A stretch of DNA of 64,000 nucleotides from Dermabacteraceae bacterium TAE3-ERU5 (GTDB taxonomy: Bacteria; Actinomycetota; Actinomycetes; Actinomycetales; Dermabacteraceae), in NCBI GenBank assembly GCA_019218375.1, contig JAHUUK010000006.1, positions 1 through 64,000 of the forward strand. Direction: 5' to 3'. Positions 1-64,000 of the stretch are shown piece by piece (position 1 is the first letter of the stretch; each line of letters opens with the position of its first letter). The notes under the pieces are model-generated. The model did no database searches. It saw only the letters and a program-made list of their open reading frames with translations, and was not told the DNA's origin. The position numbers and the translations under genes are program-made.

Positions 1-3000
1 ACCTCGATTTCGCTGGCCGATCAGCCCGCCAAGAACGCCCTCGCGGCGTTCCTGGAGGGTGAAGACGGCATCGTTATCGGCCCCTACCTGCGCGCCCGCA
101 CCCCCTACCGGCCCAGCGCCGAATACCGGGCGCAGAGCGCCTACGGCGGCGGCATCCCACCCGCCCGCCCGCTTTCCTGGCTGCCCGCCGGTTTCACGCC
201 CTATGTGCACCAGGAAAACGCGTTCCGCCGCCTCACCAGCAACCCGACCTGGCCGGGCGGGCAGCGCGACGGCGCGGGGATGCGCATCCCCGCCCCCACC
301 CTGGTCACCACCGGCACCGGCTCCGGCAAAACCGAATCGTTCCTCTACCCGGTGCTGGACCACGTGGCCCGCGCCCGCCGAATGGGCATCAGCGGCACCA
401 AGGCGCTGCTGCTCTACCCGATGAACGCGCTCGCCTCCGACCAGGCGGGCCGCCTGGCCGGGCTGATAACCCAGCAGCCGCAACTGTCGGGCATCACCGC
501 CGCGCTCTACACCGGGGAGGCGGGCACCACCGCCCGCAAGGCCGTGGATAGGGACGGCCTGATAACGGACCGCGAAACGATCCGGCGTAACCCGCCGGAC
601 ATCATCCTGACCAACTACAAAATGCTCGACCAAATGCTGCTACGCGCCCCCGACCACAGCATTTGGCGCGCCAGCGCCACCAGCCTGCGCTACCTGGTGC
701 TGGACGAGTTCCACACCTACGACGGCGCGCAGGGCACCGACGTGGCGATGCTGATCCGCCGCCTGCGCCGGGTGCTGGAACACCACGCCCCCAGCCGCGA
801 AAGCGTGCACCTGGTGCCCGTGGCGACCTCCGCCACCCTCGGCGGCAGCGGCCAGCAGGGCACCGACACCATGCGCGAGTTCGCGCAGACCGTGTTCGGC
901 TGCGACTTCCCGCCCGAATCCGTGGTGGGCGAGGACCGCCTGAGCGTGGCCGAGGTGTGCGCCGCAGCCGGGCAGCGGCTAACCGGGGCGTGCGGCGAAA
1001 TCGCCCTGCAGGAACGCACCCCCTCCCGCACGGATGGCGAAAAGCTGGCGGCGCAAAAAGACCCCGCCGCGCTCACCGACGCGCTGCTGGAAACCCTCTG
1101 GATCGGCGGCCGGGATTGGCTGGAAGGGCAGCACGAAACCCCCGGCTATGGCGCTGAGCAGAAGAAAACCGACCTGATCCTGATTCATCCCAGGATCAAA
1201 CAACTGCTCACCCTCTGCACCTCACCCGCGCCGCTCGCGCGGGTGGCGCAGCAGCTATTTAAGGAAACCGGCTGGGAGGCCGAGGAACGCGAAAACGCCG
1301 TCAGCCAAATGCTGGCCGCACTGGGCCACCTGCGCAAAAACAGCGCGCGCGGCACCTTCCCCTCCTTCGAAACCCACCTTTGGCTGCGCGAACTAACCCG
1401 CCTGGATAGGGCCGTGCGCACCGACGTCGAATACCGCTGGAGCGACGACAACCGGGTGCTGGACGACGAACCCGCCCTGCCCGCGATCTACTGCCGCTTC
1501 TGCGGCCGTTCCGGCTGGGCCTGCGCCCGCAAAACCTCTAGCGACGAGGTAGAAACAGACCCGCACACGATCCGCCAGGCCAGTATCCGCGACCGCTCCC
1601 GCATCATCGCGATGATCGCCGCAAACACCGCCGAAACCGAGGCCGCCGCGCCCCAGACCGACATCGCGCTGGGCACCCTGCACTACTACGATCCGATCAC
1701 CCGCAGCCTTTCCAGCCAGCCGCCGGAAGAAGAAACCGGCTACACCGTGAACGTGATCGCCTACGGCAAACGCCACGAGAAACTGCTCGGCTCCCAGGAA
1801 CGCGCCGAAGAAGCAGGCCGCGATCAGACCTGCCCCGCCTGCGGCGCGAAGGACGCGATCCGCTACATCGGCGCGGGCAACTCCACCCTGCTCTCCGTGG
1901 CGCTGTCGGCACTGTTCGGTGACGCGGATCTGGACACGGAAGAAAAGAAGGCCCTCGTCTTCACCGACTCGGTGCAGGACGCCGCGCACCGCGCCGGGTT
2001 CGTGCAAAGCCGCAGCCACACCCTGACCATGCGCAACATGATCTGCCGCGCCCTCACGGAAGAGCCGCAGAACATCGACGCCGTAGCCACGCGGCTCATC
2101 GCACAGGCCGAAACCGCCGCAGACGGCCAGGCCCGGGAGTACTACCGGCTGCTGCCGCCCGCCCTAACCGAGGTGGAAGTATTCCAGCCCCTGATCGCCA
2201 CCGACGGTGCCGCGCCCGCCGCGAACAAACGTAAACGCGAACGCGCCCTGGAACTGCTGCACAGGCGGCTCAGCTTCGACATTACCCGCGAGGCCGGCAT
2301 GCAGTCCGGCATCGGCCGCACCCTCTACAACACCCACGCGGTCCTGCTGGAGGTGCGCGCGGAAGAGGCCGAACTCCGCGCCGTGCTGGCAGCCATCGAC
2401 TCCCAGCTAAGTGATTCTTCCGCGCAGGACGGGCGGGGCAGGCAGGAAGCGCTTAGCGGCCTCAGCGAAGCCGAAATAAGCGATAGCGAACGCCTGCTGT
2501 GGATACGCGGCGTGCTGGAACGCATCCGCGCCCAGGGCGGCATCCACCACGCATGGTTGAAAAAGTTCCGCGAAAACGGCGGCAGGATGTACGACATCTG
2601 GGGCGGCAGGCCGGATCGCGAAATCATGCCCGCGCTGAGCCGGGGCCGCTCCGTGCCGGAGTTCCCCGCCATCGGTAAACTCCACGGAAAATCCCTGCTG
2701 ATAGACGCGCAAAACCCCGGCTCCTGGTACGTGGACTACACCCGCCGCGCGCTCAAAACCGGCAGGGCGGACGCCGCCCACCTGGTGGGGCTGCTGCTGA
2801 AAGAACTCGCCGCCAAAAACATCCTGGAAGCGTGCGAATACAGCACGAACACCCAGTTCAAGGGTAAAAACTACGCCATCCCGCAGGGCCGCCTGACCCT
2901 GCGCGCCCTCCCCGCCGCCGACCTCGGCAGCGGGGGCGCGCCAAGTGCCCACGTGTTGCTGTGCGATACGTGCCATAGCCTGCGCACCAGCGGCAGCGCC

Positions 3001-6000
3001 CTGGTTGGCGCGAAATGCCTCACCCAAAACTGCCCCGGCAACCTACGCGCCCACTTCGCGGCGGAAAACTTCTACCGCAGGCTCTACGGCGCATCCGACA
3101 TGCACCGCCTGGTGGCCCGCGAACACTCCTCCCTGCTGGACGCCACGGACCGCCTGGCGTACGAGGAAGGCTTCAAGAAAGGCAGCGAAACCCCCGGCAG
3201 CCCCAACGTGCTGGTGGCCACCCCCACCCTCGAAATGGGCATCGACATCGGGGACCTATCGCACGTCATCCTCGGTTCCTTCCCACCCAGCGTGGCCAGC
3301 TACCTACAGCGCGTAGGCCGCGCGGGCAGGCTCACCGGCAATGCCCTGAACCTGGTGCTCGCGCCCTCCACCCGCACCACCCTGGGGATTCTGAAAAACC
3401 CCGAAACGGTGCTGGACGGCGAAGTGCGCGCCCCCGCCACCTACCTGCGCGCCGACGAACTGCTAAAACGCCAATACATCGCCTACCTGCTGGATCAGAT
3501 CGCCGCGCGCGGCGATGTAGCGCGTCAGCTACACCGCGAACCCCGCACCGCCCAAGACGTGCTGGCCGATACCGGCCAGCAAACCCTGCTCGGGCTACTG
3601 AAAACCGAAGCGGAACGCGAAGACGCCTGCGAAGACTTCATAGCCAGCTTCGGCACGCACCTGTCGGCAGAAAGCGCCACCAACCTGCGCACCTGGGCGA
3701 AGAACCGGGGCGTGGCAGAAAAAATCTCCCGCGCTGCACAGGCGTGGAAAGAGGAAAGCGAAGCGCTAAGCCGCAGGCTGAAAGACATCCAGGAACAGAT
3801 CCAGCGGCTGGAAAACAACCAATTTACGCCGCTCAGAGAAGAAAAAGAGCAGCTAAAAGACGATCTGCACCTGCTGGGCGAGGAAGAAAAAATCCTCCAA
3901 AAGCGCCAGCGCGAACACGAGGAAGGCGAAAAACGCAGCCTCATCTCCAGCAAGGTACGCACCCGCCAGGAACGCAGCGAGATAGACAACCAGCACTGGA
4001 TCGGTTCCCTGGAACGCTACGGCCTGCTGCCCAACTTCACGCTGGTGGACGACACCGCCGAAGTGGTGGTCACCCTCAACTGGCGCGACCACGAACAGGA
4101 ATGGTGCCAGCTAGAGGAACGCTACGAACGCGGCGTGGCCAGCGCCATCACCGAACTAGCGCCCGGCGCACACTTCTACGCCCACGGCACCCACGTGCAG
4201 ATCGATTCGATAGACCTCGGCAGCCAATCGTCCCGCCTCAAGAAAATCGCGATCTGCGCCAAATGCGGATACGTGAACGTGGCAACCAGCCGCGACGCCA
4301 CCATGCCGCCCTGCGGCGGCTGCGGCGATAGGGGAGTGAAAGACCCGGGCCAGCAGCTTGAAACCGTGGAAATGCGGCAGGTGTACGCGAACGCGCAACG
4401 CTACGATTCACGCATCAACGATGCCACCGACAACCGCGAACGGGTACATTTCACCACCGCCCACACCGTGCACCTAGAGGCGGATAAAGCGGCCCGCATC
4501 TGGGAAAGCCAGGGAAACCAGCTCGCCGTAATGCTGCACCGCAACCACCCGCTCAGCGAATTCAACCTGGGCAGGGATGGCGAACCCACCAGCCGCAAGG
4601 TCACCCTGAACGGCGAAGAACGCCCCGTACCGGGATTCAAGATCTGCCCCAAATGCGGCCACCTGGACGCGCACAACAACAAAAACATGCGCCGCGAACA
4701 CCAGGTTTTCTGCCCCCACCGCAACTCGGCACAGGTAGAAAAACTGGACGTGGTAATCAGCCGCACCATCGAAACCGACACCCTGCTGATCTCGCTTCCC
4801 AGCGGCGTCAGCGCCCGCAGCCAAAAAGAAGCCATGCCCAGCCTGCGGGCCGCGCTGGAACTAGGGCTGCGCGAACACTTCGGCGGCGCTCCCGGCCACA
4901 TCAGGTTCGTCAGCAACCACGACCCGATCAAACCCGACGCGAAAGCCCTGCTGCTCTACGACGCGGTGCCCGGCGGCACCGGCTACCTGGTAGACCTAGC
5001 CGAACCGGAAACGCTGCGGCACGTCATGACGTCGGCCCTAGAAACCCTAGAAAACTGCCCCTGCCAGGGAGAACAGCTGCAATCCTGCCACCGCTGCCTA
5101 CAGGCATACGGCGCGGGCAGCGATGCCAAACTGCTGAACCGACAGATGGCCGCAACCCTGCTCCAAGAAATCCTGGGCGAAGGCGAATGGGAACTGAGCG
5201 AACAGGTAAGCCGCAACACCAGCGGTAGCGCCCTGGAAATCCAGTTCCGCGAACTCATGCGGAATATCTTCACCCGGCAGGCTGCGGGGAAGGTGCGCAG
5301 CGAAACCGGACAACGCGGCGAAACCATCAGCGCCAACATCGGCGGTGTGCACTTCACCCTCGAAGAACAGATCGACCTCCACGGCACCCGGCCCGACTTC
5401 CTGCTGCGCTGGCAGGGCAGCACGGTCCGCGAAAACCTGGCCGGGATCGCGATCTACACCGACGGTTACCAGTACCACGCCACCGTAACCAACGACCGGG
5501 CTGCGGACGACGCCGAAAAACGCGCCGTGCTGCGCGAAAACGGCTACCTGGTGCTGGCCATCACCCACGGAGACATAGCCGCCTGGCAAAAAACCGCTGC
5601 CGAAAACAATGCTCTGCTGAACGGGCAGCGGGTATCGCCCGACTGGCGTGGGGACAACTCCGGGCTGGGCGCGACGCTGGGCGCGATCGGGGGAAGCATC
5701 CCCGTGCTCACCAACGGCGCGTTCACCAGGGAAGAAGCCGAAGCCCTGCTCACAGGCAGCGCCATCAACCTGCTCGTGGCGATCCTGGGTTGGGTAAGCT
5801 CCGGCCGCGACAGCCAGGGGCCGGGCAGAGAACTACAGCCCATGCTGAAGATCCTGGCAAACACCTGCTTCCTGCTGCTGTGCGCGAACGCCAAGAGACA
5901 GACGAGCCCAGGGGCCGATACCGAGCAGAGCAACACTGCCCTGGTGCAGAGCGGGCCGTTCACCGCACGCTACATCAACAGGACGGCAGACGCCCCGGGA

Positions 6001-6612
6001 GCGGGTATCGGCAGCGGCACGGGAGAATACGCCGCCTACCTGAGCCTGGACGGTAACGGCGCCTACCATTCCGACTTCCGCAGCTACTGGGGCGAATGGC
6101 TGCACCTAGCTAACCTGCTACAGGGGCTGGGGGTGGAAAACTTTAACGCCAGCGCCACCCGCGCGGAAGCCGGTGCCGGTGTTGGGGGCGGTGTGCAGGC
6201 CGGGGCGGGTGTGCGGGCCGGAACCCACGCTGCGGAGGAAGCCGCGCCGTCGGAAGAATCCACCGGCCCGGAACCAGCCGAGGGCACCACAGAACCAGCT
6301 GCCGCGGGCGGCACCAGGCTGGACCTCCCCGCAGACTGGGCCAACCTCCAAACCATCGCGCAAGAGCTGGAATGCCTAGCGGAACTGTCGGCCATCTATA
6401 GTGCAGGGCTACCCAAGCCCGTCATGGACGAAGAAGTGGCCGGCTACCCGGTCGATTTCACCTGGCCCGAACACCACCTGGCGCTACTGGTGGAGGAAGA
6501 CCAGGAAGTGGCCGACGCCCTAAACGGCGAAGGATGGCAGGTTTACACGGCAACCGGCCCCGCTGTGTACGCTGAAATCGCACGTCACACAGGCAGCGAG
6601 GAACGGCGATGA
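1..6612 (+). CDS. YprA/DUF1998-family giant DEAD-box helicase with C-terminal nuclease domain (5' end outside window)
   Basis: The reading frame is open from base 1, so the start lies upstream; 2203 residues are visible. Helicase motifs are clear: Walker A TGTGSGKTE (about nt 307-336), DEFH box (about nt 700), SATLG, and motif VI QRVGRAGR (about nt 3310). Several CxxC zinc knuckles follow (about nt 1483, 1833, 2960, 4255, 4645), with a coiled coil at about nt 3730-3960. A DUF1998-like region comes next (VPGGTGYL, then CPCQ and SCHRC, nt 4960-5100). The C-terminus has a Vsr/DUF559-like PD-(D/E)XK pattern (RPDFLLR, then YTDGYQYH, nt 5390-5480). A Gly/Ala/Glu-rich linker (nt 6160-6320) precedes a second, weaker nuclease-like segment. 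The family (YprA/MrfA, DrmA, DruE, Dpd helicases) translocates on DNA in repair or phage defence; a defence role here is inferred. The stop overlaps the next start (ATGA), so the two proteins are probably made together. Confidence 0.85.
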   Translation, partial: TSISLADQPAKNALAAFLEGEDGIVIGPYLRARTPYRPSAEYRAQSAYGGGIPPARPLSWLPAGFTPYVHQENAFRRLTSNPTWPGGQRDGAGMRIPAPTLVTTGTGSGKTESFLYPVLDHVARARRMGISGTKALLLYPMNALASDQAGRLAGLITQQPQLSGITAALYTGEAGTTARKAVDRDGLITDRETIRRNPPDIILTNYKMLDQMLLRAPDHSIWRASATSLRYLVLDEFHTYDGAQGTDVAMLIRRLRRVLEHHAPSRESVHLVPVATSATLGGSGQQGTDTMREFAQTVFGCDFPPESVVGEDRLSVAEVCAAAGQRLTGACGEIALQERTPSRTDGEKLAAQKDPAALTDALLETLWIGGRDWLEGQHETPGYGAEQKKTDLILIHPRIKQLLTLCTSPAPLARVAQQLFKETGWEAEERENAVSQMLAALGHLRKNSARGTFPSFETHLWLRELTRLDRAVRTDVEYRWSDDNRVLDDEPALPAIYCRFCGRSGWACARKTSSDEVETDPHTIRQASIRDRSRIIAMIAANTAETEAAAPQTDIALGTLHYYDPITRSLSSQPPEEETGYTVNVIAYGKRHEKLLGSQERAEEAGRDQTCPACGAKDAIRYIGAGNSTLLSVALSALFGDADLDTEEKKALVFTDSVQDAAHRAGFVQSRSHTLTMRNMICRALTEEPQNIDAVATRLIAQAETAADGQAREYYRLLPPALTEVEVFQPLIATDGAAPAANKRKRERALELLHRRLSFDITREAGMQSGIGRTLYNTHAVLLEVRAEEAELRAVLAAIDSQLSDSSAQDGRGRQEALSGLSEAEISDSERLLWIRGVLERIRAQGGIHHAWLKKFRENGGRMYDIWGGRPDREIMPALSRGRSVPEFPAIGKLHGKSLLIDAQNPGSWYVDYTRRALKTGRADAAHLVGLLLKELAAKNILEACEYSTNTQFKGKNYAIPQGRLTLRALPAADLGSGGAPSAHVLLCDTCHSLRTSGSALVGAKCLTQNCPGNLRAHFAAENFYRRLYGASDMHRLVAREHSSLLDATDRLAYEEGFKKGSETPGSPNVLVATPTLEMGIDIGDLSHVILGSFPPSVASYLQRVGRAGRLTGNALNLVLAPSTRTTLGILKNPETVLDGEVRAPATYLRADELLKRQYIAYLLDQIAARGDVARQLHREPRTAQDVLADTGQQTLLGLLKTEAEREDACEDFIASFGTHLSAESATNLRTWAKNRGVAEKISRAAQAWKEESEALSRRLKDIQEQIQRLENNQFTPLREEKEQLKDDLHLLGEEEKILQKRQREHEEGEKRSLISSKVRTRQERSEIDNQHWIGSLERYGLLPNFTLVDDTAEVVVTLNWRDHEQEWCQLEERYERGVASAITELAPGAHFYAHGTHVQIDSIDLGSQSSRLKKIAICAKCGYVNVATSRDATMPPCGGCGDRGVKDPGQQLETVEMRQVYANAQRYDSRINDATDNRERVHFTTAHTVHLEADKAARIWESQGNQLAVMLHRNHPLSEFNLGRDGEPTSRKVTLNGEERPVPGFKICPKCGHLDAHNNKNMRREHQVFCPHRNSAQVEKLDVVISRTIETDTLLISLPSGVSARSQKEAMPSLRAALELGLREHFGGAPGHIRFVSNHDPIKPDAKALLLYDAVPGGTGYLVDLAEPETLRHVMTSALETLENCPCQGEQLQSCHRCLQAYGAGSDAKLLNRQMAATLLQEILGEGEWELSEQVSRNTSGSALEIQFRELMRNIFTRQAAGKVRSETGQRGETISANIGGVHFTLEEQIDLHGTRPDFLLRWQGSTVRENLAGIAIYTDGYQYHATVTNDRAADDAEKRAVLRENGYLVLAITHGDIAAWQKTAAENNALLNGQRVSPDWRGDNSGLGATLGAIGGSIPVLTNGAFTREEAEALLTGSAINLLVAILGWVSSGRDSQGPGRELQPMLKILANTCFLLLCANAKRQTSPGADTEQSNTALVQSGPFTARYINRTADAPGAGIGSGTGEYAAYLSLDGNGAYHSDFRSYWGEWLHLANLLQGLGVENFNASATRAEAGAGVGGGVQAGAGVRAGTHAAEEAAPSEESTGPEPAEGTTEPAAAGGTRLDLPADWANLQTIAQELECLAELSAIYSAGLPKPVMDEEVAGYPVDFTWPEHHLALLVEEDQEVADALNGEGWQVYTATGPAVYAEIARHTGSEERR

Positions 6613-8885
6613 ACCAGGCAAACCAGGTCACGATAGCCCTGCAAAAGGGCTACGAAGTCCCGCTCGCGGCCAGGGACGCCACCATCGCCCACACCACCAG
6701 ACTGCGCGCGGGCAAAGTAACCCTCGAGTCCGTACCCGGCGCGCTAGACGAGAGGGTGCGTGCCACCCGGATCGACGACACGTACAGCGCGATCATGGTG
6801 GAACTCGTGCCCGACAGGTTCTACTATCTGCACCGCGTGTGCGAAACCGCCAGTGCGGCGAAAATCGCCGCTGCCCTGCAAATCGACACCAACCCCGTCA
6901 CCGGGCAGATCGAGGTGCGCGAAGGGGAGCCGCGCGCGCTCGCCGAAGCTACCGCCGCGCCGGAAGAAAACGCGGGCCAGCCGCTGATTACCGCCAGCGT
7001 GGCGGAACTGACCGGACAGCTCGGCATTGACGAACCGCTCGCGCGCGCGGCCGTGACCGTGCGCAGCCTGCCCGAACTCGTGTCCGCCGCGCAGGGCGCG
7101 CCAGCTTGGCAGCTGGAAGCGCTCACCACCCTGGCGGGCGGGCGCAGCCTCGCGGAAACCATCGAAACCTATCGGATCGAACCCGAGGGCGACGAACACT
7201 TGGTGCGCGGAATGTGCAGCGAAAAGTCTGCCAGCCGCTACTTCCTGAGCAACAAAAACGAAGAACTGGCCCGCGCCATCGACGAAGGAGACTTCGCCAG
7301 CTGGCGCATCTTCCTGCACCCCGACCAGCGAAAATACGTAAAACAGGATACGAACGGCCCCTACCGCCTGACCGGCGGCGCGGGCACCGGCAAAAGCATC
7401 ATCCTGGTACACCGCGCGGTACGGCTGGCGCGGGTAAACCCGCAGGCGCGGATCGTACTCACCACATTCACCCGCAACCTGGCGGATTCGCTCACGCAGC
7501 AGGTACGCCAGCTCGACCCGCAGGTAAAAATCGCCGAAAGGCTGGGCGAGGCGGGCATCTACGTGTGCGGCGCCGACCAACTGGCGAACGAAGCCCTCAC
7601 CGGAAACGAGCACGCGCCGCGCGCGGTGCAGGAAGTGCTGGGCCGCCACGTGTCGGCACTCACCAGGGTAGGGATCACCAAAGACAGCTACGCCTGGCCC
7701 GGCGCGATCAAAAGCAGCGGCTACGGCCTGCCCGAGAACCTGGCCAGCCGCTTCTTCTTCGAATCCGAATATTCGCGCGTGATCCTGCCGCAAAACATCC
7801 TGCAACAGCGGGAATACCTGCGGGCTAGGCGGATCGGGCGCGGCACCAAACTGGGGCGAATAACGCGCGCCGCCGTCTGGCGCGTGATCGAAACCTACCG
7901 GTTGGCCGCCGCCAATGAAGAAACCTACAGCTTCTCCGAAGTGCCGTTCCTGGCCGCCCGCGCCCTAAAAATAGGTGCCGAACAGGACGCCGGGCGGCGG
8001 CAGGCCGACCACGTGCTGATAGACGAAGCCCAAGACCTACAGCCGGGCCACTGGCAGATGATGCGGGAACTGGTAGCGCCGGGGCCGAACGACATCTTCA
8101 TCGCGCAAGACGATCACCAGCGTATTTACGGCGAACGGATAGTGCTGAAACACTACGGGATCGAAGTGCGCGGACGGTCGCGCCGCCTCACGCTGAACTA
8201 CCGCACCACCGCCGAAAACCTGGAATACGCGATGCGGATTCTGGACGGCGGCGACTACGCCGCACCGCTGGAGGACGGCGAGGCGGGGAGCGAAGGTGCC
8301 GGGGCCGAGGCTCCTGCTGCGGGGGCTGACGGGCCGGGCGCTGCGGGTGAACCGGGTGCCGGTGGAAGCGTCGGCACGGGGCGGCCGGGCGAAGAACGCT
8401 ACCGGTCGGTGCGCAGCGGGACCGCCCCGTTCACGTTCCACAGCGACTCCTCACAGGAGCGAATCAGTTGCGCGGCAAAAACGATCCGTGGCTGGGTAAA
8501 CGACATCAAACAGAGCGCTAACGGAGGCTTAGGCAGGGGCAACGTTGGCCTGGAAAACATCGGTATCCTCGCGCCGAACGTGCGGGTGCGAGACAGGATC
8601 GCGTCGGCACTGAGCGAGTGCGGAGTGGCCATCCAGGTGGTTGACCGCAACCCGGTGCGTGCCGGTGTGCCGGTGGTGATGTCGATGCACCGCTCCAAGG
8701 GAATCGAGTTTTCCCGGGTGCTGCTGTTCGAGGTTGGCGAGATCTCGATGCCGCGCGGCGTCGATTACGACGACGAAGCGCGGCGCGAGGCGGAACTACG
8801 GGAGCGTTCGCTGCTTTATGTGGCGGCGTCCCGCGCGCGCGACGAGCTCGCGGTGATCTGGGGCAAGAAGAGCAAGTACCTCTAG
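6609..8885 (+). CDS. RelE-like domain fused to UvrD/Rep-type superfamily 1 helicase
   Basis: The 758-residue protein starts at the ATG of an ATGA overlap with the upstream giant helicase. The first ~100 residues resemble the RelE/ParE-like fold that precedes some UvrD-like helicases (RATRIDDTYSAI, then DTNPVTGQIEVREG). SF1A motifs follow: Walker A GGAGTGKS (about nt 7370), Walker B IDEAQD (about nt 8020), QDDHQRIYG, LNYRTT, then MHRSKGIEF and VAASRARDEL at the C-terminus. A Gly/Ala-rich stretch of about 40 residues (nt 8275-8400) interrupts the region between motif IV and the C-terminal half. It probably acts as an ATP-dependent 3'-5' translocase working with the upstream helicase-nuclease. 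Whether the RelE-like part cuts RNA, binds DNA or is only structural cannot be told from sequence. Confidence 0.82.
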   Translation: MNQANQVTIALQKGYEVPLAARDATIAHTTRLRAGKVTLESVPGALDERVRATRIDDTYSAIMVELVPDRFYYLHRVCETASAAKIAAALQIDTNPVTGQIEVREGEPRALAEATAAPEENAGQPLITASVAELTGQLGIDEPLARAAVTVRSLPELVSAAQGAPAWQLEALTTLAGGRSLAETIETYRIEPEGDEHLVRGMCSEKSASRYFLSNKNEELARAIDEGDFASWRIFLHPDQRKYVKQDTNGPYRLTGGAGTGKSIILVHRAVRLARVNPQARIVLTTFTRNLADSLTQQVRQLDPQVKIAERLGEAGIYVCGADQLANEALTGNEHAPRAVQEVLGRHVSALTRVGITKDSYAWPGAIKSSGYGLPENLASRFFFESEYSRVILPQNILQQREYLRARRIGRGTKLGRITRAAVWRVIETYRLAAANEETYSFSEVPFLAARALKIGAEQDAGRRQADHVLIDEAQDLQPGHWQMMRELVAPGPNDIFIAQDDHQRIYGERIVLKHYGIEVRGRSRRLTLNYRTTAENLEYAMRILDGGDYAAPLEDGEAGSEGAGAEAPAAGADGPGAAGEPGAGGSVGTGRPGEERYRSVRSGTAPFTFHSDSSQERISCAAKTIRGWVNDIKQSANGGLGRGNVGLENIGILAPNVRVRDRIASALSECGVAIQVVDRNPVRAGVPVVMSMHRSKGIEFSRVLLFEVGEISMPRGVDYDDEARREAELRERSLLYVAASRARDELAVIWGKKSKYL

Positions 8886-9001
8886 CTGAGGGAGGCGGGG
8901 ACCGGGGCCGGGGCGCGCGGAGGTGCCTCGGAGCTGCCTCGTCTCCTCTGCCTCTTACCTGCTTCTTCTGCCCTTTTCCGTGTCTTCTGCGCGGCTACCG
9001 G

Positions 9002-9138
9002 TAACGTTTGGGTGCACTTCCCGCTGGTAATGCCACCTCCTTTACGTTTGGGTGCACTAACTGCTGTGAAAACGCGGTTTAACCCGCAGGAAGTGCACCT
9101 GAACGTAAGGGGCAACCAAAAGTGCACCCAGATGTAAC
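9002..9138 (+). repeat. GTGCAC-box composite repeat, array A
   Basis: Two direct boxes of the type ACGTTTGGGTGCAC start at 9004 and 9044. An AT-containing core (GAAAACGCGGTTTAACCC) follows, then two inverted boxes starting at 9093 and 9122. Start-to-start spacings are 40, 49 and 29. I see no gene in 8886-9003 or in the array; short frames that cross it are read-through of the repeat. Confidence 0.85.
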
Positions 9139-9840
9139 CCGGCACCGGCTTTCCACGCTCCGGCCCGGGCTGCTCCTGCGAAACCACCTGCCTTTGCGTG
9201 CGAACCTTGCGCCCCCATCGCGCGCTCTGACCTACGCCGCGAAATCCGGCCCGGAGGGGACGCATCTCCAAGCTTTCTTCAGGTTTGGTTCCTCCTCTAA
9301 ACCCTCTCCTGGCGGTGCGGGTCATCATGAAATACGGAGGAAACATCACCGGATACCTACACGTTTAGGGAGAAGGTGGGGCTGAGCCCCCAAATTTTTC
9401 TTTGGCAGTCCTCGTATTGCACTCCAGGGTGTTGTGCCTTTCGTTCGGTGGCTTATCGGGCCGTTCACGCATGCTTCCTATCGGCTGCAGGCCTTGCATG
9501 GTGGCCGCACTCCTGTTCGGGTTCGTTTGTGTGTACTGCGGGAGCTTCATTAACGCAGCTCATCCGAGGGATCGTTTTGCTATGGCAGGTATTGGTGAAG
9601 ATCTGGGGGAGGGGATGAGGCTGGGCGCCAACCTTCCTTGATCGGCTTCAACCGGTAACGTCTGAGCGCACTCTCTGCTGGTAACTTCCGCCCCTAACGC
9701 TTGGGTGCACTTCCCGCTGGTAATGCCACCTCCTTTACGTTTGGGTGCACTAACTGCTGTGAAAACGCGGTTTAACCCGCAGGAAGTGCACCTGAACGTA
9801 AGGGGCAACCAAAAGTGCACCCAGATGTAACCCGGCACCG
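9008..9840 (+). repeat. Exact 140-bp duplication (9008-9147 and 9701-9840) bracketing a 553-bp spacer
   Basis: Bases 9008-9147 and 9701-9840 are identical over 140 positions and diverge immediately outside on both sides. They carry most of arrays A and B. Perfect identity, when other arrays in the window have drifted, points to a recent duplication or gene conversion. Confidence 0.88.
9148..9655. other. Non-coding spacer between repeat arrays A and B
   Basis: I find no convincing gene here. The only notable element is a terminator-like hairpin at about 9378-9405 (GGGGCTGAGCCCC followed by AAATTTTTCTTT). It could end transcription coming from the helicase genes, although it lies about 490 nt downstream of them. 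The stretch 9360-9650 is less GC-rich than its surroundings and may be the remnant of an insertion. A 61-codon minus-strand frame (9365-9550) has no supported start or recognisable product. Confidence 0.4.
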
Positions 9841-9872
9841 TGGGTTTAAGCGAAAAGTGCACCTAGATGTGA
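9656..9872 (+). repeat. GTGCAC-box composite repeat, array B
   Basis: Six boxes: direct at 9658 (degenerate), 9697 and 9737, then inverted at 9786, 9815 and 9857. Spacings are 39, 40, 49, 29 and 42. Orientation is the same as array A, with one extra unit on each side. Confidence 0.85.
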
Positions 9873-9910
9873 AGGGGATGTGAGGAGGTGGGGCCGGACG
9901 CCACGCGCGC

Positions 9911-10015
9911 CCGGCCCCGGTGGCTCCGGCCGGGTGCCCGCTAAACCCCTCGCCTTTACGCAACCGGCTTGCTATGTTCCGGCCCCGGTGGCTCCGGCCG
10001 GGTGCCCGCTAAACC
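9911..10015 (+). repeat. 37-bp direct repeat containing a GC hairpin
   Basis: The same 37 bases occur at 9911-9947 and 9979-10015. Each copy contains an inverted repeat CCGGCC / GGCCGG around an 11-nt loop. No function is evident. Confidence 0.75.
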
Positions 10016-10184
10016 ATTCGGCCTTGCGCGGTCCAGCGCCTCAGCCTCCCAGCGCACCCCATCTAGCAGCCCACCTCACGCCCCGGCGGCACCACTCCGC
10101 CACCTCGCCAAGTGGCAAAGCTCGCCCAAGAATTAACTTGCGCGGAACCCCCAACAGCCTTTTAATAAAAGAAAGCTACTTAAC

Positions 10185-10260
10185 TAACGGGCAAATCGTT
10201 CTGTCGGCCAGAAAAGTTCGCTTCGGCGAAACTTTGTTACCCGGCAAAAAGCGCCCGTTA
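10185..10260 (+). other. Structured leader/RNA candidate upstream of the PTS operon
   Basis: An 8-bp closing stem (TAACGGGC 10185-10192 with GCCCGTTA 10253-10260) encloses a small stem TTCTG/CAGAA (10199-10213). It also encloses a strong hairpin at 10212-10235 with a TTCG tetraloop and one bulged A. The surrounding 10100-10520 is clearly more AT-rich than its neighbours and has no credible gene. A 10-bp palindrome ACACATGTGT lies at 10337-10346. The location, about 270 nt before the PTS start, suggests a regulatory leader, but I cannot match it to a known riboswitch class. Confidence 0.4.
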
Positions 10261-10527
10261 TCAAAATTTAATGTGAACGCTCGCATTCCCGGTTTCGGCA
10301 CCCTCCGCGGCGTGATTGTGCAGTTCATGGCGTTATACACATGTGTCATGCGCCTATAGCACCGCTCCGGCAAAGGCCCTAGAGTAAGTATTCCTTATCA
10401 CGCACAGCCGTTTTTCATTTCTAGGTCCCACCCTTTATAGGGGATGCTTAATCTCATTCGCGATGTTGCCGGGCCTTTATGTTAGTGGGATGTCGCGTTT
10501 TTTATGCATTTCGTTCAGGAGGAACCC

Positions 10528-13251
10528 ATGACAGGAACCGAGGTCGAGCTGCTTGCGCCGCTCACAGGCATCATGTTGCCGATAGAGTCCGTGCCGGACC
10601 CAGTGTTCGCCAAGAAGATGGTGGGAGACGGTTTCTCGATCGACCCGCTGGTGGGCGAACTGCGCGCCCCGGCCGACGGTGAAGTGGTGGACCTGCAGGC
10701 ATCCCAGCACGCCGTAACGCTGCGCACCGAGAACGGTCTCGAAGTGCTCATGCACATCGGCCTGGAAACTGTTGCCATGGAGGGCAATGGCTTTTTCGCG
10801 TCCGTGCGCGTGGGGGATCGCGTTAAGGCTGGCGATCTGCTGATTAGCTTTGATCTGGACACCGTTGCCCAGGGCGCACGCAGCGTGCTCACCCAGACCG
10901 TGGTTGCGAACATGGACACCGTGGCCAGCATTCGCATCGCCACCGGCAACGTCACCGCGGGCAAGGATGTCGCGGCATACGTAACCCTTTCTTCTTCTGC
11001 CACTTCCGCCGCCGCTGCTGCCGTGCCCGCCGCAGCCGCAGCCGCTGCCGGTGGTGCTCACGCTGCCGCTTCCGCAGCTCCTGCCGATGCCCCCGAGGGC
11101 ATCAAGGTTGCCGAAGCCGGCCCTGTAGTGGTTCCGAACCCGACCGGCCTGCACGCCCGCCCGGCCGCAACGCTGGTCTCCACCGCCAAGGAATTCGCTT
11201 CTGACGTGCGCATTAAGCGCGGCAGCGATTCCGCCAACGCGAAGAGCATCGTCTCGATCATGTCGCTTGGCGTGGCTAATGGCGAGGAACTCACCGTCGA
11301 AGCCACCGGCCCGGACGCGGAAGAAGCCGCGCAGGTTGTGGCCGACGCTATCCGTGGCGGCCTCGGCGAGGACTGCGGCAACGCCGCAGCCCCGGTAGCC
11401 GCTGCCGCAGCGGGAACCGCCGCTGCCGGTGCAGCTGCCACCGCCGCTGCCCAGGAACCCACCACCGAAACCGGTGGACTCAACGTGGACGCTCCCGCAG
11501 GTCTGGCCGCAGCGGCCAGCACCGAGTCCGTCCGCCCGCGCTCCGGAGACGAAAACCTCCTGGTCGGCGTGTCAGCCTCGCCCGGTCTGGCCGTCGGCAC
11601 CGTTTTCCAGGTGCGCCGTGAAGAGGTGGCTATCGAAGAGCACGCGGCCGACGCCGCTGCTGAGCGTTCCAAGCTGAACGCAGCCATCGACGCAGCTCTC
11701 TACGATCTGCGTATTTTGGAAAAGAAGGTCGAGGCCGAATCGGGTGCGGAACGCGCCGCGATTTTCGGTGCGCACCAGGAAATCCTGGGCGACCCCGACC
11801 TGCTCGACCGCGCTACCGTGCAGATCGCGGAAGGTAAGAGTGCCGCCTACGCTTGGCGTGCCTCCTACATCGCGCTCGCCAACCAGCTTGAAGGCCTCGA
11901 CAACGAGGTTCTTGCTGGGCGTGCCGTTGACGTTCGTGACGTCGGCCAGCGCGTACTGGACGGCCTGACCGGCACGAAGCGTGAAGCAGCCGAAATGCCC
12001 GAAGGCACGGTGCTGATTGCCGACGATCTCACCCCGTCGGACACTGCACAGCTTGACCGCAGCAAGGTGGTTGGTTTCGCTACCGTGCACGGCGGCGCGT
12101 CCTCGCACGTTGCGATCATCGCGCGTTCGCTCGACCTGCCCGCCGTGGCCGGTATCGAAGAGCGCGCCACCGAGATTGCCGACGGTAGCCGCGTAGTGCT
12201 CGACGGCACCGCCGGTACCCTGCGCAAGAACGTCAGCGAAGAACAGATCGCCGAGATTCAGCAGCGCCAGGCGCGCATGGCGGCGGCTAAGGCCGAAGCC
12301 GAAGCGCACAAGGACGAACCCGCCGTCACCAAGGACGGTCACCGTATCCAGGTCGTGGCTAACATCGGCAACGCCCAGGACGCGCGCGACTCCCAGGGTA
12401 AGGGCGGCGAGGGCGTCGGCCTGCTGCGCAGTGAGTTCGTGTTCATGGAACGCCGCAGCGCCCCCAGCGAAACCGAGCAGGCCGAGGTTTACTCGGAGTG
12501 CGCTCGCGCCCTGGCCCCCGGCCAGCCGCTGATCGTGCGTACCCTCGACGTCGGTGGCGACAAGCCGCTCGCCTACCTGCCCATCCCGCATGAAGAAAAC
12601 CCGTTCCTGGGCGTGCGCGGCGTGCGCGTCGGCCTGGAAAAGCCGGAAATCCTGCGCACCCAGATCCGCGCGATCCTTTCCGCGGCCGACGCGGGCGCGA
12701 AGATGCACATCATGTTCCCGATGATCGCCACGATCGCCGACTGGCGTCAGGCCAAGGCGATCTTCGACGAGGAACGTGCCAAGCACCCGACCACCGCCGA
12801 GATCAGCGTCGGCATCATGATGGAGGTCCCCTCCGTTGCGGTCATGGCTACCCAGTTCGCTAACGAGGAAGGGTGCGACTTCTTCAGCGTCGGCACCAAC
12901 GACCTCACCAGCTACACCCTCGCGATGGACCGGGGACACCCGAAGCTTGCCAGCCAGGTTGATCCCCTCAACCCGGCGGTGCTGAGCCTCATTCACAACG
13001 CCGCCGGTGCGCTGCACCGCAAGGGCAAGTGGCTGGGTGTCTGCGGCGGCGTCGCATCCGATCCGCAGGCCGTGCCGATCCTGATCGGCCTTGGAGTGGA
13101 CGAGCTGAGCTGCTCGATCCCCGCCATTCCCGAGGTGAAGGCGAGCGTGCGCGCATACTCGCTCGACGCCTGCAAGGAACTGGCCGCCCGCGCCCTGACC
13201 TGTGCAACCGCGGAAGAAGTACGTGCCCTGGTGCCCGTCGATAACGCGTGA
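10528..13251 (+). CDS. Multi-phosphoryl transfer protein EIIA(Glc)-HPr-Enzyme I
   Basis: The ATG at 10528 has AGGAGG five bases upstream, so it is preferred over an earlier ATG at 10504; the product is 907 residues. Residues ~1-150 are an EIIA(Glc)-type domain with the phospho-His in LMHIGLET (His76). After an Ala-rich linker comes HPr (GLHARPAAT, His209, with the Ser region AKSIVSIMSL). After a second Ala-rich linker comes Enzyme I, with the PEP-dependent active site in GGASSHVAIIA (His527) and the C-terminal PEP-binding TIM barrel ending near VCGGVASDP. One chain can therefore pass phosphate from PEP to EIIB. It lies 27 nt upstream of the EIIBC gene, so the pair forms an operon. Such fusions are known in some PTS proteins; the exact sugar is not shown by sequence. 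Confidence 0.92.
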   Translation: MTGTEVELLAPLTGIMLPIESVPDPVFAKKMVGDGFSIDPLVGELRAPADGEVVDLQASQHAVTLRTENGLEVLMHIGLETVAMEGNGFFASVRVGDRVKAGDLLISFDLDTVAQGARSVLTQTVVANMDTVASIRIATGNVTAGKDVAAYVTLSSSATSAAAAAVPAAAAAAAGGAHAAASAAPADAPEGIKVAEAGPVVVPNPTGLHARPAATLVSTAKEFASDVRIKRGSDSANAKSIVSIMSLGVANGEELTVEATGPDAEEAAQVVADAIRGGLGEDCGNAAAPVAAAAAGTAAAGAAATAAAQEPTTETGGLNVDAPAGLAAAASTESVRPRSGDENLLVGVSASPGLAVGTVFQVRREEVAIEEHAADAAAERSKLNAAIDAALYDLRILEKKVEAESGAERAAIFGAHQEILGDPDLLDRATVQIAEGKSAAYAWRASYIALANQLEGLDNEVLAGRAVDVRDVGQRVLDGLTGTKREAAEMPEGTVLIADDLTPSDTAQLDRSKVVGFATVHGGASSHVAIIARSLDLPAVAGIEERATEIADGSRVVLDGTAGTLRKNVSEEQIAEIQQRQARMAAAKAEAEAHKDEPAVTKDGHRIQVVANIGNAQDARDSQGKGGEGVGLLRSEFVFMERRSAPSETEQAEVYSECARALAPGQPLIVRTLDVGGDKPLAYLPIPHEENPFLGVRGVRVGLEKPEILRTQIRAILSAADAGAKMHIMFPMIATIADWRQAKAIFDEERAKHPTTAEISVGIMMEVPSVAVMATQFANEEGCDFFSVGTNDLTSYTLAMDRGHPKLASQVDPLNPAVLSLIHNAAGALHRKGKWLGVCGGVASDPQAVPILIGLGVDELSCSIPAIPEVKASVRAYSLDACKELAARALTCATAEEVRALVPVDNA

Positions 13252-13278
13252 GACTGCAGAAATAAAAGGAGAAAATAA

Positions 13279-15135
13279 GTGAGTAATGCAGCCGACATCG
13301 TGAAGGCGGTGGGCGGGGCCGGAAACATCCAGGGCCTCACGCACTGTGCAACACGGCTAAGGTTCCAGCTGGTTGACGCATCTAAGGTAGATGCCACCAC
13401 TGTAGATAAGATCCCCGGCGTGATGGGTTCGGTGCCGCAGAGCGGTGAGCGTTTCCAGGTCATCATCGGCGGTGCCGTGCAGACGGTATTCAACGAGATC
13501 AACGCCCTGCCCGAGATGAACGAGTCCAAGCAGCTCAGCGACGCCGAGCTTAAGGCTCAGGCCCGCTCCGGCGGCGTGCGCGGCAAGTCGGCCTTCATCG
13601 ACAACGCATTCGAGTTCCTTTCCGACTCGTTCCGTCCGATCCTGGGCTCCCTGCTGGGCGCGTCCCTGTTCATCACCTTCATGTCGCTGATGGCGACCCT
13701 GGGCGTGATCGGCAACTGGGCCAGCCCCGACACCGAGCTTTCCGCCAGCTGGCAGTTCATGAACCTGCTCTGGCAGTCCGTGTTCGTGTTCCTGCCGCTG
13801 ATGGTTGCCTACAACGCTTCCAAGAAGGTCGGTGCCGACCCGTGGGTTGGTTTCGCGATCATGGCGCTGCTGATGCTGCCTGGCTTCTCCGGCTTGGGCG
13901 CACACAAGGACGCCTACGAGATGAACCTGTTCGGCTTCACCGTGAAGATGATCGACATCTTCGGTGTGCCGCTTACCCTGCAGAACTACAGCTCGCAGGT
14001 ATTCCCGCCCCTGATCATGGCCCTCGTGCTGGGCGCCCTCTACAAGGGCCTCAAGAAGATCATCCCCGCTAACCTGCAGCTGATCTTCGTGCCGTTCCTC
14101 GCCATGCTGGTCATGCTGCCGCTGACCGCGTTCCTGATCGGCCCCATCGGTGTTTACGCTGGTGCTGGCCTGGCCGGTTTGCTGCAGTCGATCAACGAAT
14201 TCAACGCCGTCATCTTCGCCATCGCGATCCCGCTGGCCTACCCCTTCATGGTGCCGCTGGGCCTGCACTGGCCGCTGAACGCGATCATGCTCGCGAACAT
14301 CAGCACTTACGGCTACGACTTCATCCAGGGCCCCATGGGCGCATGGAACTTCGCCTGCTTCGGCGCTACCGCCGGTGTGCTTTACCTGGCATGGCGTGAC
14401 CGAGACACCACGATGCGTCAGACCGCTTCCGGCGCGCTGGCAGCCGGCCTGCTCGGTGGTATCTCCGAACCGTCCCTGTACGGCATCCACCTGCGCTACA
14501 AGCGCGTTTACCCGCGTATGCTCGCAGGCTGCTTCATCGGCGGTCTGATCATGGGCCTCGGCGGTGGCGTCACCATCAACGGCTTCGTGTTCACCTCGCT
14601 GATCACGATCCCGGCGTTCAACAACGTGCCGCTGTACGCCTCGGGTATCGCCGCCGCGTTCTTCACCGCGATGCTGCTGATCATCTTCACCGACTACCGC
14701 ACCCCGGAACAGCGTGAAGAGATCCGCGCCCGCGTTGCCGCTGAGGAAGCCGCCGCTAACGGTGCAGAGGCTCCCGCCGCTGCCGCCGCTCCGGTTGCCG
14801 CTAAGGCTGAGGCTCCCGTGGCCGCTGCTGCTCCGGCCGCTGCCGCTGCTCCGGCTGCTGTCGCTACCGCTACCGCCGTGGCTGAGGTTCCCGCCGACGC
14901 CGCCAGCAACTGGGTTGCCGGTCTGGGCGGCGCCGACAACATTGCTTCGGTTGACGCCGTGGCCGAAACCCGCGTGCGGGTTCAGGTTAAGGACGCCACG
15001 CTGGTTGATTCCGACGCTCTCGCCGCTAGCGGCGTGCAGGGTGTTGCCTCCCTCGGTGGCGGCATCTGGCACCTGGTCGTCGGCCTGAACGCCGATGCGC
15101 ACGCTGCCGAGCTGAAGGCCGCCGCTGGTCTGTGA
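13279..15135 (+). CDS. PTS permease EIIB-EIIC of the beta-glucoside/sucrose type with a second, Cys-less EIIB-like domain
   Basis: The GTG start at 13279 is preceded by AAGGAG; the product is 618 residues. The N-terminal EIIB has the phosphorylated Cys in THCATRLRF (Cys23). EIIC follows (about residues 105-460) with many membrane spans and the conserved GISEPSLYG. An Ala/Pro-rich linker (about 485-541) leads to a C-terminal EIIB-like copy (NWVAGLGGADNIASVDA, then ETRVRV) in which the Cys position holds no cysteine. B-C domain order is typical of beta-glucoside, sucrose, trehalose and MurNAc permeases. The required EIIA, HPr and EI are all on the upstream protein. The Cys-less copy cannot be a phosphate relay and may be structural or regulatory. 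Confidence 0.9.
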   Translation: MSNAADIVKAVGGAGNIQGLTHCATRLRFQLVDASKVDATTVDKIPGVMGSVPQSGERFQVIIGGAVQTVFNEINALPEMNESKQLSDAELKAQARSGGVRGKSAFIDNAFEFLSDSFRPILGSLLGASLFITFMSLMATLGVIGNWASPDTELSASWQFMNLLWQSVFVFLPLMVAYNASKKVGADPWVGFAIMALLMLPGFSGLGAHKDAYEMNLFGFTVKMIDIFGVPLTLQNYSSQVFPPLIMALVLGALYKGLKKIIPANLQLIFVPFLAMLVMLPLTAFLIGPIGVYAGAGLAGLLQSINEFNAVIFAIAIPLAYPFMVPLGLHWPLNAIMLANISTYGYDFIQGPMGAWNFACFGATAGVLYLAWRDRDTTMRQTASGALAAGLLGGISEPSLYGIHLRYKRVYPRMLAGCFIGGLIMGLGGGVTINGFVFTSLITIPAFNNVPLYASGIAAAFFTAMLLIIFTDYRTPEQREEIRARVAAEEAAANGAEAPAAAAAPVAAKAEAPVAAAAPAAAAAPAAVATATAVAEVPADAASNWVAGLGGADNIASVDAVAETRVRVQVKDATLVDSDALAASGVQGVASLGGGIWHLVVGLNADAHAAELKAAAGL

Positions 15136-15241
15136 CCTGCCGGAATGGCATTCAGCGTCCGTTCCCGGCTTGGCTGGGGCGGGTAGTAAATAACTAAATA
15201 TTCCCGCTGGCCCGCCGAAAGGTGAGGCATGGGGAGTCCCG

Positions 15242-15281
15242 GAGGGGGCGTGGCCGAAAGGCTACGCCCCCTCTTGGTTTT
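15242..15281 (+). terminator. Rho-independent terminator of the PTS operon
   Basis: A 14-bp stem with one mismatch (GAGGGGGCGTGGCC with GGCTACGCCCCCTC) around a GAAA loop, followed by TTGGTTTT, 106 nt after the EIIBC stop. Confidence 0.88.
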
Positions 15282-15356
15282 GGGGTGGAGGGGGATGCGG
15301 GGGTTGATGGTGTGGGCCTTGGCGCTCTGGCCTGCTCCGGGTTTTTCGTGCCGACG

Positions 15357-15616
15357 TTACGCCTGGGTGCACTAACCGCAGGTAACTTCCTTGGCCCTAA
15401 CGTTTGGGTGCGCTTTGTGCAGGTAACTCCGTCTCCCTTAATGTTTGGGCGAATTAAGCGCCTGTCCCCCACCCCCTCCTTAACGTTTGGGTGCACTTTT
15501 TGCTGCCCCTTACGTTCAGGTGCACTTTGTGGGGGTTAAACCGCATTTTCGTAGCGTTTAGTGCACCCAAACGTTAGGGGGTGGGGATTACCGGCATGAA
15601 GTGCACCTAAACGTCA
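15357..15616 (-). repeat. GTGCAC-box composite repeat, array C (largest)
   Basis: Seven boxes: 15359, 15400, 15441 (degenerate), 15483 and 15512 in one direction, then 15561 and 15601 inverted. Spacings are 41, 41, 42, 29, 49 and 40. The core reads in the opposite orientation to arrays A, B and F. It sits in the gene-free 15136-16089 interval. Confidence 0.85.
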
Positions 15617-15654
15617 CCGCCGAAAGGCGAGGGGAGAGGGGGAAGCCTCGTCGG

Positions 15655-15820
15655 GGATGAAGGAGCGAAGCGCGTACGCGGAAGTCCCGGCGATGAAGGA
15701 GCGAGGGTCGTACTTAGAAGTTCCGGTGATGACGGGAGGAGGACCGTACGCGGGATCCCCGGTGACGAATGGCCAGTGCGCGGAAGCCCCAGTGATGAAT
15801 GGGTCGTACGTGGAAGCCAT
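15655..15820 (+). repeat. Degenerate ~36-bp tandem repeat (about 5 units)
   Basis: About five imperfect copies of a unit beginning GATGAAGGAGCG and ending GAAGTCCCGG run from 15655 to about 15820. In the plus-strand frame 15657-15971 they would encode units such as MKERxxYxEVPx. That frame has no ribosome-binding site and its remainder looks non-coding, so I treat this as a DNA repeat and not a gene. The minus-strand frame 15614-15871 is likewise repetitive. Confidence 0.65.
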
Positions 15821-15980
15821 GGGGATTGCGCCGGGCATGCTGGAGGCTTTGCTGCTTAGCCCGGCGTTCACGCCTTCCGTGTGTACCGCCGGTTTAGCCG
15901 GCGTTCGGGTGTTCTATGCCCCTGCCGGGCTAACTCGCGTTCGCGTGTCCTTTGCGCTTTTGGTGGTTTAACTGGCAGTC

Positions 15981-16036
15981 TGCCCCGTGCCCCGTGCCCC
16001 GTGCCCCGTGCCCCGTGCCCCGTGCCCCGTGCCCCG
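15981..16036 (+). repeat. Heptanucleotide microsatellite (TGCCCCG)x8
   Basis: Eight perfect copies of TGCCCCG, 53 bp beyond the 3' end of the Crp-like gene. It is in non-coding DNA, so slippage would not shift a recognised reading frame. Confidence 0.95.
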
Positions 16037-16089
16037 CGATTGCCCACCTAATCCGGCATGGGTGTATTTCGCTCCCGCGCGGCTTTCGC

Positions 16090-16809
16090 CTACGTGTTGG
16101 CGTACGCCCGCAACCGTTCCAGGTCGGTAATCACGATGGCACCGCGCCGCTGCCTAATCACGCCCTGACCAGCCAGCTCGGCAACCACCTTGCTCACCGA
16201 TTCGCGGGTCACGCCCACCAGGCCCGCAAGCTGTTCGTGCGTCAGGCGAATAATGTAGTCCCCGCCCAGAGTGGTTTTGGCGGACGGGTCGGCCATGCGC
16301 GCCAACAGTGCGGCAACCCGGGCGGGTAGGGAGCGTAGGGCAACGTCGGCCAGGCGAGTTTCCAGGTCGGCCACCCTTTCCCCGAGCAGGTGCGAGATGC
16401 GCACGGCGATGCGGGGATCGGAAAGCAGAAAACGCTCCACATCAGCGGAACTGAGGGTGCAAACCTCGGAATGTTCCAGCGCCTCCGCGTGGTTGCCGTA
16501 CATGCGCTGACCGACCAGGGCCATTTCACCGAACACCGCGCCCGGTTGCAGGATCGAGATGGTGAGGGCTTTGCCGTCCTCGCTGACGCGGAACACGCGC
16601 ACCCGGCCGCTGCTGAGGATAAACAGTGATTCGACCGGGTCGGACTGGTTGAACAGCAGTTCGCCGCGCGCAAATTCGCGGCGGGGCGCGATCGCGGCGA
16701 ACTCCATCATTTCTTCCGGAGTCAGATCGCGAAACAGATCAACCTGGTTGAGGCAGGGAAACCCGACGGGGTTGGGGCGCAAAGCATTCACCCCCACATA
16801 ATGCCTCAT
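16090..16809 (-). CDS. Crp/Fnr-family transcription regulator
   Basis: The 239-residue protein has an N-terminal cyclic-nucleotide-binding-like beta-roll (about residues 25-140, with ARGELLFNQ and GAVFGEMAL). A dimerisation helix and a Crp-type winged helix (LTHEQLAGLVGVTRESVSK, about 190-210) follow. The phosphate-binding cassette reads GQRMYGNHAEA; it lacks the usual Arg-Ser/Thr pair after the glutamate loop, so cAMP binding is uncertain. The ATG start at 16809 lies inside a perfect 14-bp-arm palindrome and has no good Shine-Dalgarno; a GTG at 16791 (protein starting NALRPNP) would place the palindrome just upstream instead. It is probably a single-gene transcript and may regulate itself through the palindrome. 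Confidence 0.85.
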   Translation of the reverse strand: MRHYVGVNALRPNPVGFPCLNQVDLFRDLTPEEMMEFAAIAPRREFARGELLFNQSDPVESLFILSSGRVRVFRVSEDGKALTISILQPGAVFGEMALVGQRMYGNHAEALEHSEVCTLSSADVERFLLSDPRIAVRISHLLGERVADLETRLADVALRSLPARVAALLARMADPSAKTTLGGDYIIRLTHEQLAGLVGVTRESVSKVVAELAGQGVIRQRRGAIVITDLERLRAYANT

Positions 16810-16820
16810 TATGTGGGGGT
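16790..16820. promoter_or_regulatory. Perfect palindrome overlapping the Crp-like start (putative operator)
   Basis: ACCCCCACATAATG (16790-16803) and CATTATGTGGGGGT (16807-16820) are exact reverse complements separated by CCT. Position and dyad symmetry suit a dimeric regulator, perhaps the Crp-like protein itself. As RNA it would also hide the ATG at 16809. Confidence 0.6.
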
Positions 16821-16895
16821 AAGGGGAAAGCGTGAGGTTGGGTCGTCGGCCCGACCGGCGGGGAAGTGCCTTGCCGGGCCGACGGGGCTTGCGCT

Positions 16896-17339
16896 TTAGC
16901 GGCGAGCCAGCACCGCGCGAGTAACGAATGCGGCGACCACCGCGAAGATGATGTGGCCCATCAGGGACATCATGCTGGCCTGGCCGATCATGAACAGCGG
17001 CATTCCCATCATCGCGGGCATCACTACGAGCGGGCCCACGATCCAGGTGATGAAACCGTAAACGATGCCGGAAACGGCGGTCATGTTGACGCAGCCGAGG
17101 AAACGCCAGGCGGCGAACGCGAAGATCAGGCCGAAGATCAGCGAAATCATCATGTGCATCAGGAAGCCAACGATGGCCGAAGATGATCCGATCATGCTGG
17201 CGAGCATCGGGAACATGCCCATCATGCCCATCATGACGCCGAAGACGAGGCCGCCAGCGGCACCGCCAGCCAGGCCTGCGGTGGCGAGCTTAGCGGGGGT
17301 CGGGGTGAGGTTAGTGGTGCAGGTGTCGTTGCTGTTCAT
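16896..17339 (-). CDS. Small polytopic membrane protein of unknown function
   Basis: The 147-residue protein has four predicted membrane segments (about residues 20-48, 55-78, 88-108 and 118-142) that are unusually rich in Met and Gly (GVMMGMMGMFPML). The N-terminus is short and polar. The start at 17339 is preceded by AGAGGAAG. It lies 86 nt upstream of the Crp-like gene on the same strand, with a 9-bp GC hairpin (16845-16853 with 16875-16883) between them. I do not recognise the family. The clustered methionines could suggest metal contact but prove nothing. Confidence 0.65.
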   Translation of the reverse strand: MNSNDTCTTNLTPTPAKLATAGLAGGAAGGLVFGVMMGMMGMFPMLASMIGSSSAIVGFLMHMMISLIFGLIFAFAAWRFLGCVNMTAVSGIVYGFITWIVGPLVVMPAMMGMPLFMIGQASMMSLMGHIIFAVVAAFVTRAVLARR

Positions 17340-17564
17340 AAAGTACTTCTTCCTCTAGGGGTGGTTATGTAGTGGGTTCAACCTACGCAGGGCGGCGGGG
17401 GTAGTTCTGTAAACGCGCATACATAACGGGAAAAAGTTTTGGGGCCGCAGCGGGGGGGGCAGGGGTGGGAGGGAGCCGGGTGATGTGTTGCGGTAGTGGG
17501 GGTGCGCTGGCCGGATGGGGCCGCAGCGGGACGGGGCTAATGGGCGTGAGGGGCAGGGCCGACG

Positions 17565-17700
17565 TTACGTTTGGGTGCACTTTTGGTTGGCCCTTACATT
17601 TGGGTGCACTTTTGGTGGGTTAAACCCCGTTTTCGTAGCAGTTAGTGCACCCAGACGTTAGGGGGTGGGGATTACCAGCATTAAGTGCACCCAGACGTTA
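17565..17700 (-). repeat. GTGCAC-box composite repeat, array D
   Basis: Four boxes at 17567, 17596, 17645 and 17685 (spacings 29, 49, 40), in mirror orientation to array A. The rest of 17340-17974 is G-rich non-coding DNA in which I see no gene. A TAATCT hexamer near 17896 could be part of the terC promoter. Confidence 0.85.
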
Positions 17701-17974
17701 CCGGGCGGGGGATACCGGGGGTTCGGGGCAGGGCCGACATAGCCGGGGCGCAGCGGGGGGAGGCGAGGGGCTGGGGGCAATGGGCATGAGGGCCAGGGCC
17801 GACGTCGCCGGTGCCTCACGCTGCGATGCCCACCCCGCCAGCGCGATATCGCTCGCAACAAACGTCCTGGCAGCGGCTTTTTCCGGTTTCCGGGTTAATC
17901 TGGTATCCATTCTTTCGCTGCGCCGTTCGCGTCAGCCGCCCGCATCAGCCCGCTTCGTCGAGAGGTCCCCACAA

Positions 17975-18994
17975 ATGGGTTCACTGTCCATGAGTTTTGA
18001 GGTCGTATCGCTGTCGGTACTCCTCCTGATCCTGCTTGCGGATCTCGCGCTCGTCGTGAAGCGCCCGCACCAGCCTTCGATGAAGGAATGCACCGCCTGG
18101 ATCACTTTCTACGTGGGTCTGGCCCTCGCCTTCGCGCTGGTCCTGGTCTACGTGAGCGGCTGGAACGTGGCCGGTAAGTTCGTGACCGGCTGGCTCACGG
18201 AGTACGCCCTCAGCGTCGATAACCTGTTCGTGTTCATCGTGATCATGGCGAAGTTCTCGGTGCCGCGTAAATACCAGCAGGAAGTGCTGATGGTGGGCAT
18301 CATCATCGCGTTGATCGCCCGCGCCCTGTTCATCGTGGTGGGTGCTGTCGCCATCAACAGCCTGTCCTGGCTGTTCTACATCTTCGGCATCTTCCTGTTC
18401 TACACCGCCTACCAGCAGATTAAGGGCGAGGACGACGCTGACGAGCAGGCAGATTCGTTCATCATGACCTGGCTGAAGAAGCACATCCGGGTCACGAAGG
18501 ACTACGACGGCAACAAGCTGCGCACCACCGTCGGCGGCAAGAAGATGTGGACTCCTATGCTGCTGGTGTTCCTCACCATCGGCCTGACCGACGTCATGTT
18601 CGCGCTCGATTCGATCCCCGCGATCTTCGGCATCACGCAGGACCCGTTCATCGTGTTCACCGCGAACCTGTTCGCCCTGATGGGTCTGCGCCAGCTTTAC
18701 TTCCTGCTGGGCGGCCTAATGAACCGCCTGGTGTACCTGCACTACGGCCTGGCTGCGATCCTGGCCTACATCGGCGTCAAGCTGATCATGCACGCGCTGC
18801 ACGAAAACACCCTGCCGTTCATCAACGGCGGCCAGAAGATGCTGTGGATTCCGGAGATCCCCACCCTGGCCTCGCTCGGCGTGATCATCGGCTGCATTGT
18901 GGTGGCCACGGTCGCCTCGTTCCTGTGGGGGCCGAAAGAGGCCGCCGAGGGTGCCGACAGTGCGGGTGCCGACAGCCCGGAGCTGAAGCACTAA
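17975..18994 (+). CDS. terC: TerC family integral membrane protein
   Basis: I place the start at the ATG at 17975 (MGSLSMSFEV), with GAGAGG upstream. The longer open frame from 17645 runs through repeat array D and is not plausible coding sequence. The 339-residue product has about nine membrane helices and the conserved acidic motifs of TerC/Alx proteins (EYALSVDNLFVF, and LTDVMFALDSIPA). These proteins handle metal ions, mainly manganese export or tellurite resistance, in the cytoplasmic membrane. A yybP-ykoY manganese riboswitch, often found upstream of this family, is not evident in the leader. Confidence 0.9.
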   Translation: MGSLSMSFEVVSLSVLLLILLADLALVVKRPHQPSMKECTAWITFYVGLALAFALVLVYVSGWNVAGKFVTGWLTEYALSVDNLFVFIVIMAKFSVPRKYQQEVLMVGIIIALIARALFIVVGAVAINSLSWLFYIFGIFLFYTAYQQIKGEDDADEQADSFIMTWLKKHIRVTKDYDGNKLRTTVGGKKMWTPMLLVFLTIGLTDVMFALDSIPAIFGITQDPFIVFTANLFALMGLRQLYFLLGGLMNRLVYLHYGLAAILAYIGVKLIMHALHENTLPFINGGQKMLWIPEIPTLASLGVIIGCIVVATVASFLWGPKEAAEGADSAGADSPELKH

Positions 18995-19042
18995 ACCCTG
19001 CGCGGCGCGCTTTTCGCCGCCGAGTTTCCACAAGCGCGTTTT

Positions 19043-19084
19043 AACAAGAGTGGGGCGCCCTAGCCTGGGTGCCCCACTCTTGTT
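19043..19084. terminator. Bidirectional terminator between terC and the GNAT-GluQ gene
   Basis: An inverted repeat with arms AACAAGAGTGGGGC and GCCCCACTCTTGTT, separated by a short GC-rich centre. T-runs lie at both outer ends, in the correct position for both convergent genes. Confidence 0.9.
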
Positions 19085-19126
19085 GTGCGCCGACGTTTCC
19101 GCCCGCCGGTTTCTGCCGCCGCCGCG

Positions 19127-20602
19127 CTATTCCCCGCTCACGATCCACGGCTCGCGCGGCATCGCGGCCGGGTCAAACACGCCCAGCAGCTCCGGTAGCG
19201 AACGCACGCCGGGGTAGCCGAGCGAGGTAGCGATCAACCCGATCACGTCGGCCCGGCTTTCCCCGCGCGCCAGCCTTTCCCGCAGCGTCACCGCGCCGTC
19301 GCGCTTCGCCAGCCGCTTTCCTTCGCCGTTCAGGGCGAGCGGCACGTGCACGTATTCGGGGGCCGCGATTCCCAGCAGGGAGCCAATCCAGGCTTGGCGT
19401 GGCGCGGAACTGAGCAGGTCGTCGCCGCGCGTCACCTGCCCCACCCCCTGGAACGCGTCATCGACCACCACGGCCAGGTTGTATGCCACCACGCCGTCAC
19501 CGCGCGTCAGCACCGTATCGTCCACCTGCCCCGTGTAGCGGCCCGCGAAACGGTCATAAACGGTGTGCGCAGGGTCGTCGGCCCACAGCCGCAGTGCCGG
19601 GGTGCGACGCAGCTCAGCCATGCGGGCCCGGCCCGCCTCGCGCTGGGCCGCCCCCAGCTCGCGGCAGGTGCCGGGGTAGGCACCGGGAGGCGCGTGTGGC
19701 GCGCTCGGGGCCGCCAGGATCTCGGCCCGCGTGCAGTAGCACTCGTAGCAAAGCCCGCGCCCGGTCAGATCGGCCAGCACCTCCCGGTAGGCGTCGGCCC
19801 GGCTCGACTGATAAAGCACCGGCCCGTCCCAGTCCACGCCCAGGGCCGACAGATCCTCTAGCTGCCTTTCGGCCGCTCCCGGCTTCACCCGGTCCAGATC
19901 CTCGACCCGCATCACGAAGCGTCGGCCCTCGCGCCGCGCGAAAAGCCAGGCCAGCACGGCGGTGCGCAGGTTCCCCAGGTGTAGGTCCCCGCTGGGGGAG
20001 GGCGCGTAGCGGCCCGCGCCGCAGAAACGCTGCGCGATCACATGGGGCGCGCCGAAGCCCGGCTCCTGCTCGTCTGTTTCGTGAAAGCCCAAGCTGGCCG
20101 ACAGCGCGCGCATGGGGGCGTTTCCCGCGTCGGTCACGATCACGGCGCGCTTCCCCGGAAAAGCCTCATCCACCTGGGCAAGCAGCGCTCGCAGGGCCTC
20201 GCGGGCGTAGCCCCTGCGCCAGTGCGCGGGGGAGATGCGCACGTACAGGTTTAGTACGTCTTCGCCGTTCAGGGGCAGGGTTTTCAGTCCCGCCACGCCG
20301 ATCGGGACGGGAGCGTCGGCGCCGGGCAGGCTGACGAGCGCGTACCCGCAGCCACCCGCCAGGCGGCGCTCCTCCCATTGCTCCATCACGTGTGCCATCT
20401 GCGCGGGGGAGGTCAGCGGTGGGGTCGTGTCGTGCGCGAACGCCGCCGGGTCACTGTGCAGGCGCGTTAGGAACTCCAGATCGCTCGCCGCAACGGTGGT
20501 GAGCAGCAGCCTTTCGGTGCGCAGCGGTGCGCCGGGCCGGGGCAGCGGCGGTTGCTGGTTGTCGGCACTTGCGCGGGCGGGGCGGGGCGGGGATGTAGGC
20601 AT
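19127..20602 (-). CDS. gluQ: GNAT acetyltransferase fused to glutamyl-Q tRNA(Asp) synthetase
   Basis: The ATG at 20602 (MPTSPPRPAR, GGTGG upstream) gives 491 residues; an earlier in-frame ATG at 20692 lacks support. Residues ~26-190 are a RimJ/RimL-type GNAT domain with the acetyl-CoA loop WRRGYAREAL. From residue ~196 the protein is a GluQRS: RYAPSPSGDLHLGN (HIGH-like signature), a zinc site CYECYC with later Tyr and Cys, and the KMSKS-like KRLAKRDGAV. GluQRS activates glutamate without tRNA and attaches it to queuosine 34 of tRNA-Asp; there is no anticodon-binding domain, as expected. Fusion to a GNAT domain is unusual and its substrate is unknown. The two domains are in one uninterrupted frame. 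Confidence 0.88.
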   Translation of the reverse strand: MPTSPPRPARASADNQQPPLPRPGAPLRTERLLLTTVAASDLEFLTRLHSDPAAFAHDTTPPLTSPAQMAHVMEQWEERRLAGGCGYALVSLPGADAPVPIGVAGLKTLPLNGEDVLNLYVRISPAHWRRGYAREALRALLAQVDEAFPGKRAVIVTDAGNAPMRALSASLGFHETDEQEPGFGAPHVIAQRFCGAGRYAPSPSGDLHLGNLRTAVLAWLFARREGRRFVMRVEDLDRVKPGAAERQLEDLSALGVDWDGPVLYQSSRADAYREVLADLTGRGLCYECYCTRAEILAAPSAPHAPPGAYPGTCRELGAAQREAGRARMAELRRTPALRLWADDPAHTVYDRFAGRYTGQVDDTVLTRGDGVVAYNLAVVVDDAFQGVGQVTRGDDLLSSAPRQAWIGSLLGIAAPEYVHVPLALNGEGKRLAKRDGAVTLRERLARGESRADVIGLIATSLGYPGVRSLPELLGVFDPAAMPREPWIVSGE

Positions 20603-20737
20603 TAACGGGCCACCGTGAATAGATAAGCGGGCGATATGTGTGTAGACAAGGCGACGGCGGCACCCGTCGCGGGTACCGCCGTCGCGTATCACCTACCTAG
20701 CTGGGATGTCCCGGCCAGGCAGGATAGGCAGAAAGAA

Positions 20738-21463
20738 TCAGTTCTTCTTTTCGCCCTTGTGGGTGTTCTTCTTGCCCGCTTCGGCGTCTTCGGACTCTGC
20801 CGGATCGTCGCCCTCGGTGAGGGATTCGACCAGGTCGGCGGCCTCGGCTGCCGCTACCTCGGTGGCCGACTTATCGTCAGCTGCCGGGTAGTGGGCGCGC
20901 GCGAAATCGGCGGGCGGTGCCCACGGATCCTCAACGGGCTGGCTCTTCTTCCAGGCCAGGTAGCCAGCGCCGGCACCGGCGGCCCCGAGCAGGAGCAGGA
21001 ACAGGAACTTACCGAACCCGCCCTTCTTCTTAGCGGGGGTGACGACGGCTGCCTGGATGTCCTTGGCGCCCTTGTCCCATTCCTTGCGGGCGGCGTCAAC
21101 GGCGGCAGCTACAGCCGCATTAACGGTGGCCTCGGTTGCGCCGTAGGTCTTCTTTGCGCGCGGCAGGTAGTCGGTCTCGAAGTCCTCACGCAGCTTCTGC
21201 GCCTGCGGCTTCGCCTTCGCGGCGATGTCCTGCACCCGATCCTGAACCTTGCCGCTCTGCTTCTGGAGGGCGTCCTTCACGGTCGGGCTGTACTGCTCGT
21301 ACAGGTCGGTGGCGCGCTCCTTAACTTCCTTAGCGCCTTCCTCGACTAGCGGGCGAACGTTCGCCAGCGCCTTATCGAGGGTGCTCTCAACCTGCTCGGC
21401 AGCCTTCTTCGCCTGCTTCTTCTTGTCCTGCAGTGCCTTGGTCTTTTTACGCGTGAACACCAT
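20738..21463 (-). CDS. Lysine/alanine-rich helical protein with one membrane segment, unknown function
   Basis: The 241-residue protein starts at 21463 after a GGAAGGGGAA ribosome-binding sequence. Residues ~5-140 form long amphipathic helices rich in Lys, Ala, Glu and Gln, probably a coiled coil. A single membrane helix follows (FLFLLLLGAAGAGAGYLAW, about 153-171), then an acidic tail ending in a Lys-rich stretch. It has no signal peptide and no catalytic motif. It is divergent from the cyclophilin gene, in the neighbourhood typical of actinobacterial origin regions, where similar proteins of unknown function occur. A structural or envelope-associated role is only a guess. Confidence 0.7.
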   Translation of the reverse strand: MVFTRKKTKALQDKKKQAKKAAEQVESTLDKALANVRPLVEEGAKEVKERATDLYEQYSPTVKDALQKQSGKVQDRVQDIAAKAKPQAQKLREDFETDYLPRAKKTYGATEATVNAAVAAAVDAARKEWDKGAKDIQAAVVTPAKKKGGFGKFLFLLLLGAAGAGAGYLAWKKSQPVEDPWAPPADFARAHYPAADDKSATEVAAAEAADLVESLTEGDDPAESEDAEAGKKNTHKGEKKN

Positions 21464-21776
21464 GGTGTTCCCCTTCCGAAAAGTGGATCCGTACTCACGG
21501 GTAAGGCGAGTACGCGTGCGGTATTACACTCCACCAGCCTACCGCGAACAGGGGGATTCACGTACAGGTGTGCAGGTAACACTCGGAAACATGTTCTCTT
21601 TTGGCTTACTTTTCGGCCGTGCTTACGCACCGCTTTTAAGTGCCGACGTAACGGCTGGCAGGTGCCCGCGTGCGGGGAAGAGGAAATGTCGGCCCTGCTT
21701 GCACACAGCCCGCTAAATCACCCGGTTACTCACAGGGACCTGCCCTAAAAATGTTTCCGTGTGTAACACTTGAAGC
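21464..21776. other. Divergent intergenic region upstream of ppiA
   Basis: This stretch separates two divergent genes and contains no credible ORF or RNA gene. A TAACACT sequence at 21764-21770 lies 6 nt before the ppiA ATG and may be a -10 element for a leaderless mRNA. On the other strand a TAATAC-like hexamer lies about 60 nt upstream of the helical-protein gene. Confidence 0.45.
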
Positions 21777-22313
21777 ATGTTTGCAACCCTTCACACTTCC
21801 GCAGGCGATATCCGCATGGAGCTTTTCCCGGATCACGCCCCCAAGACCGTAGCTAACTTCGTTGGCCTTGCCGCAGGCGAAAAGGAATTCACCGATCCGG
21901 CAACGGGCGAAAAGACCTCCCGCCCGTTCTACGACGGCCTGGTTTTCCACCGTGTTATCGACGGCTTCATGATTCAGGGCGGCTGCCCGCTGGGCACCGG
22001 CACCGGCGGCCCCGGCTACACCTTCGATGACGAAATCTCGGAAAAGGACTTCAACGCTCCCTACGTGCTGGCCATGGCCAACGCGGGCAAGCGCATGAAC
22101 GCCCTGACCGGTCGCCCCGCAGGCACCAACGGCTCCCAGTTCTTCATCACGGTTGCCCCCACCCCGCACCTGATGGGCAAGCACACCGTGTTCGGTGAGG
22201 TTGCCGACGAAGAATCGAAGCGCGTTGTCGACGCGATCGCTTCCGCCAACACCGACATGCGTGACCGTCCGCTGGAGGACGTCACCATCAACTCGGTCAC
22301 CATCGAGAAGTAA
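21777..22313 (+). CDS. ppiA: Cyclophilin-type peptidyl-prolyl cis-trans isomerase
   Basis: The 178-residue cytoplasmic cyclophilin has the conserved [20 protein letters not shown] and HTVFGEV motifs, including the catalytic Arg and the Gln/Phe residues of the prolyl pocket. There is no signal peptide. The start has almost no Shine-Dalgarno; a TAACACT sequence just upstream suggests a leaderless transcript. It is followed by a strong terminator and then a rhomboid protease gene, an arrangement common near actinobacterial origins. It catalyses proline isomerisation in folding proteins. Confidence 0.93.
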
Positions 22314-22371
22314 GCGTCAGCGAAAAGACGTTAGGAGATCGGCCCGCGAAGGCGTGGCCGTGAACCAAGCC

Positions 22372-22408
22372 GGAAGGCCCCGCCACAGTGCGGGGCCTTC
22401 CGTTATTT
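22372..22408 (+). terminator. Rho-independent terminator of ppiA
   Basis: Stem GGAAGGCCCCGC (22372-22383) with GCGGGGCCTTCC (22390-22401), followed by GTTATTT. Confidence 0.92.
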
Positions 22409-22591
22409 ATTGCGGCCAGATTTATTGCGGCCAGGTGGTTGGGGCACGGGGCGGAGGGGGGAAATAACCGATTCGAGGGGTGGCGAGGTTGTGGAAGGAA
22501 TAAGCGGAATAAATAGCGGCAGAGGGTGAGGAAGCAGGATTCTGGCCGCCGCCGGTTTTCGTGTCCGCCCTAGATCGTGTAGACATAAGGA

Positions 22592-23746
22592 ATGAGCCAG
22601 CCCCCTTCGCTTCCTGACTTCGGCAACGGACAGCAGCCGGAAGGTAGCCCGTTTGCACCCGGCCCCTATCCCGGCACACCGTCGTCGCCCGGCCCGGTTT
22701 CCCCTGGTCAGGGCGGGACTGGTGGGCAGTCTGGTGCGTACGGCCAGGGAGGCACTTACGGTTACGGTGAGGCGGCTCGGCCCCGCCCCAGCTACGGGGC
22801 ACCCGGTACGCCGGGCATGCCGGGCAGCGGCCCGCAGTTCGGCGCTAGCCCCGAGGCGCAGATGCAGCCGGTGGGGAACGGTGGGGGTGCCCAGACCTGT
22901 CGGCGTCACCCTGATCGGGTGAGTTTCGTGCGCTGCCAGCGCTGTCAGCAGCCGGTCTGCATTGATTGCCACCGGCCTGCCGCCGTCGGCGTACAGTGCC
23001 CCGACTGTGTTTCTGCCGCGCCGCAGACTCTGCCGCGCACCATCTTCGGCTCCCTGCTCACCCCCGGAAAGCCCCTGGTCACAATCGTGCTGCTCGGGAT
23101 CATGGGGGCGGTTTTTCTGCTGCAAAGCGTTGGCTTCGGGAATTTCCTGCTGCAATACGGCGCGTTTTCGCCCGCGTTTGCACTGGAGGAGCCTTGGACC
23201 TTCCTCACCGCCGCGTTCTTGCACGGCGGCATCGCCCACATCCTGTTTAACGGTTACGCCCTCTGGATTCTGGGCAACAGTCTGGAACCGGTGATGGGCC
23301 GCTGGCGTTTCCTGGCGCTGTTTTTGGCATCGGTTGTGGTCGGTAACGCCACGTTCATGCTGCTGAGCGACCCGATCGAGGGCACCTCTTGGCTACGTTC
23401 CGCGGTGGGTGCCAGCGGCGGCGTATTTGGCCTGTTCGGGGCCATGTTCGTGGTCGCCTATCGCACCCGCCAGGACGTGCAATCGATCATGCTGCTGCTG
23501 GGTATCAACCTGGCGATCCCCCTGTTCATTCCCGGCATCGCCTGGGAGGCGCACCTGGGCGGACTGGCCGCCGGGGCGCTTATCACCTGGCTGCTGATAA
23601 AGACGCGGGTGGTGGCGAAGCCGGGCAGCGATAGGCGGGCTGCTGTCGTAAAGACCAACGTGCTGCACGCGCTGCTGCTGGTGGCGATTCCCGCTGCGGT
23701 GTTCCTGATTGCGCTGGGGCGTTCCGTGGCTCTGGGGATTTTCTAG
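22592..23746 (+). CDS. Rhomboid family intramembrane serine protease with N-terminal zinc finger
   Basis: The 384-residue protein begins with a Gly/Pro/Tyr-rich low-complexity segment (1-100). A B-box-like zinc motif follows (CRRHPD, then CQRC, CIDC and CPDC, about 102-138), then a six-helix rhomboid domain. The catalytic dyad is visible: Ser275 in GASGGVFG and His321 in WEAHLGG. Rhomboids cleave single-pass membrane proteins within the bilayer; the substrate is unknown. The start lacks a spaced Shine-Dalgarno and has TAGACAT upstream, consistent with a leaderless or very short leader. Confidence 0.92.
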   Translation: MSQPPSLPDFGNGQQPEGSPFAPGPYPGTPSSPGPVSPGQGGTGGQSGAYGQGGTYGYGEAARPRPSYGAPGTPGMPGSGPQFGASPEAQMQPVGNGGGAQTCRRHPDRVSFVRCQRCQQPVCIDCHRPAAVGVQCPDCVSAAPQTLPRTIFGSLLTPGKPLVTIVLLGIMGAVFLLQSVGFGNFLLQYGAFSPAFALEEPWTFLTAAFLHGGIAHILFNGYALWILGNSLEPVMGRWRFLALFLASVVVGNATFMLLSDPIEGTSWLRSAVGASGGVFGLFGAMFVVAYRTRQDVQSIMLLLGINLAIPLFIPGIAWEAHLGGLAAGALITWLLIKTRVVAKPGSDRRAAVVKTNVLHALLLVAIPAAVFLIALGRSVALGIF

Positions 23747-23853
23747 CCAGCGGTTCGGGCTGGGCCGCCGGTTAGAGCGAGCGTCTGGGCCGCCGTGCCC
23801 GGTCGGCACCTGCTGCGTCTAGCTAGGGCGCACGTAATTAGGAGCGCGCGGCG

Positions 23854-23859
23854 TACCCT
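23854..23859 (+). promoter_or_regulatory. -10 element TACCCT for leaderless pcp
   Basis: TACCCT is followed by exactly 6 nt and then the pcp ATG, placing the transcription start at the start codon. Confidence 0.5.
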
Positions 23860-23865
23860 GGGGGT

Positions 23866-24489
23866 ATGGCCCTAGACGTTCTGCTTTCCGGTTTCGCCCC
23901 CTTTGGTGGCGATGCCACGAACCCCTCCTGGAGCGCCGCCCAGCACGCGGCGAAACTGCTGGTTGAGGAGGGTATTCGAGCCGAAGCCAAAGAGCTACCC
24001 GTGGAGTTCGGCGTTGCCGCGCAGGAACTGTTGCGGCTGGTGGAAGCGGAAAAACCCAGGGTGGTGATCGCCGCCGGGCTGGCCGCCGGGCGCAAAGCCG
24101 TTACACCGGAGAGAATCGGCATCAACCTGCGTGATGCTCGCATCCCCGATAACGCGGGTGCGCAGCCGCTGGATGAAAAGATTGTGGCCGACGGCCCGGA
24201 CGCCCACTTTTCTACCCTGCCCTGTAAGGCAATCGTGGCCGCCCTGGGGCGTGCCGACATTCCCGCGAGCGTTTCCTATCACGCAGGCACCTATGTGTGT
24301 AATGACCTGCTCTATCTGCTGGTGCACGGCGTCGGTGAAGATTGCCGCGCCGGGTTTGTGCACGTTCCCGCCGAGGCCGATCTGGACCCGTTGGTGAGCG
24401 GGCAGGCGCTGGCGATTGCGGCGCGAGAGGCGCTCGCCGTGGGGGATGGGGTTGTTGATGCGCGGCTGCGGGGCGGCAGCGAGGCTTAA
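23866..24489 (+). CDS. pcp: Pyroglutamyl-peptidase I
   Basis: The 207-residue cytosolic cysteine peptidase removes N-terminal pyroglutamate from peptides. The three catalytic residues are visible: Glu82 in TPERIG, Cys145 in GTYVCNDLLY and His166 in GFVHVP. The N-terminal LLSGFAPFGG is also typical, and length matches the C15 family. The gene appears leaderless and monocistronic and is the last gene before the candidate origin. Confidence 0.95.
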   Translation: MALDVLLSGFAPFGGDATNPSWSAAQHAAKLLVEEGIRAEAKELPVEFGVAAQELLRLVEAEKPRVVIAAGLAAGRKAVTPERIGINLRDARIPDNAGAQPLDEKIVADGPDAHFSTLPCKAIVAALGRADIPASVSYHAGTYVCNDLLYLLVHGVGEDCRAGFVHVPAEADLDPLVSGQALAIAAREALAVGDGVVDARLRGGSEA

Positions 24490-24497
24490 GCCGTAAC

Positions 24498-24548
24498 TTT
24501 CCGGCCGTCGCGTGTTTCCGGCCGTCGCGTGTTTCCGGCCGTCGCGTG
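24498..24548 (+). repeat. 17-bp tandem repeat, three perfect copies
   Basis: TTTCCGGCCGTCGCGTG is repeated three times without change directly after the pcp stop codon (24498, 24515, 24532). Confidence 0.95.
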
Positions 24549-24615
24549 ACGATGCCCGGATAAGCGGTGTCCGGGTAGCGGCGGCGCTATGCGGGTTGCT
24601 ACGCGGCCGGGTGTG

Positions 24616-24952
24616 TCGTCCACAGGGTTCTGGAAATAGCGCTAATCCACAATCCCCGAAGTTTCCACAAGATTTGCACTGTCTGCACATACTTGCCTGG
24701 TTTATTCACAAGGTTATCCACAAGTGGGGACAAGTTACACGAGTGTAGTTTTGCTGGTGACAGCGAGATCGCAGCCCGAACACCTGTACGACCAGGGGAA
24801 ACCCCTGTTCCTGGGGTTTCTTGGAGTGGTTCAAAATCGCTTGTGGGTAAAGGGTCGCAATGTGGGAAATCTGTGGGGATATTCGGTTCCCGATGTGTGT
24901 TAAAGGGGCGGTTATGCCCACCTTTCCCCACTTTTCCACAAGGTTTTCCACC
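24616..24952. other. Candidate chromosomal replication origin (oriC) with a DnaA-box cluster
   Basis: A perfect DnaA box TTATCCACA lies at 24714-24722. Near matches on the plus strand are at 24616 (TCGTCCACA), 24643 (TAATCCACA), 24661 (GTTTCCACA), 24702 (TTATTCACA), 24932 (TTTTCCACA) and 24944 (TTTTCCACC). On the minus strand they are at 24842 (TTACCCACA), 24861 (TTTCCCACA) and 24872 (ATCCCCACA). Ten boxes in about 340 bp, AT-richer than the flanks and free of any credible gene, is the pattern of oriC. The ppiA-rhomboid neighbourhood also fits. Neither dnaA nor dnaN is in the window, so this is an inference. Open frames across the cluster have no codon or product support. Confidence 0.75.
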
Positions 24953-25036
24953 GCTGGGGATTACTACAACGGTGTGATTACCCCCTGGTAGGTGGAGACG
25001 AGGCGATAGCGGCTGCGCTGCCTCCGCCTCGCACGG

Positions 25037-25212
25037 CGACGTCCGGGTGCGCTTTTTGCTGTCCCTTACGTTCAGGTGCACTTTGTGGGGGTTAAACCGC
25101 GTTTTCGTAGCGTTTAGTGCACCCAAACGTAACGGGGCGGGGATTACCGGCATGAAGTGCACCCAAACGTTAGGGGGCGGGGGTTATCTGCGGAAAGTGC
25201 ACCAGAACGTAA
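25037..25212 (-). repeat. GTGCAC-box composite repeat, array E
   Basis: Five boxes at 25039, 25068, 25117, 25157 and 25197 (spacings 29, 49, 40, 40). Orientation is as arrays C and D. It starts less than 100 bp from the DnaA-box cluster. The remaining 25213-25376 has no gene. Confidence 0.85.
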
Positions 25213-25364
25213 CAGTTGGGGAGTCTGCCCGAGCGTAACGATGGGGGAGGCCCGACGGAAAACGCCCTCAGGCGCTATCGGGTGGTGACAGGCGTTCCCA
25301 GCATCATCCCGCGACCTTCCGCCGCGTTCGTGCAGGTAACGCGCTGGTAGGCCCGGCATTCCCG

Positions 25365-25370
25365 TAGACT
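25365..25370 (+). promoter_or_regulatory. -10 element TAGACT for leaderless lysozyme gene
   Basis: TAGACT, then six bases, then the GTG start at 25377. This decides the start where no Shine-Dalgarno exists. Confidence 0.6.
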
Positions 25371-25376
25371 TCCCCT

Positions 25377-26258
25377 GTGCCGCGCTATACACGGGAACAG
25401 ATCTATCGCCGGCGCCGCATCGTGGCGCTGGTGATCTTGCTGCTGCTTATTAGCCTGATTTTCTACCTGATATCTTTGGTGGTTTCGTTCTTCACCGGCC
25501 CCGGTGAAGCCAATCAAGCCGCCCCGGCCCAGGGCGCGGAGGCGGGTGTGCCGATCGGCAGGAACTGGAAGCCCGCGAACCCGAATGCGATGGTTGTGCG
25601 GGATAACCCGCCCGGCTCGGCTATCCGCCAGCAGCTCCCGCGCGGCATAAAACTGGTCCCCGGTGAGGTGCTCGGGATCGACGTCTCTAATCACCAGGAA
25701 GAAATCAACTGGCAGCGAGTGGCGGATGCGGGGGTCACCTACGCCTACCTCAAGGCCACCGAAGGGGTCGGCTTTACCGACGCCCACTTCGCCGATAACT
25801 GGGAGCAGGCGCGCAAACACGGCATAACCGTGGGCGCATACCACTACTTCACGCTGTGTTCTCCCGGCGTGGACCAGGCCCGCTTCTTCCTCGAAACCGT
25901 GCCCGTGGTGGAAGATTCCCTGCCCCCGGTGGTTGATCTGGAATTCGATGGGGCCTGCAGCGAAAGACCGCCGGGCGAAAAGGTGAACGCTGAGGTAGAC
26001 ACTTTCGTGAGGTTGGTTGAACGGGCCTGGGGTCGGAGGATCGTTGTTTACACCTCTCAGCCCTGGCGAAACGCCTACGGGACGCCCGCCGAGGTGGAGC
26101 GGCCGCAGTGGTATTACGCCAATAATCGGCCGGAAGGTGAGCATGCGATCTGGCAGGTTACCTTCAAGGCGCGGGTGCCGGGGATCGCGGGGAACGTGGA
26201 TCTGGACATCATGCGTCCGGCGGTGCTGCGCAGGCAGATGCAGCTTTCTGCGCGTTAA
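25377..26258 (+). CDS. GH25 family lysozyme, membrane-anchored
   Basis: The 293-residue protein has a short basic N-terminus and one membrane helix (about 15-38), giving a type II anchor with the enzyme outside. A ~50-residue linker leads to the GH25 muramidase domain: GIDVSNHQ (Asp102), VVDLEFD (catalytic Glu189) and a closing DLDIM. It would hydrolyse the MurNAc-GlcNAc bond of peptidoglycan during wall remodelling. The GTG start directly follows a -10 box. It is the first gene to the right of the candidate origin. Confidence 0.92.
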   Translation: MPRYTREQIYRRRRIVALVILLLLISLIFYLISLVVSFFTGPGEANQAAPAQGAEAGVPIGRNWKPANPNAMVVRDNPPGSAIRQQLPRGIKLVPGEVLGIDVSNHQEEINWQRVADAGVTYAYLKATEGVGFTDAHFADNWEQARKHGITVGAYHYFTLCSPGVDQARFFLETVPVVEDSLPPVVDLEFDGACSERPPGEKVNAEVDTFVRLVERAWGRRIVVYTSQPWRNAYGTPAEVERPQWYYANNRPEGEHAIWQVTFKARVPGIAGNVDLDIMRPAVLRRQMQLSAR

Positions 26259-26539
26259 TTTCTCTGCCGACACTACCTTTTGCCGCAGCGTCCCCTCGGC
26301 AATTTTGCGGCATGTGCCCGCCCTTGAGCGCCCCTGCCTCTGTGCCCCCCCGCCCCCCGCATGGTGACGGCGGGCTCTATTTGGTTTTAGCTATCGTAAT
26401 TTTTTAATGCGAAAAATAAACTAATTACGATCCGCTGGCTGCACCCCTGAGGGGGTGCGGCGCCTGCCTGTAAGCAAGCAGACAAGAAAGAGCCGGGAAC
26501 CCCGACGCTTTCTGACGCGGTGTCATATAAATTATTTTT
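26259..26539 (+). other. AT-rich leader with hairpins upstream of the MFS exporter
   Basis: No gene is seen. Two hairpins stand out: ATCGTAATT (26393-26401) with AATTACGAT (26423-26431), and GCACCCC (26441-26447) with GGGGTGC (26452-26458). A weaker CTGCCTG/CAAGCAG pair follows, and the -10-like TAAATT at 26528-26533 sits 6 nt before the exporter ATG. The hairpins lie upstream of that -10, so they may end the lysozyme transcript or serve as an operator. I could not match a guanidine-type riboswitch. Confidence 0.4.
26528..26533 (+). promoter_or_regulatory. -10 element TAAATT for leaderless MFS exporter
   Basis: TAAATT, six bases, then ATG 26540. The competing ATG at 26555 has a spaced AGAGG and remains an alternative start. 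Confidence 0.45.
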
Positions 26540-28153
26540 ATGGCAGAGGCAAAAATGAAATCTGAACAAGAGGCCCAGGCCGATCCGAATCGTTGGAAGG
26601 CTCTCTGGGTACTCGCCCTAAGCCTGTCGCTCATCGTGCTAGACGGCTCAATCGTCTCGGTAGCGCTCCCAAATATCATCGCTGACCTGCACCTAAGCAT
26701 CACAAACGCGCAGTGGGTGAACTCCCTCTACGCGGTTATTTTCTCCGCTCTACTGCTCATTTCGGGGCGTCTTGGCGACCGCTTCGGCCGCCGCACGATG
26801 CTGATGATCGGCGTGAGCGTATTCGTCGGCTCCTCCATGTGGGCGGGCATGGCCACGGGCGCTAGCAGCCTCATCACGGCCCGTTTCGTGCAGGGCATCG
26901 GCGGCGCGCTCATCATGCCCTCCACGCTTTCCACCGTGAACGCCACCTTCCGGGGCAGGGAACGCGCGGCGGCGTTCGGCGTTTGGGGCGCGGTGATGTC
27001 GGGCGCGGCAGCCGTCGGCCCGCTGCTGGGCGGCTGGCTCACCACCTCATTCTCTTGGCGTTGGATTTTCTACGTAAATCTGCCGCTCGGCCTCTTAATC
27101 CTGGCGGGTGCCCTCACCTGGGTGGCGAACACCCGGGCGGAGCGCGCCCTGAGCGCCGATGGCACCCCCGTGGGTGGCTCCCTAGACCTGGTGGGAGCAC
27201 TGCTGAGCGGTTCGGCTTTCGGCATGATCGTGTTCGGCATCATCGAAGCGACCACGCTTGGCTGGTGGCGCGAGAAGCTGCCCCTGGATCTGCTGGGGCA
27301 CAAGATTCACGGTCCGGGCGGGCTTTCGCTGGTGCCGCTGCTGCTTTTCGTCGGCGTGATTTTGCTGGTTTGCTTCATCGCCTGGGAAAAGTACCTGGCG
27401 CGCCACAACCGCGAGGTGCTGCTTGATCTGACGCTGTTTAGGATCCCTACTTTCCGCTGGGGCAACCTGACGGCCATGACCGTGGCGGTCGGCGAATTCG
27501 GGCTGATTTTCGTCCTGCCCCTCTACCTGGTTAATGTGCGTGATCTCAGCACCCTGCAGGCGGGTCTGGTGCTGGTCGCAATGGCCGGTGGCGCGTTCGT
27601 TTCCGGCGCGTCGGCCCGACACATTGCGGGTCGCCTTGGCGCTCCCATCACCGTGGTGCTGGGTCTGGCCCTGGAGGTCATTGGCCTGGGAGCGCTCGCT
27701 TTCATCCTGCACCCGGGGGCATCGCTGCTGGTGGTGACGCTGCTGCTGGTGGTCTACGGTTTCGGCCTCGGTATCGCCTCCGCCCAGCTCACCAGTACTA
27801 TCCTGGCCGACGTTCCCACCGACCAGTCCGGGCAAGGCTCGGCCACGCAGTCCACCGCACGCCAGATCGGCACCGCCATGGGGGCTTCCGTAGCGGGTGC
27901 ACTGCTGGCGGGTAGCATGACGCATCTCAGCGCGGGCTTCACCGGCCCGAAGGCGGAGATGGCGCAGGCTGTGCACAACAGCGCGGGTTCCGCATTGCAG
28001 GGCCTGCGTGCGCAGCACGTGCCGTCGGCGCTGCTGGACGCGATGTACGACATGTTCACCGACGCGAGCCGAGTCGCGGTACTGGGAGCGGTGTTCTTCC
28101 TGGTGCTTGGGCTGCTGGGAGCCATTCAGGTAGCCCGGGTTTCGCGCGCGTAA
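26540..28153 (+). CDS. MFS drug exporter, DHA2 (EmrB/QacA) type
   Basis: The 537-residue protein has about 14 membrane helices. DHA2 signatures are present: LDGSIVSVALPNI in helix 1, the motif-A loop GRLGDRFGRR, and motif C in WGAVMSGAAAVGPLLGG. Proteins of this kind export hydrophobic or cationic drugs in exchange for protons. The start at 26540 fits a leaderless transcript; the ATG at 26555 with an AGAGG five bases upstream would shorten it by five residues. No TetR-type regulator is adjacent. The substrate cannot be read from sequence. Confidence 0.88.
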   Translation: MAEAKMKSEQEAQADPNRWKALWVLALSLSLIVLDGSIVSVALPNIIADLHLSITNAQWVNSLYAVIFSALLLISGRLGDRFGRRTMLMIGVSVFVGSSMWAGMATGASSLITARFVQGIGGALIMPSTLSTVNATFRGRERAAAFGVWGAVMSGAAAVGPLLGGWLTTSFSWRWIFYVNLPLGLLILAGALTWVANTRAERALSADGTPVGGSLDLVGALLSGSAFGMIVFGIIEATTLGWWREKLPLDLLGHKIHGPGGLSLVPLLLFVGVILLVCFIAWEKYLARHNREVLLDLTLFRIPTFRWGNLTAMTVAVGEFGLIFVLPLYLVNVRDLSTLQAGLVLVAMAGGAFVSGASARHIAGRLGAPITVVLGLALEVIGLGALAFILHPGASLLVVTLLLVVYGFGLGIASAQLTSTILADVPTDQSGQGSATQSTARQIGTAMGASVAGALLAGSMTHLSAGFTGPKAEMAQAVHNSAGSALQGLRAQHVPSALLDAMYDMFTDASRVAVLGAVFFLVLGLLGAIQVARVSRA

Positions 28154-28161
28154 ACTATCCG

Positions 28162-28197
28162 CTAGGTGCTCCCCGGTTTATCCGGGGAGCACCCTAG
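28162..28197 (+). terminator. Hairpin between the MFS exporter and lysX
   Basis: CTAGGTGCTCCCCGG pairs with CCGGGGAGCACCCTAG around a 5-nt loop with one bulge. There is no clear T-run, so termination may be weak or partial. Confidence 0.6.
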
Positions 28198-28225
28198 TAA
28201 AGCTACGCGTATAAGGAGCAGCAGT

Positions 28226-31200
28226 ATGTCCGGGGACGCCTCGAGCTCAGTGACCATGAGACGCAGGGAAACCTGGGCCAGGGTAATAGTGTGGACGTAC
28301 ACATTTGCCGCGGTGCTATCCGTATTCCTGCTCCTGTTTCGGCATTCCTACGGTCCGCAGCAGAGCCTGATAGAGGCGGTATTCACGGGCCTGAACGTGC
28401 CGCTTAGCCCCTCCCTGGTATCGGTGGCCCTGCTCACCCTGCTTTCGGGGGCGCTGCTGCGCCGCAAACGCGTGGCGCTCATGTTCGTGGCGGCTTTTCA
28501 GCTGTTCGGGCTGATCATCAGTGCGGTAATCATATTTTTGGTTTTCCAGGAATCCGCACTCCCGCCGTTGCAGGCCATGCAAACCGACCCCGAAGTGTTT
28601 GCGGAAGTGATCCAGAACGCTGTTTTGATTCTGGTCGCGGGACTGCTGCTGTGGCTTACCTGGTGGGTGCGTAGCCGTTTCCCCGCCAGGCTCAGCCCCG
28701 GTTCTCTGCTGCTTGCCGCGGCGGTTTTTGTGACCGGATTCGTTATCAGCGTGGCGGTAACGCACGTGCTGGTGATGCTGAACGGCGGCACGGCAATATT
28801 CGATTGGCGGATTCTTTCTAACGCGGTGGCGCGTGCGTTTGGCCTGGTAGAAGGCCCGGCGGAGGATGTCGCTGGGGTTCCGCGCTGGATTCTCGGCGTT
28901 TCTGGCTTGCTGGTGGGCCTGACCATCTTCCTCACCGCCTACGTGTTCATGCGTTCCTCGCGCCGCGCCACCCAGTGGACCGGCGATAAAGAGGTGGCGC
29001 TGCGCGCACTGCTCGCGGAATACGGGCAGCTAGATTCCCTTTCCTATTTCGCTACCCGCCGCGATAAAACCCTGATTTTTTCTCCCGACGGCAGGGCGGC
29101 AATCGCCTATCGGGTGATCGGTTCGGTGGCGTTGGCGTCGGGCGATCCTGTCGGCCCCGCTTCCGCCTGGCCCGCCGCGATTGCGGAGTTCATGAACCGG
29201 GCCCGACTGTACGGCTGGGTGCCAGCCGTGATTTCTTCCGGTGAAAAAAGCGCCCGCGCCTGGGCCGACGCTGGCTTGCAGGTGTTCCCGATGGGCGATG
29301 AGGCGATCCTGCACAGCTCTCGTTTCGATCTGGCAAACACCTCCATGACGCAGGTGCGCCGTGCCGTAAACCATGCCCGCAAAGCCGGCATGAGCGTAAA
29401 GATTCGCAGGCACAGCGAGCTTTCTAAGGACGAAATGGCTGCCCTGGTGCGCCTGGCTGATGAATGGCGTGAGGGCGGGCCGGAGCGCGGCTATTCGATG
29501 GCGCTGGGCCGCCTTGCCGATCCGGCCGACGGCAACTGCGTGCTGGTTTCCGCGCACGACGACCGAGGCGAAATGCAGGGCTTCCTGTCGTTCGTTCCCT
29601 GGGGGCGCGCCGGTGCCTCCCTGGATTTGATGCGCCGCAGCCCCGAGGCCCCCAACGGCGTGAACGAGTTCATGGTGGCCACCCTCTTAGAGGACGGCCC
29701 GGACCACGGCATAACCGAGGTCAGCCTGAACTTCGCCATGTTCAGGGGCATATTCGAGGAGGCGCAGCGGCTGGGTGCCAGCCCGTTCACGCGCTTTAAT
29801 TCGCGACTGCTTGGCAGGCTGGATCGTTTCTTCCAGCTGGAAAGCCTCTACCGGGCAAACCAGAAGTATCAGCCCGAATGGGTGCCGCGCTACCTCTGCT
29901 TCGACGGTTCACTTTCGTTCGTGCGGGTGGCTTTCGCGGCGGGTATCGCCGAAGGTTTCGTGCCCGTACCGTTCCTGCGCGCCGGAGACGGCGGGGAACA
30001 GCTTTCCGCCGTCCAGCTGGCGGAGGTAGAGGAACTATCGCGCCGCAAGATCGACCTGGAAAGCCTGGAGCCGCGCCGTTCCGACCAGTCGCGCCACCGC
30101 GTGCGCCACGCCCTGGCGCTGCGTGAGGCAGGCATGGAGCCTTATCCGATCGGCCTGGCTGCCCCGGACTCGTTCGCTAAGGTCTGGGACGCTCTGCGCC
30201 AGCCGCAGCGGCGAGGCCAGCGGCCGCGCCGCTTCACCCTGGCGGGCAGGGTGCGCTACCTGCGCCACCACGGCGGGGTCAGCTTCGTCGGCCTCACCTA
30301 CGGCGGGCGCACCATTCAGGTGGTGGCGGAGCGTGAACGCCTGGGTGCCGACAGCCTGCGGCTGCTGCAGCGGCTGGTTGATACCGGCGATCTGCTCCAG
30401 GTGCAGGGCCACTGTGGGCGCTCCCGCAGCGGCGAAAAGTCCCTGCTGGCGCGCAACTGGGTGATGGCGGCGAAGGCGCTGCAGCCGATCCCATTCACCG
30501 CGTTTGATGATCCGGAGAGCCGCCTGCGCAGGCGCTCCACGGACCTGATCGTGCACCCGCGCGAGGCCGGTCTTTTGGTGGCGCGCGCCAAGGTGGTTTC
30601 CGCCGTGCGTTCCTTCCTGGCGGGGGAGGGTTACATAGAGGTGGAAACCCCGATGCTGAACGTGGTGCACGGCGGCGCGAGCGCCCGCCCGTTCCGCACG
30701 CACATTAACGCCTACGGCATGGATTTGACGCTGCGCATCGCGCCGGAACTGTACCTGAAACGCCTGTTGGTCGGGCAGCTCGGGCCGATCTTCGAGATCG
30801 GGCGCAACTTCCGTAACGAGGGCGCCGACGCCACCCACAACCCGGAATTCACGGCCCTGGAAGCCTACGCGCCGTACGCGGATTACACGGTCATGCGCCA
30901 CCTGACCGAACGCATGATCAAGGCCGCCGCGACCGCCCTCTACGGCTCCCCCCTGCTGCCGCTTTCCGACGTGCGCGATGATTCTGCGGCGGCGAAGCTG
31001 ACCGACGTTTCCGGCCCCTGGCGCACCGTGAGCGTATGCGATGCGGTGTCAGAGGCCGTCGGCATGCCGGTCAGCCTGGAAACCGACTTCGAGGACCTGC
31101 TCTGCCTGGCCCGCAAACACGAAATCCATGTGCGTGACGACATGGGACCGGGCGCGCTGATCGAGGAACTCTACGGCGAACTGGTCGAACCGAAAACCAT

Positions 31201-31564
31201 CGAGCCGACCTTCTACACCGATTTCCCGTTGGAAACATCGCCCCTGACCGGCCCGCACCGCAGCGCCCCCGGCCTGGTGGAACGCTGGGACCTGGTGGCG
31301 AACGGCATGGAGATCGGCACCGCCTATTCGGAACTGGCCGACCCGCTGGAGCAGCGCCGCCGCCTCACCGAACAGTCCCTCAAAGCCGCCGCGGGCGACC
31401 CGGAGGCGATGGAGATCGACGAGGACTTCCTATACGCGCTGGAAAACGGCATGCCCCCGGCGGGCGGGCTCGGTATCGGCATGGACAGGCTGGTTATGCT
31501 GCTGACCGACACGAATATCCGCGAGGTGCTTTCCTTCCCGTTCGTAAAACCGGCGGGGCGGTAA
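28226..31564 (+). CDS. lysX: Bifunctional lysylphosphatidylglycerol synthase / lysyl-tRNA synthetase
   Basis: The ATG at 28226 has AAGGAG seven bases upstream; an earlier ATG at 28166 lies in the terminator and is rejected. The 1112-residue product has an MprF-like membrane part (residues 1-245). The DUF2156 aminoacyl-transfer domain starts near 256 (ALRALLAEYGQLDSLSYFA). An OB-fold anticodon-binding domain lies at about 670-760, and a class II LysRS core carries motif 2 FEIGRNFRNEG (about 855) and motif 3 GLGIGMDRL (about 1081). It charges tRNA-Lys and transfers lysine to phosphatidylglycerol, reducing negative surface charge and so sensitivity to cationic peptides. This fusion is typical of actinobacteria such as Mycobacterium. 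Confidence 0.95.
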   Translation: MSGDASSSVTMRRRETWARVIVWTYTFAAVLSVFLLLFRHSYGPQQSLIEAVFTGLNVPLSPSLVSVALLTLLSGALLRRKRVALMFVAAFQLFGLIISAVIIFLVFQESALPPLQAMQTDPEVFAEVIQNAVLILVAGLLLWLTWWVRSRFPARLSPGSLLLAAAVFVTGFVISVAVTHVLVMLNGGTAIFDWRILSNAVARAFGLVEGPAEDVAGVPRWILGVSGLLVGLTIFLTAYVFMRSSRRATQWTGDKEVALRALLAEYGQLDSLSYFATRRDKTLIFSPDGRAAIAYRVIGSVALASGDPVGPASAWPAAIAEFMNRARLYGWVPAVISSGEKSARAWADAGLQVFPMGDEAILHSSRFDLANTSMTQVRRAVNHARKAGMSVKIRRHSELSKDEMAALVRLADEWREGGPERGYSMALGRLADPADGNCVLVSAHDDRGEMQGFLSFVPWGRAGASLDLMRRSPEAPNGVNEFMVATLLEDGPDHGITEVSLNFAMFRGIFEEAQRLGASPFTRFNSRLLGRLDRFFQLESLYRANQKYQPEWVPRYLCFDGSLSFVRVAFAAGIAEGFVPVPFLRAGDGGEQLSAVQLAEVEELSRRKIDLESLEPRRSDQSRHRVRHALALREAGMEPYPIGLAAPDSFAKVWDALRQPQRRGQRPRRFTLAGRVRYLRHHGGVSFVGLTYGGRTIQVVAERERLGADSLRLLQRLVDTGDLLQVQGHCGRSRSGEKSLLARNWVMAAKALQPIPFTAFDDPESRLRRRSTDLIVHPREAGLLVARAKVVSAVRSFLAGEGYIEVETPMLNVVHGGASARPFRTHINAYGMDLTLRIAPELYLKRLLVGQLGPIFEIGRNFRNEGADATHNPEFTALEAYAPYADYTVMRHLTERMIKAAATALYGSPLLPLSDVRDDSAAAKLTDVSGPWRTVSVCDAVSEAVGMPVSLETDFEDLLCLARKHEIHVRDDMGPGALIEELYGELVEPKTIEPTFYTDFPLETSPLTGPHRSAPGLVERWDLVANGMEIGTAYSELADPLEQRRRLTEQSLKAAAGDPEAMEIDEDFLYALENGMPPAGGLGIGMDRLVMLLTDTNIREVLSFPFVKPAGR

Positions 31565-31595
31565 AACGCACCTCCCGCGCGGGGTGCGGGTGGGT

Positions 31596-31601
31596 TAATC
31601 T
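31596..31601 (+). promoter_or_regulatory. -10 element TAATCT for leaderless ppk2
   Basis: TAATCT, six bases, then the ppk2 ATG at 31608; no Shine-Dalgarno is present. Confidence 0.55.
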
Positions 31602-31607
31602 TTAGCC

Positions 31608-32474
31608 ATGTCACGCAACGATCAGCTGATTCCCGGTAAGCCCCCCAAGCTGGATAAGGACCGCTACGAAAAGGAGCTTGCGCGCCTGCAGGCCGAACTC
31701 GTGGCCATGCAGCAGTGGGTGATCGAAAAAGGCGAACGGGTCTGCCTGATCTTTGAGGGCCGCGATGCGGCAGGAAAGGGCTCCGCGATCAAGCGGATCA
31801 CCCAGTACCTGAACCCACGCCACTGCCGGATCGTGGCGCTGCCCGCGCCCACCGAACGGGAAAAAACCCAGTGGTACTTCCAGCGCTACATCCAGCACCT
31901 GCCCGCCGCCGGGGAAATCGTCATCTTCGACCGTTCCTGGTACAACCGGGCCGGTGTTGAGCGCGTCATGGGCTTTTGCAACGAGGTGCAATACCACCGC
32001 TTCCTGCGGCAGGCCCCCGACTTCGAGCGCATGCTGGTAGAAGACGGTATTCGCCTGATCAAATACTGGTTCTCCGTGTCGGACGAAGAACAGGAGGCGC
32101 GTTTCCGCTCCCGCGCAGAGGATCCGATGCGCCGCTGGAAGCTATCCCCGATGGACGTCGAATCCATCAGCCGCTGGGAGGACTACTCCCGCGCAAAGGA
32201 CGCCATGTTCGCCGCGACCGACACCCCCTGGGCGCGCTGGTACACGGTGGAAAGCGAAGACAAGAAGCGTTCGCGCATCAACGTCATCAACGACATCCTG
32301 CACCGGATCCCGTGGGAATTCATCGAACCGAAGAAGATCGAGATTCCCTCCCGCCCGCCGGAGCAGGGATACGAACGCCCCGACCGTAGCGACTACGTCT
32401 ATGTAGAGGACGTCGCGTCGGATCTGGAAAAGAAAAAGAAGACCCAGCGCAAAGAAGAAACCTCCGGTGACTAA
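31608..32474 (+). CDS. ppk2: Polyphosphate kinase 2
   Basis: The 288-residue protein matches a single-domain PPK2: Walker A GRDAAGKGSAI, the lid region ALPAPTEREKTQWYFQRY, and Walker B FDRSWYNRAGVE. It uses polyphosphate to phosphorylate nucleotides (class I acts on NDPs). The C-terminal tail is Lys/Glu-rich. The start is leaderless-like. The last eight bases overlap the start of the permease gene downstream, so the two are co-transcribed. Confidence 0.93.
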   Translation: MSRNDQLIPGKPPKLDKDRYEKELARLQAELVAMQQWVIEKGERVCLIFEGRDAAGKGSAIKRITQYLNPRHCRIVALPAPTEREKTQWYFQRYIQHLPAAGEIVIFDRSWYNRAGVERVMGFCNEVQYHRFLRQAPDFERMLVEDGIRLIKYWFSVSDEEQEARFRSRAEDPMRRWKLSPMDVESISRWEDYSRAKDAMFAATDTPWARWYTVESEDKKRSRINVINDILHRIPWEFIEPKKIEIPSRPPEQGYERPDRSDYVYVEDVASDLEKKKKTQRKEETSGD

Positions 32475-33552
32475 GGAACGGGCAGAGCAGGACGCGCCGC
32501 TCATTCCCCGTGCGCTGCTGCTCCTGGTCGGTATAGCCTCCGCATGGCTTGCCCTACAAGGAATGCAGGCGTTAGCGCCGCTGATAGTGCCGGTTTTCTT
32601 GGCCCTGAACCTATTGATTGCGGTACATCCGGTGGGCGCGTTTTTCACCAAACGAGGCCTGCCCGCGATCTTCGGGGCACTACTAAACATGGTGCTCGTG
32701 CTGCTGGCGCTGTTTTCCTTCTTCGCAATCATCGCCTGGGCGATAGCGCAGCTGGTGGCGAAATTGCCCGAATACTCCGGTGAGTTCAACGCCCTGCTAG
32801 CCGACGTATTCGATCAGCTCGGCAGGCTGGGAATGGGGCAGCAGCAGATAAACGACTGGGTATCGAAGTTCGATGCCTCAAACATCATGGGAGTGCTAAA
32901 CCAGGCGCTTAGCTCCGTCAGTAGCGTGAGCGGCCTGCTCGGCACGGCCGTCGCGGTGCTGATCTTTTTCGCCCTCGATTCCCTGACCCTGCGCGATCGG
33001 CTTTCCGTGGTCGCGCTGCGCCACAGCGCGGTTGCGTCGGCCCTGCTTGAGTTCTCCCACAGCGTGCGCACCTACTGGATCGTGACCACGCTGTTTGGTG
33101 CGGTGGTAGCGGCGATAGACGGCGTATTCCTGTGGTGGCTCGGCGTGCCGATGCCCGCCGTTTGGGCCGTGCTGCTGTTCCTAGCCAACTACATTCCGAA
33201 CATCGGTTTCGTGTTTGCGATGGTGCCGCCCACCCTGATGGCGCTGTTTGCGCAGGGCGTGCCGACCGCCATCGCGGTGGTGGCGGTATGCACCGGCGTG
33301 GCGATGGTTTTGCAGGGGCTGGTGCAGCCGCGCGTCACCGGCAAGGCGGTCGGAGTGAACGCCTCCGTCTCGTTCCTGTCGGTTCTTTTCTGGTCTTGGG
33401 TGCTGGGGGCGGCGGGCGCGCTGCTGTCGGTCCCGATGACTCTGTTCATGAAAAGCCTGCTGGTGGATGCTGACCCGCGCGCCCGCTGGGTCAATGCTTT
33501 CCTGGCCGCCGAGCCTTCCCCAAAAGAGGTAAAAAGTACCTCTGACGTGTGA
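32467..33552 (+). CDS. AI-2E family (PerM/UPF0118) permease
   Basis: The GTG at 32467 overlaps the end of ppk2. The 361-residue protein has about eight membrane helices, with the typical long soluble loop between helices 3 and 4 (LPEYSGEFNALLADVF). The C-terminal signature LANYIPNIGFVFAMVPP is also present. Members export autoinducer-2 or other small solutes, or act as Na+(Li+)/H+ antiporters; sequence alone cannot choose. Its position just upstream of the Mrp antiporter operon may hint at ion homeostasis. Confidence 0.85.
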   Translation: MTKERAEQDAPLIPRALLLLVGIASAWLALQGMQALAPLIVPVFLALNLLIAVHPVGAFFTKRGLPAIFGALLNMVLVLLALFSFFAIIAWAIAQLVAKLPEYSGEFNALLADVFDQLGRLGMGQQQINDWVSKFDASNIMGVLNQALSSVSSVSGLLGTAVAVLIFFALDSLTLRDRLSVVALRHSAVASALLEFSHSVRTYWIVTTLFGAVVAAIDGVFLWWLGVPMPAVWAVLLFLANYIPNIGFVFAMVPPTLMALFAQGVPTAIAVVAVCTGVAMVLQGLVQPRVTGKAVGVNASVSFLSVLFWSWVLGAAGALLSVPMTLFMKSLLVDADPRARWVNAFLAAEPSPKEVKSTSDV

Positions 33553-33601
33553 GTATTCGCCGATCCCGGGACTTTTTCGCGGTAGCCCCGTAGGTACTTG
33601 C

Positions 33602-33607
33602 TAGTAT
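33602..33607 (+). promoter_or_regulatory. Candidate -10 element (TAGTAT) of the mrp operon
   Basis: TAGTAT about 57 nt before the mrpA start, in the only gap (111 nt) between the permease and the operon. No clear -35 is seen. Confidence 0.35.
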
Positions 33608-33663
33608 CGCCCCATGCTTGCCTTCCCGAATATGCCCTTCGGCTGCCGGAAGGATGAGCGGCT

Positions 33664-36663
33664 GTGACCCTTGTCTGGACCCTTGCTGTGCTAGCCGCAG
33701 CGGTGGCACTCACGCCCCTGATGTCGCGCCCGTTGGGCCGCGCTCTGGGTTGGCCGCTGGCTGCGTTTTACCTGGTTGCGACCGCCGTCTTCCTGCCTGC
33801 CGTCAGTGAAGTCCTAAACGGTAAGACCCCCGAATTCAGCGTTCCCTGGATTCCTCAGTTGGGGGTGGAGTTTGCGCTGCGCGCCGACGGTCTCGGGGTG
33901 GTATTCACCCTGATCGCCCTCGTGATCGGTGCCGTAGTTTTCGTCTACTCCACCAAATACTTAGAAGAGGGGCCGCAGCTCAGCTTCTACCTGGTGATGG
34001 CGACCTTCACCCTGGCCATGGTCGGCCTGGTGCTCGCTAACGACCTGGTGCTGCTGTTCATCTGCTGGGAACTAACCAGCCTCGCCTCCTTCCTGCTGAT
34101 CGCCCGCTCCGGGGTGGGCGGGGAAGCGCCCTCGATGCGCACCCTGCTGATCACCTTCATCGGCGGCCTGTTGCTGCTCGCGGCAGTGGCCCTGATGATC
34201 GGCAAGATCGGCACCGGCAACGTGCACGAGGTCCTGACCTCCAGCGTGTGGCGCGACGATCCCGCCTTCACCGGGCTGGTGGCCGCTCTGGTGGCGCTCG
34301 CCGCCTGCACGAAGTCGGCGCAGTTCCCGTTCCACGTCTGGCTGCCCGACGCGATGGCGGCCGCCACGCCGGTTTCCGCGTACCTGCACGCGGCGGCAGT
34401 GGTGAAAGCCGGCATCTTCCTGCTGCTGCGCTTCACCCCGGCATTCCACGACGCCTACCTCTGGCACGCCATTTTGATCCCGGCGGGCCTGGTGACGGCG
34501 TTCATCGGCGGCTGGTTCGCGCTGCAGCAAAGCGACGTGAAGAAACTGATGGCGTATTCGACCGTGAGCCAGCTCGGCCTGATCGTCGCCGTGATCGGCG
34601 TCGGCACCGAAATCGCCATCATGGCTGCCGTGCTACACACCATCGCGCACGCCCTGTTCAAGTCGGGCCTGTTCATGATGGTCGGCGTTATCGACCACAC
34701 CGCACACACCCGCGATCTGCGCAGGCTACCCGCGCTCTACCGCTACATGCCGGTCAGCTTCACCGTCACCATCCTGGGCTGCGCCTCCATGGCGGGCCTG
34801 CCGCCCATGCTCGGCTTCGTTTCCAAGGAATCGCTGCTGACGGGCGCGCTGGATTCGCCCTACGGCAGCTCCCTGGGGTGGGCCGTGGCGCTCGGTATAG
34901 CCGCCGCCTCCATCCTGACCTTCACCTACTGCGCCAAGATTGTGCTTAACGGTTTCGTTGACGCCCGGGGCGGCGCGGAAGCGGCGGAACGCGACCTGCA
35001 CCCGGTGGATCCGATCATGCTCGGCGCCGCCGCGCTGCCCATCGTCGCCAGCCTGCCGCTCGGCATCCTGGTCGGCGTCCTGGACACCCCGGTCGCGCAG
35101 GCCACCCGCGCCGCCTTCGCGGGACGCGGCGAGGCCGGGCACGGCGTCCACCTGGCGCTGTTCCACGGCATCACCCCCGAACTGGGGCTGACGCTCGTCA
35201 TCGTCACCGCCGGTATCGCGCTCACCCTGGTGCGCGGCCGCTTCTTCGCCTGGTGCGAGGAGCATCCGTTCCTGTTCACGGGTGCCGACGTGATCGAGCG
35301 CGTGCACATGCTCAGCGGCAAACTCGGCCGGGCGCTCGCCAAGCCGATCGCCAGCGACGACCCGATGCGCCACCTGGCCTCCATCGTCGTCAGCCTCACC
35401 GTGCTGGTGGCGGCGTCGTTCCTGACCGTGCGCGGCTCCCTGGCACCGCTGCAGCCGAACCTGAACCAGCCGATCGATCTGCTGGTGCTGGTCCTGATCA
35501 GCTGCGCCGTGTTCCTGGTTTGCAGCACCGACTCGCGCCTGTCGGCCACCGTAGCCCTGAGCGCGGTAGGCATCGTGGTGACCGTGCAGATCCTGGCGCT
35601 CGGCGCGCCCGACGTAGCGCTCACCCAGCTGCTCGTCGAATCCCTCACCGTCATCGTGATCATGCTGGTGCTGCAGAAGCTCCCGCTCACGTTCGGTAAG
35701 GCGGGCTGGCGGCGTCGGCCCATCATCACCGTGATCGCAATCGCCGCCGGTCTCGCGGCAGGCGGTATCACCTACATGTTCGCCGCGCGCCGCAGCCGTT
35801 CCGACCTGGCGCTCGAATACATCAACCACGCCCACGACATCACGGGCGGACACAACATCGTGAACGTGATCCTGGTGGAGTTCCGTGCCTTCGATACCAT
35901 GGGCGAACTCGCGGTGCTCGGCATGGCGGGCATCGCTATCGTGGCGGTGCTTTCCACCGTGCGCCACGAGTTCCTGGACCCCTCCCCGGAGGAGGACCGC
36001 AACTACGTGCCCGCGCCGGAAATCCCGCTGCGCCCCAAGGGCAGCCCCGCGCATCGCGCAATCATGTCCGCCTGGGGCAACGCGGCGGCGATGCAGTTCA
36101 TGGTGAGGGTGCTTACCCCGATCCTGATTCTGATTTCGCTCGGCCTGTTCCTGCGCGGCCACAACGCGCCCGGCGGTGGCTTCATCGCCGCCCTCGTCGG
36201 TTCCGCGATCATCGGCCTGATCTACCTTTCCACCTCGGAGGATCGCCAGATCGGCCCGCCGCGCCTGCCGATCCTGCTGATCGGCTTCGGCATCCTGATC
36301 GCCATCGGCACCGGCCTGGCCGGATACCTGGAAACCGGCTTCCTGGACGCCATGCACGGCCATATCGGCCCCGAGCACGTCTCTAGCTCCATGGTGTTCG
36401 ATGTCGGCGTTTACCTCGCCGTGCTCGGCCTGGTCATGATGAGCTTCAACCTGCTCGGCACCTCCGGTCTGCTGGAGCGCACCGGGCGGGAAGAACAGAC
36501 CAGGGAACGCGCCGACGAAGCGTTCGAGGGCGAACTGCCCCACCCGCTGCGCACAGTGCGCGGCAAGCGCTGGCAGGCCCGCGTCGCCAAACGGCGCGCC
36601 CGCGTCGGCGCCTCCACCAGCCATGTTTCTGACGGAACCCGACCCGAGGAGCCAGGCCGCTGA
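33664..36663 (+). CDS. mrpA: Na+/H+ antiporter subunit A with fused MrpB domain
   Basis: The GTG at 33664 has AAGGAT upstream. The 999-residue protein combines the ND5-like proton-channel part (FICWELTSLASFLLI, and HAAAVVKAGIFLLLR with its membrane Lys), a DUF4040/MbhE-like region, and a C-terminal MnhB domain (LRGHNAPGGGFIAALV). There is no separate mrpB gene, consistent with this fusion. As the largest subunit of the multi-subunit Mrp complex it exchanges cytoplasmic Na+ for H+ in alkaline or saline stress. Its stop overlaps mrpC by one base (TGATG). Confidence 0.95.
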   Translation: MTLVWTLAVLAAAVALTPLMSRPLGRALGWPLAAFYLVATAVFLPAVSEVLNGKTPEFSVPWIPQLGVEFALRADGLGVVFTLIALVIGAVVFVYSTKYLEEGPQLSFYLVMATFTLAMVGLVLANDLVLLFICWELTSLASFLLIARSGVGGEAPSMRTLLITFIGGLLLLAAVALMIGKIGTGNVHEVLTSSVWRDDPAFTGLVAALVALAACTKSAQFPFHVWLPDAMAAATPVSAYLHAAAVVKAGIFLLLRFTPAFHDAYLWHAILIPAGLVTAFIGGWFALQQSDVKKLMAYSTVSQLGLIVAVIGVGTEIAIMAAVLHTIAHALFKSGLFMMVGVIDHTAHTRDLRRLPALYRYMPVSFTVTILGCASMAGLPPMLGFVSKESLLTGALDSPYGSSLGWAVALGIAAASILTFTYCAKIVLNGFVDARGGAEAAERDLHPVDPIMLGAAALPIVASLPLGILVGVLDTPVAQATRAAFAGRGEAGHGVHLALFHGITPELGLTLVIVTAGIALTLVRGRFFAWCEEHPFLFTGADVIERVHMLSGKLGRALAKPIASDDPMRHLASIVVSLTVLVAASFLTVRGSLAPLQPNLNQPIDLLVLVLISCAVFLVCSTDSRLSATVALSAVGIVVTVQILALGAPDVALTQLLVESLTVIVIMLVLQKLPLTFGKAGWRRRPIITVIAIAAGLAAGGITYMFAARRSRSDLALEYINHAHDITGGHNIVNVILVEFRAFDTMGELAVLGMAGIAIVAVLSTVRHEFLDPSPEEDRNYVPAPEIPLRPKGSPAHRAIMSAWGNAAAMQFMVRVLTPILILISLGLFLRGHNAPGGGFIAALVGSAIIGLIYLSTSEDRQIGPPRLPILLIGFGILIAIGTGLAGYLETGFLDAMHGHIGPEHVSSSMVFDVGVYLAVLGLVMMSFNLLGTSGLLERTGREEQTRERADEAFEGELPHPLRTVRGKRWQARVAKRRARVGASTSHVSDGTRPEEPGR

Positions 36664-36995
36664 TGATAATTTCCCTCACCGTAACCGTGCTCGTGGCGGG
36701 CGGCGTCTACCTGATGCTGCAGCGTTCCATGGTGCGCGCCGTCTTCGGCATGGGCCTGATCAGCCACGCCGCCAACCTGATGCTGCTGGTCACGGGCGTT
36801 CCCGGCTGGCGCGGGGAACCGCTTACCAACGCCACCTCGGCGCAGCAAATGGCAGATCCGCTCCCGCAGGCGTTCGTGCTTACCTCCATCGTGATCACGC
36901 TCGCCGTCACCATCTTCATGCTGGCGCTCGCCGTCATTGGCCACAATGACGACGTCGCCCACCACCCGAACACGGGGGAGACGCACGAATCATGA
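36663..36995 (+). CDS. mrpC: Na+/H+ antiporter subunit C
   Basis: The 110-residue, three-helix protein is of the NuoK/MrpC type (GMGLISHAANLMLL, then FVLTSIVITLAVTIFMLAL). It overlaps mrpA by one base and mrpD by four (ATGA), so translation is coupled. It forms part of the ion-translocating core. Confidence 0.95.
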   Translation: MIISLTVTVLVAGGVYLMLQRSMVRAVFGMGLISHAANLMLLVTGVPGWRGEPLTNATSAQQMADPLPQAFVLTSIVITLAVTIFMLALAVIGHNDDVAHHPNTGETHES

Positions 36996-38536
36996 ACCCT
37001 GTCCTACTACCGCTCTTCGTAGCGATACCGATGGCGGGGGCCGCCCTCACCATCATCTTCCGCCAGCGCCCCTTCCAACTGGCGGTGCTGACGCTGGTGC
37101 CGACCCTGATCTTCGCAGGCGGCGGCTGGCTCCTAGCCACCCACCAGGAAACCCCGGTAGTCGCCCACAACGTGGGCGGGTACGTGGAAGGCATCGCGAT
37201 CCCGTTCGTGAGCGATAGCTTCTCCGCGCTCATGCTGATGGTCACCTCCCTCGCGGGAGGGGCCGCGATCTGGTTCATGACCCGCACCGGAGAAATCCGC
37301 TACCGCGCCGTCCCCGCGCTCACCCTGCTGCTGCTGGCGGGCGTGAACGGGGCGCTGCTCACCGGCGACCTCTTCAACCTGTTCGTCTGGGTAGAGGTCA
37401 TGCTGATGCCGTCCTACGCGCTGATCGCCGTCACCGGCACCTGGCGCAGGCTCGGCGTGGGCCGCATGTTCGTGCTGGTAAACCTGCTCACCTCCACCGT
37501 GCTGCTGATCGGTGTGGGCATGGTTTACGGCACCGCGGGCACCGTCAACCTGGCGCTGCTGAGCGGCGCGGGCAACCACAACCCGGTCACCGCCGCGGCG
37601 CTCGGAATTGTGCTGCTCGCGCTCGCCGTGAAAGCCGGTGTGGTGCCCGTGCACGGCTGGCTACCGCGCTCCTACCCGGCCACGTCGGCCGGCATTATGG
37701 CCCTGTTCAGCGGCCTGCACACCAAGGTGGCGCTGGTTGCGATGTACCGCATCGTCTCCGTGACGTTCCGCGACGGCATTCCCTTCCTGGGGCTGTTCAC
37801 CGCACTGGTGGTCGTGACCATGGTGGTCGGGGCGTTCTCCACCACCGCTTCGCGCTGGCTGCGTTCCGCGCTGGCGTTCCAGATGGTGGCGGGCGTCGGC
37901 CACATCCTGATCGGCCTGGTGCTGCTGACGGAAATCTCCCTCGCCGCAGGCATTCTCTACATGGTGCACCACATCGTCACCATGTCGGCCCTGGTGATGA
38001 GCACCGGCGCCATCGAACACGTCTACGGCACCGGCAGGCTCGACTACATTCGCGGTCTGGCCAGGCGCGATCCGGTAGTGATTACCGTGATAGCGCTCGG
38101 CTTCTTCTCGCTGGTCGGCCTGCCCCCCACCTCCGGTCTGTGGGGCAAGCTGGCGCTTATGAACGCGGCCGGAGCGAAAGCCACCGCACCGCTCATAAAC
38201 GCCGAGGGAGTAGATACCTCTTACGTGATAATCGCAGCGGTCATTTTGGCATCCATCGGCTCCATGCTGGCGCTGCAGCAGGTATGGCGCACAACCGCCT
38301 GGGGTGCGCCGATGGAAACCTACCGGCCCGACGACGAATCGCGCGGGCGAGGCGACGCGGTGCCGCTGCCCGACACGGTACGTATCCCGTTCTCCCTGGC
38401 CGCTCCCAGCGTGGCGATGATGGGCGTCTCCGTGGCGATGTTCTTGGGAATCGGGCTGATCATGCCCTACTTCCAGGCTGCGGCGCACTCGCTGATAGAT
38501 GTCGATACCTACGTGAAGGTGGTGCTGGGTAAGTAA
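36992..38536 (+). CDS. mrpD: Na+/H+ antiporter subunit D
   Basis: The 514-residue protein is an ND2/ND4-like antiporter subunit with about 14 helices. It carries the conserved acidic helix LFNLFVWVEVMLMPSYALI, a membrane Lys in ALAVKAGVVPVHGWLP, and GLPPTSGLWGK. It starts in an ATGA overlap with mrpC and ends in a TAATG overlap with mrpE. Together with MrpA it provides the proton path. Confidence 0.95.
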   Translation: MNPVLLPLFVAIPMAGAALTIIFRQRPFQLAVLTLVPTLIFAGGGWLLATHQETPVVAHNVGGYVEGIAIPFVSDSFSALMLMVTSLAGGAAIWFMTRTGEIRYRAVPALTLLLLAGVNGALLTGDLFNLFVWVEVMLMPSYALIAVTGTWRRLGVGRMFVLVNLLTSTVLLIGVGMVYGTAGTVNLALLSGAGNHNPVTAAALGIVLLALAVKAGVVPVHGWLPRSYPATSAGIMALFSGLHTKVALVAMYRIVSVTFRDGIPFLGLFTALVVVTMVVGAFSTTASRWLRSALAFQMVAGVGHILIGLVLLTEISLAAGILYMVHHIVTMSALVMSTGAIEHVYGTGRLDYIRGLARRDPVVITVIALGFFSLVGLPPTSGLWGKLALMNAAGAKATAPLINAEGVDTSYVIIAAVILASIGSMLALQQVWRTTAWGAPMETYRPDDESRGRGDAVPLPDTVRIPFSLAAPSVAMMGVSVAMFLGIGLIMPYFQAAAHSLIDVDTYVKVVLGK

Positions 38537-38949
38537 TGCGTATCTTCTACTGGGCCAGTTACCTGCTGTTCATCCTGCGTGAGATCATCGCGGGATCGCT
38601 GCGGATCGCCGTGGAAGCGTTTACCCCCGGCACCTCCACCAAACCGGCCATCATCGAATACCACCTGGCCGGAACCTACGATTTCGAGGTAATCGCGCTC
38701 GCCTCGTCGATCACGATTACCCCCGGCACGCTGGTGCTCGGTACGGCCTCCGGAAACTCGGAAGAGGGGGCAACCCTCTACGTGCACGCCATGTTCGCGG
38801 ATAGCCGTGAAGAGGTAGTCGCCTCCTTGCGCGACATGGAGGACCGTTTGCTGCGGGCCTCTCGCGGCAAGGAGGGGGCGCGCCTGGCGCGCGAGGCCGA
38901 ATACGAATACCAGCGTCGGCACGCGAACGACCCGAAGGAGCAAGCATGA
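38536..38949 (+). CDS. mrpE: Na+/H+ antiporter subunit E
   Basis: The 137-residue MrpE has an N-terminal hydrophobic part and the conserved ASSITITPGTLVLG segment. It overlaps both neighbours (TAATG with mrpD, ATGA with mrpF). MrpE is an accessory membrane subunit needed for full activity and assembly. Confidence 0.94.
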   Translation: MRIFYWASYLLFILREIIAGSLRIAVEAFTPGTSTKPAIIEYHLAGTYDFEVIALASSITITPGTLVLGTASGNSEEGATLYVHAMFADSREEVVASLRDMEDRLLRASRGKEGARLAREAEYEYQRRHANDPKEQA

Positions 38950-39212
38950 TCGTGACCATTTCCGCCGGGATCGCCATCGTGCTGCTGGCATTCACGATCC
39001 TGCTCGGCCTGCTGCGCATCGCCTCCAGTAAGGACGGCGCGAGCCGCGCTGTGGTGGGCGACCTCGTGTTCTTCTGCGCCATCGGCATCATGGTGATCCT
39101 GGGAATCCTGACCCCCTCCACCGTGGTTATTGACGCCACCCTGATCGCGTCCCTGCTGGGCGTGCTCGCGACCATCGCGCTGGCCCGCATCCTCACCCGT
39201 GGAAGGCGCTAA
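38946..39212 (+). CDS. mrpF: Na+/H+ antiporter subunit F
   Basis: The 88-residue protein has three helices, including the MrpF-type VIDATLIASLLGVLATIALAR. An AAGGAG lies seven bases before the ATG, and the start overlaps the mrpE stop. Confidence 0.94.
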   Translation: MIVTISAGIAIVLLAFTILLGLLRIASSKDGASRAVVGDLVFFCAIGIMVILGILTPSTVVIDATLIASLLGVLATIALARILTRGRR

Positions 39213-39214
39213 AC

Positions 39215-39577
39215 ATGCTGATAGACATCATCATTTCGCTGCTGCTCATCGTCGGTGCACTGGCCACCCTGGTGTCGGCCGTGGCCATGTTCCGGGCGCG
39301 TGACGGCTATACCCGCATCAACGTGCTCGGCGTAGCCACCGGCGTTGGCCTCCCGCTGATCGTTTGCGCGGCGTTTATCTACCACACCACCTACGACGGC
39401 TTCTCCTGGCTGTATCTGGCCCGCGCCGTGCTGACGGTGCTTGCCCTGATCATCGTTTCCTCCGTTGCCTCCAACGTGCTGGCGCGCGCCGCCTACATGT
39501 CGGGAGCGGAGATCGACCCGCGCACCAGCCCGCAGGACCTCGCGGTACAGCCCGACATCAGCGCCGACCGCGCCTGA
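39215..39577 (+). CDS. mrpG: Na+/H+ antiporter subunit G
   Basis: The 120-residue MrpG has three helices and the signature MFRARDGYTRINVLGVATGVG. The start is two bases after the mrpF stop. It is the last gene of the operon and is followed by a strong terminator. Confidence 0.94.
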   Translation: MLIDIIISLLLIVGALATLVSAVAMFRARDGYTRINVLGVATGVGLPLIVCAAFIYHTTYDGFSWLYLARAVLTVLALIIVSSVASNVLARAAYMSGAEIDPRTSPQDLAVQPDISADRA

Positions 39578-39593
39578 ACAAACGAAAGGGAAC

Positions 39594-39615
39594 GGGGCCG
39601 TAACATTACGGCCCC
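39594..39615 (+). terminator. Terminator of the mrp operon
   Basis: GGGGCCGTAA and TTACGGCCCC, with weaker outer pairing GGAA/TTCC, followed by TTCCTTC. Confidence 0.85.
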
Positions 39616-39633
39616 ATTCCTTCATGTGCGGCG

Positions 39634-39639
39634 TAACCT
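39634..39639 (+). promoter_or_regulatory. -10 element TAACCT for argE
   Basis: TAACCT, six bases, then ATG 39646. A GGTGG just upstream of the ATG would be absent from or at the very end of such an mRNA. Confidence 0.5.
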
Positions 39640-39645
39640 GGTGGC

Positions 39646-40845
39646 ATGACTGCACTCCCCACCGAGCCGCGCGCCGCCGTGAGCGCGCTGCTGGCGCTAG
39701 ATACCACCTCCGTAAAAGGCACCCTGCCCGTTATCGCGCTGCTGGAAGAAACCTTCGCGGCGGCGGGCGCGCAGGTGCACCGTTTCGTGGAGCCCGACGG
39801 GGTGAAGGCGAACCTGGTGGCGAGCTTCCCCGCCGCGGATGGCAGCCTGGAGGGCGGCGTCTTGCTGGCGGGCCACGCGGACTGCGTGCCCGTGGAGGGG
39901 CAGGTATGGACCACCCCGCCGTTTACGCCGACGGAGCGCGATGGGCGCATCTACGGGCGCGGGGCGTGCGACATGAAAGCGTTCCTGGCGCTTATCGCAT
40001 GCGTAGCGCCGGAGATAGCGTCGGCCCGGCTTAGCGAGCCTATTCACGTGGGCGTGACCTGGGACGAGGAGGTTACGGCGGACGGTGCCCGCGCGCTCGT
40101 CGGCCAGCTTGCACAGCTGGGGATTCACCCGCGTATCGCATTCGTGGGGGAGCCCTCGAACATGCGCGCTATCGGGGCGCATAAGTCCATGAACTCTTTT
40201 ACCGCGACCTTCCGCGGGATTGCGGCCCATTCTTCGCTGCTGCCGCGCGGGCTTAACGCCATCCGCTACGCCGCGCAGTTCATTGAGTTCTTCCACCGGG
40301 AGGTGGTCGATGAACTGCGCGAGAACGGCCCGCGCGATGACGCCTACCCGGTGCCGTACACCACCGGCGGAGTGAACGTGGTGCGCGGCGGCATAGCCCG
40401 CAATACGGTGCCTGACCTGGTGGAACTAAACTTCGAGTTCCGCGCTCTGCCCGAGATCGCGGTGGCCCCCATCGTGGCGAAGATCGAGGCCGAGATAGCC
40501 CGCCTGGATGCTGAAATGAAAGCGGCGGTGCCCGCCGATCCGGCCAGCGACGCGAGCCTGGTCGGAGCCGAACTGGAAATCGTTACGCTGCTGGCGGGCC
40601 TGGCCAGCGGTCCCGAATCCGAGGCCGCGCGCTACGCCGTGCGGCTGGGCGCGCACCCCACGGGCGAAAAGGTCACCTACGGCACCGAGGCCGGCATCTA
40701 CGAGGCCGCCGGTATGAGCGCGGTGGTGGTCGGCCCCGGAGACATCGCCCAGGCGCACGCCGCCGACGAATACATCAGTTACGAACAGCTAGACGAGTGC
40801 CTGGCGTTCCTACGCAACCTGATAGCCGATCTTTCGCACGGTTAG
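39646..40845 (+). CDS. argE: M20 family acetylornithine deacetylase
   Basis: The 399-residue metallo-hydrolase has the M20 metal ligands and catalytic residues in order: GHADCVP, GRGACDMKAF, WDEEVTADG, GEPSNM and the final GPGDIAQAHAADEY. The WTTPPFTPTERDG loop is typical of ArgE rather than of DapE. It would deacetylate N-acetylornithine in arginine synthesis or act on a related N-acyl amino acid. No other arg genes are nearby, so substrate assignment rests on similarity alone. Confidence 0.82.
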   Translation: MTALPTEPRAAVSALLALDTTSVKGTLPVIALLEETFAAAGAQVHRFVEPDGVKANLVASFPAADGSLEGGVLLAGHADCVPVEGQVWTTPPFTPTERDGRIYGRGACDMKAFLALIACVAPEIASARLSEPIHVGVTWDEEVTADGARALVGQLAQLGIHPRIAFVGEPSNMRAIGAHKSMNSFTATFRGIAAHSSLLPRGLNAIRYAAQFIEFFHREVVDELRENGPRDDAYPVPYTTGGVNVVRGGIARNTVPDLVELNFEFRALPEIAVAPIVAKIEAEIARLDAEMKAAVPADPASDASLVGAELEIVTLLAGLASGPESEAARYAVRLGAHPTGEKVTYGTEAGIYEAAGMSAVVVGPGDIAQAHAADEYISYEQLDECLAFLRNLIADLSHG

Positions 40846-40906
40846 CAGGCCGCGCCGGGGCTGTTTTGATGGCACGGCATGGGGCCTCGAGTGCTAGCGG
40901 CACGCG

Positions 40907-41083
40907 CTAACGCTTGGGTGCACTTCATGCCGGTAATCCCCACCCATTAACGCTTGGGTGCGCTTTCTGCTGGTAACCCCGATGCCGTTACGTTTGGGTG
41001 CACTAAACGCTGCGAAAACGCGGTTTAACCCCCACAAAGTGCACTCAAACGTAAGGGGCAGCGAAAAGTGCACCCAAACGTCA
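40907..41083 (+). repeat. GTGCAC-box composite repeat, array F
   Basis: Five boxes at 40910, 40950, 40990, 41039 and 41068 (spacings 40, 40, 49, 29), oriented as arrays A and B. It fills most of the gap between the convergent argE and ABC-exporter genes. Confidence 0.85.
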
Positions 41084-41119
41084 CCGTTAAAGGCGGGCGT
41101 GAGGCGCCCGGGCCACGGC

Positions 41120-42922
41120 TCAGCCCTCTTTCAGCGAGTCCTGCCAGGCCTGGTAGAGGGCGGCGAACTGGCCGCCGCGGGCGATTAGTTCCTGCGGGCT
41201 GCCGTCCTCCAGGATGCCGCCGCCGCCAACCACGAGCACGCGGTCCGCGATCATCACGGTGGAAAGTCGGTGCGCGATGATCAGCGCGGTGCGGTTGCCG
41301 AGCAGCTTGGTCAGCCCCTCCTGCACCAGCCGCTCCGAGGGAATATCCAGGGACGACGTAGCCTCGTCCAGGATCAGCACCGCCGGGTTCGCCAGGAACG
41401 CCCGGGCGAAAGAGATCAGCTGCCGCTGCCCGGCGGAAACCCGCCCGCCGCGCTTGTTCACGTCAGTGTCGTAGCCATCCGGCAGATCCTCGATGAAACG
41501 CTGCGCCCCGATGGCGCGGGCCGCCAGGCGAATGTCCTCCAGGGAAGCATCCGGCCTGCCCAGAGCGATATTTTCGCCGACGGTACCGCTGAACAGGTAC
41601 GCCTCCTGGGTCACCATCACCACGTTGCGGTGCAGATCTTCGGCGGAAATATCGCGCACGTCGATGCCGTCCAGCTTCAGGCTGCCGCCGCTCACGTCAT
41701 AGAAACGCGAAACCAGCTTGGCCAGGGTGGATTTGCCCGCGCCCGTCTGGCCGACCAGCGCAACAGTCTGCCCGGCGGGAATATGCAAATCGAACGGCTT
41801 TAACACCAGGGGGGCATCGGGGGCGTAACGGAAAGAGACGTCCTCGAAGCGGATGTCTCCGCGCGCGTGGGTCAGCTCCGCCGGAGCCTCGGGTTCCTTT
41901 ACCGTCGGCTCCTGTTCCAGCAGGCCGGAAATCTTTTCCAGCGCAGCCACGGCGGACTGCAGGGAGTTGTAGACGTTCGCGATTTCGTCGATCGGCTGGA
42001 AGAAACGGCGCGCGTACAGCACCAGCGCCAGCAGCACGCCGACTTCCATGTTGCCGTGCAGTACCCGGTAGCCGCCCAGCAGCAGGATCGCCGCGATGGT
42101 GGCGGCACCGATCAGGCGCAGCAGGGGCTGGTAGATACCGAACACCATGATGGTGCGCAGCGTGGCGTCCCGGTAGTCGCTTGCCACCTGGCTGTAGTCC
42201 TCCAGGTTTTGCTTCTCCTTGCGAAACACCTGCACGGCCCGGAGGCCACCGAACGTTTCCACGAACGAAACGATCAGGCGCGCCGAATAGGTGCGCATGT
42301 TGCGGAAGCCTTCGCGGGAGGCGCGCTGGAACCAGATGGTCAGCGGTAGCGCCGGGAGCAGCATTGCCAGCATGAGCAGGCCCGTGGGCAGGTCCAGCAG
42401 CAGAATCGAAGCGGCCGTGAACACCATCGCGAGAACCGACCCGGCGAATGCACGCAGGCCGAACTCGAGCAGTTCCCGCAGCGTCTCCATGTCGGAGGTC
42501 TGGCGCGAAATCACGCGCCCCGACGTGTAGTGCTCGTGGAATTCCAGGCTGAGCCGCTGGGTATGCCTAAAGACGCGCCTGCGCAGTTCCAGCAGCATCT
42601 GCTGGCCCAGCACGGTAGAGGTGCGTACCAGGGTGTAGGTGAAGAACGTAGCCAGGCAGGTGATCAGCAGGTAGCCCGCAGAAACCCAGATTGCGGGTGC
42701 TTCACGGCCCTCCAACAGCGCAGGTAGCGCGGTATCTATCCCCTCCGCGATCAGCCAGGGCCCGGCGGCCAGGGTGAGTTGGCTGGCGATCACCATGAAA
42801 GCCAGCCCCACCAGCTGCCAGCGCAGCGGTCTGGCCAGGGACTTCAGCAGCCGCAGCGAACGCTTACGCGCAGCCCGGTTATCCACCGTCTGGGTATCGA
42901 AGGCGTCTTCCTGCACGCTCAC
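41120..42922 (-). CDS. ABC exporter subunit with the intact catalytic glutamate (heterodimer partner 2)
   Basis: The 600-residue half-transporter has a six-helix membrane domain and one ATPase domain. Walker A is GQTGAGKST and Walker B with catalytic Glu is VLILDEATSSLD. The signature is altered to VSAGQRQL instead of LSGGQ. Its start overlaps the upstream subunit's stop (ATGA), as expected for a heterodimeric type IV exporter. In such pairs the altered signature belongs to the non-hydrolysing composite site. The substrate could be a drug or lipid; it is not shown. Confidence 0.92.
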   Translation of the reverse strand: MSVQEDAFDTQTVDNRAARKRSLRLLKSLARPLRWQLVGLAFMVIASQLTLAAGPWLIAEGIDTALPALLEGREAPAIWVSAGYLLITCLATFFTYTLVRTSTVLGQQMLLELRRRVFRHTQRLSLEFHEHYTSGRVISRQTSDMETLRELLEFGLRAFAGSVLAMVFTAASILLLDLPTGLLMLAMLLPALPLTIWFQRASREGFRNMRTYSARLIVSFVETFGGLRAVQVFRKEKQNLEDYSQVASDYRDATLRTIMVFGIYQPLLRLIGAATIAAILLLGGYRVLHGNMEVGVLLALVLYARRFFQPIDEIANVYNSLQSAVAALEKISGLLEQEPTVKEPEAPAELTHARGDIRFEDVSFRYAPDAPLVLKPFDLHIPAGQTVALVGQTGAGKSTLAKLVSRFYDVSGGSLKLDGIDVRDISAEDLHRNVVMVTQEAYLFSGTVGENIALGRPDASLEDIRLAARAIGAQRFIEDLPDGYDTDVNKRGGRVSAGQRQLISFARAFLANPAVLILDEATSSLDIPSERLVQEGLTKLLGNRTALIIAHRLSTVMIADRVLVVGGGGILEDGSPQELIARGGQFAALYQAWQDSLKEG

Positions 42923-44748
42923 TGCTCGCCCTCCCGTGCGTATTCGTTGATGTTGCGGTTGTTGGCGGCCTCTTCCTGCAGGTTCGCCATGATGAAGCGG
43001 TAACGCTCGGAGGTGTGCATGAGTTCGTCGTGCGTGCCGACCGCCACGATGCGGCCCTCGTCCAGCACCGCCACCCTGTCGGCCAGGGAAACGGTGGAGG
43101 TACGGTGGGCGACGATCAGCGTGGTGGTTTTCTCCAGCACTCGGCGCAGGCTTTCCGTAACCCTTTCCTCGGTCTTGGTATCGAGGGCCGACAGCGGATC
43201 GTCCAGCAGCAGCACGCTCGGGGCGGCAGCGATGGCGCGGGCCAGGGCGAGGCGCTGGCGCTGACCGCCGGAAAGCGACATGCCCTCCTCGCCGATGGGG
43301 GTGTCCAGCCCCTGCGGCAGGTCGTAGGCGAAGTTCGCATCGGCGGTGGCCAGTGCCAGTTTCAGGCTTTCCTCAAGTTTTGCGCGCCCCTCCGCTTCGG
43401 GTAGCGGCGTACCGTCGGCCGCGCAGGGCCAGGGCGCACCCAAGAGCACGTTGCGGCGTACCGTGTCCGAGAACAGCGTGGCGTCCTCGAAAGCCACCGA
43501 AATCATGCTGCGCAGGTCAGATAGGCGCATATCGCGCACATCCACGCCGTCGATCAGCACGGCACCAGCGGTGACGTCGTACAGGCGCGGGATAAGTTCC
43601 AGCAGCGTGGATTTACCGGACCCGGTCACGCCCACCAGGGCCATGGTTTCGCCGGGGCGAATGTGCAGGTTTACGCCGCTGAGCAGGCCGACCTGCCCGC
43701 CGCGCGCGTCCGGGTAGTGGAAGCTGACATCACGTAGCTCCACCTCTCCGCGCGGGGTGGACAGTTCGCGGGGGGAGTCCGGGTCGGTAATGGTGACGGG
43801 GGCATCGAGCACTTCATCCACGCGATCGAGGGCCGTTTTCATGCCGATGGCCTGGCCAAACAGCATGCCGATCATGCGTACCGGGCCTTCCACGATCGCT
43901 GCCGTGGCGAAGAATCCGGCCAGTTCGCCCACGTTCATGCTGCCGGAGGCCACGAAGTGCAGGCCCAGGAACAGGCAGACGCCGAGCGTCAGCCCCGGCA
44001 ACAGGATCACTCCCGCATCGAAACGTGCGGTGGCGGTGGCCTTACGAATCTCGGTGGAGCGCAGTTCGTCGGCCTGCTCTAGGAATCCCTCTAGGGCGTG
44101 CCCGCCGCGCCCGAACGCCTTGAGCACGCGAATACCCTGCACGGACTGTTCGACCGTGGTTGCCAGATCGCCCGCCTGGTCCTGCGCGAGGCGGCTCAGA
44201 TGCTGGAACGTGGCCACGAACGAATACGCCAGATAGCCGAGTGGCAGCATGCCGCACAGGAACACGAGCGCCAGCAGCGGGTTAGCGAACGCCAGCAGCG
44301 CGACCCCAACCACGGTGGTGAGGGTGCTGGTGATCCACATGATTAGGCCGAAAGCCACCCAGCGGCGAATCTGCCCGATATCGCTCATCGCGCGCGAAAG
44401 TAGCTGGCCGGAACCCCAGGCGTCGTGGAACCCGACGGGCAGGCGCTGCAGGTAAGAGAACAGCTCCACCCGCATATCCCGTTCCAGGCCGGTGGCCGGG
44501 CCGGCGGAGAAAAGACGGCGTATCCAGAGCAGCCCCGCCTCCAGCAGGCCTAGCCCCAAAACCAGTGCGGCGGCGGTGAATACGACGGTGGTGGACGGGC
44601 TGAGCCGGAACGATTCCACCAGACGCTGCAAGACCTGCGGGATGGCGAGGGCGGTAAGGGCCGACCCGAGCGCGGTAATGGTGCCGGCCAAAATACGCCA
44701 CCGGATCGGGCGTATCAGTTCCAGGAAGCGTTTAATCGTTTGCAGCAT
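42919..44748 (-). CDS. ABC exporter subunit with degenerate Walker B (heterodimer partner 1)
   Basis: The 609-residue half-transporter is encoded first in the pair. Walker A is GVTGSGKST and the signature is a canonical LSGGQRQR. Walker B is followed by Asp instead of Glu (LLLDDPLSALD), and the switch His is present (IVAHRTS). The Asp makes its own ATP site weak or inactive. That site pairs with the altered signature of the partner, so both defects fall in one composite site, as in TM287/288 and BmrCD. Confidence 0.92.
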   Translation of the reverse strand: MLQTIKRFLELIRPIRWRILAGTITALGSALTALAIPQVLQRLVESFRLSPSTTVVFTAAALVLGLGLLEAGLLWIRRLFSAGPATGLERDMRVELFSYLQRLPVGFHDAWGSGQLLSRAMSDIGQIRRWVAFGLIMWITSTLTTVVGVALLAFANPLLALVFLCGMLPLGYLAYSFVATFQHLSRLAQDQAGDLATTVEQSVQGIRVLKAFGRGGHALEGFLEQADELRSTEIRKATATARFDAGVILLPGLTLGVCLFLGLHFVASGSMNVGELAGFFATAAIVEGPVRMIGMLFGQAIGMKTALDRVDEVLDAPVTITDPDSPRELSTPRGEVELRDVSFHYPDARGGQVGLLSGVNLHIRPGETMALVGVTGSGKSTLLELIPRLYDVTAGAVLIDGVDVRDMRLSDLRSMISVAFEDATLFSDTVRRNVLLGAPWPCAADGTPLPEAEGRAKLEESLKLALATADANFAYDLPQGLDTPIGEEGMSLSGGQRQRLALARAIAAAPSVLLLDDPLSALDTKTEERVTESLRRVLEKTTTLIVAHRTSTVSLADRVAVLDEGRIVAVGTHDELMHTSERYRFIMANLQEEAANNRNINEYAREGEQ

Positions 44749-44879
44749 GAATACGGCGTGCCTCGCGCTATCTAAAAATCAGGGGAGATGAGGGAAATAC
44801 CCTTTTAGTAATGGTAGTTGCCTTAAAAGGGCCGTGCGGGCGCTTCCCGAACGCGGGCGCAACCTCACACCCCGCCCTT

Positions 44880-44924
44880 AGAAAAGGAGGGGGCCGACGC
44901 ACCCGTCGGTGCCCCGGCCCCCTG
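44880..44924 (-). terminator. Rho-independent terminator of poxB
   Basis: On the minus strand AGGGGGCCG pairs with CGGCCCCCT and is followed by CCTTTTCTAA. It lies 21 nt after the poxB stop. Confidence 0.8.
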
Positions 44925-44944
44925 CGGCTCGTCTTCTTGGAAAG

Positions 44945-46684
44945 TTACGGGCGCGGAATGTTGCGCAGGTTGGTGCGCGCCATATCGATCATTTCGCCCA
45001 CGCCGCCGTCGAGCACGGTGCGCATGGCCGACTTCGAGAAGCCGAGCACCTGCTCGATGGTGATGTCCGGCGGAATCGAGAGCGCGTCGGGGTCGGTCAC
45101 CACGTCGATCAGGACCGGGCCGGGCATTTCCAGGGCGCGCTTAAGATCGCGCGGCAGCGTGGCCGGATCGGTGATGCGCACGTGCGGGATACCCACCCCT
45201 TCGGCGATCTTCGCGTAATCGACCGCTTCGTGATCGGTCCCGAACGAGGGCATTCCCTCCACCAGCATCTCCAGCTTCACCATGCCGAGTGAGGAGTTGT
45301 TAAAGACCACGATCTTGGTCGGTAGATTATGCAGCTTCACCGTGAGCAGTTCGCCCATCAGCATGCCCAGGCCGCCGTCGCCCGACATCGAGATCACCTG
45401 GCGGTCACGGTTCGCGGCCTGCGCGCCGATCGCGTGCGGCAGCGCGTTCGCCATCGTGCCGTGCCGGAACGAGCCGATCATGGCGCGGCGGCCGGTCGGG
45501 TTCGTGATGTAGCGGGCGGCCCAAACGTTGCACATGCCGGTATCCACCGTGAACACCGCGTCGTCGTCGGCCAACTGGTTAAGCTGCGCGGCCAGGAACT
45601 CGGGGTGAATCGGCGTGTGCTTTTCGACGTTCTTGGTGTACGCCTCCACCACGCGGCTCAGCTTCTTTTCGTGGCTGCGCAGCTGCTTGTCCAGGAACGA
45701 ACGGTCGCGCTTTTCTTCCAGCAGCGGCAGCAGCGCGTTGATGGTCGCCGCAACATCGCCCACCACCGGGTATTCGACGGGGCAGCGGCGGCCGATGTGC
45801 GCGCCGTTCACGTCCACCTGCGCCACCTGGCTGGAGGGCAGATAGGAAGTGTAGGGGAAGTCGGTGCCGAGCATGACGAAAACGTCCGCCTCGAAAGCCG
45901 CATCGTGGCAGGCCCCGTAGCCCAGCAGGCCCGACATGCCGACGTCGTAGGGGTTGTCGTACTGCATCACCATCTTGCCGCCGAAAGCGTGGCCGACGGG
46001 GGCCTTCAACTTTTCGGCCAGGGCCAGCACCTCGGTGCGGGCGTCGTTACAGCCCGCGCCGCAGAACAGCGTCACCTTCCGGGCGGAGTTGAGGGCGTCG
46101 GCCAGGCGGCGCACGGCGGCGGGGTGCGGATGCACGGTGGGGGCTTCGCTCACAAAGTTGCCCTCTAGCGGGGTGTTCTTCGCGGCGTCCTGGGTGGCGA
46201 TATCGCCGGGCAGCACCACCACGGAAACGCCGTTCCCGGCCAGCGTGGACTGAATCGCGTTATGCAGCACGGAGGCGCCCTGCAGGGCGGAGTTCACCAT
46301 TTCGCAATAGCCGGAACATTCCGCGAAAATCTTTTCCGGGTGCGTCTCCTGGAAGAACGTGGAGCCGATCTGGGTGCTTGGAATGTGGCTGGCCAGTGCC
46401 AGCACCTTCGCGCCATTGCGGTGGGAATCGTACAGGCCCTGCAGTAGGTGGGTGTTGCCGGGGCCGCAGGAACCGGCGCAAACCGCTAGTTCGCCGGTCA
46501 GCAGCGATTCCGCGCCCGCTGCGAAAGCGGCGGCCTCCTCATTGCGTACGTGCACCCATTCGATATCCGATGCGCTTACGGCATCCACTACCGGGTTCAG
46601 GCTGTCCCCGACCAGGCCGTAGATGCGCTTAACCCCCAGACGCGACAGCGTATCTACCAGTTGCCGGGCGTAGTTCATAGCCAT
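44945..46684 (-). CDS. poxB: Pyruvate dehydrogenase (quinone) / pyruvate oxidase, ThDP-dependent
   Basis: The 579-residue enzyme contains the ThDP pyrimidine-binding part with the catalytic Glu (VRNEEAAAFAA), a central FAD-binding domain, and the ThDP pyrophosphate motif GDGGLGMLMGEL with NNSSLGM. Length and the C-terminal helical tail resemble E. coli PoxB, which oxidises pyruvate to acetate and CO2 and passes electrons to membrane quinone. The start at 46684 has GAGGAG upstream. A good promoter (TTGACG, 17 bp, TAGAAC) lies in front. Confidence 0.9.
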   Translation of the reverse strand: MAMNYARQLVDTLSRLGVKRIYGLVGDSLNPVVDAVSASDIEWVHVRNEEAAAFAAGAESLLTGELAVCAGSCGPGNTHLLQGLYDSHRNGAKVLALASHIPSTQIGSTFFQETHPEKIFAECSGYCEMVNSALQGASVLHNAIQSTLAGNGVSVVVLPGDIATQDAAKNTPLEGNFVSEAPTVHPHPAAVRRLADALNSARKVTLFCGAGCNDARTEVLALAEKLKAPVGHAFGGKMVMQYDNPYDVGMSGLLGYGACHDAAFEADVFVMLGTDFPYTSYLPSSQVAQVDVNGAHIGRRCPVEYPVVGDVAATINALLPLLEEKRDRSFLDKQLRSHEKKLSRVVEAYTKNVEKHTPIHPEFLAAQLNQLADDDAVFTVDTGMCNVWAARYITNPTGRRAMIGSFRHGTMANALPHAIGAQAANRDRQVISMSGDGGLGMLMGELLTVKLHNLPTKIVVFNNSSLGMVKLEMLVEGMPSFGTDHEAVDYAKIAEGVGIPHVRITDPATLPRDLKRALEMPGPVLIDVVTDPDALSIPPDITIEQVLGFSKSAMRTVLDGGVGEMIDMARTNLRNIPRP

Positions 46685-46744
46685 TACTGCTCCTCAAATT
46701 ACGCATTACGTCGCTCGGTGTAAGCCGGGCGGCCCTGGCTTCCC

Positions 46745-46773
46745 GTTCTACGCCTGCCTGGGAAAGCCGTCAA
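46745..46773 (-). promoter_or_regulatory. Promoter of poxB
   Basis: On the minus strand, TTGACG (46773-46768), a 17-bp spacer, then TAGAAC (46750-46745). The -35 overlaps the stop codon of the upstream rlmC gene. Confidence 0.7.
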
Positions 46774-47906
46774 GGGATGCGGGTTAGCAGTACGGCCACT
46801 TCCGCGTGGTCGGTGTGCGGAAACATATCGAAAAGCCTGCCCGCGCTGATGCGGTAGCCGGGCATGCGCGCCAGATCGCGCGCCAGGCTCTGCGGGTTGC
46901 AGCTCGAATAAACCAGGTGCGCGGGCAGCACCCGGTTAAAGAAGTCGGTGGATTCCTTGCCGATGCCGCGCCGGGGCGGGTTCACGATCACCATTTCCGC
47001 GGCGCTTTCCTGCTCCCCCAGCCAGGCGCGGGCGTCGGTCGCGAAAAAGTCGGCGCTCACACCCAGCTCGCGGGCGCTGCGCCGGGCCGACGCGATGGCC
47101 TCCTCGCTCACCTCCACCCCCGTGATCTCGCGCGGGCCACCACCGGGCAGGCTGGCGCACGCCAGCGCGAAACCGCCCACCCCGCAAAACAGATCCCACA
47201 CGGACACCGGGGCAACCCGCCCCACCCAGTCGGCCACCTGCGTGTAGAGAGCCTGCGCCACCTGCGTGTTGGTCTGGAAGAAGGAACGCGGGCGCAGATG
47301 CAGCGGAAGTTCGCCGCCGCCCAGGCTGAGCCGCATGAGCAGGGTGTCACCGTGCAGCATGACCTCGCGCGCCCCCTCCAGCGTGGCCACCCGTTCCGGG
47401 TGCAGGTTGCAGCTAAACACTTCGGTTTCCGGGAGCGCCGACAGCAGGCGCGACAAGTGTTCCCGGATGCGTGGTAGAGGCTTCTCGGTGCGCAGCACGA
47501 AACGGATCAGCAGGCCACCGTCGGGGGAGGCTGTGATCAGCACGTGCCGCAGCTCGCCCCGGTGTTTTTCGGGGTCGTAGGGCGGCAACTGCGCGCGGCG
47601 GATCAGTTCCCGGATCGGCTCCACGGCGGCGGTAATAGCGGGCGGGTAGAGGGGGCAGTCGGTCAATTCCACCCCGCGCAGCCCCAGGATCGGGGCCGAC
47701 GCATCCCCGCTCACCACCAGTTTTGCCTTGTTGCGGAAACGGGAGGTGGCGCTTAGTGCCGGGGGTAACCATTCGCCGTCGCGGGCCAGAAAAGGCCCCA
47801 GCAGCTCGCGCAGGCGCGCGTCCACCAGGGAAACCTGGTCCGGGTAGGGCACGGGCAGCAGCGTGCATGAGGTGCAGTCGCCCGCGGCGTAATGGGTACA
47901 GTCCAC
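46770..47906 (-). CDS. rlmC: 23S rRNA (uracil-C5)-methyltransferase RlmC-type
   Basis: The 378-residue protein starts with the RlmC iron-sulphur motif (MDCTHYAAGDCTSC: Cys3, Cys11, Cys14), with a further Cys in TDCPLYPP. The SAM-binding DLFCGVGGFAL follows, then IVNPPRRG and the catalytic Cys in VYSSCNPQSLARDL. Length and N-terminus match E. coli RlmC (U747) better than RlmD or TrmA. The GTG start is directly preceded by TAAACT plus six bases, implying a leaderless mRNA. Confidence 0.9.
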   Translation of the reverse strand: MDCTHYAAGDCTSCTLLPVPYPDQVSLVDARLRELLGPFLARDGEWLPPALSATSRFRNKAKLVVSGDASAPILGLRGVELTDCPLYPPAITAAVEPIRELIRRAQLPPYDPEKHRGELRHVLITASPDGGLLIRFVLRTEKPLPRIREHLSRLLSALPETEVFSCNLHPERVATLEGAREVMLHGDTLLMRLSLGGGELPLHLRPRSFFQTNTQVAQALYTQVADWVGRVAPVSVWDLFCGVGGFALACASLPGGGPREITGVEVSEEAIASARRSARELGVSADFFATDARAWLGEQESAAEMVIVNPPRRGIGKESTDFFNRVLPAHLVYSSCNPQSLARDLARMPGYRISAGRLFDMFPHTDHAEVAVLLTRIP

Positions 47907-47912
47907 CCGGTA

Positions 47913-47918
47913 AGTTTA
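47913..47918 (-). promoter_or_regulatory. -10 element TAAACT for leaderless rlmC
   Basis: On the minus strand TAAACT, six bases, then GTG (47906). Confidence 0.55.
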
Positions 47919-47968
47919 GGCGGCGCTTTGCCCCCGAAATGCCGCTATCGCGCGGTATGCAGGGCAGC

Positions 47969-49297
47969 TCACCCGGCCTGCGGGGTGTCGGCCCTGGACG
48001 TAGAAGGAAGGGAGCGGGGGCGGAACGGGCCGGAAGGCGGGGGAGGCGTGACCCTGGGTAGCAGGCGCAGCAGCCACAGCCCGCTCACGCCGCAGAGCGC
48101 ACCGATCGCGGCGCCTGACCAGGCGATACCGGCCAGGGCCGCAGCGGAGGATGCGATGACGGGGGCCACCATGCGTCCCGCGCCCAGGATCGTGTTCCAA
48201 CGGCTGATGTGCAGCCCCCGGTTGCGCAGCGGCGAAAGATCGATCCCGAGGGTCATCACGAAACCGGCGGAGAAACCGTTACCGACGGCGATCAACACCG
48301 CGCAGAGGGTGAAAGCGGCGATGGGGGAGAGCAACCCGTGCGGCCACAAAACAGGCATCAGGCCGTACCCCAAGCCGACCAGCAGATAGCAGGGAAGCAT
48401 GACAGCGGTGCGGCCCCAGCGGGCCATGATCGAACCGGCGGGCGCGAACAGCAGCACCTCCACCGCGGCAGAAACCCCGAACACGAAATAGATCGTTTCG
48501 TCCGGCAGCCCCATGGCGCGCCCCAGCAGCGGCAGCACCGTGCTGCGGGATTCGCGCACCACCTGCAGCGCCATCACGCCAAGCCCCACCATCACCATCG
48601 TGACCAGGGCGGGCCTGCCGGGAGCGTAGGGGGAAGGATCGCGCCGCCAACTGCCGGTAGTCGGCGCGGCCGGGTCGGAACTGGCCGCCGCGACCGGGAT
48701 GGGCGGCATGAAAGCCGTCACCAGCAGAGTGGCACCCAGCATGACCAGGGAAGAAAACAAAAAGACGCTCGCGGAACCCCAGGCGGCGATCACGATTCCC
48801 GCCAGCATCGGGCCGGCCACCTGCCCGATGCGCAGCATCCCGCCCAGCGTGGTCATGCCCCGCGCCCGCAAATGGTTAGGCAGGGCGGTGCCCATAAAGG
48901 TTTGTCGGCCCAGAATCCACGCCTGCAACAGCACGGAAAACACCAGCAGGTAAAGCAGCAGCAGGCCCCGCTCAAGGGCGGTCTGCGCGGCGTGCGCGGA
49001 AAGCCACCAGCCGCCCAGGTGCAACAGCACGATGGCGAAACCGGACCAAACCAGTGCGTTGCGCTCGCCGATGCGCGCCATCAACGCGCCCATGGGAATG
49101 GGGCCGACAAAACCGATAACGCCGCCTATCAACGCGATGGCGGCGGCCTCAGGAACGCTAAACCCAAGTTCGCGCGCGAGCAGCGGAACGGCGGGGAAGA
49201 TGGCCGAGGCGGAAGACGAATGCGCCAGGGTAGGCAGATAGATAGGTAGCGCCAGGCTGCGCAGAAGTTGTCTATCGGAAAGGTCGCTGCGGCTCAC
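47969..49297 (-). CDS. MFS transporter (12 helices)
   Basis: The 442-residue major-facilitator protein has 12 predicted helices in two halves separated by a cytoplasmic loop (about residues 200-230). A motif-A-like GALMARIGERNALVW lies after helix 2. I cannot name the substrate. The GTG start at 49297 is preceded by TAGAAT plus six bases. It lies 28 nt after the upstream lipoprotein gene but has its own -10. Confidence 0.82.
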   Translation of the reverse strand: MSRSDLSDRQLLRSLALPIYLPTLAHSSSASAIFPAVPLLARELGFSVPEAAAIALIGGVIGFVGPIPMGALMARIGERNALVWSGFAIVLLHLGGWWLSAHAAQTALERGLLLLYLLVFSVLLQAWILGRQTFMGTALPNHLRARGMTTLGGMLRIGQVAGPMLAGIVIAAWGSASVFLFSSLVMLGATLLVTAFMPPIPVAAASSDPAAPTTGSWRRDPSPYAPGRPALVTMVMVGLGVMALQVVRESRSTVLPLLGRAMGLPDETIYFVFGVSAAVEVLLFAPAGSIMARWGRTAVMLPCYLLVGLGYGLMPVLWPHGLLSPIAAFTLCAVLIAVGNGFSAGFVMTLGIDLSPLRNRGLHISRWNTILGAGRMVAPVIASSAAALAGIAWSGAAIGALCGVSGLWLLRLLPRVTPPPPSGPFRPRSLPSTSRADTPQAG

Positions 49298-49303
49298 CGG
49301 GAC

Positions 49304-49309
49304 ATTCTA
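49304..49309 (-). promoter_or_regulatory. -10 element TAGAAT for leaderless MFS gene
   Basis: On the minus strand TAGAAT, six bases, then GTG (49297). Confidence 0.55.
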
Positions 49310-49325
49310 GACAGGGCTGGGCGGG

Positions 49326-49880
49326 TTACCTGTTTACTACGTCGAACTCCACGTTATCGGCGCAGATGCTGGTGGGCGTGAAAGTCCAGGGGCCGACGCT
49401 CGCGAGGTCACCCAGCGGGGCAGCGATCTCCTGCGCGGGCATGCCGTCGATGCTCGCGTCGAAATGCGCCACGGCGGAGTTCCCGGTGCCCTGCGAACTG
49501 CCCGTGTAGGTCAGGGTCAGGGTTTTGCCCTCTATCTTCGGTATTTCCGGGGTGGCAACGGAGCTGTTCAGCTCCATGCGGTACGTGCCCTCGTTCGTGC
49601 AGGATTCCGCGATCAGCTTCGGATCGAGGGGCTGGCGGGAACCGTCCTGGGAACTCTTAGAAACCTCATCGACGCTGGTCTTGGGGGTGGCCTGCGACGG
49701 GTTGTTTTCTGCGGGGGTGGTGCCTGCGTTCGCCTGCTCATTTGCCTGGTTATTCGCCTGGGCGGCGGGAGAAGAAGCGGGCGGGGCTTCTTTGGCACCG
49801 TCATAGGAGGAAGGCGCGATGCAGCCGGTGCACAGTAGGAGTGCGGCCACGGCAGCGGCGCGGGCGGCGGTACGGTTCAC
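49326..49880 (-). CDS. Putative lipoprotein, unknown function
   Basis: The 184-residue protein has a short basic N-terminus, a hydrophobic core and a lipobox-like LLLCTGC (Cys20 acylated if cut). A low-complexity linker rich in Ala, Asn, Gln and Pro (residues 30-80) leads to a small globular domain (about 85-184) with two cysteines that could form a disulphide. The GTG start has GGAGGA upstream. The lipobox is not perfect at the -3 position. I do not recognise the domain. Confidence 0.65.
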   Translation of the reverse strand: MNRTAARAAAVAALLLCTGCIAPSSYDGAKEAPPASSPAAQANNQANEQANAGTTPAENNPSQATPKTSVDEVSKSSQDGSRQPLDPKLIAESCTNEGTYRMELNSSVATPEIPKIEGKTLTLTYTGSSQGTGNSAVAHFDASIDGMPAQEIAAPLGDLASVGPWTFTPTSICADNVEFDVVNR

Positions 49881-49963
49881 GATTCCTCCAAACGAAACGG
49901 GTTAGGTAGAGACTACGCAAACCTCACCGCTAAACAAACACGAAAAGGGAGCGCAAAAGCGAA

Positions 49964-49996
49964 AGGGTGGGGCGGCCCGACGGCCAGCCCCACCCT
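49964..49996 (-). terminator. Terminator of the flavin reductase gene
   Basis: On the minus strand AGGGTGGGGC pairs with GCCCCACCCT and is followed by TTCGCTTTT. Confidence 0.8.
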
Positions 49997-50012
49997 CACA
50001 GAGCCTTTAAAC

Positions 50013-50591
50013 TCAGGCCTTATCGCGCGGGTTGTCCTCAACCAGCTTGCAGAAGACGTCGAGGTAACGCTTCAGGAAGTTGATGGTGGACTCGTTGTTA
50101 AGCTTGCCGTCCTCGCCGATCAGATCGTGCGAGTTGCCAAGGAACACCTCCGGCTGACCGGTCAGCGGCATCGCGAAGTAGGACAGCGCCAGGCGCAGGT
50201 TCTTGTGCGCGCTGTAGCCACCCATGCGGCCAATCGAGTGGCTGATAATGCCGCCCGGTAGGTTCATCCAGGCCACGTCGGCGTTCGGCTTCGAGCCGAT
50301 GTCCACCGCGTTCTTCAGGCAGGCCGGGATGGTGCGGTTGTTCTCCGAGGTCACGAACAGCACGCCGTCGGAAGCCTTCAGCTGCTCACGGAAACGGGTG
50401 TAGGACTCCGGGGTCGGCTTGTCGGTGACAGCCGGATCGTCGTAATCGAAGTCGTAAAGGGGCAGATCGCCGATCTCTACGATCTCGGCCTCGTAACCCT
50501 CCGGGAACATGTCGATCACGTTCAGGGCGATCTTGCGCGCCACGGAAGCGCGGCGCAGGCTGCCTACCAGGACACTGATCTTCTTCGTCAT
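50013..50591 (-). CDS. NAD(P)H-dependent FMN reductase family protein
   Basis: The 192-residue flavodoxin-like protein has the FMN phosphate loop GSLRRASVARK, TSENNRTIP at the position of the usual PEYN motif, and GGYSAHKNLR. Relatives reduce FMN, quinones or chromate with NAD(P)H. The start at 50591 has GGAGGA upstream. It is divergent from the unknown gene at 50738. Confidence 0.88.
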   Translation of the reverse strand: MTKKISVLVGSLRRASVARKIALNVIDMFPEGYEAEIVEIGDLPLYDFDYDDPAVTDKPTPESYTRFREQLKASDGVLFVTSENNRTIPACLKNAVDIGSKPNADVAWMNLPGGIISHSIGRMGGYSAHKNLRLALSYFAMPLTGQPEVFLGNSHDLIGEDGKLNNESTINFLKRYLDVFCKLVEDNPRDKA

Positions 50592-50682
50592 TGCAGCAGT
50601 TCCTCCAATTTTCCTACCCGCATAAACTACGGATATCGACTGTGCAAGGGACCGACGTCTCTTCGTCGAACCCGAGTAACCC

Positions 50683-50688
50683 TAGAAT
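50683..50688 (+). promoter_or_regulatory. Candidate -10 element TAGAAT upstream of the 279-residue unknown gene
   Basis: TAGAAT lies 49 nt before the ATG at 50738, in the divergent gap. Confidence 0.4.
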
Positions 50689-50737
50689 AGTTCGCTTGAG
50701 CATCGAAAATGCAACGTAAAGCGGGAAAGGAGACAGG

Positions 50738-51577
50738 ATGCCCACGCCGGAGCGTCCCCTCCCGTCCCAGCTCAAAGGGCTGAGCGACCCCGCCAAAAAG
50801 GTGCGCCCGGTCGATTGGACGCCGCCTAAGCCGCCAAAACCGACCCCCGTCAAACCGGCGCCCCTAACACCGGCGCCGGAAGCAACGTCGGCACAAGCCT
50901 CCGGGCCGCATACTGAAGCACGGAAAAACGGGGCGGAGGCACGGAAAAACGGGGCGAAAATCCCCGAGGGAGCGCTGCCCCCACCCTCCGAGACCGCGCT
51001 AGCCAGGCCGATCTACACCCTGGCCTCCGAAGACGAACGCCCCCGGCCGCAACCGATCCACCTGCCGCCGGACGAATACGTGCACAACGAAACCGCCCCC
51101 GACGCAACGTTCGCCCAGGTGGTAGAGGTAGTTGCCGACCCGGAAGAGGAATGGAGCGCCGACCTCGGTCACAGCGATCATTTCCTGCGCGGAGAACTGT
51201 GCGTGCAGGTCAGGCGCGCCGACAACACCGTGCTGGCGGTGTTCTCGCGCGGCTACGCGCTCGCCGTGCGGCCGGACATCGCGGCGATGGACGAGGCCGC
51301 CCGCACCGCCCATCGGGACGGGCTGAGCCGCAGGCCGTCCGGGGGTATCGGCACCCGTTACCCGACGGACGAAAACGAACTATTGCGCTGGCTGCAGGCC
51401 GCCGGATTCCGGGTGAATAAGCGCGGCAAGGTGCACGGAAAGATCACGCACCCCGACGCCCCCGGCCTGGTCCTGCCGTGGGCCAGCAGCCCGTCCGACG
51501 TACGCCACACCAGGCACGTGCTGACCCAGGTCAGGCGCGTTTTCGGGATAGACCTACGGCGGGGCAGCGAAAGCTAG
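50738..51577 (+). CDS. Unknown protein: proline-rich N-terminus and HicA-like C-terminal segment
   Basis: The 279-residue protein starts at an ATG with AAAGGAG five bases upstream. Residues 1-120 are Pro/Lys/Ala-rich and disordered-looking, with a tandem EARKNGA. Residues ~120-200 look globular (FLRGELCVQVRRADNTVLAVF). The last ~65 residues (ELLRWLQAAGFRVNKRG, then HGKITHPDAP) recall the dsRBD-like fold of HicA, but no HicB-like partner is next to it and the catalytic His context is weak. Its stop codon overlaps that of the convergent ugpQ at CTAG. I make no functional claim. Confidence 0.7.
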   Translation: MPTPERPLPSQLKGLSDPAKKVRPVDWTPPKPPKPTPVKPAPLTPAPEATSAQASGPHTEARKNGAEARKNGAKIPEGALPPPSETALARPIYTLASEDERPRPQPIHLPPDEYVHNETAPDATFAQVVEVVADPEEEWSADLGHSDHFLRGELCVQVRRADNTVLAVFSRGYALAVRPDIAAMDEAARTAHRDGLSRRPSGGIGTRYPTDENELLRWLQAAGFRVNKRGKVHGKITHPDAPGLVLPWASSPSDVRHTRHVLTQVRRVFGIDLRRGSES

Positions 51578-52314
51578 GCGGGATCGTTAGCCAGACGCGC
51601 CAGGGTGGCGCGCAGCCAGGCCGGATCGTCGGCCGTAATCGAATCCACGCCCCACGAAACGAGGCGGCGCACCTGATCGTAGGTGTGCACGGTCCAGACG
51701 TTCACCTTGCGGCCCGCCGCGTGCTGCGCGGCTACGTGCTCGCGCCGCAGTTCGTAAACCCCGAAAGACGCCCAGTGCTGCGCGGGCAGATCCCTGCCCC
51801 CGTAAAGCCTCTCCAGATTCCGCTCCATCTCTGCATCCGGCAGCGTGGAGATCAAAGCGGTGGGCAGGGAAGGTTCCATCTCCAGCACCGTCGCGATGGC
51901 ATCGGGCAGGAACGAAATTATCGTGGCGCGCTCCAGTGCAGCGGCGGCCCGTAGCGCCTCAACCGTGGGGGCGGCAGCGGCAGCGGCCTTCACCTCGATG
52001 TAAAGCGGTAGGTCGGTGGCCTCCAGCGCCTCCGGGAGCGTCATGATGCGCTCGCCGCAGGCCAGCTCCACTTCGCGCAGCTGGGCCAGCATGAGGTCGG
52101 CGATCTCGCCCTCGGTACGGCCAGCCACGGCGGTGCGCTCCAGGGAGGCGTCGTGGTGCACCACCACGTGGCCGTCGGCGCTCAAGTGAACGTCAAACTC
52201 CAGCGCCTGCGCGCCGTCGGCCGCCCCGCGCAGCAGGGAACGGCGGGTATTTTCCGGTTCCAGCGTGGCCGCGCCACGATGACCGACGATGAGGGGGGTG
52301 TGGGTGAGGGACAT
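51574..52314 (-). CDS. ugpQ: Glycerophosphodiester phosphodiesterase
   Basis: The 246-residue GDPD-family TIM barrel has the catalytic and metal residues in GHRGAATLEPENT, EFDVHLSADG, VVVHHD and YIEVK, and a closing WGVDSITADDP. It hydrolyses deacylated phospholipid diesters to glycerol-3-phosphate and an alcohol in the cytoplasm. It follows the DUF368 gene by 18 nt with GGGAG in the gap, so they are co-transcribed; both relate to membrane lipid turnover. Confidence 0.92.
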   Translation of the reverse strand: MSLTHTPLIVGHRGAATLEPENTRRSLLRGAADGAQALEFDVHLSADGHVVVHHDASLERTAVAGRTEGEIADLMLAQLREVELACGERIMTLPEALEATDLPLYIEVKAAAAAAPTVEALRAAAALERATIISFLPDAIATVLEMEPSLPTALISTLPDAEMERNLERLYGGRDLPAQHWASFGVYELRREHVAAQHAAGRKVNVWTVHTYDQVRRLVSWGVDSITADDPAWLRATLARLANDPA

Positions 52315-52332
52315 TGTTTTCTCCCGTACGGT

Positions 52333-53232
52333 TCAGGCCTTTTTAGCGGCGCGGCGATCCAGCAGCACCAGCGCCTGCACCAAAACTACGCCCAGCACGA
52401 AGAGTCCGCACAGGGGCAGCCAGTTAGCGGCCGGAGCAAGCAGCGCGCGATCCGCCGACTGCCAGGGCCAGAGGCTGCGCAGAGCGCCCAGCATCAGGCC
52501 CGCCAGCACGATCATCGTGGCGCGGTGATGGTGGGTAAGCAGGTAGCGCAGCGCCTGCACGATGAAAATGCCGCCCAGCAGCAGGCCCAGCGAAAACACG
52601 GCCAGGTAGCCGAGGTTGCGCTGGCTGACGGCCTCCAGGGTCGGCGCGTAAAGGCCCAGGGTGAGCAGGATGAAGGAGCCGCTCACGCCGGGCAGCAGCA
52701 GGGCCGACACGGCCACGGCCGCCGCCGGAATGATGGTGAGCGGAGAAACGGGAAGCTGTCCCGCCGGGGCGGAAACCAGGGCGAACGCGAGCAGGGCGGA
52801 GACGCCGCCCAGCAGCAGATCCCGCGCCTTCCAGGGGCCTCCCGCCAGGGAAAGCGGCACGGTGATAGAACCGAGCACCAGGCCGAGGAACAGTGCGCGC
52901 ATCGGCTCCGGCTGGGTCTTTACCAGGTGAGAGATCGGCCCGGCCACGGTGAGCACCGCGAAAGCCATGCCCACGACTACCGGCAGCACCAGCCGCCAAT
53001 TCACCTCGGCCAGCCGCGCCTTGCAGCCCTCCCAGCGATCCGGTCCGGTGACCAGCACGCGCGCGGCGCTCACCGCGCTGTGGGCGGAGGCGATCAGATC
53101 GTCATAAATGCCGGTAACCAGGGCTACTGTGCCGCCGCTGACGCCGGGGATGGTCTCCACGGCGCCGATCAGGGCGCCGCGCAAGAGGTTGCCGACGATG
53201 CTGGTCTTGCGCGGGGCGGGAGAGGTTTTCAT
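52333..53232 (-). CDS. DUF368 (PopT-type) membrane protein, putative undecaprenyl-phosphate translocase
   Basis: The 299-residue protein has about eight helices and the two internal-repeat signatures of DUF368, ETIPGVSGGTVAL (about 25) and LLPGVSGSFILL (about 180). DUF368/PopT proteins have been reported to return undecaprenyl phosphate to the cytoplasmic face for reuse in envelope polymer synthesis. The gene is divergent from the capsule-type polysaccharide locus that begins 192 nt away, which suits that role. Confidence 0.85.
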   Translation of the reverse strand: MKTSPAPRKTSIVGNLLRGALIGAVETIPGVSGGTVALVTGIYDDLIASAHSAVSAARVLVTGPDRWEGCKARLAEVNWRLVLPVVVGMAFAVLTVAGPISHLVKTQPEPMRALFLGLVLGSITVPLSLAGGPWKARDLLLGGVSALLAFALVSAPAGQLPVSPLTIIPAAAVAVSALLLPGVSGSFILLTLGLYAPTLEAVSQRNLGYLAVFSLGLLLGGIFIVQALRYLLTHHHRATMIVLAGLMLGALRSLWPWQSADRALLAPAANWLPLCGLFVLGVVLVQALVLLDRRAAKKA

Positions 53233-53424
53233 CTGTTCCTCAAAAGGGGTTGGGAGCTGCTGCCTTACGAGGCGATCCTACCGGGGTGCTTGATTAGATC
53301 TATCAGGTAGGACCAAACGAGGCATGACGGAGACTAACGCCACCCGATCCCCCAGTATTCTCCTGCACTAATCTGGATAGACTAAGTCTTAACTGTAGGT
53401 ATCGACGGGCAACTTTGGAGAACC

Positions 53425-54984
53425 GTGACTGTTGAAGATTTTTTCCGGCTAACGCTGCGTAACATAGGCGTTCTTTTGGTGTCGGTACTGGTGTGCGTCG
53501 GTATCGCTTTTGGCTACTACAAGATGCAGACGCCGATCTATCAGGCTAAGGCGTTGGGATACGTTTCTGTATCTGGTAATACAGATTCAGAAGGTAATCC
53601 AGTTGCCATTGCGTCGGGAAACCAGTCCCTGCAAATGGACAAGGCAGCCACTTACGTTTCCTTATTTAAGACTCGTGCTGTCGGACAGGGAATTATTGAT
53701 CAGCTAAATCTGAAGGATGCTAGCCCTGACGCTCTGGCTGCTGGGCTGGTTGCTACTGTTGATGGAAACGCTCCGGTTATCTACGTTTCAACAACTAACG
53801 CAGATCCCAGACTTGCTAGCGATATCGCCAATGCTGCGGTTAAGTCTGCGGCTGCAGAAGCTAGGAAGCTTGATACCGGCGGTAGGGAGAATGTACAACC
53901 TGTTACGGTTTTGGTGCCCTACCAGGAAGCTTTGGCTCCAGGTGCGCCAGTTGCTCCGGTTTTAAAGAAATTCCTGATTGTTGGCTTCGGTGTGGGTATT
54001 TTCCTTGGATATGTAATAGCTTTCTTGCGTTTCCGCGCTGATACCCGTGTGCGTACCGTGGAGGACGTCGAGAAGAAGTTGGAGACTCCGGTCTTCGCGG
54101 TTCTTCCGAATAGTAAGGCGCTGCAGCGCGAGAAGGGCGGTGTTCTACCTGAGCCCAATAGTTTCACCGAGCGTGAGGCGCTGCGTAAGCTACGTACCAA
54201 CCTGCGCTTTCTGGATATTGATAATCCGCCTCGCGTAATCGTCGTTACCTCCGCCATCCCCGCCGAAGGTAAATCGACCGTTTCTGGCAACCTGGCCCGT
54301 GTGCTCGCGCGTTCCGGTCAGAAGACCCTGCTGATCGATGCCGACCTGCGTCGCCCCGTTGTGCACACCGAGTTCGACGTTGACGGCAGTGTTGGTCTAA
54401 CGCAGCTCCTTACCGGCCGCGTTGCCCTGGACGACGTGGTGCAGAAGTCTTCCGTGCGTAACCTGCACATTCTGCCCGCAGGCCAGATTCCCCCGAACCC
54501 GTCGGAACTTCTCGGTTCGCGTCGCATGGACCAGCTGCTGAAGGAACTGCGCAAGGAATACTTCGTGATTCTGGACGCCCCGCCGGTGCTGCCGGTTACC
54601 GACGCTACTCTGCTTGCCCGTCTCACGGATGGTGCCTTGATCGTGGTTTCCTCTGGCACTTCTCGCCTGGAAGTACTCGGCCGAGCCTTCGATTCTATGC
54701 GTAGCGTCGATGCAAAGGTGCTCGGTACTGTGTTAAACAAGGTGTCGACTAAGCGAATCGCACGGATAGCATATGGCGATGCGGAATACGGTTACGGTTC
54801 CGGCTACGGTTACGGCTCCAAGTACGGCTACGGCGCCAACTACGGCTACGGCTACGGAGAGATCCCGACCCCCGAAGAGGACGAAAACACTCCCGAGGTG
54901 GAACTGCCTGATGCAGATTCACCCGTGGTTGCTACGGAATCTCACGGGCGGCGGGTAGCTAGGCGCCGCGCAGAGGACGCGTAA
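53425..54984 (+). CDS. Polysaccharide co-polymerase / tyrosine autokinase (Wzz-BY-kinase fusion)
   Basis: The GTG at 53425 has GGAG upstream. The 519-residue protein has a Wzz-like part with helices at about 12-30 and 178-200 and an external loop between them. A cytoplasmic BY-kinase follows: Walker A IPAEGKST (about 279), A' LLIDADLRRP and B VILDAPP. A Gly-Tyr repeat carries ten tyrosines (about 452-479) as the autophosphorylation cluster. It controls polymer length and export. Codon use shifts inside the gene: the first ~600 bases are rich in A/T-ending codons while the kinase half is typical of the genome, which suggests recombination of the exposed part. Confidence 0.92.
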   Translation: MTVEDFFRLTLRNIGVLLVSVLVCVGIAFGYYKMQTPIYQAKALGYVSVSGNTDSEGNPVAIASGNQSLQMDKAATYVSLFKTRAVGQGIIDQLNLKDASPDALAAGLVATVDGNAPVIYVSTTNADPRLASDIANAAVKSAAAEARKLDTGGRENVQPVTVLVPYQEALAPGAPVAPVLKKFLIVGFGVGIFLGYVIAFLRFRADTRVRTVEDVEKKLETPVFAVLPNSKALQREKGGVLPEPNSFTEREALRKLRTNLRFLDIDNPPRVIVVTSAIPAEGKSTVSGNLARVLARSGQKTLLIDADLRRPVVHTEFDVDGSVGLTQLLTGRVALDDVVQKSSVRNLHILPAGQIPPNPSELLGSRRMDQLLKELRKEYFVILDAPPVLPVTDATLLARLTDGALIVVSSGTSRLEVLGRAFDSMRSVDAKVLGTVLNKVSTKRIARIAYGDAEYGYGSGYGYGSKYGYGANYGYGYGEIPTPEEDENTPEVELPDADSPVVATESHGRRVARRRAEDA

Positions 54985-55926
54985 GTGAGTGAATCACTCA
55001 CGGGGTATGAGGACGTGGCCGGCGCGGTCACCGTCCTCATACCCGTTTACGGGCCTTCGCCCGAAGTTCCGCAGCTGATCTCCGCGCTCCGCGCAGATTC
55101 TCCGGAAGTCGCGGTGATCGTGGTAGATGACTGCTCCCCGGAGCCTTTCTCCCTGGCGGAAGATATCGCCGGGGTGCGCGTGGTGCACAGGCAGCGCAAC
55201 GGTGGTTTCGGCGCGGCGGTAAATACCGGTATCGCGCTGGTGGAAACACCGCTGGTGTTGGTGCTCAATTCGGATCTGGAACTGCCGACCGGGTTCCTGC
55301 CGGCGCTGCTGCGTAACTACCGTCCCTGGCATCCCGCGGTGGTGGGAGTGCGGGCGGAAGACGCGGCGGGTCACGTGGCCTATGCGGGGCGTTACTGGCC
55401 GACCCTGGGGCACCAGGTGACCGAATGGCTGGTGCCGCTGGCAGGTCTGCGCCACCGAGACGCCCTGCACGAGCGCGTCGGTCATGACGTAGCGGCGGAT
55501 CGTTGCGGCACGCGGAGCCGGGTTAATTGGGTTTCGGGCGCGGTAATGCTGCTGCCCGTGTCCGAGGTGCGCGCCATCGGCGGCTTCGACGAAAGCTACT
55601 TCATGTACTGCGAAGAGGTAGACCTGCAAAGGCGCCTCGCGGCAGCCGGAGTCCCCGCGGTGCTGGATGCCTCCCTGACCGTGCTCCACGAGGGTGGCGG
55701 TTCCGCCGACAACCTGCGGCGCAGGCAGTGGATTGTCTCGGCCAGGCACCGCTATGCGCGCAAATTCGCGAACGTGCATGCGCTGGATCTTTCGCTGCGC
55801 CTAGCTAGCTGGGTCAATTTCGTCTGGAACTGCGCCCGACGCCTGGCCGGACGGGACGTGCAGCCCCTGAAAACGCTGCGCTACGAACTTGGCCTGTTGC
55901 GCACGGCCCGGAAGGAATCGCGGTAA
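54985..55926 (+). CDS. Family 2 glycosyltransferase
   Basis: The 313-residue GT-A enzyme starts with GTG directly after the kinase stop. The nucleotide-sugar site is visible as LIPVYGPS, VVDDCSPE and LNSDLELP, with WVSGAVMLL and FDESYFMYCEEVDLQRRL as acceptor/catalytic segments. This resembles rhamnosyltransferase-type GT2 proteins. It is soluble and acts at the membrane face on lipid-linked sugars. The donor is unknown. Confidence 0.88.
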   Translation: MSESLTGYEDVAGAVTVLIPVYGPSPEVPQLISALRADSPEVAVIVVDDCSPEPFSLAEDIAGVRVVHRQRNGGFGAAVNTGIALVETPLVLVLNSDLELPTGFLPALLRNYRPWHPAVVGVRAEDAAGHVAYAGRYWPTLGHQVTEWLVPLAGLRHRDALHERVGHDVAADRCGTRSRVNWVSGAVMLLPVSEVRAIGGFDESYFMYCEEVDLQRRLAAAGVPAVLDASLTVLHEGGGSADNLRRRQWIVSARHRYARKFANVHALDLSLRLASWVNFVWNCARRLAGRDVQPLKTLRYELGLLRTARKESR

Positions 55927-55948
55927 CGCCGCGGAAAGAGGTTTTCGA

Positions 55949-56656
55949 GTGACTATTCTTTGCGTTATCCCCGCCAGGGGCGGTTCCAAGGGTATTCCCC
56001 GTAAGAATCTGCTCCCGGTGGGCGGCAAGCCGCTGATCGCCTGGACGATCGAGCAGGCGCTGGCTGCCAAGCCCGAGTCCGACGTGCTGGTGTGTGTTTC
56101 CACCGAGGACGACGAGATCGCGCAGGTTGCCGCCGCGCACGGTGCGCACGTGATCCGTAGGCCCGATGAGCTGGCGCAGGACGCGACGGCTACCGAACCG
56201 GTGATCCTGCATGCGATGGACGTTGCTGAATCCGAGGGGCACGAACTGGAGGGCGTGATGCTGCTCCAGGCGACCTCCCCGGTGCGCCTGCCCGGCACCA
56301 TCGATCGCGCCGTCGCCCAGTTCCGCGAGAGCGGCTGCGACAGCCTGGTGGGAGTTATCCCCGAATCTCCGTTCTTTTGGCACCTGCCGGAAAAGGCGGG
56401 CGAGCAGCCGCGCGCCGACTACGACTGGACCAACCGCCCCCGCAGGCAGGACCTGCGCCCGCAGGACCAGGTGTTCTTTGAAAACGGCAGCCTCTACCTG
56501 ACTGCTCCGCGTATCTATCGCGAAGCAGAAAACCGTATCGGCGGAAAGATCTCGCTCTTTGTGCTGGACGAGCTGGAGGGCGTGGATATCGACACCGAGG
56601 CCGATGTTGCGGCAGCCCAGCGTATGCTGGCCCGCACCGGCTGGCTCGACGCCTGA
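55949..56656 (+). CDS. neuA: CMP-nonulosonate (CMP-sialic acid type) synthetase
   Basis: I place the start at the GTG at 55949 (AAAGAGG seven bases upstream); an open frame from 55889 has no such signal. The 235-residue cytidylyltransferase has IPARGGSKGIPRKN, the CTP site LLQATSPVR, FENGSLYLT and DIDTEAD. It activates a nine-carbon sugar acid as its CMP form. With the NeuB fusion that follows it forms the core of a nonulosonic acid pathway. The exact sugar (sialic, legionaminic or other) is not determined. Confidence 0.92.
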   Translation: MTILCVIPARGGSKGIPRKNLLPVGGKPLIAWTIEQALAAKPESDVLVCVSTEDDEIAQVAAAHGAHVIRRPDELAQDATATEPVILHAMDVAESEGHELEGVMLLQATSPVRLPGTIDRAVAQFRESGCDSLVGVIPESPFFWHLPEKAGEQPRADYDWTNRPRRQDLRPQDQVFFENGSLYLTAPRIYREAENRIGGKISLFVLDELEGVDIDTEADVAAAQRMLARTGWLDA

Positions 56657-56716
56657 TTAATAGACCTAACCATCCCAAATATTTATCTGTTTAAGCAGTA
56701 AGAAAGGCGCCGGATC

Positions 56717-58966
56717 ATGATCCTGGACCGTCACATCGCCCCCTATACGGTTTCCGCGCAGGAAACCGTTGTAACCGCCCTGCAGAAGATTTCCGCGAAT
56801 GAATCGCGCGTAGTTTTCGTGACCGACGAACACGGCAGCGTTACCGGTTCGCTTTCCGACGGCGACGTACGCCGCTGGTTGCTGGCCGAGGCTACCCCCG
56901 ATATGTCCCGTCCGGTGGGCGAGGTCGCTAATTCCTCGTTCGTGAGCGTCAGCGAAGGCACCCCGATGGCCGACGTTTCCGGCCTGGTGCGCCCGGGCGT
57001 GGACCGCATCCCGGTGCTGGACGAGCGCGGCCGCGTGGTGGCGATTGCCGCCCCCGGCACCGCTTCCGTGCGCATCGGCGACCGCCGCATCGGCCCCGGC
57101 CAGCCGGCGTACATCATCGGCGAGATCGGCAACAACCACCAGGGCGATATCGAGCTGGCGAAGGAACTGGTGGATCGCTGCGTCGAGGCAGAGGTCGACT
57201 GCGTTAAGTTCCAGCTGCGCGACATGGCCAGCCTGTACCGCAGCGGCGGCAGCTCCAGCGCGGGCGAGGACCTCGGCCCCCAGTACACGATGAACCTGCT
57301 CGCGAAGTACTCGCTGAGCGCCGACGACATGCTGCGCGTGCTCGACTACTGCGCCGAAAAGGGCGTGGACGCGATCTGCACCCCGTGGGACATCGTGAGC
57401 GCCGACGTGCTGCACAACTACGGCCTGCCCGGTTACAAGATCGCCTCGGCCGACCTCACGAACGACGAACTGCTGCACCACGTGGCCGAGTTCGGCGATC
57501 CGATGATCATGTCTACCGGCATGAGCACCGAAACCGAGATTCGCGGCGCGGTAGACCTGCTGCGCTCCCACGGCGCGCCGTTCATCCTGCTGCAGTGCCA
57601 GTCCACCTACCCGGCGCCGTACAAGGACATCAACCTGCGTTACATGGACCGCCTGGCCCGGATCGGTGAATGCCCGGTCGGCTATTCCGGTCACGAACGC
57701 GGCTGGCACGTTCCCGTCGCGGCGGTGGCGCGTGGCGCGCACCTGATCGAAAAGCATGTCACGGTAGATAAGAACCTGGAGGGCAACGACCACAAGGTTT
57801 CGCTGCTGCCGGACGAGCTGGCCCGCATGGTGCGCGAGATCCGCGACATCGAGGTTTCGCTCGGCACCGACAACCCCCGCGTGGTTTCCACCGGCGAGCT
57901 GATGAACCGCGTCAACCTGGCCAAGTCCCTGGTGGCCGTGCGCGAACTGCATCCCGGTGACGTCGTTAAGAGCGAGGACGTCGCGGTCAAGAGCCCCGGC
58001 CGTGGCCTGCAGCCGAACCGCATCAATGATCTGGTTGGCCGCACCATGCACCGCAAGATTGCCGCCGGTGACTTCTTCTACCCTGGTGACCTGGCGGGCG
58101 AAGCCGCGAAGCACCACGAATACTCGTTCCGCCGCCCGTGGGGCCTGCCCGTGCGCTACCACGACATTCGCCCGCTGCTCGAGGTTTCCAACCCCGACTT
58201 CCTGGAGTTCCACTTCTCCTACAAGGACGTCGATCTCGACCCGCATTCGTTCTTCGCGAAGGGTGAGCGTCTGCCGCAGACCTTCACCACCCACGCCCCC
58301 GACCTCTATGCCGGTGACTTCCTGATCAACCTGGCCAGCGAGGACGAGGCTATCTGGGAGCGCTCGATCCGCGAGGTGCAGAAGGTAGTCGACATTACCC
58401 GTTCGCTGCGTGAGCACTTCACCTGCGAAAAGGACCCGGTCGTGGTCGTCACCATGGGTGGCTTCCTGCCCGACCACCACGTCACCCCGGACGAGCGTAA
58501 GCCCATGTACGAGCGCATTCAGCGTGCCCTGGAGCGGATTGACGAAAAGGACGTGCGCCTGACCGCGCAGACCCTGCCGCCGTTCCCGTGGCTGATGGGT
58601 GGCCAGCAGTTCCACAACCTGTTCATGGATCCGGAGGACACGGCCTGGTTCTGCGAGCAGTACGGCCGCCGCCTGACCCTGGACATCTCCCACACCAAGC
58701 TGGCCGCTAACTTCGCGAAGCGTCCGTTCAGCGAATACGTGGACATCATGGGTCCGTACACCGAGCACCTGCACATCGTGGACGCCGTTGGCGTTGACGG
58801 TGAAGGCGTCCAGGTGGGCGATGGCGAGGTCGATTTCCGCGACCTGGCCGAGCGCCTGGATCGTTACGCCCCCGGAGTCTCGTTCATTCCCGAGATCTGG
58901 CAGGGCCACGTCAACAACGGTGAGGGCTTCTTCGTGGCCCTGGATCGCCTGCAGAAGTGGTTCTAA
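56717..58966 (+). CDS. neuB: Four-part nonulosonate synthase: CBS pair - NeuB - SAF - sugar isomerase-like TIM barrel
   Basis: The ATG at 56717 (AAAGG upstream) gives 749 residues. Residues ~1-115 are two CBS domains (GSLSDGDVRRWLL). Residues ~122-390 are the NeuB barrel, with YIIGEIGNNHQGD, KFQLRD, STGM and GYSGHE. Residues ~405-460 are the SAF/antifreeze-like domain (PGRGLQPNRINDLVG). Residues ~465-749 resemble xylose isomerase/AP endonuclease-type TIM barrels (TLDISHTKLAANF, HIVDAVGVDGEG). NeuB condenses PEP with a hexosamine to give a nonulosonic acid. The extra barrel may supply an epimerase step, since no NeuC-type epimerase is nearby; the CBS pair may sense nucleotides. All parts are in one uninterrupted frame. 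Confidence 0.9.
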   Translation: MILDRHIAPYTVSAQETVVTALQKISANESRVVFVTDEHGSVTGSLSDGDVRRWLLAEATPDMSRPVGEVANSSFVSVSEGTPMADVSGLVRPGVDRIPVLDERGRVVAIAAPGTASVRIGDRRIGPGQPAYIIGEIGNNHQGDIELAKELVDRCVEAEVDCVKFQLRDMASLYRSGGSSSAGEDLGPQYTMNLLAKYSLSADDMLRVLDYCAEKGVDAICTPWDIVSADVLHNYGLPGYKIASADLTNDELLHHVAEFGDPMIMSTGMSTETEIRGAVDLLRSHGAPFILLQCQSTYPAPYKDINLRYMDRLARIGECPVGYSGHERGWHVPVAAVARGAHLIEKHVTVDKNLEGNDHKVSLLPDELARMVREIRDIEVSLGTDNPRVVSTGELMNRVNLAKSLVAVRELHPGDVVKSEDVAVKSPGRGLQPNRINDLVGRTMHRKIAAGDFFYPGDLAGEAAKHHEYSFRRPWGLPVRYHDIRPLLEVSNPDFLEFHFSYKDVDLDPHSFFAKGERLPQTFTTHAPDLYAGDFLINLASEDEAIWERSIREVQKVVDITRSLREHFTCEKDPVVVVTMGGFLPDHHVTPDERKPMYERIQRALERIDEKDVRLTAQTLPPFPWLMGGQQFHNLFMDPEDTAWFCEQYGRRLTLDISHTKLAANFAKRPFSEYVDIMGPYTEHLHIVDAVGVDGEGVQVGDGEVDFRDLAERLDRYAPGVSFIPEIWQGHVNNGEGFFVALDRLQKWF

Positions 58967-60015
58967 ACCGGCGTGTTTTATGGCTGAGCCCCGTCGCTGA
59001 AGTCGGCGGGGTCTCTCGCCATATCATCGATGCGGCCAGCCAGGGGATTCCCGGCTGGAATATCGAAGTGGCGGCCCCGGCGGGGCCGCTGCTCGATACC
59101 CTCAGCGAGGCCGGAGTGCCGGTGCACCCGGTGGCTTCCGCACCCGGTAGTGGGATTCGCGCTTCCGTGGCGTCGGTGCGCGCGCTTTTGGCGCGGGAAA
59201 ACTTCGCCCTCCTGCACTCTCACCTGGCCTACGCCGACCTGGTGGCGCTGCTGGCTGCCGGGCGCACCCCCATCGTCTCCACGGAGCACGGCATCGCGGC
59301 AGATGCGCGCCTCTACAACGCCTCGGCCGTTACCGCGCAGGCGAAGCGCCTAGTGCATAGGCTGCGGGTGGCGCGTACCAGCCGAGTGATTGCCGTATCG
59401 GAATCTACCGCGCAACAGGTGGCCCGGCAGTGGGGCGGGCGCAAAAAGATCCGGGTCGTATTGAACGGCGTGGATCCGCTCGTGCCGGAACCCAAGCCGC
59501 AGGCCGGGCTGCGTTTCCTTTCGCTTTCCCGTCTCAGCCACGAAAAGCGCATCGACAAGCTGCTGGAGGCTTTCGCCCTTGTCCACAAGCGGCATCCGGA
59601 GGCTACCCTGACGGTTGCCGGTGATGGCCCGCTGCGCGCACAGCTGGAAAGCAAGGCACGGGAACTGGGAGTGGCCGAGGCTGTTTCCTTCCCCGGAACC
59701 GTGGTCGCGGCCGACGCCTACCGCACGCACGATGTGGTGGTGCAGCTATCGGCCTGGGAAAACCTTTCCTACACGCTGCTGGATGCGGTGAAAAACAACA
59801 AGGGCATAGTGTCCACCCCGGTGGGCGGTAATGGGGAGATCGTGCGTGCTGCAAGCCTTGTGGAGGCTGAAGACACCAACCAGGTGGCGCGGGTCATGCT
59901 GACCCAGGCGCTAGAGACAGAAGCGCGTACCCCTGCCGCTGCCTGGGACTGGTCCGTTTCTGACATGTGCATGGGTGTGGCAAGAATTTATGAAGAGGTG
60001 TCTGATGAGTTCTAA
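58957..60015 (+). CDS. Family 4 glycosyltransferase
   Basis: The GTG start overlaps the neuB stop by ten bases. The 352-residue GT-B enzyme has the N-terminal GGVSRHI loop, HSHLAYADLVAL, and the donor-site half with FLSLSRLSHEKRIDKLLEAF and AGDGPL. The usual EPFGLV motif is replaced by AWENLSYTLLDAV. It is the last typical-GC gene before the AT-rich insert and overlaps the next gene by 11 bases. Confidence 0.88.
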   Translation: MVLNRRVLWLSPVAEVGGVSRHIIDAASQGIPGWNIEVAAPAGPLLDTLSEAGVPVHPVASAPGSGIRASVASVRALLARENFALLHSHLAYADLVALLAAGRTPIVSTEHGIAADARLYNASAVTAQAKRLVHRLRVARTSRVIAVSESTAQQVARQWGGRKKIRVVLNGVDPLVPEPKPQAGLRFLSLSRLSHEKRIDKLLEAFALVHKRHPEATLTVAGDGPLRAQLESKARELGVAEAVSFPGTVVAADAYRTHDVVVQLSAWENLSYTLLDAVKNNKGIVSTPVGGNGEIVRAASLVEAEDTNQVARVMLTQALETEARTPAAAWDWSVSDMCMGVARIYEEVSDEF

Positions 60016-61234
60016 TGTAAAAAGTTTTGAGCACCCGGATCATGCTTTTTCTGAAACCGGCGAAAAAACTTTTAAACAAATCAGCCAGCATGCCTACAAT
60101 ATTTTTGGCAGTATAGTAATTGTAGATTTTATAGCAGGATTATTTATCGTGGGAGATGGCTACGCTGTCCCGGGTATGGGGATCCCCGCTTCCACTTTGA
60201 GTCTAGCTCTGATATCCTTTGTGGGATTTTTTAGGGCTCCTAAAAGGCATTTAGGCGCGTATTTTTTTGCGCTACTTGTTGTAGCTGTTTCCGTATTGTG
60301 GACGACCCAAATATCATTCTTGATGGATGCTCCAGCAGGAGAAATTGTTAGACGAGCAGTGAGAATGGGATTGGTGTTACTTTGCTGCCTATTTTTAGTC
60401 GAAGGTAGAATCGACCTAAAGTCACTCATTAAAGGTTTCGTTTTCGGGCTGGCTATCAACATGGTTCTGTTTTATTCCGGCTTGGCTCCAGATACCTACG
60501 GAGGATATCTTACAGGCTATTTGGGAGATAAGAATAAGGCGGGTTTGTACTACTTAGTCGGGGGAATGCTTGCAATAGCCATAACAAAGAATAAGCTGTA
60601 CGCAGCCGTACTATTTTCTGCGACAGCTGCAACTGTGTGGTTAACGGGATCTAGGACAACATTAGCTGCGCTACTTGTGGCATTTATTTGGGCGCAAGTT
60701 ATTACCAATTTGCCAAAGCTCGCTAGGTATCTGTCCATATTTGGGATTCTTTACTTGCTTTCCTATCTCGAGGATAAGTATGCCCATATTGGAGTTTTTT
60801 CTGAGCGCGTGGGGTCGGATCTATTGAGAGGCAGAATTGATAAAGCCTCTTGGAATAAACTTTTAGAAACTCCATTTCAGGGCTTAGGCTTCGGGGAAGC
60901 ACGCGTATTGATAGAGGGGCGGACTTGGTACTTCCATAATTCTTATTGGACCCTGTTTGTTGAGGGGGGGTGGGTGCACCTAATTCTTGTCCTATCTATA
61001 ACACTTATCTTGGGGCTAGGAATTTTTAGGAGAGTCCCGTACACTCCCGAGCTTAGGAGGGCGGAAGGTGCGCTCGCGGGGCTCCTCGTTGCCGCTTCCA
61101 GGCTTGGCGAAGTTTTTCTTACCAACGCCTGGATGCTTACTATGGCGCTACTTATGATCGCTGCCATTAATGCTTACCGTATGGGAGTTAACAAAGAGAT
61201 TTCTGAAGAGAGCCAATGCCGTGCAGTCTCATAG
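60005..61234 (+). CDS. Wzy-like O-antigen/capsule polymerase
   Basis: The ATG at 60005 has GAAGAGG six bases upstream. The 409-residue protein has about 11-12 membrane helices with a large loop containing the Wzy/WaaL-type segment GFGEARVLIEGRTWYFHNSYW. Such polymerases join lipid-linked repeat units outside the membrane. The sequence is much more AT-rich than the preceding gene (19 G+C of 60 at 60061-60120), which marks it as recently acquired. It overlaps both neighbours, keeping translational coupling. Confidence 0.82.
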   Translation: MSSNVKSFEHPDHAFSETGEKTFKQISQHAYNIFGSIVIVDFIAGLFIVGDGYAVPGMGIPASTLSLALISFVGFFRAPKRHLGAYFFALLVVAVSVLWTTQISFLMDAPAGEIVRRAVRMGLVLLCCLFLVEGRIDLKSLIKGFVFGLAINMVLFYSGLAPDTYGGYLTGYLGDKNKAGLYYLVGGMLAIAITKNKLYAAVLFSATAATVWLTGSRTTLAALLVAFIWAQVITNLPKLARYLSIFGILYLLSYLEDKYAHIGVFSERVGSDLLRGRIDKASWNKLLETPFQGLGFGEARVLIEGRTWYFHNSYWTLFVEGGWVHLILVLSITLILGLGIFRRVPYTPELRRAEGALAGLLVAASRLGEVFLTNAWMLTMALLMIAAINAYRMGVNKEISEESQCRAVS

Positions 61235-62321
61235 TTCTGGCATGGTTCCCACTGACGAACAGCGTTTTAGAGAACTGGATGGGCTCAGGGGAATAGCCGC
61301 TATTGCCGTTGTTTCTATACACTTTACATTCAATTTTAATATTGCATATCCGGATGTCGGAAAGGTGCCTTTTGAATTTCCCTGGGGCTCTTATGGGGTG
61401 CAACTCTTCTTTTTGATATCAGGCTATGTTATATTGATGACCGCTCAGCGATCTAGGCGCATCACAGATTTTGTAATCTCTCGAGTATCGCGACTTTATC
61501 CAACTTATTGGATCGCTGTAACCGCATCCATTCTTATAACGTTAGCTTTTCCCGTGCCAGGGATTGGCGTTTCCTGGATCGATAGAATCCTGAATTATAC
61601 GATGGTCCAGCGCCTCCTATTAGTTCCGAATGTGGATATTGTTTACTGGACTCTAGCGATAGAAATGCAGTTTTATGCGTTGATCGCGCTATTGCTGTTT
61701 TTTTCGCGAAATAGGCTGACGAACTTTCATGCAATGGGTTTTGCTGCGGCGTGGTGCGCCGTTGCCTTGTTGGCTTCGCTGTACGTATACCCTGATGCTC
61801 ACGGAGTGAATCCTCAGGAAGTCGCTACTAGGACTAAAATTATTCTTAATTTAGGAATAGTTGAGTGGGCTCCTTTGTTTAGTTGCGGAATGGCATCATA
61901 TATAGCGAGGTCCTCCGATAGTAGATATATTTTTCTGGCCTTTATTTTTGGGGTGCAGGCTACGATAGAGGCGTTTATTCTGCATGATTTAGATTCGGCC
62001 TTTATTGTGGCAGGAGTCGTGGGATGCTTCCTTCTTGTAATTACGCGCAAAAGGACGGGCATTCTTCTTGCTGCACCACTCCAATTTTATGGTAAAATAA
62101 GCTATTCGTTGTATATACAACATTACATCCCTGGATTGTTAATTATAAGATATTTTTATCCCATTTTGGGTCCGGTTCCGTCGCTTTTTATTGCCTTTGC
62201 TGCAGTAACCTTTGCTGCTTATTTGCTCCACCTTGTTGGAGAGCGGTGGGCTAGTAAAAAATTCAGGAATTTTTTGCTGGAGCTCAGGTCTCATTTCGAT
62301 ATCGTTAAGGGGGCTAAGTGA
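61221..62321 (+). CDS. Acyltransferase family 3 (O-acetyltransferase) membrane protein
   Basis: The GTG at 61221 follows GAAGAGAG by eight bases and overlaps the polymerase stop; an ATG at 61242 is an alternative. The 366-residue, ~10-helix protein has the AT3 signature RELDGLRGIAAIAVVSIHF with the essential His, then FFLISGYVI and SRVSRLYPTYW. It probably O-acylates a sugar of the surface glycan. It is part of the AT-rich insert. Confidence 0.88.
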   Translation: MQSHSSGMVPTDEQRFRELDGLRGIAAIAVVSIHFTFNFNIAYPDVGKVPFEFPWGSYGVQLFFLISGYVILMTAQRSRRITDFVISRVSRLYPTYWIAVTASILITLAFPVPGIGVSWIDRILNYTMVQRLLLVPNVDIVYWTLAIEMQFYALIALLLFFSRNRLTNFHAMGFAAAWCAVALLASLYVYPDAHGVNPQEVATRTKIILNLGIVEWAPLFSCGMASYIARSSDSRYIFLAFIFGVQATIEAFILHDLDSAFIVAGVVGCFLLVITRKRTGILLAAPLQFYGKISYSLYIQHYIPGLLIIRYFYPILGPVPSLFIAFAAVTFAAYLLHLVGERWASKKFRNFLLELRSHFDIVKGAK

Positions 62322-63358
62322 TAGCCATAGCTGCGAATAACGGTGACATTGGCGGTGGAGAGGTCATGCAAATCTCCATTGCGCGCGCTCTTTCTGGGGT
62401 CGGCAAAGAGGTTTGTATAGTTGGGCCGGAGAACCCTGCGGGCCTAATCGCTTTCGCTAGAGAAGAAGGTTTTGAAACAGTTTCGCTCCCGGGTCGGGGG
62501 AGAAAATCCTACATGCTGTCATTGCTTAAGTGGAGATTAAAAAATCTTGATCTACCCCTGTGGTGTAATGGTCTTGTTCCTTCTGCTGCAACTTCTGGTT
62601 TGGGTGAGAGGATAGTGCATCTCCACAGGATTCCAGAAGGTCTGCAGAAAGGTGCAGAGATTGCAGCCAAGTTCAACTCCCTAGCTGTTCTAGTTCCGTC
62701 ATATTACATGAAATCTGTTTTAGGAGAAGGAACTAGAGTGCTGGAAAACTGGACGGGGAATATTCCGTTTAGTTTTCGGGATTACGACTTCGCGACAAAA
62801 GACGAAATTTGCGTGGGGTTTTTGGGTAGGGCAACGAGAGATAAAGGCCTGCATGTGTTAGCGAGGGCTGTTTATATTTTAAATCATTCTGGTCAGTATA
62901 ATGATAGGCGGTATCGCCTAATTGTAGGTGGGGAGAGTAGGTTTGAGTCTCGTCGAGACGAACGAATAGTAGAGGAAGAGCTAGAGAGGGTTGCTGAATT
63001 TACAACCCGTCTTGGATGGGTTTCTAGAGAAGCTCTTTTTGTGCAGTCGGATTTAGCTGTATTCCCGTCAAGTTTTAACGAACCATTTGGTCTTGTGGCC
63101 GCTGAAGCCATGGCTTACGGCATCCCATTTGTTGTGTCTACTGCGGGAGGCTTGCCAGAGGTGGCTGGGGAAGACCACCCTTGGATATTTGCTAGAGACG
63201 ATGCCGAGGAGCTTGCAGATGTCATATATCGTCTTGCGGAATCTGATCCCAGTAGCTCCGTGAAAGCTTCTCGGAGGAGATGGGAGATAAAGTATTCTCC
63301 TGCAGCTGGCAGGGACAGAGTTAATGCGCTTTTAGGCAGTTTCGGTGGTGTCTTGTGA
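62318..63358 (+). CDS. Family 4 glycosyltransferase (AT-rich insert)
   Basis: The 346-residue GT-B enzyme starts in a GTGA overlap with the acyltransferase. It has GGGEVMQISIARAL at the acceptor side, VGFLGRATRDKGLHVL, and the donor motif FNEPFGLVAAEAMAYG. Codon use is AT-rich throughout, as in the two genes before it. It overlaps the next gene by four bases (GTGA). Confidence 0.88.
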   Translation: MIAIAANNGDIGGGEVMQISIARALSGVGKEVCIVGPENPAGLIAFAREEGFETVSLPGRGRKSYMLSLLKWRLKNLDLPLWCNGLVPSAATSGLGERIVHLHRIPEGLQKGAEIAAKFNSLAVLVPSYYMKSVLGEGTRVLENWTGNIPFSFRDYDFATKDEICVGFLGRATRDKGLHVLARAVYILNHSGQYNDRRYRLIVGGESRFESRRDERIVEEELERVAEFTTRLGWVSREALFVQSDLAVFPSSFNEPFGLVAAEAMAYGIPFVVSTAGGLPEVAGEDHPWIFARDDAEELADVIYRLAESDPSSSVKASRRRWEIKYSPAAGRDRVNALLGSFGGVL

Positions 63359-64000
63359 CTTTAAATGATTCTTTGGTCAGCGTTGTTGTTCCCTCCAGGG
63401 GCGGGGCGGCCACGCTGCCGCGCCTGTTTGACACTTTCGCGCAGCAAAACGATCCTAACTTCGAGGTAGTGGTGGTGCTCGACGGTGACATCGATGGCTC
63501 GCGCGCCATTGTGGATGCCGAGCAGCGCTTTAACGTGAGCGCCCTCGAATTTCCCGAAAATCGCGGCCGGGTAGCCGCCCTCAACGCCGGTTTTGCGCAG
63601 GCACGCGGAGAAATCTTGGTGCGTTGCGATGACGATTTGCTGCTACCGGCCGGGTTTATCGCCGCGCACCGCGCAGCGCACGCCAAGGCAGAAGCGGAAG
63701 GCCGCAGCGTGGGCGTGGTCGGCCCGACGTTTAACGTTTACGAAGACACGCCCTACGCCCGTGCCTACGGCCGCGGCACCGCGGATGCGGCTTTAGCGCA
63801 CGCTTACGCGCAAGGGTCAGAGACCGCGTGGCAGCTCTGGGCGGCCAACTGCTCCGAAACCAGGGACACCTTCGATGAGCTCGGGGGGTACGACACCGAT
63901 TACCGTCACTACGGCTGGGAAGACGTAGACCACGGCTACCGCGTTCATGCCTCGGGCCGGGAGATAGTGGTGTGTAAAGACGCCCAGGCAGATCACCTGG
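63355..64000 (+). CDS. Family 2 glycosyltransferase (3' end outside window)
   Basis: The GTG start overlaps the previous stop (GTGA); the frame stays open to the window edge (215 residues visible). The GT-A motifs VVVPSRGGAATLPRL, VVLDGDIDGS and RCDDDLLLP are clear, with a later WEDVDHGYRV. About the first 40 bases are AT-rich like the preceding genes; the rest is typical GC-rich sequence, so the edge of the insert lies near 63390 inside this gene. Confidence 0.88.
   Translation, partial: MTLNDSLVSVVVPSRGGAATLPRLFDTFAQQNDPNFEVVVVLDGDIDGSRAIVDAEQRFNVSALEFPENRGRVAALNAGFAQARGEILVRCDDDLLLPAGFIAAHRAAHAKAEAEGRSVGVVGPTFNVYEDTPYARAYGRGTADAALAHAYAQGSETAWQLWAANCSETRDTFDELGGYDTDYRHYGWEDVDHGYRVHASGREIVVCKDAQADHL

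Follow-up and report, generated by a model that had tools for sequence, protein, structure and literature searches.

A candidate protein-repeat system of dispersed GTGCAC-box arrays and a Vsr/DUF559-like nuclease gene in a Dermabacteraceae bacterium

The 1.92-Mb genome of this Dermabacteraceae bacterium (G000) carries at least 48 loci with arrays of GTGCAC boxes, and the genome of a sister species (G001) at least 41. The arrays are dispersed, have a nearly fixed geometry and are conserved between the two species, and in both genomes a gene for a Vsr/DUF559-like protein is found between two of them. It is probable, in our judgement, that the arrays are the non-coding, intergenic half of a protein-repeat system with this candidate nuclease as partner, which would make the system RAYT/REPIN-like with an unrelated enzyme. 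This combination of a repeat and a nuclease-like enzyme looks like a self-maintaining, undescribed system. An array locus was defined as a group of at least two boxes, with weak single matches (3 own, 4 sister) left out, and both counts are lower bounds, as the own arrays stem from the 150 of 416 candidates scored at first and the sister arrays from the matches listed.

The arrays of the window, i.e., the whole analyzed stretch of 64,000 nucleotides, are summarized in Table 1. All six were recovered at the positions given in the original prediction. Their box sequence is ACGTTTGGGTGCAC, for which the window contains 40 matches at up to 3 mismatches, compared to 5.9 expected and a maximum of 11 in 100 shuffles. 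Out of 31 boxes predicted, 29 pass the PWM at threshold, while the other two (near 9658 and 15441) are degenerate. A block of 140 bp is identical in arrays A and B (9008-9147 = 9701-9840), and the sequence outside this block differs on both sides.

Table 1. Positions, composition and gene neighborhood of the six arrays in the window (spacings in bp).
Array	Position	Strand	Composition	Neighboring genes
A	9002..9137	+	one full unit 40-49-29, 4 boxes	UvrD-like helicase gene on one side, PTS gene on the other
B	9656..9872	+	unit 40-49-29; further boxes outside it, a degenerate one at 39 and one at 42	
C	15357..15616	-	unit 40-49-29; tail boxes at 42-41-41 (one degenerate)	convergent genes on either side
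D	17565..17700	-	single full unit	array upstream of a TerC-family gene
E	25037..25212	-	unit and one additional 40-bp box	
F	40908..41083	+	unit and one additional 40-bp box	M20 peptidase gene on one side, ABC transporter gene on the other, convergent

A genome-wide scan for random spacing, named beforehand as refuting, found that the spacing stays fixed outside the window. With up to 2 mismatches, the host genome holds 185 box matches versus 16 for the reversed pattern. Among the own and sister arrays listed, 86 of 89 convergent box pairs are exactly 49 bp apart (one at 50 bp, two at 79 bp), and 167 of 172 tandem steps measure 28-29 or 39-43 bp, so the near-fixed 40-49-29 geometry predicted from the window holds across the arrays of both species. 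The odd step of 49 bp arises because boxes on opposite strands are measured from their left ends; the GTGCAC centers are spaced 40, 41 and 29 bp. The prediction had further stated that the intervening bases differ, which was wrong, and that only the geometry is kept, which is unsupported: in the 51 full copies, conservation extends from the boxes to the spacers, indicating that an array is a repeated unit and not a geometry alone. The consensus of these units is approximately 135 bp long with boxes of 14-18 bp. In viral contigs, the tandem-box pattern had 0 matches, and a box match in an uncultured Clostridia genome was set aside by eye as an apparent coding repeat in which the core is absent.

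Among the arrays listed, 38 of the 48 own arrays have a counterpart in the sister species, which implies that movement is slow. The counterparts were compared without gaps for 36 of the 38 pairs, so that outer boxes and flanks appear more diverged than they really are; differences affect 9 of 432 sites in the GTGCAC hexamers (2.1%), compared to 6.8% of sites in the inner boxes. The pooled synonymous divergence between the two species is pS = 0.171 (17%, 185 gene pairs), and the boxes evolve more slowly than synonymous sites. Array F is missing in the sister, where the gap between the M20 peptidase and ABC transporter genes is much shorter; at this array, the site inspected for it, no target-site duplication was found, and the empty site is too diverged to set the element ends. 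At one sister locus, the order is array-gene-array, and the own genome has a single array there that bears the outer flanks of both. Together with the block shared by A and B, we read these loci as traces of array copying, loss and exchange, as well as of genes gained or lost at arrays. Ordinary RecA recombination between repeats of approximately 130 bp could account for the duplication and exchange.

As predicted from the window, no array lies inside a gene (0 of 88 judged in the two genomes, using the calls of a simple gene finder made for this analysis and leaving out one own array at the end of a contig). Array sides are next to a gene 3' end in 61 cases versus 33 otherwise, and 17 own arrays are found in convergent versus 3 in divergent gaps. 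This bias, the regular spacing of the GTGCAC centers, the constrained boxes and the mostly conserved positions would also fit immobile arrays, which serve as fixed platforms for a regulator or a nucleoid-associated protein (possibly the nuclease-like protein itself) and act as insulators, terminators or boundaries, with the arrays beside the nuclease-like gene providing autoregulation. We regard such platforms as unlikely, although they deserve serious attention, since few arrays occupy divergent (promoter) gaps, copies vary between species and are partly homogenized, the nuclease-like protein retains its catalytic motif, and many paralog genes have repeats on both sides, not upstream alone.

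Arrays are more frequent in the vicinity of dnaA: of the 25 on the largest contig of the sister, 9 lie within 50 kb of it, with 3.0 expected, as could be the case for parS-like sites of chromosome segregation or for origin sites. However, the density around the nuclease gene is equal, with 9 arrays within 50 kb and 4 within 10 kb versus 0.6 expected (two of these 4 being the flanking pair), and an explanation by the origin only was rejected, because the clustering fits the nuclease gene equally well. The parS consensus is TGTTTCACGTGAAACA, and clusters of parS-like sites (up to 2 mismatches) exist separately from the arrays near dnaA, 7 in L069 and 11 in L161. The arrays were therefore rejected as parS, and as they occur in only 2 of 47 family genomes, a role in segregation or at the origin is very improbable.

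A function as RNA, in which the arrays form long hairpins at transcript ends as REP-like stabilizers or terminators, would suit the bias toward gene 3' ends, and the inner boxes are able to form a stem of 20 bp (consensus energy of the six window cores of -32.7 kcal/mol). However, no two-sided compensatory change was found in any pair of the six window cores, and pairing over the 51 units equals that of shuffles (inner boxes 668 vs. 669.6, outer boxes 644 vs. 642.9). Over 84 distinct cores, the values are 1105 vs. 1099.9, and 112 of 1000 shuffles reach the former. The boxes thus lack covariation as RNA pairs, which favors DNA sites over an RNA hairpin. With no T-run in the 51-unit consensus and 0 matches in the window to Rfam 15 at gathering score, we give the RNA explanation little chance. 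Palindromic RNA candidates are named in PMC8040213, and none in the accessible part of that paper could be tied to GTGCAC arrays.

A co-occurring gene, which the original prediction had asked for, is present in both species. The candidate partner gene is chromosomal, located outside the window (G000:C5:10179-11153, match coordinates), and its product comprises 331 aa. The own and sister copies (331-356 aa) each lie between two inverted arrays and are the sole homolog found in each genome. In contrast, the suggested REP-type transposase was found in neither genome (Y1, PF01797; 0 of 2), with the same search being positive in 6 of 14 named genomes as a control. Inverted-repeat structure, dispersal and presence/absence differences could also be explained by a MITE family that belongs to a conventional transposase or IS and has no relation to the nuclease, with the adjacency due to chance. 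This is improbable, given the absence of Y1 from G000 and G001, the fact that 0 of the 10 ORFs examined in gaps beside arrays are transposases, and the recurrence of the nuclease-like family between shared repeats at loci chosen independently of the box.

The C-terminal domain of the own protein matches PF18741 with E ~1e-5 and 23.9 bits, which is below the curated cut-off of 38.2; among 20 family members, 3 match PF18741 and 1 matches PF04480 at E <= 0.01. E226, D259 and R288 are invariant in 21 of 21 homologs and E270 in 20 of 21, and the conserved acidic residues correspond to what we take to be the catalytic pattern of Vsr/DUF559-like REases. Between own and sister, the gene has a dN/dS of 0.075, and its own pS of 0.436 is far above the genome's 0.171. 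The N-terminal half of some members yielded a best value of 7e-11 against the PADLOC AbiEi models, with at most 5 of 20 members matching per model, and the own protein matches none of these models. No match was obtained in NCBIfam for four family proteins, and no credible one in a PDB sequence search; a single-sequence structure prediction reached a pLDDT of 33 and was not used. Apart from the ORF of 331 aa, complete ORFs at the own locus (L306; 3,975 bp) do not exceed 173 aa, judged by length in the own copy.

Of 296 genomes sampled from across the phylum, 76 contain a match to the family at E <= 1e-10. Repeats shared by the left and right flanks (score >=20) were found at 22 of 49 homologs versus 2 of 163 control windows, and at 11 of 28 in the phylum-draw subset, with p-values being descriptive, because the threshold of 20 was set after the scores were known. 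The controls were stretches from G000, G001 and Olsenella, and the two passing windows both lie inside GTGCAC arrays, one of them at the homolog itself. The 28 draw loci represent the best match in 28 of the 30 top-scoring genomes, as L330 and L331 repeat loci already counted. The loci include close relatives (L305/L306, L317/L322, L343/L344) and are not independent; L350, L353, L355, L358 and L359 passed at scores of 20-30 by score alone, with L358 above the shuffles by one, and the gene end of L322 was set manually because its ORF was over-long. In an 8-mer test, 7 of 28 draw loci reach 6 versus 4 of 117 control windows, and 9 of 28 exceed their shuffles. No shared-repeat signal was seen at 25 of the 49 homologs. 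L316 is among these; its close relative L311 has the signal. Repeat words at L338, where 15 bp recur in tandem, and at L354, where the word is scattered, were coding-like by eye and rejected as arrays. Of the 22 homologs with shared repeats, 8 have their better match in inverted and 14 in direct orientation, so flank inversion is not a family-wide rule.

Olsenella was found through the box pattern alone. Its GTGCAC arrays follow a fixed geometry of their own (32-30-16 in 13 of 19 clusters), and its homolog lies between two inverted arrays. In G626, a third genome with arrays, the homolog adjoins an array on one side only. Paralogs elsewhere in actinobacteria are flanked on either side by differing boxes, such as GTACGTAC, GTTAGGAA, ACCGTCCG and AAGTCACG, two of which also form a solo array in stretches of G410. 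These pairs imply a co-evolution of protein and box. However, the proteins adjoining GTGCAC arrays are not a single clade in the protein tree (45 of 49 homologs, without L340, L352, L355 and L359; A3 is without L322), so the tree gives no demonstration of it. Tentatively, the large actinobacterial Vsr/DUF559-like family could as a whole be made up of master proteins for repeat populations that maintain themselves. Each would recognize its own box, build an array of fixed geometry and spread it by a cut-and-convert route unlike known transposition, and the arrays would be exchange points for gene gain and loss. We consider this broader reading possible rather than probable.

A multimeric DNA-binding protein and a mobile palindromic element had both been proposed initially, and both gain support from the spacing, the slowly evolving boxes, the lack of RNA-like covariation, the traces of copying, loss and exchange, and the co-occurring gene, with binding and mobility being inferred. 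In the protein-repeat system that we favor, the N-terminal part of the protein, AbiEi-like in some relatives and undetected as such in the own protein, would bind the boxes, and a multimer may build on the 40-41-29 lattice of GTGCAC centers. The nuclease would then cut or nick at the arrays and promote copying, conversion or exchange between them, which could mobilize, spread and homogenize arrays in intergenic gaps, perhaps with a benefit to the host. The position of the gene between two inverted arrays resembles a master copy. If this is true, a DNA target and a probable role could be assigned to a widespread, poorly annotated actinobacterial protein family, and RAYT/REPIN would have a counterpart that evolved independently around a different nuclease fold. 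Many natural protein-box pairs would then be at hand to read how DNA-binding specificity changes, along with a testable model for the persistence of repeat populations in small genomes.

In open-licence PMC text (preprints excluded), we found nothing tying such arrays to DUF559/MTES_1575 proteins. The BOX elements of pneumococcus are likewise modular and intergenic, with repeated modules in variable number; their sequence and module lengths differ, and we know of no cognate gene for them. Some members resemble AbiE toxin-antitoxin systems in their AbiEi-matching N-terminal half. However, the own protein lacks this match, the C-terminus is nuclease-like, arrays flank the gene, and the own copy has no neighboring second gene of AbiEii size (by length only). 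A weak C-terminal match to PF18741 and the retained E...D...E pattern resemble MTES_1575/DUF559 Vsr-type REases. In the MTES_1575 prototype, as far as the cited excerpt describes it, the domain occupies approximately residues 1810-1990 within a large conflict protein (PMC3710099), whereas the homologs here are stand-alone proteins with a length of ~320-395 aa and, in many cases, a position between repeats.

The closest comparison is RAYT/REP(IN) (TnpA-REP), for which the cited portions of two papers describe one nuclease-type gene on the chromosome with its own repeats on either side, non-autonomous copies scattered between genes, and several distinct protein-repeat pairs per genome (PMC2817692, PMC3116915). 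Measured against these portions, the present system agrees in the location of the own, sister and Olsenella genes between arrays (22 of 49 homologs by flank score), in its dispersed intergenic copies, and in the coexistence of several distinct protein-repeat pairs within a genome. REP itself is described, in the excerpt cited, as a palindrome of 20-40 bp with a GTAG/CGTC tag (PMC3733652). By comparison, the unit here is a multi-box array with fixed center spacing whose ends lack this tag, and the orientation of the flanking repeats varies across the nuclease-like family, being inverted in own, sister and Olsenella. Unlike the HUH (Y1) transposase of RAYT/REPIN, the enzyme is Vsr/DUF559-like, and the hosts found here are actinobacteria.

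The arrays are confirmed, extend over the whole genome and belong to a wider pattern. All six arrays of the original prediction are present in the window as stated, with 40 box matches at up to three mismatches where 5.9 are expected. A scan of the whole TAE3-ERU5 assembly (1.917 Mb, 11 contigs) at up to two mismatches returned 185 box matches compared to 16 for the reversed pattern, and a search with a model of the core sequence yielded 102 matches, both strands counted, which were grouped into 48 loci. Core matches were found in 2 of 47 genomes of the GTDB family, both of one genus, and TAE3-ERU5 alone matched in the order-level scan of 396 genomes. With a box matrix refined from stretches fetched around the arrays of TAE3-ERU5 and its sister species (roughly TWACGTTTGGGTGCACTW), at least 48 and at least 41 arrays of two or more boxes were recorded in the fetched stretches of the two species, respectively.

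The fixed box spacing holds across both genomes. Convergent box pairs (n = 89) are offset by exactly 49 bp in 86 cases, by 50 bp in one and by 79 bp in two, and 167 of 172 tandem steps measure 28-29 or 39-43 bp; the palindromic GTGCAC is spaced 40-41-29 from centre to centre. It had also been claimed that the bases between the boxes differ, which proved incorrect: in 51 full units, conservation includes the spacers and the core (CTAAcTGCTGcGAAAACGcGGTTTAACCC). As this conservation ends just beyond the outer boxes, the element is a unit of about 135 bp with optional additional boxes. Short palindromes of two boxes occur too. The coordinates of further features are summarized in the table below.

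Features read around the arrays and in the window (G000, TAE3-ERU5; G001, sister species; C, contig; L, fetched stretch)
Feature	Position	Size or strand	Remark
Nuclease-like gene	G000:C5:10179-11153 = L306:1501-2496	331 aa	one of ten scanned array-side ORFs
Inverted arrays around the nuclease-like gene	C5:9442 and 11585
Glycosyltransferase-like gene (PF05637)	L099:5017-6294 (G001:C1)		between two direct arrays
NgoMIV-like restriction enzyme and C5 cytosine methylase genes	L079:5581-7434 (G000:C7)		after an array; in the sister counterpart L115 the next conserved stretch lies almost directly behind the array
Hsp70-like and DnaJ-TPR genes	L112:5754-8478 (G001:C12)		adjoin a sister array; no match at the corresponding TAE3-ERU5 place (L076)
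parS-like site cluster, dense	L069:3916-4603 (G000:C5)	7 sites	near DnaA-box-like sequences and a degenerate box array, ~6-8 kb from dnaA
parS-like site cluster, dense	L161:11765-12727 (G001:C1)	11 sites	as for L069
Single ORF	window 19127-20692	-	GNAT acetyltransferase domain, then class I (Glu/Gln) tRNA synthetase catalytic domain
PTS EIIA-HPr-EI fusion protein	window 10504-13251	915 aa, +	followed by EIIBC gene

Placed against gene ends, none of 88 arrays in the two species lies inside a gene, which extends to both genomes what had been stated for the window. The TAE3-ERU5 gaps that hold arrays are convergent in 17, divergent in 3 and co-oriented in 27 cases (convergent versus divergent, p = 0.003), and array sides face gene 3' ends more often than 5' ends (61 versus 33). 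A sister partner exists for 38 of the 48 TAE3-ERU5 arrays (35 distinct partners), leaving 10 own and 4 sister arrays unpaired among the fetched stretches. In an ungapped comparison of 36 orthologous pairs, GTGCAC differed at 9 of 432 sites (2.1%), the inner boxes at 69 of 1008 (6.8%) and the core spacers at 131 of 1260 (10.4%); the synonymous difference pooled over 185 gene pairs was 17.1%, and the intergenic flanks of these arrays were nearly unalignable. If the arrays acted as an RNA stem, facing boxes should covary. Over the 51 full units, no covariation was found for the inner (pairing 668 versus 669.6 in shuffles) or outer box pairs (644 versus 642.9), and 84 distinct cores scored 1105 versus 1099.9, a value reached by 112 of 1000 shuffles. 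The lack of covariation thus speaks for DNA sites that are constrained independently of each other rather than for an RNA stem.

Arrays also turn over. Arrays A and B have an identical 140-bp block in common with differing flanks, and a single array was found at their place in the sister species. Array F is absent there, and the two genes that enclose it in TAE3-ERU5 are separated by a much shorter gap. For 18 of 36 TAE3-ERU5 arrays, similarity to a paralog equals or exceeds that to the ortholog. Where the sister carries the glycosyltransferase-like gene between two arrays (L099), the TAE3-ERU5 counterpart (L073) has one array, with its left flank from the first and its right flank from the second sister array, as would be expected if the two arrays had undergone exchange or if a unit of gene plus array had been gained. 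All of these are traces of copying and exchange, in which a dedicated enzyme and general recombination are indistinguishable.

The search for a co-occurring gene, for which ORFs were read in part of the gaps beside arrays, was successful: the nuclease-like gene, like its sister ortholog, lies between inverted arrays. The C-terminus of its product matches Pfam MTES_1575 (Vsr-type REase) below the cut-off, and a profile search returned a single homolog in each genome. Between the species, dN/dS is 0.075 at a pS of 0.436 (L306:1501-2496 against the sister locus L305), far over the genome's 0.171. The REP-type transposase suggested as a candidate partner was not recovered, with no Y1 transposase match in either genome. 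E226, D259 and R288 do not vary among 21 homologs, and 20 of these keep E270, a pattern that fits a PD-(D/E)XK/Vsr active site. Some members have an N-terminal half that matches AbiEi models (best 7e-11, with no model matching more than 5 of 20 members), an indication of a DNA-binding part; the TAE3-ERU5 protein itself matched no AbiEi model.

When genome contigs were scanned with nothing but the tandem box pattern, matches came from Olsenella profusa An794, which belongs to another actinobacterial class than Dermabacteraceae, an uncultured Atopobiaceae MAG and six TAE3-ERU27 stretches; a Clostridia MAG match was rejected as an apparent coding repeat. The Olsenella genome G410 contains 60 GGGTGCACTT versus 5 for the control, and a draw of 120 further genomes from the same family gave no count above 10. 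Its geometry is a 32-30-16 series in one direction in 13 of 19 clusters of at least four GTGCAC, often with 13-bp steps outside, and a homolog of the Dermabacteraceae protein is placed between two inverted arrays. In a phylum draw with a loose triple-GTGCAC pattern, 68 of 396 genomes matched, most with few matches. Second to TAE3-ERU5, genome G626 stood out (21 matches, 0 control); the two arrays read there both finish with the steps 31-30-43-30, and a homolog adjoins one of them. Several clusters were also seen in G734 (9 matches), G688 and G864 (5 each), with controls of 0 throughout. Since these genomes were searched by box, the shared box is expected; the same protein family beside the arrays is not a product of the search design.

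Homologs of G410, G409 (a further actinobacterial genome) and G626 were examined for flank repeats. Arrays of GTACGTAC flank a G410 homolog on both sides with identical left and right steps, and the same box lies beside its G409 ortholog with differing steps; GTTAGGAA stands on both sides of a homolog in mirror image, and ACCGTCCG and AAGTCACG are further examples. In 14 G410 stretches, two of these four boxes had a solo array elsewhere and the other two had none; reversed words formed no cluster. The best flank 8-mer beat all 60 Markov shuffles in 12 of the 21 homologs, those of TAE3-ERU5 and its sister being among the 21. A draw from the phylum for the protein family (present in 76 of 296 genomes at E <= 1e-10) supplied 28 further loci, nine of which exceeded the shuffles; by eye, a check covering seven of the nine (L332 and L344 left out) confirmed repeats on both sides at L333, L339, L340, L343 and L357, and L338 and L354 were rejected. 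Left and right flanks matched with a score of at least 20 in 22 of 49 homologs (11 of 21 and 11 of 28), the remaining 27 scoring below 20, compared to 2 of 163 control windows. The two controls that passed each sit in a GTGCAC array, and one of them is the Olsenella homolog itself. The better match was inverted in 8 and direct in 14 of the 22 homologs. In the family tree, homologs with repeats in their flanks occupy scattered positions, and different clades hold the GTGCAC-associated proteins of the three lineages. From these positions the repeat association looks old within the family, with changing box sequences; with GTGCAC-associated proteins in different clades, the tree is no proof of protein-box co-evolution.

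We consider it highly probable that the flanked nuclease-like protein is the cognate partner of the arrays, and we give an even chance to its driving their spread. The combined reading of arrays and flanked nuclease-like protein as a repeat-protein system is somewhat favoured. The passage on MTES_1575 in PMC3710099 places the domain within a large conflict protein and does not mention repeats alongside. RAYT genes are described as always having a flanking pair of inverted REPs (PMC2817692), and in P. fluorescens SBW25 as single-copy entities with their own REPIN type each (PMC3116915). The gene-between-repeats layout is similar in the present system. However, identity with a RAYT is ruled out, because both genomes are without a Y1 transposase match, the repeat is no REP, the orientation of the flank repeats varies and the protein comes from another superfamily. 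By analogy, the present system may nevertheless function like a RAYT.
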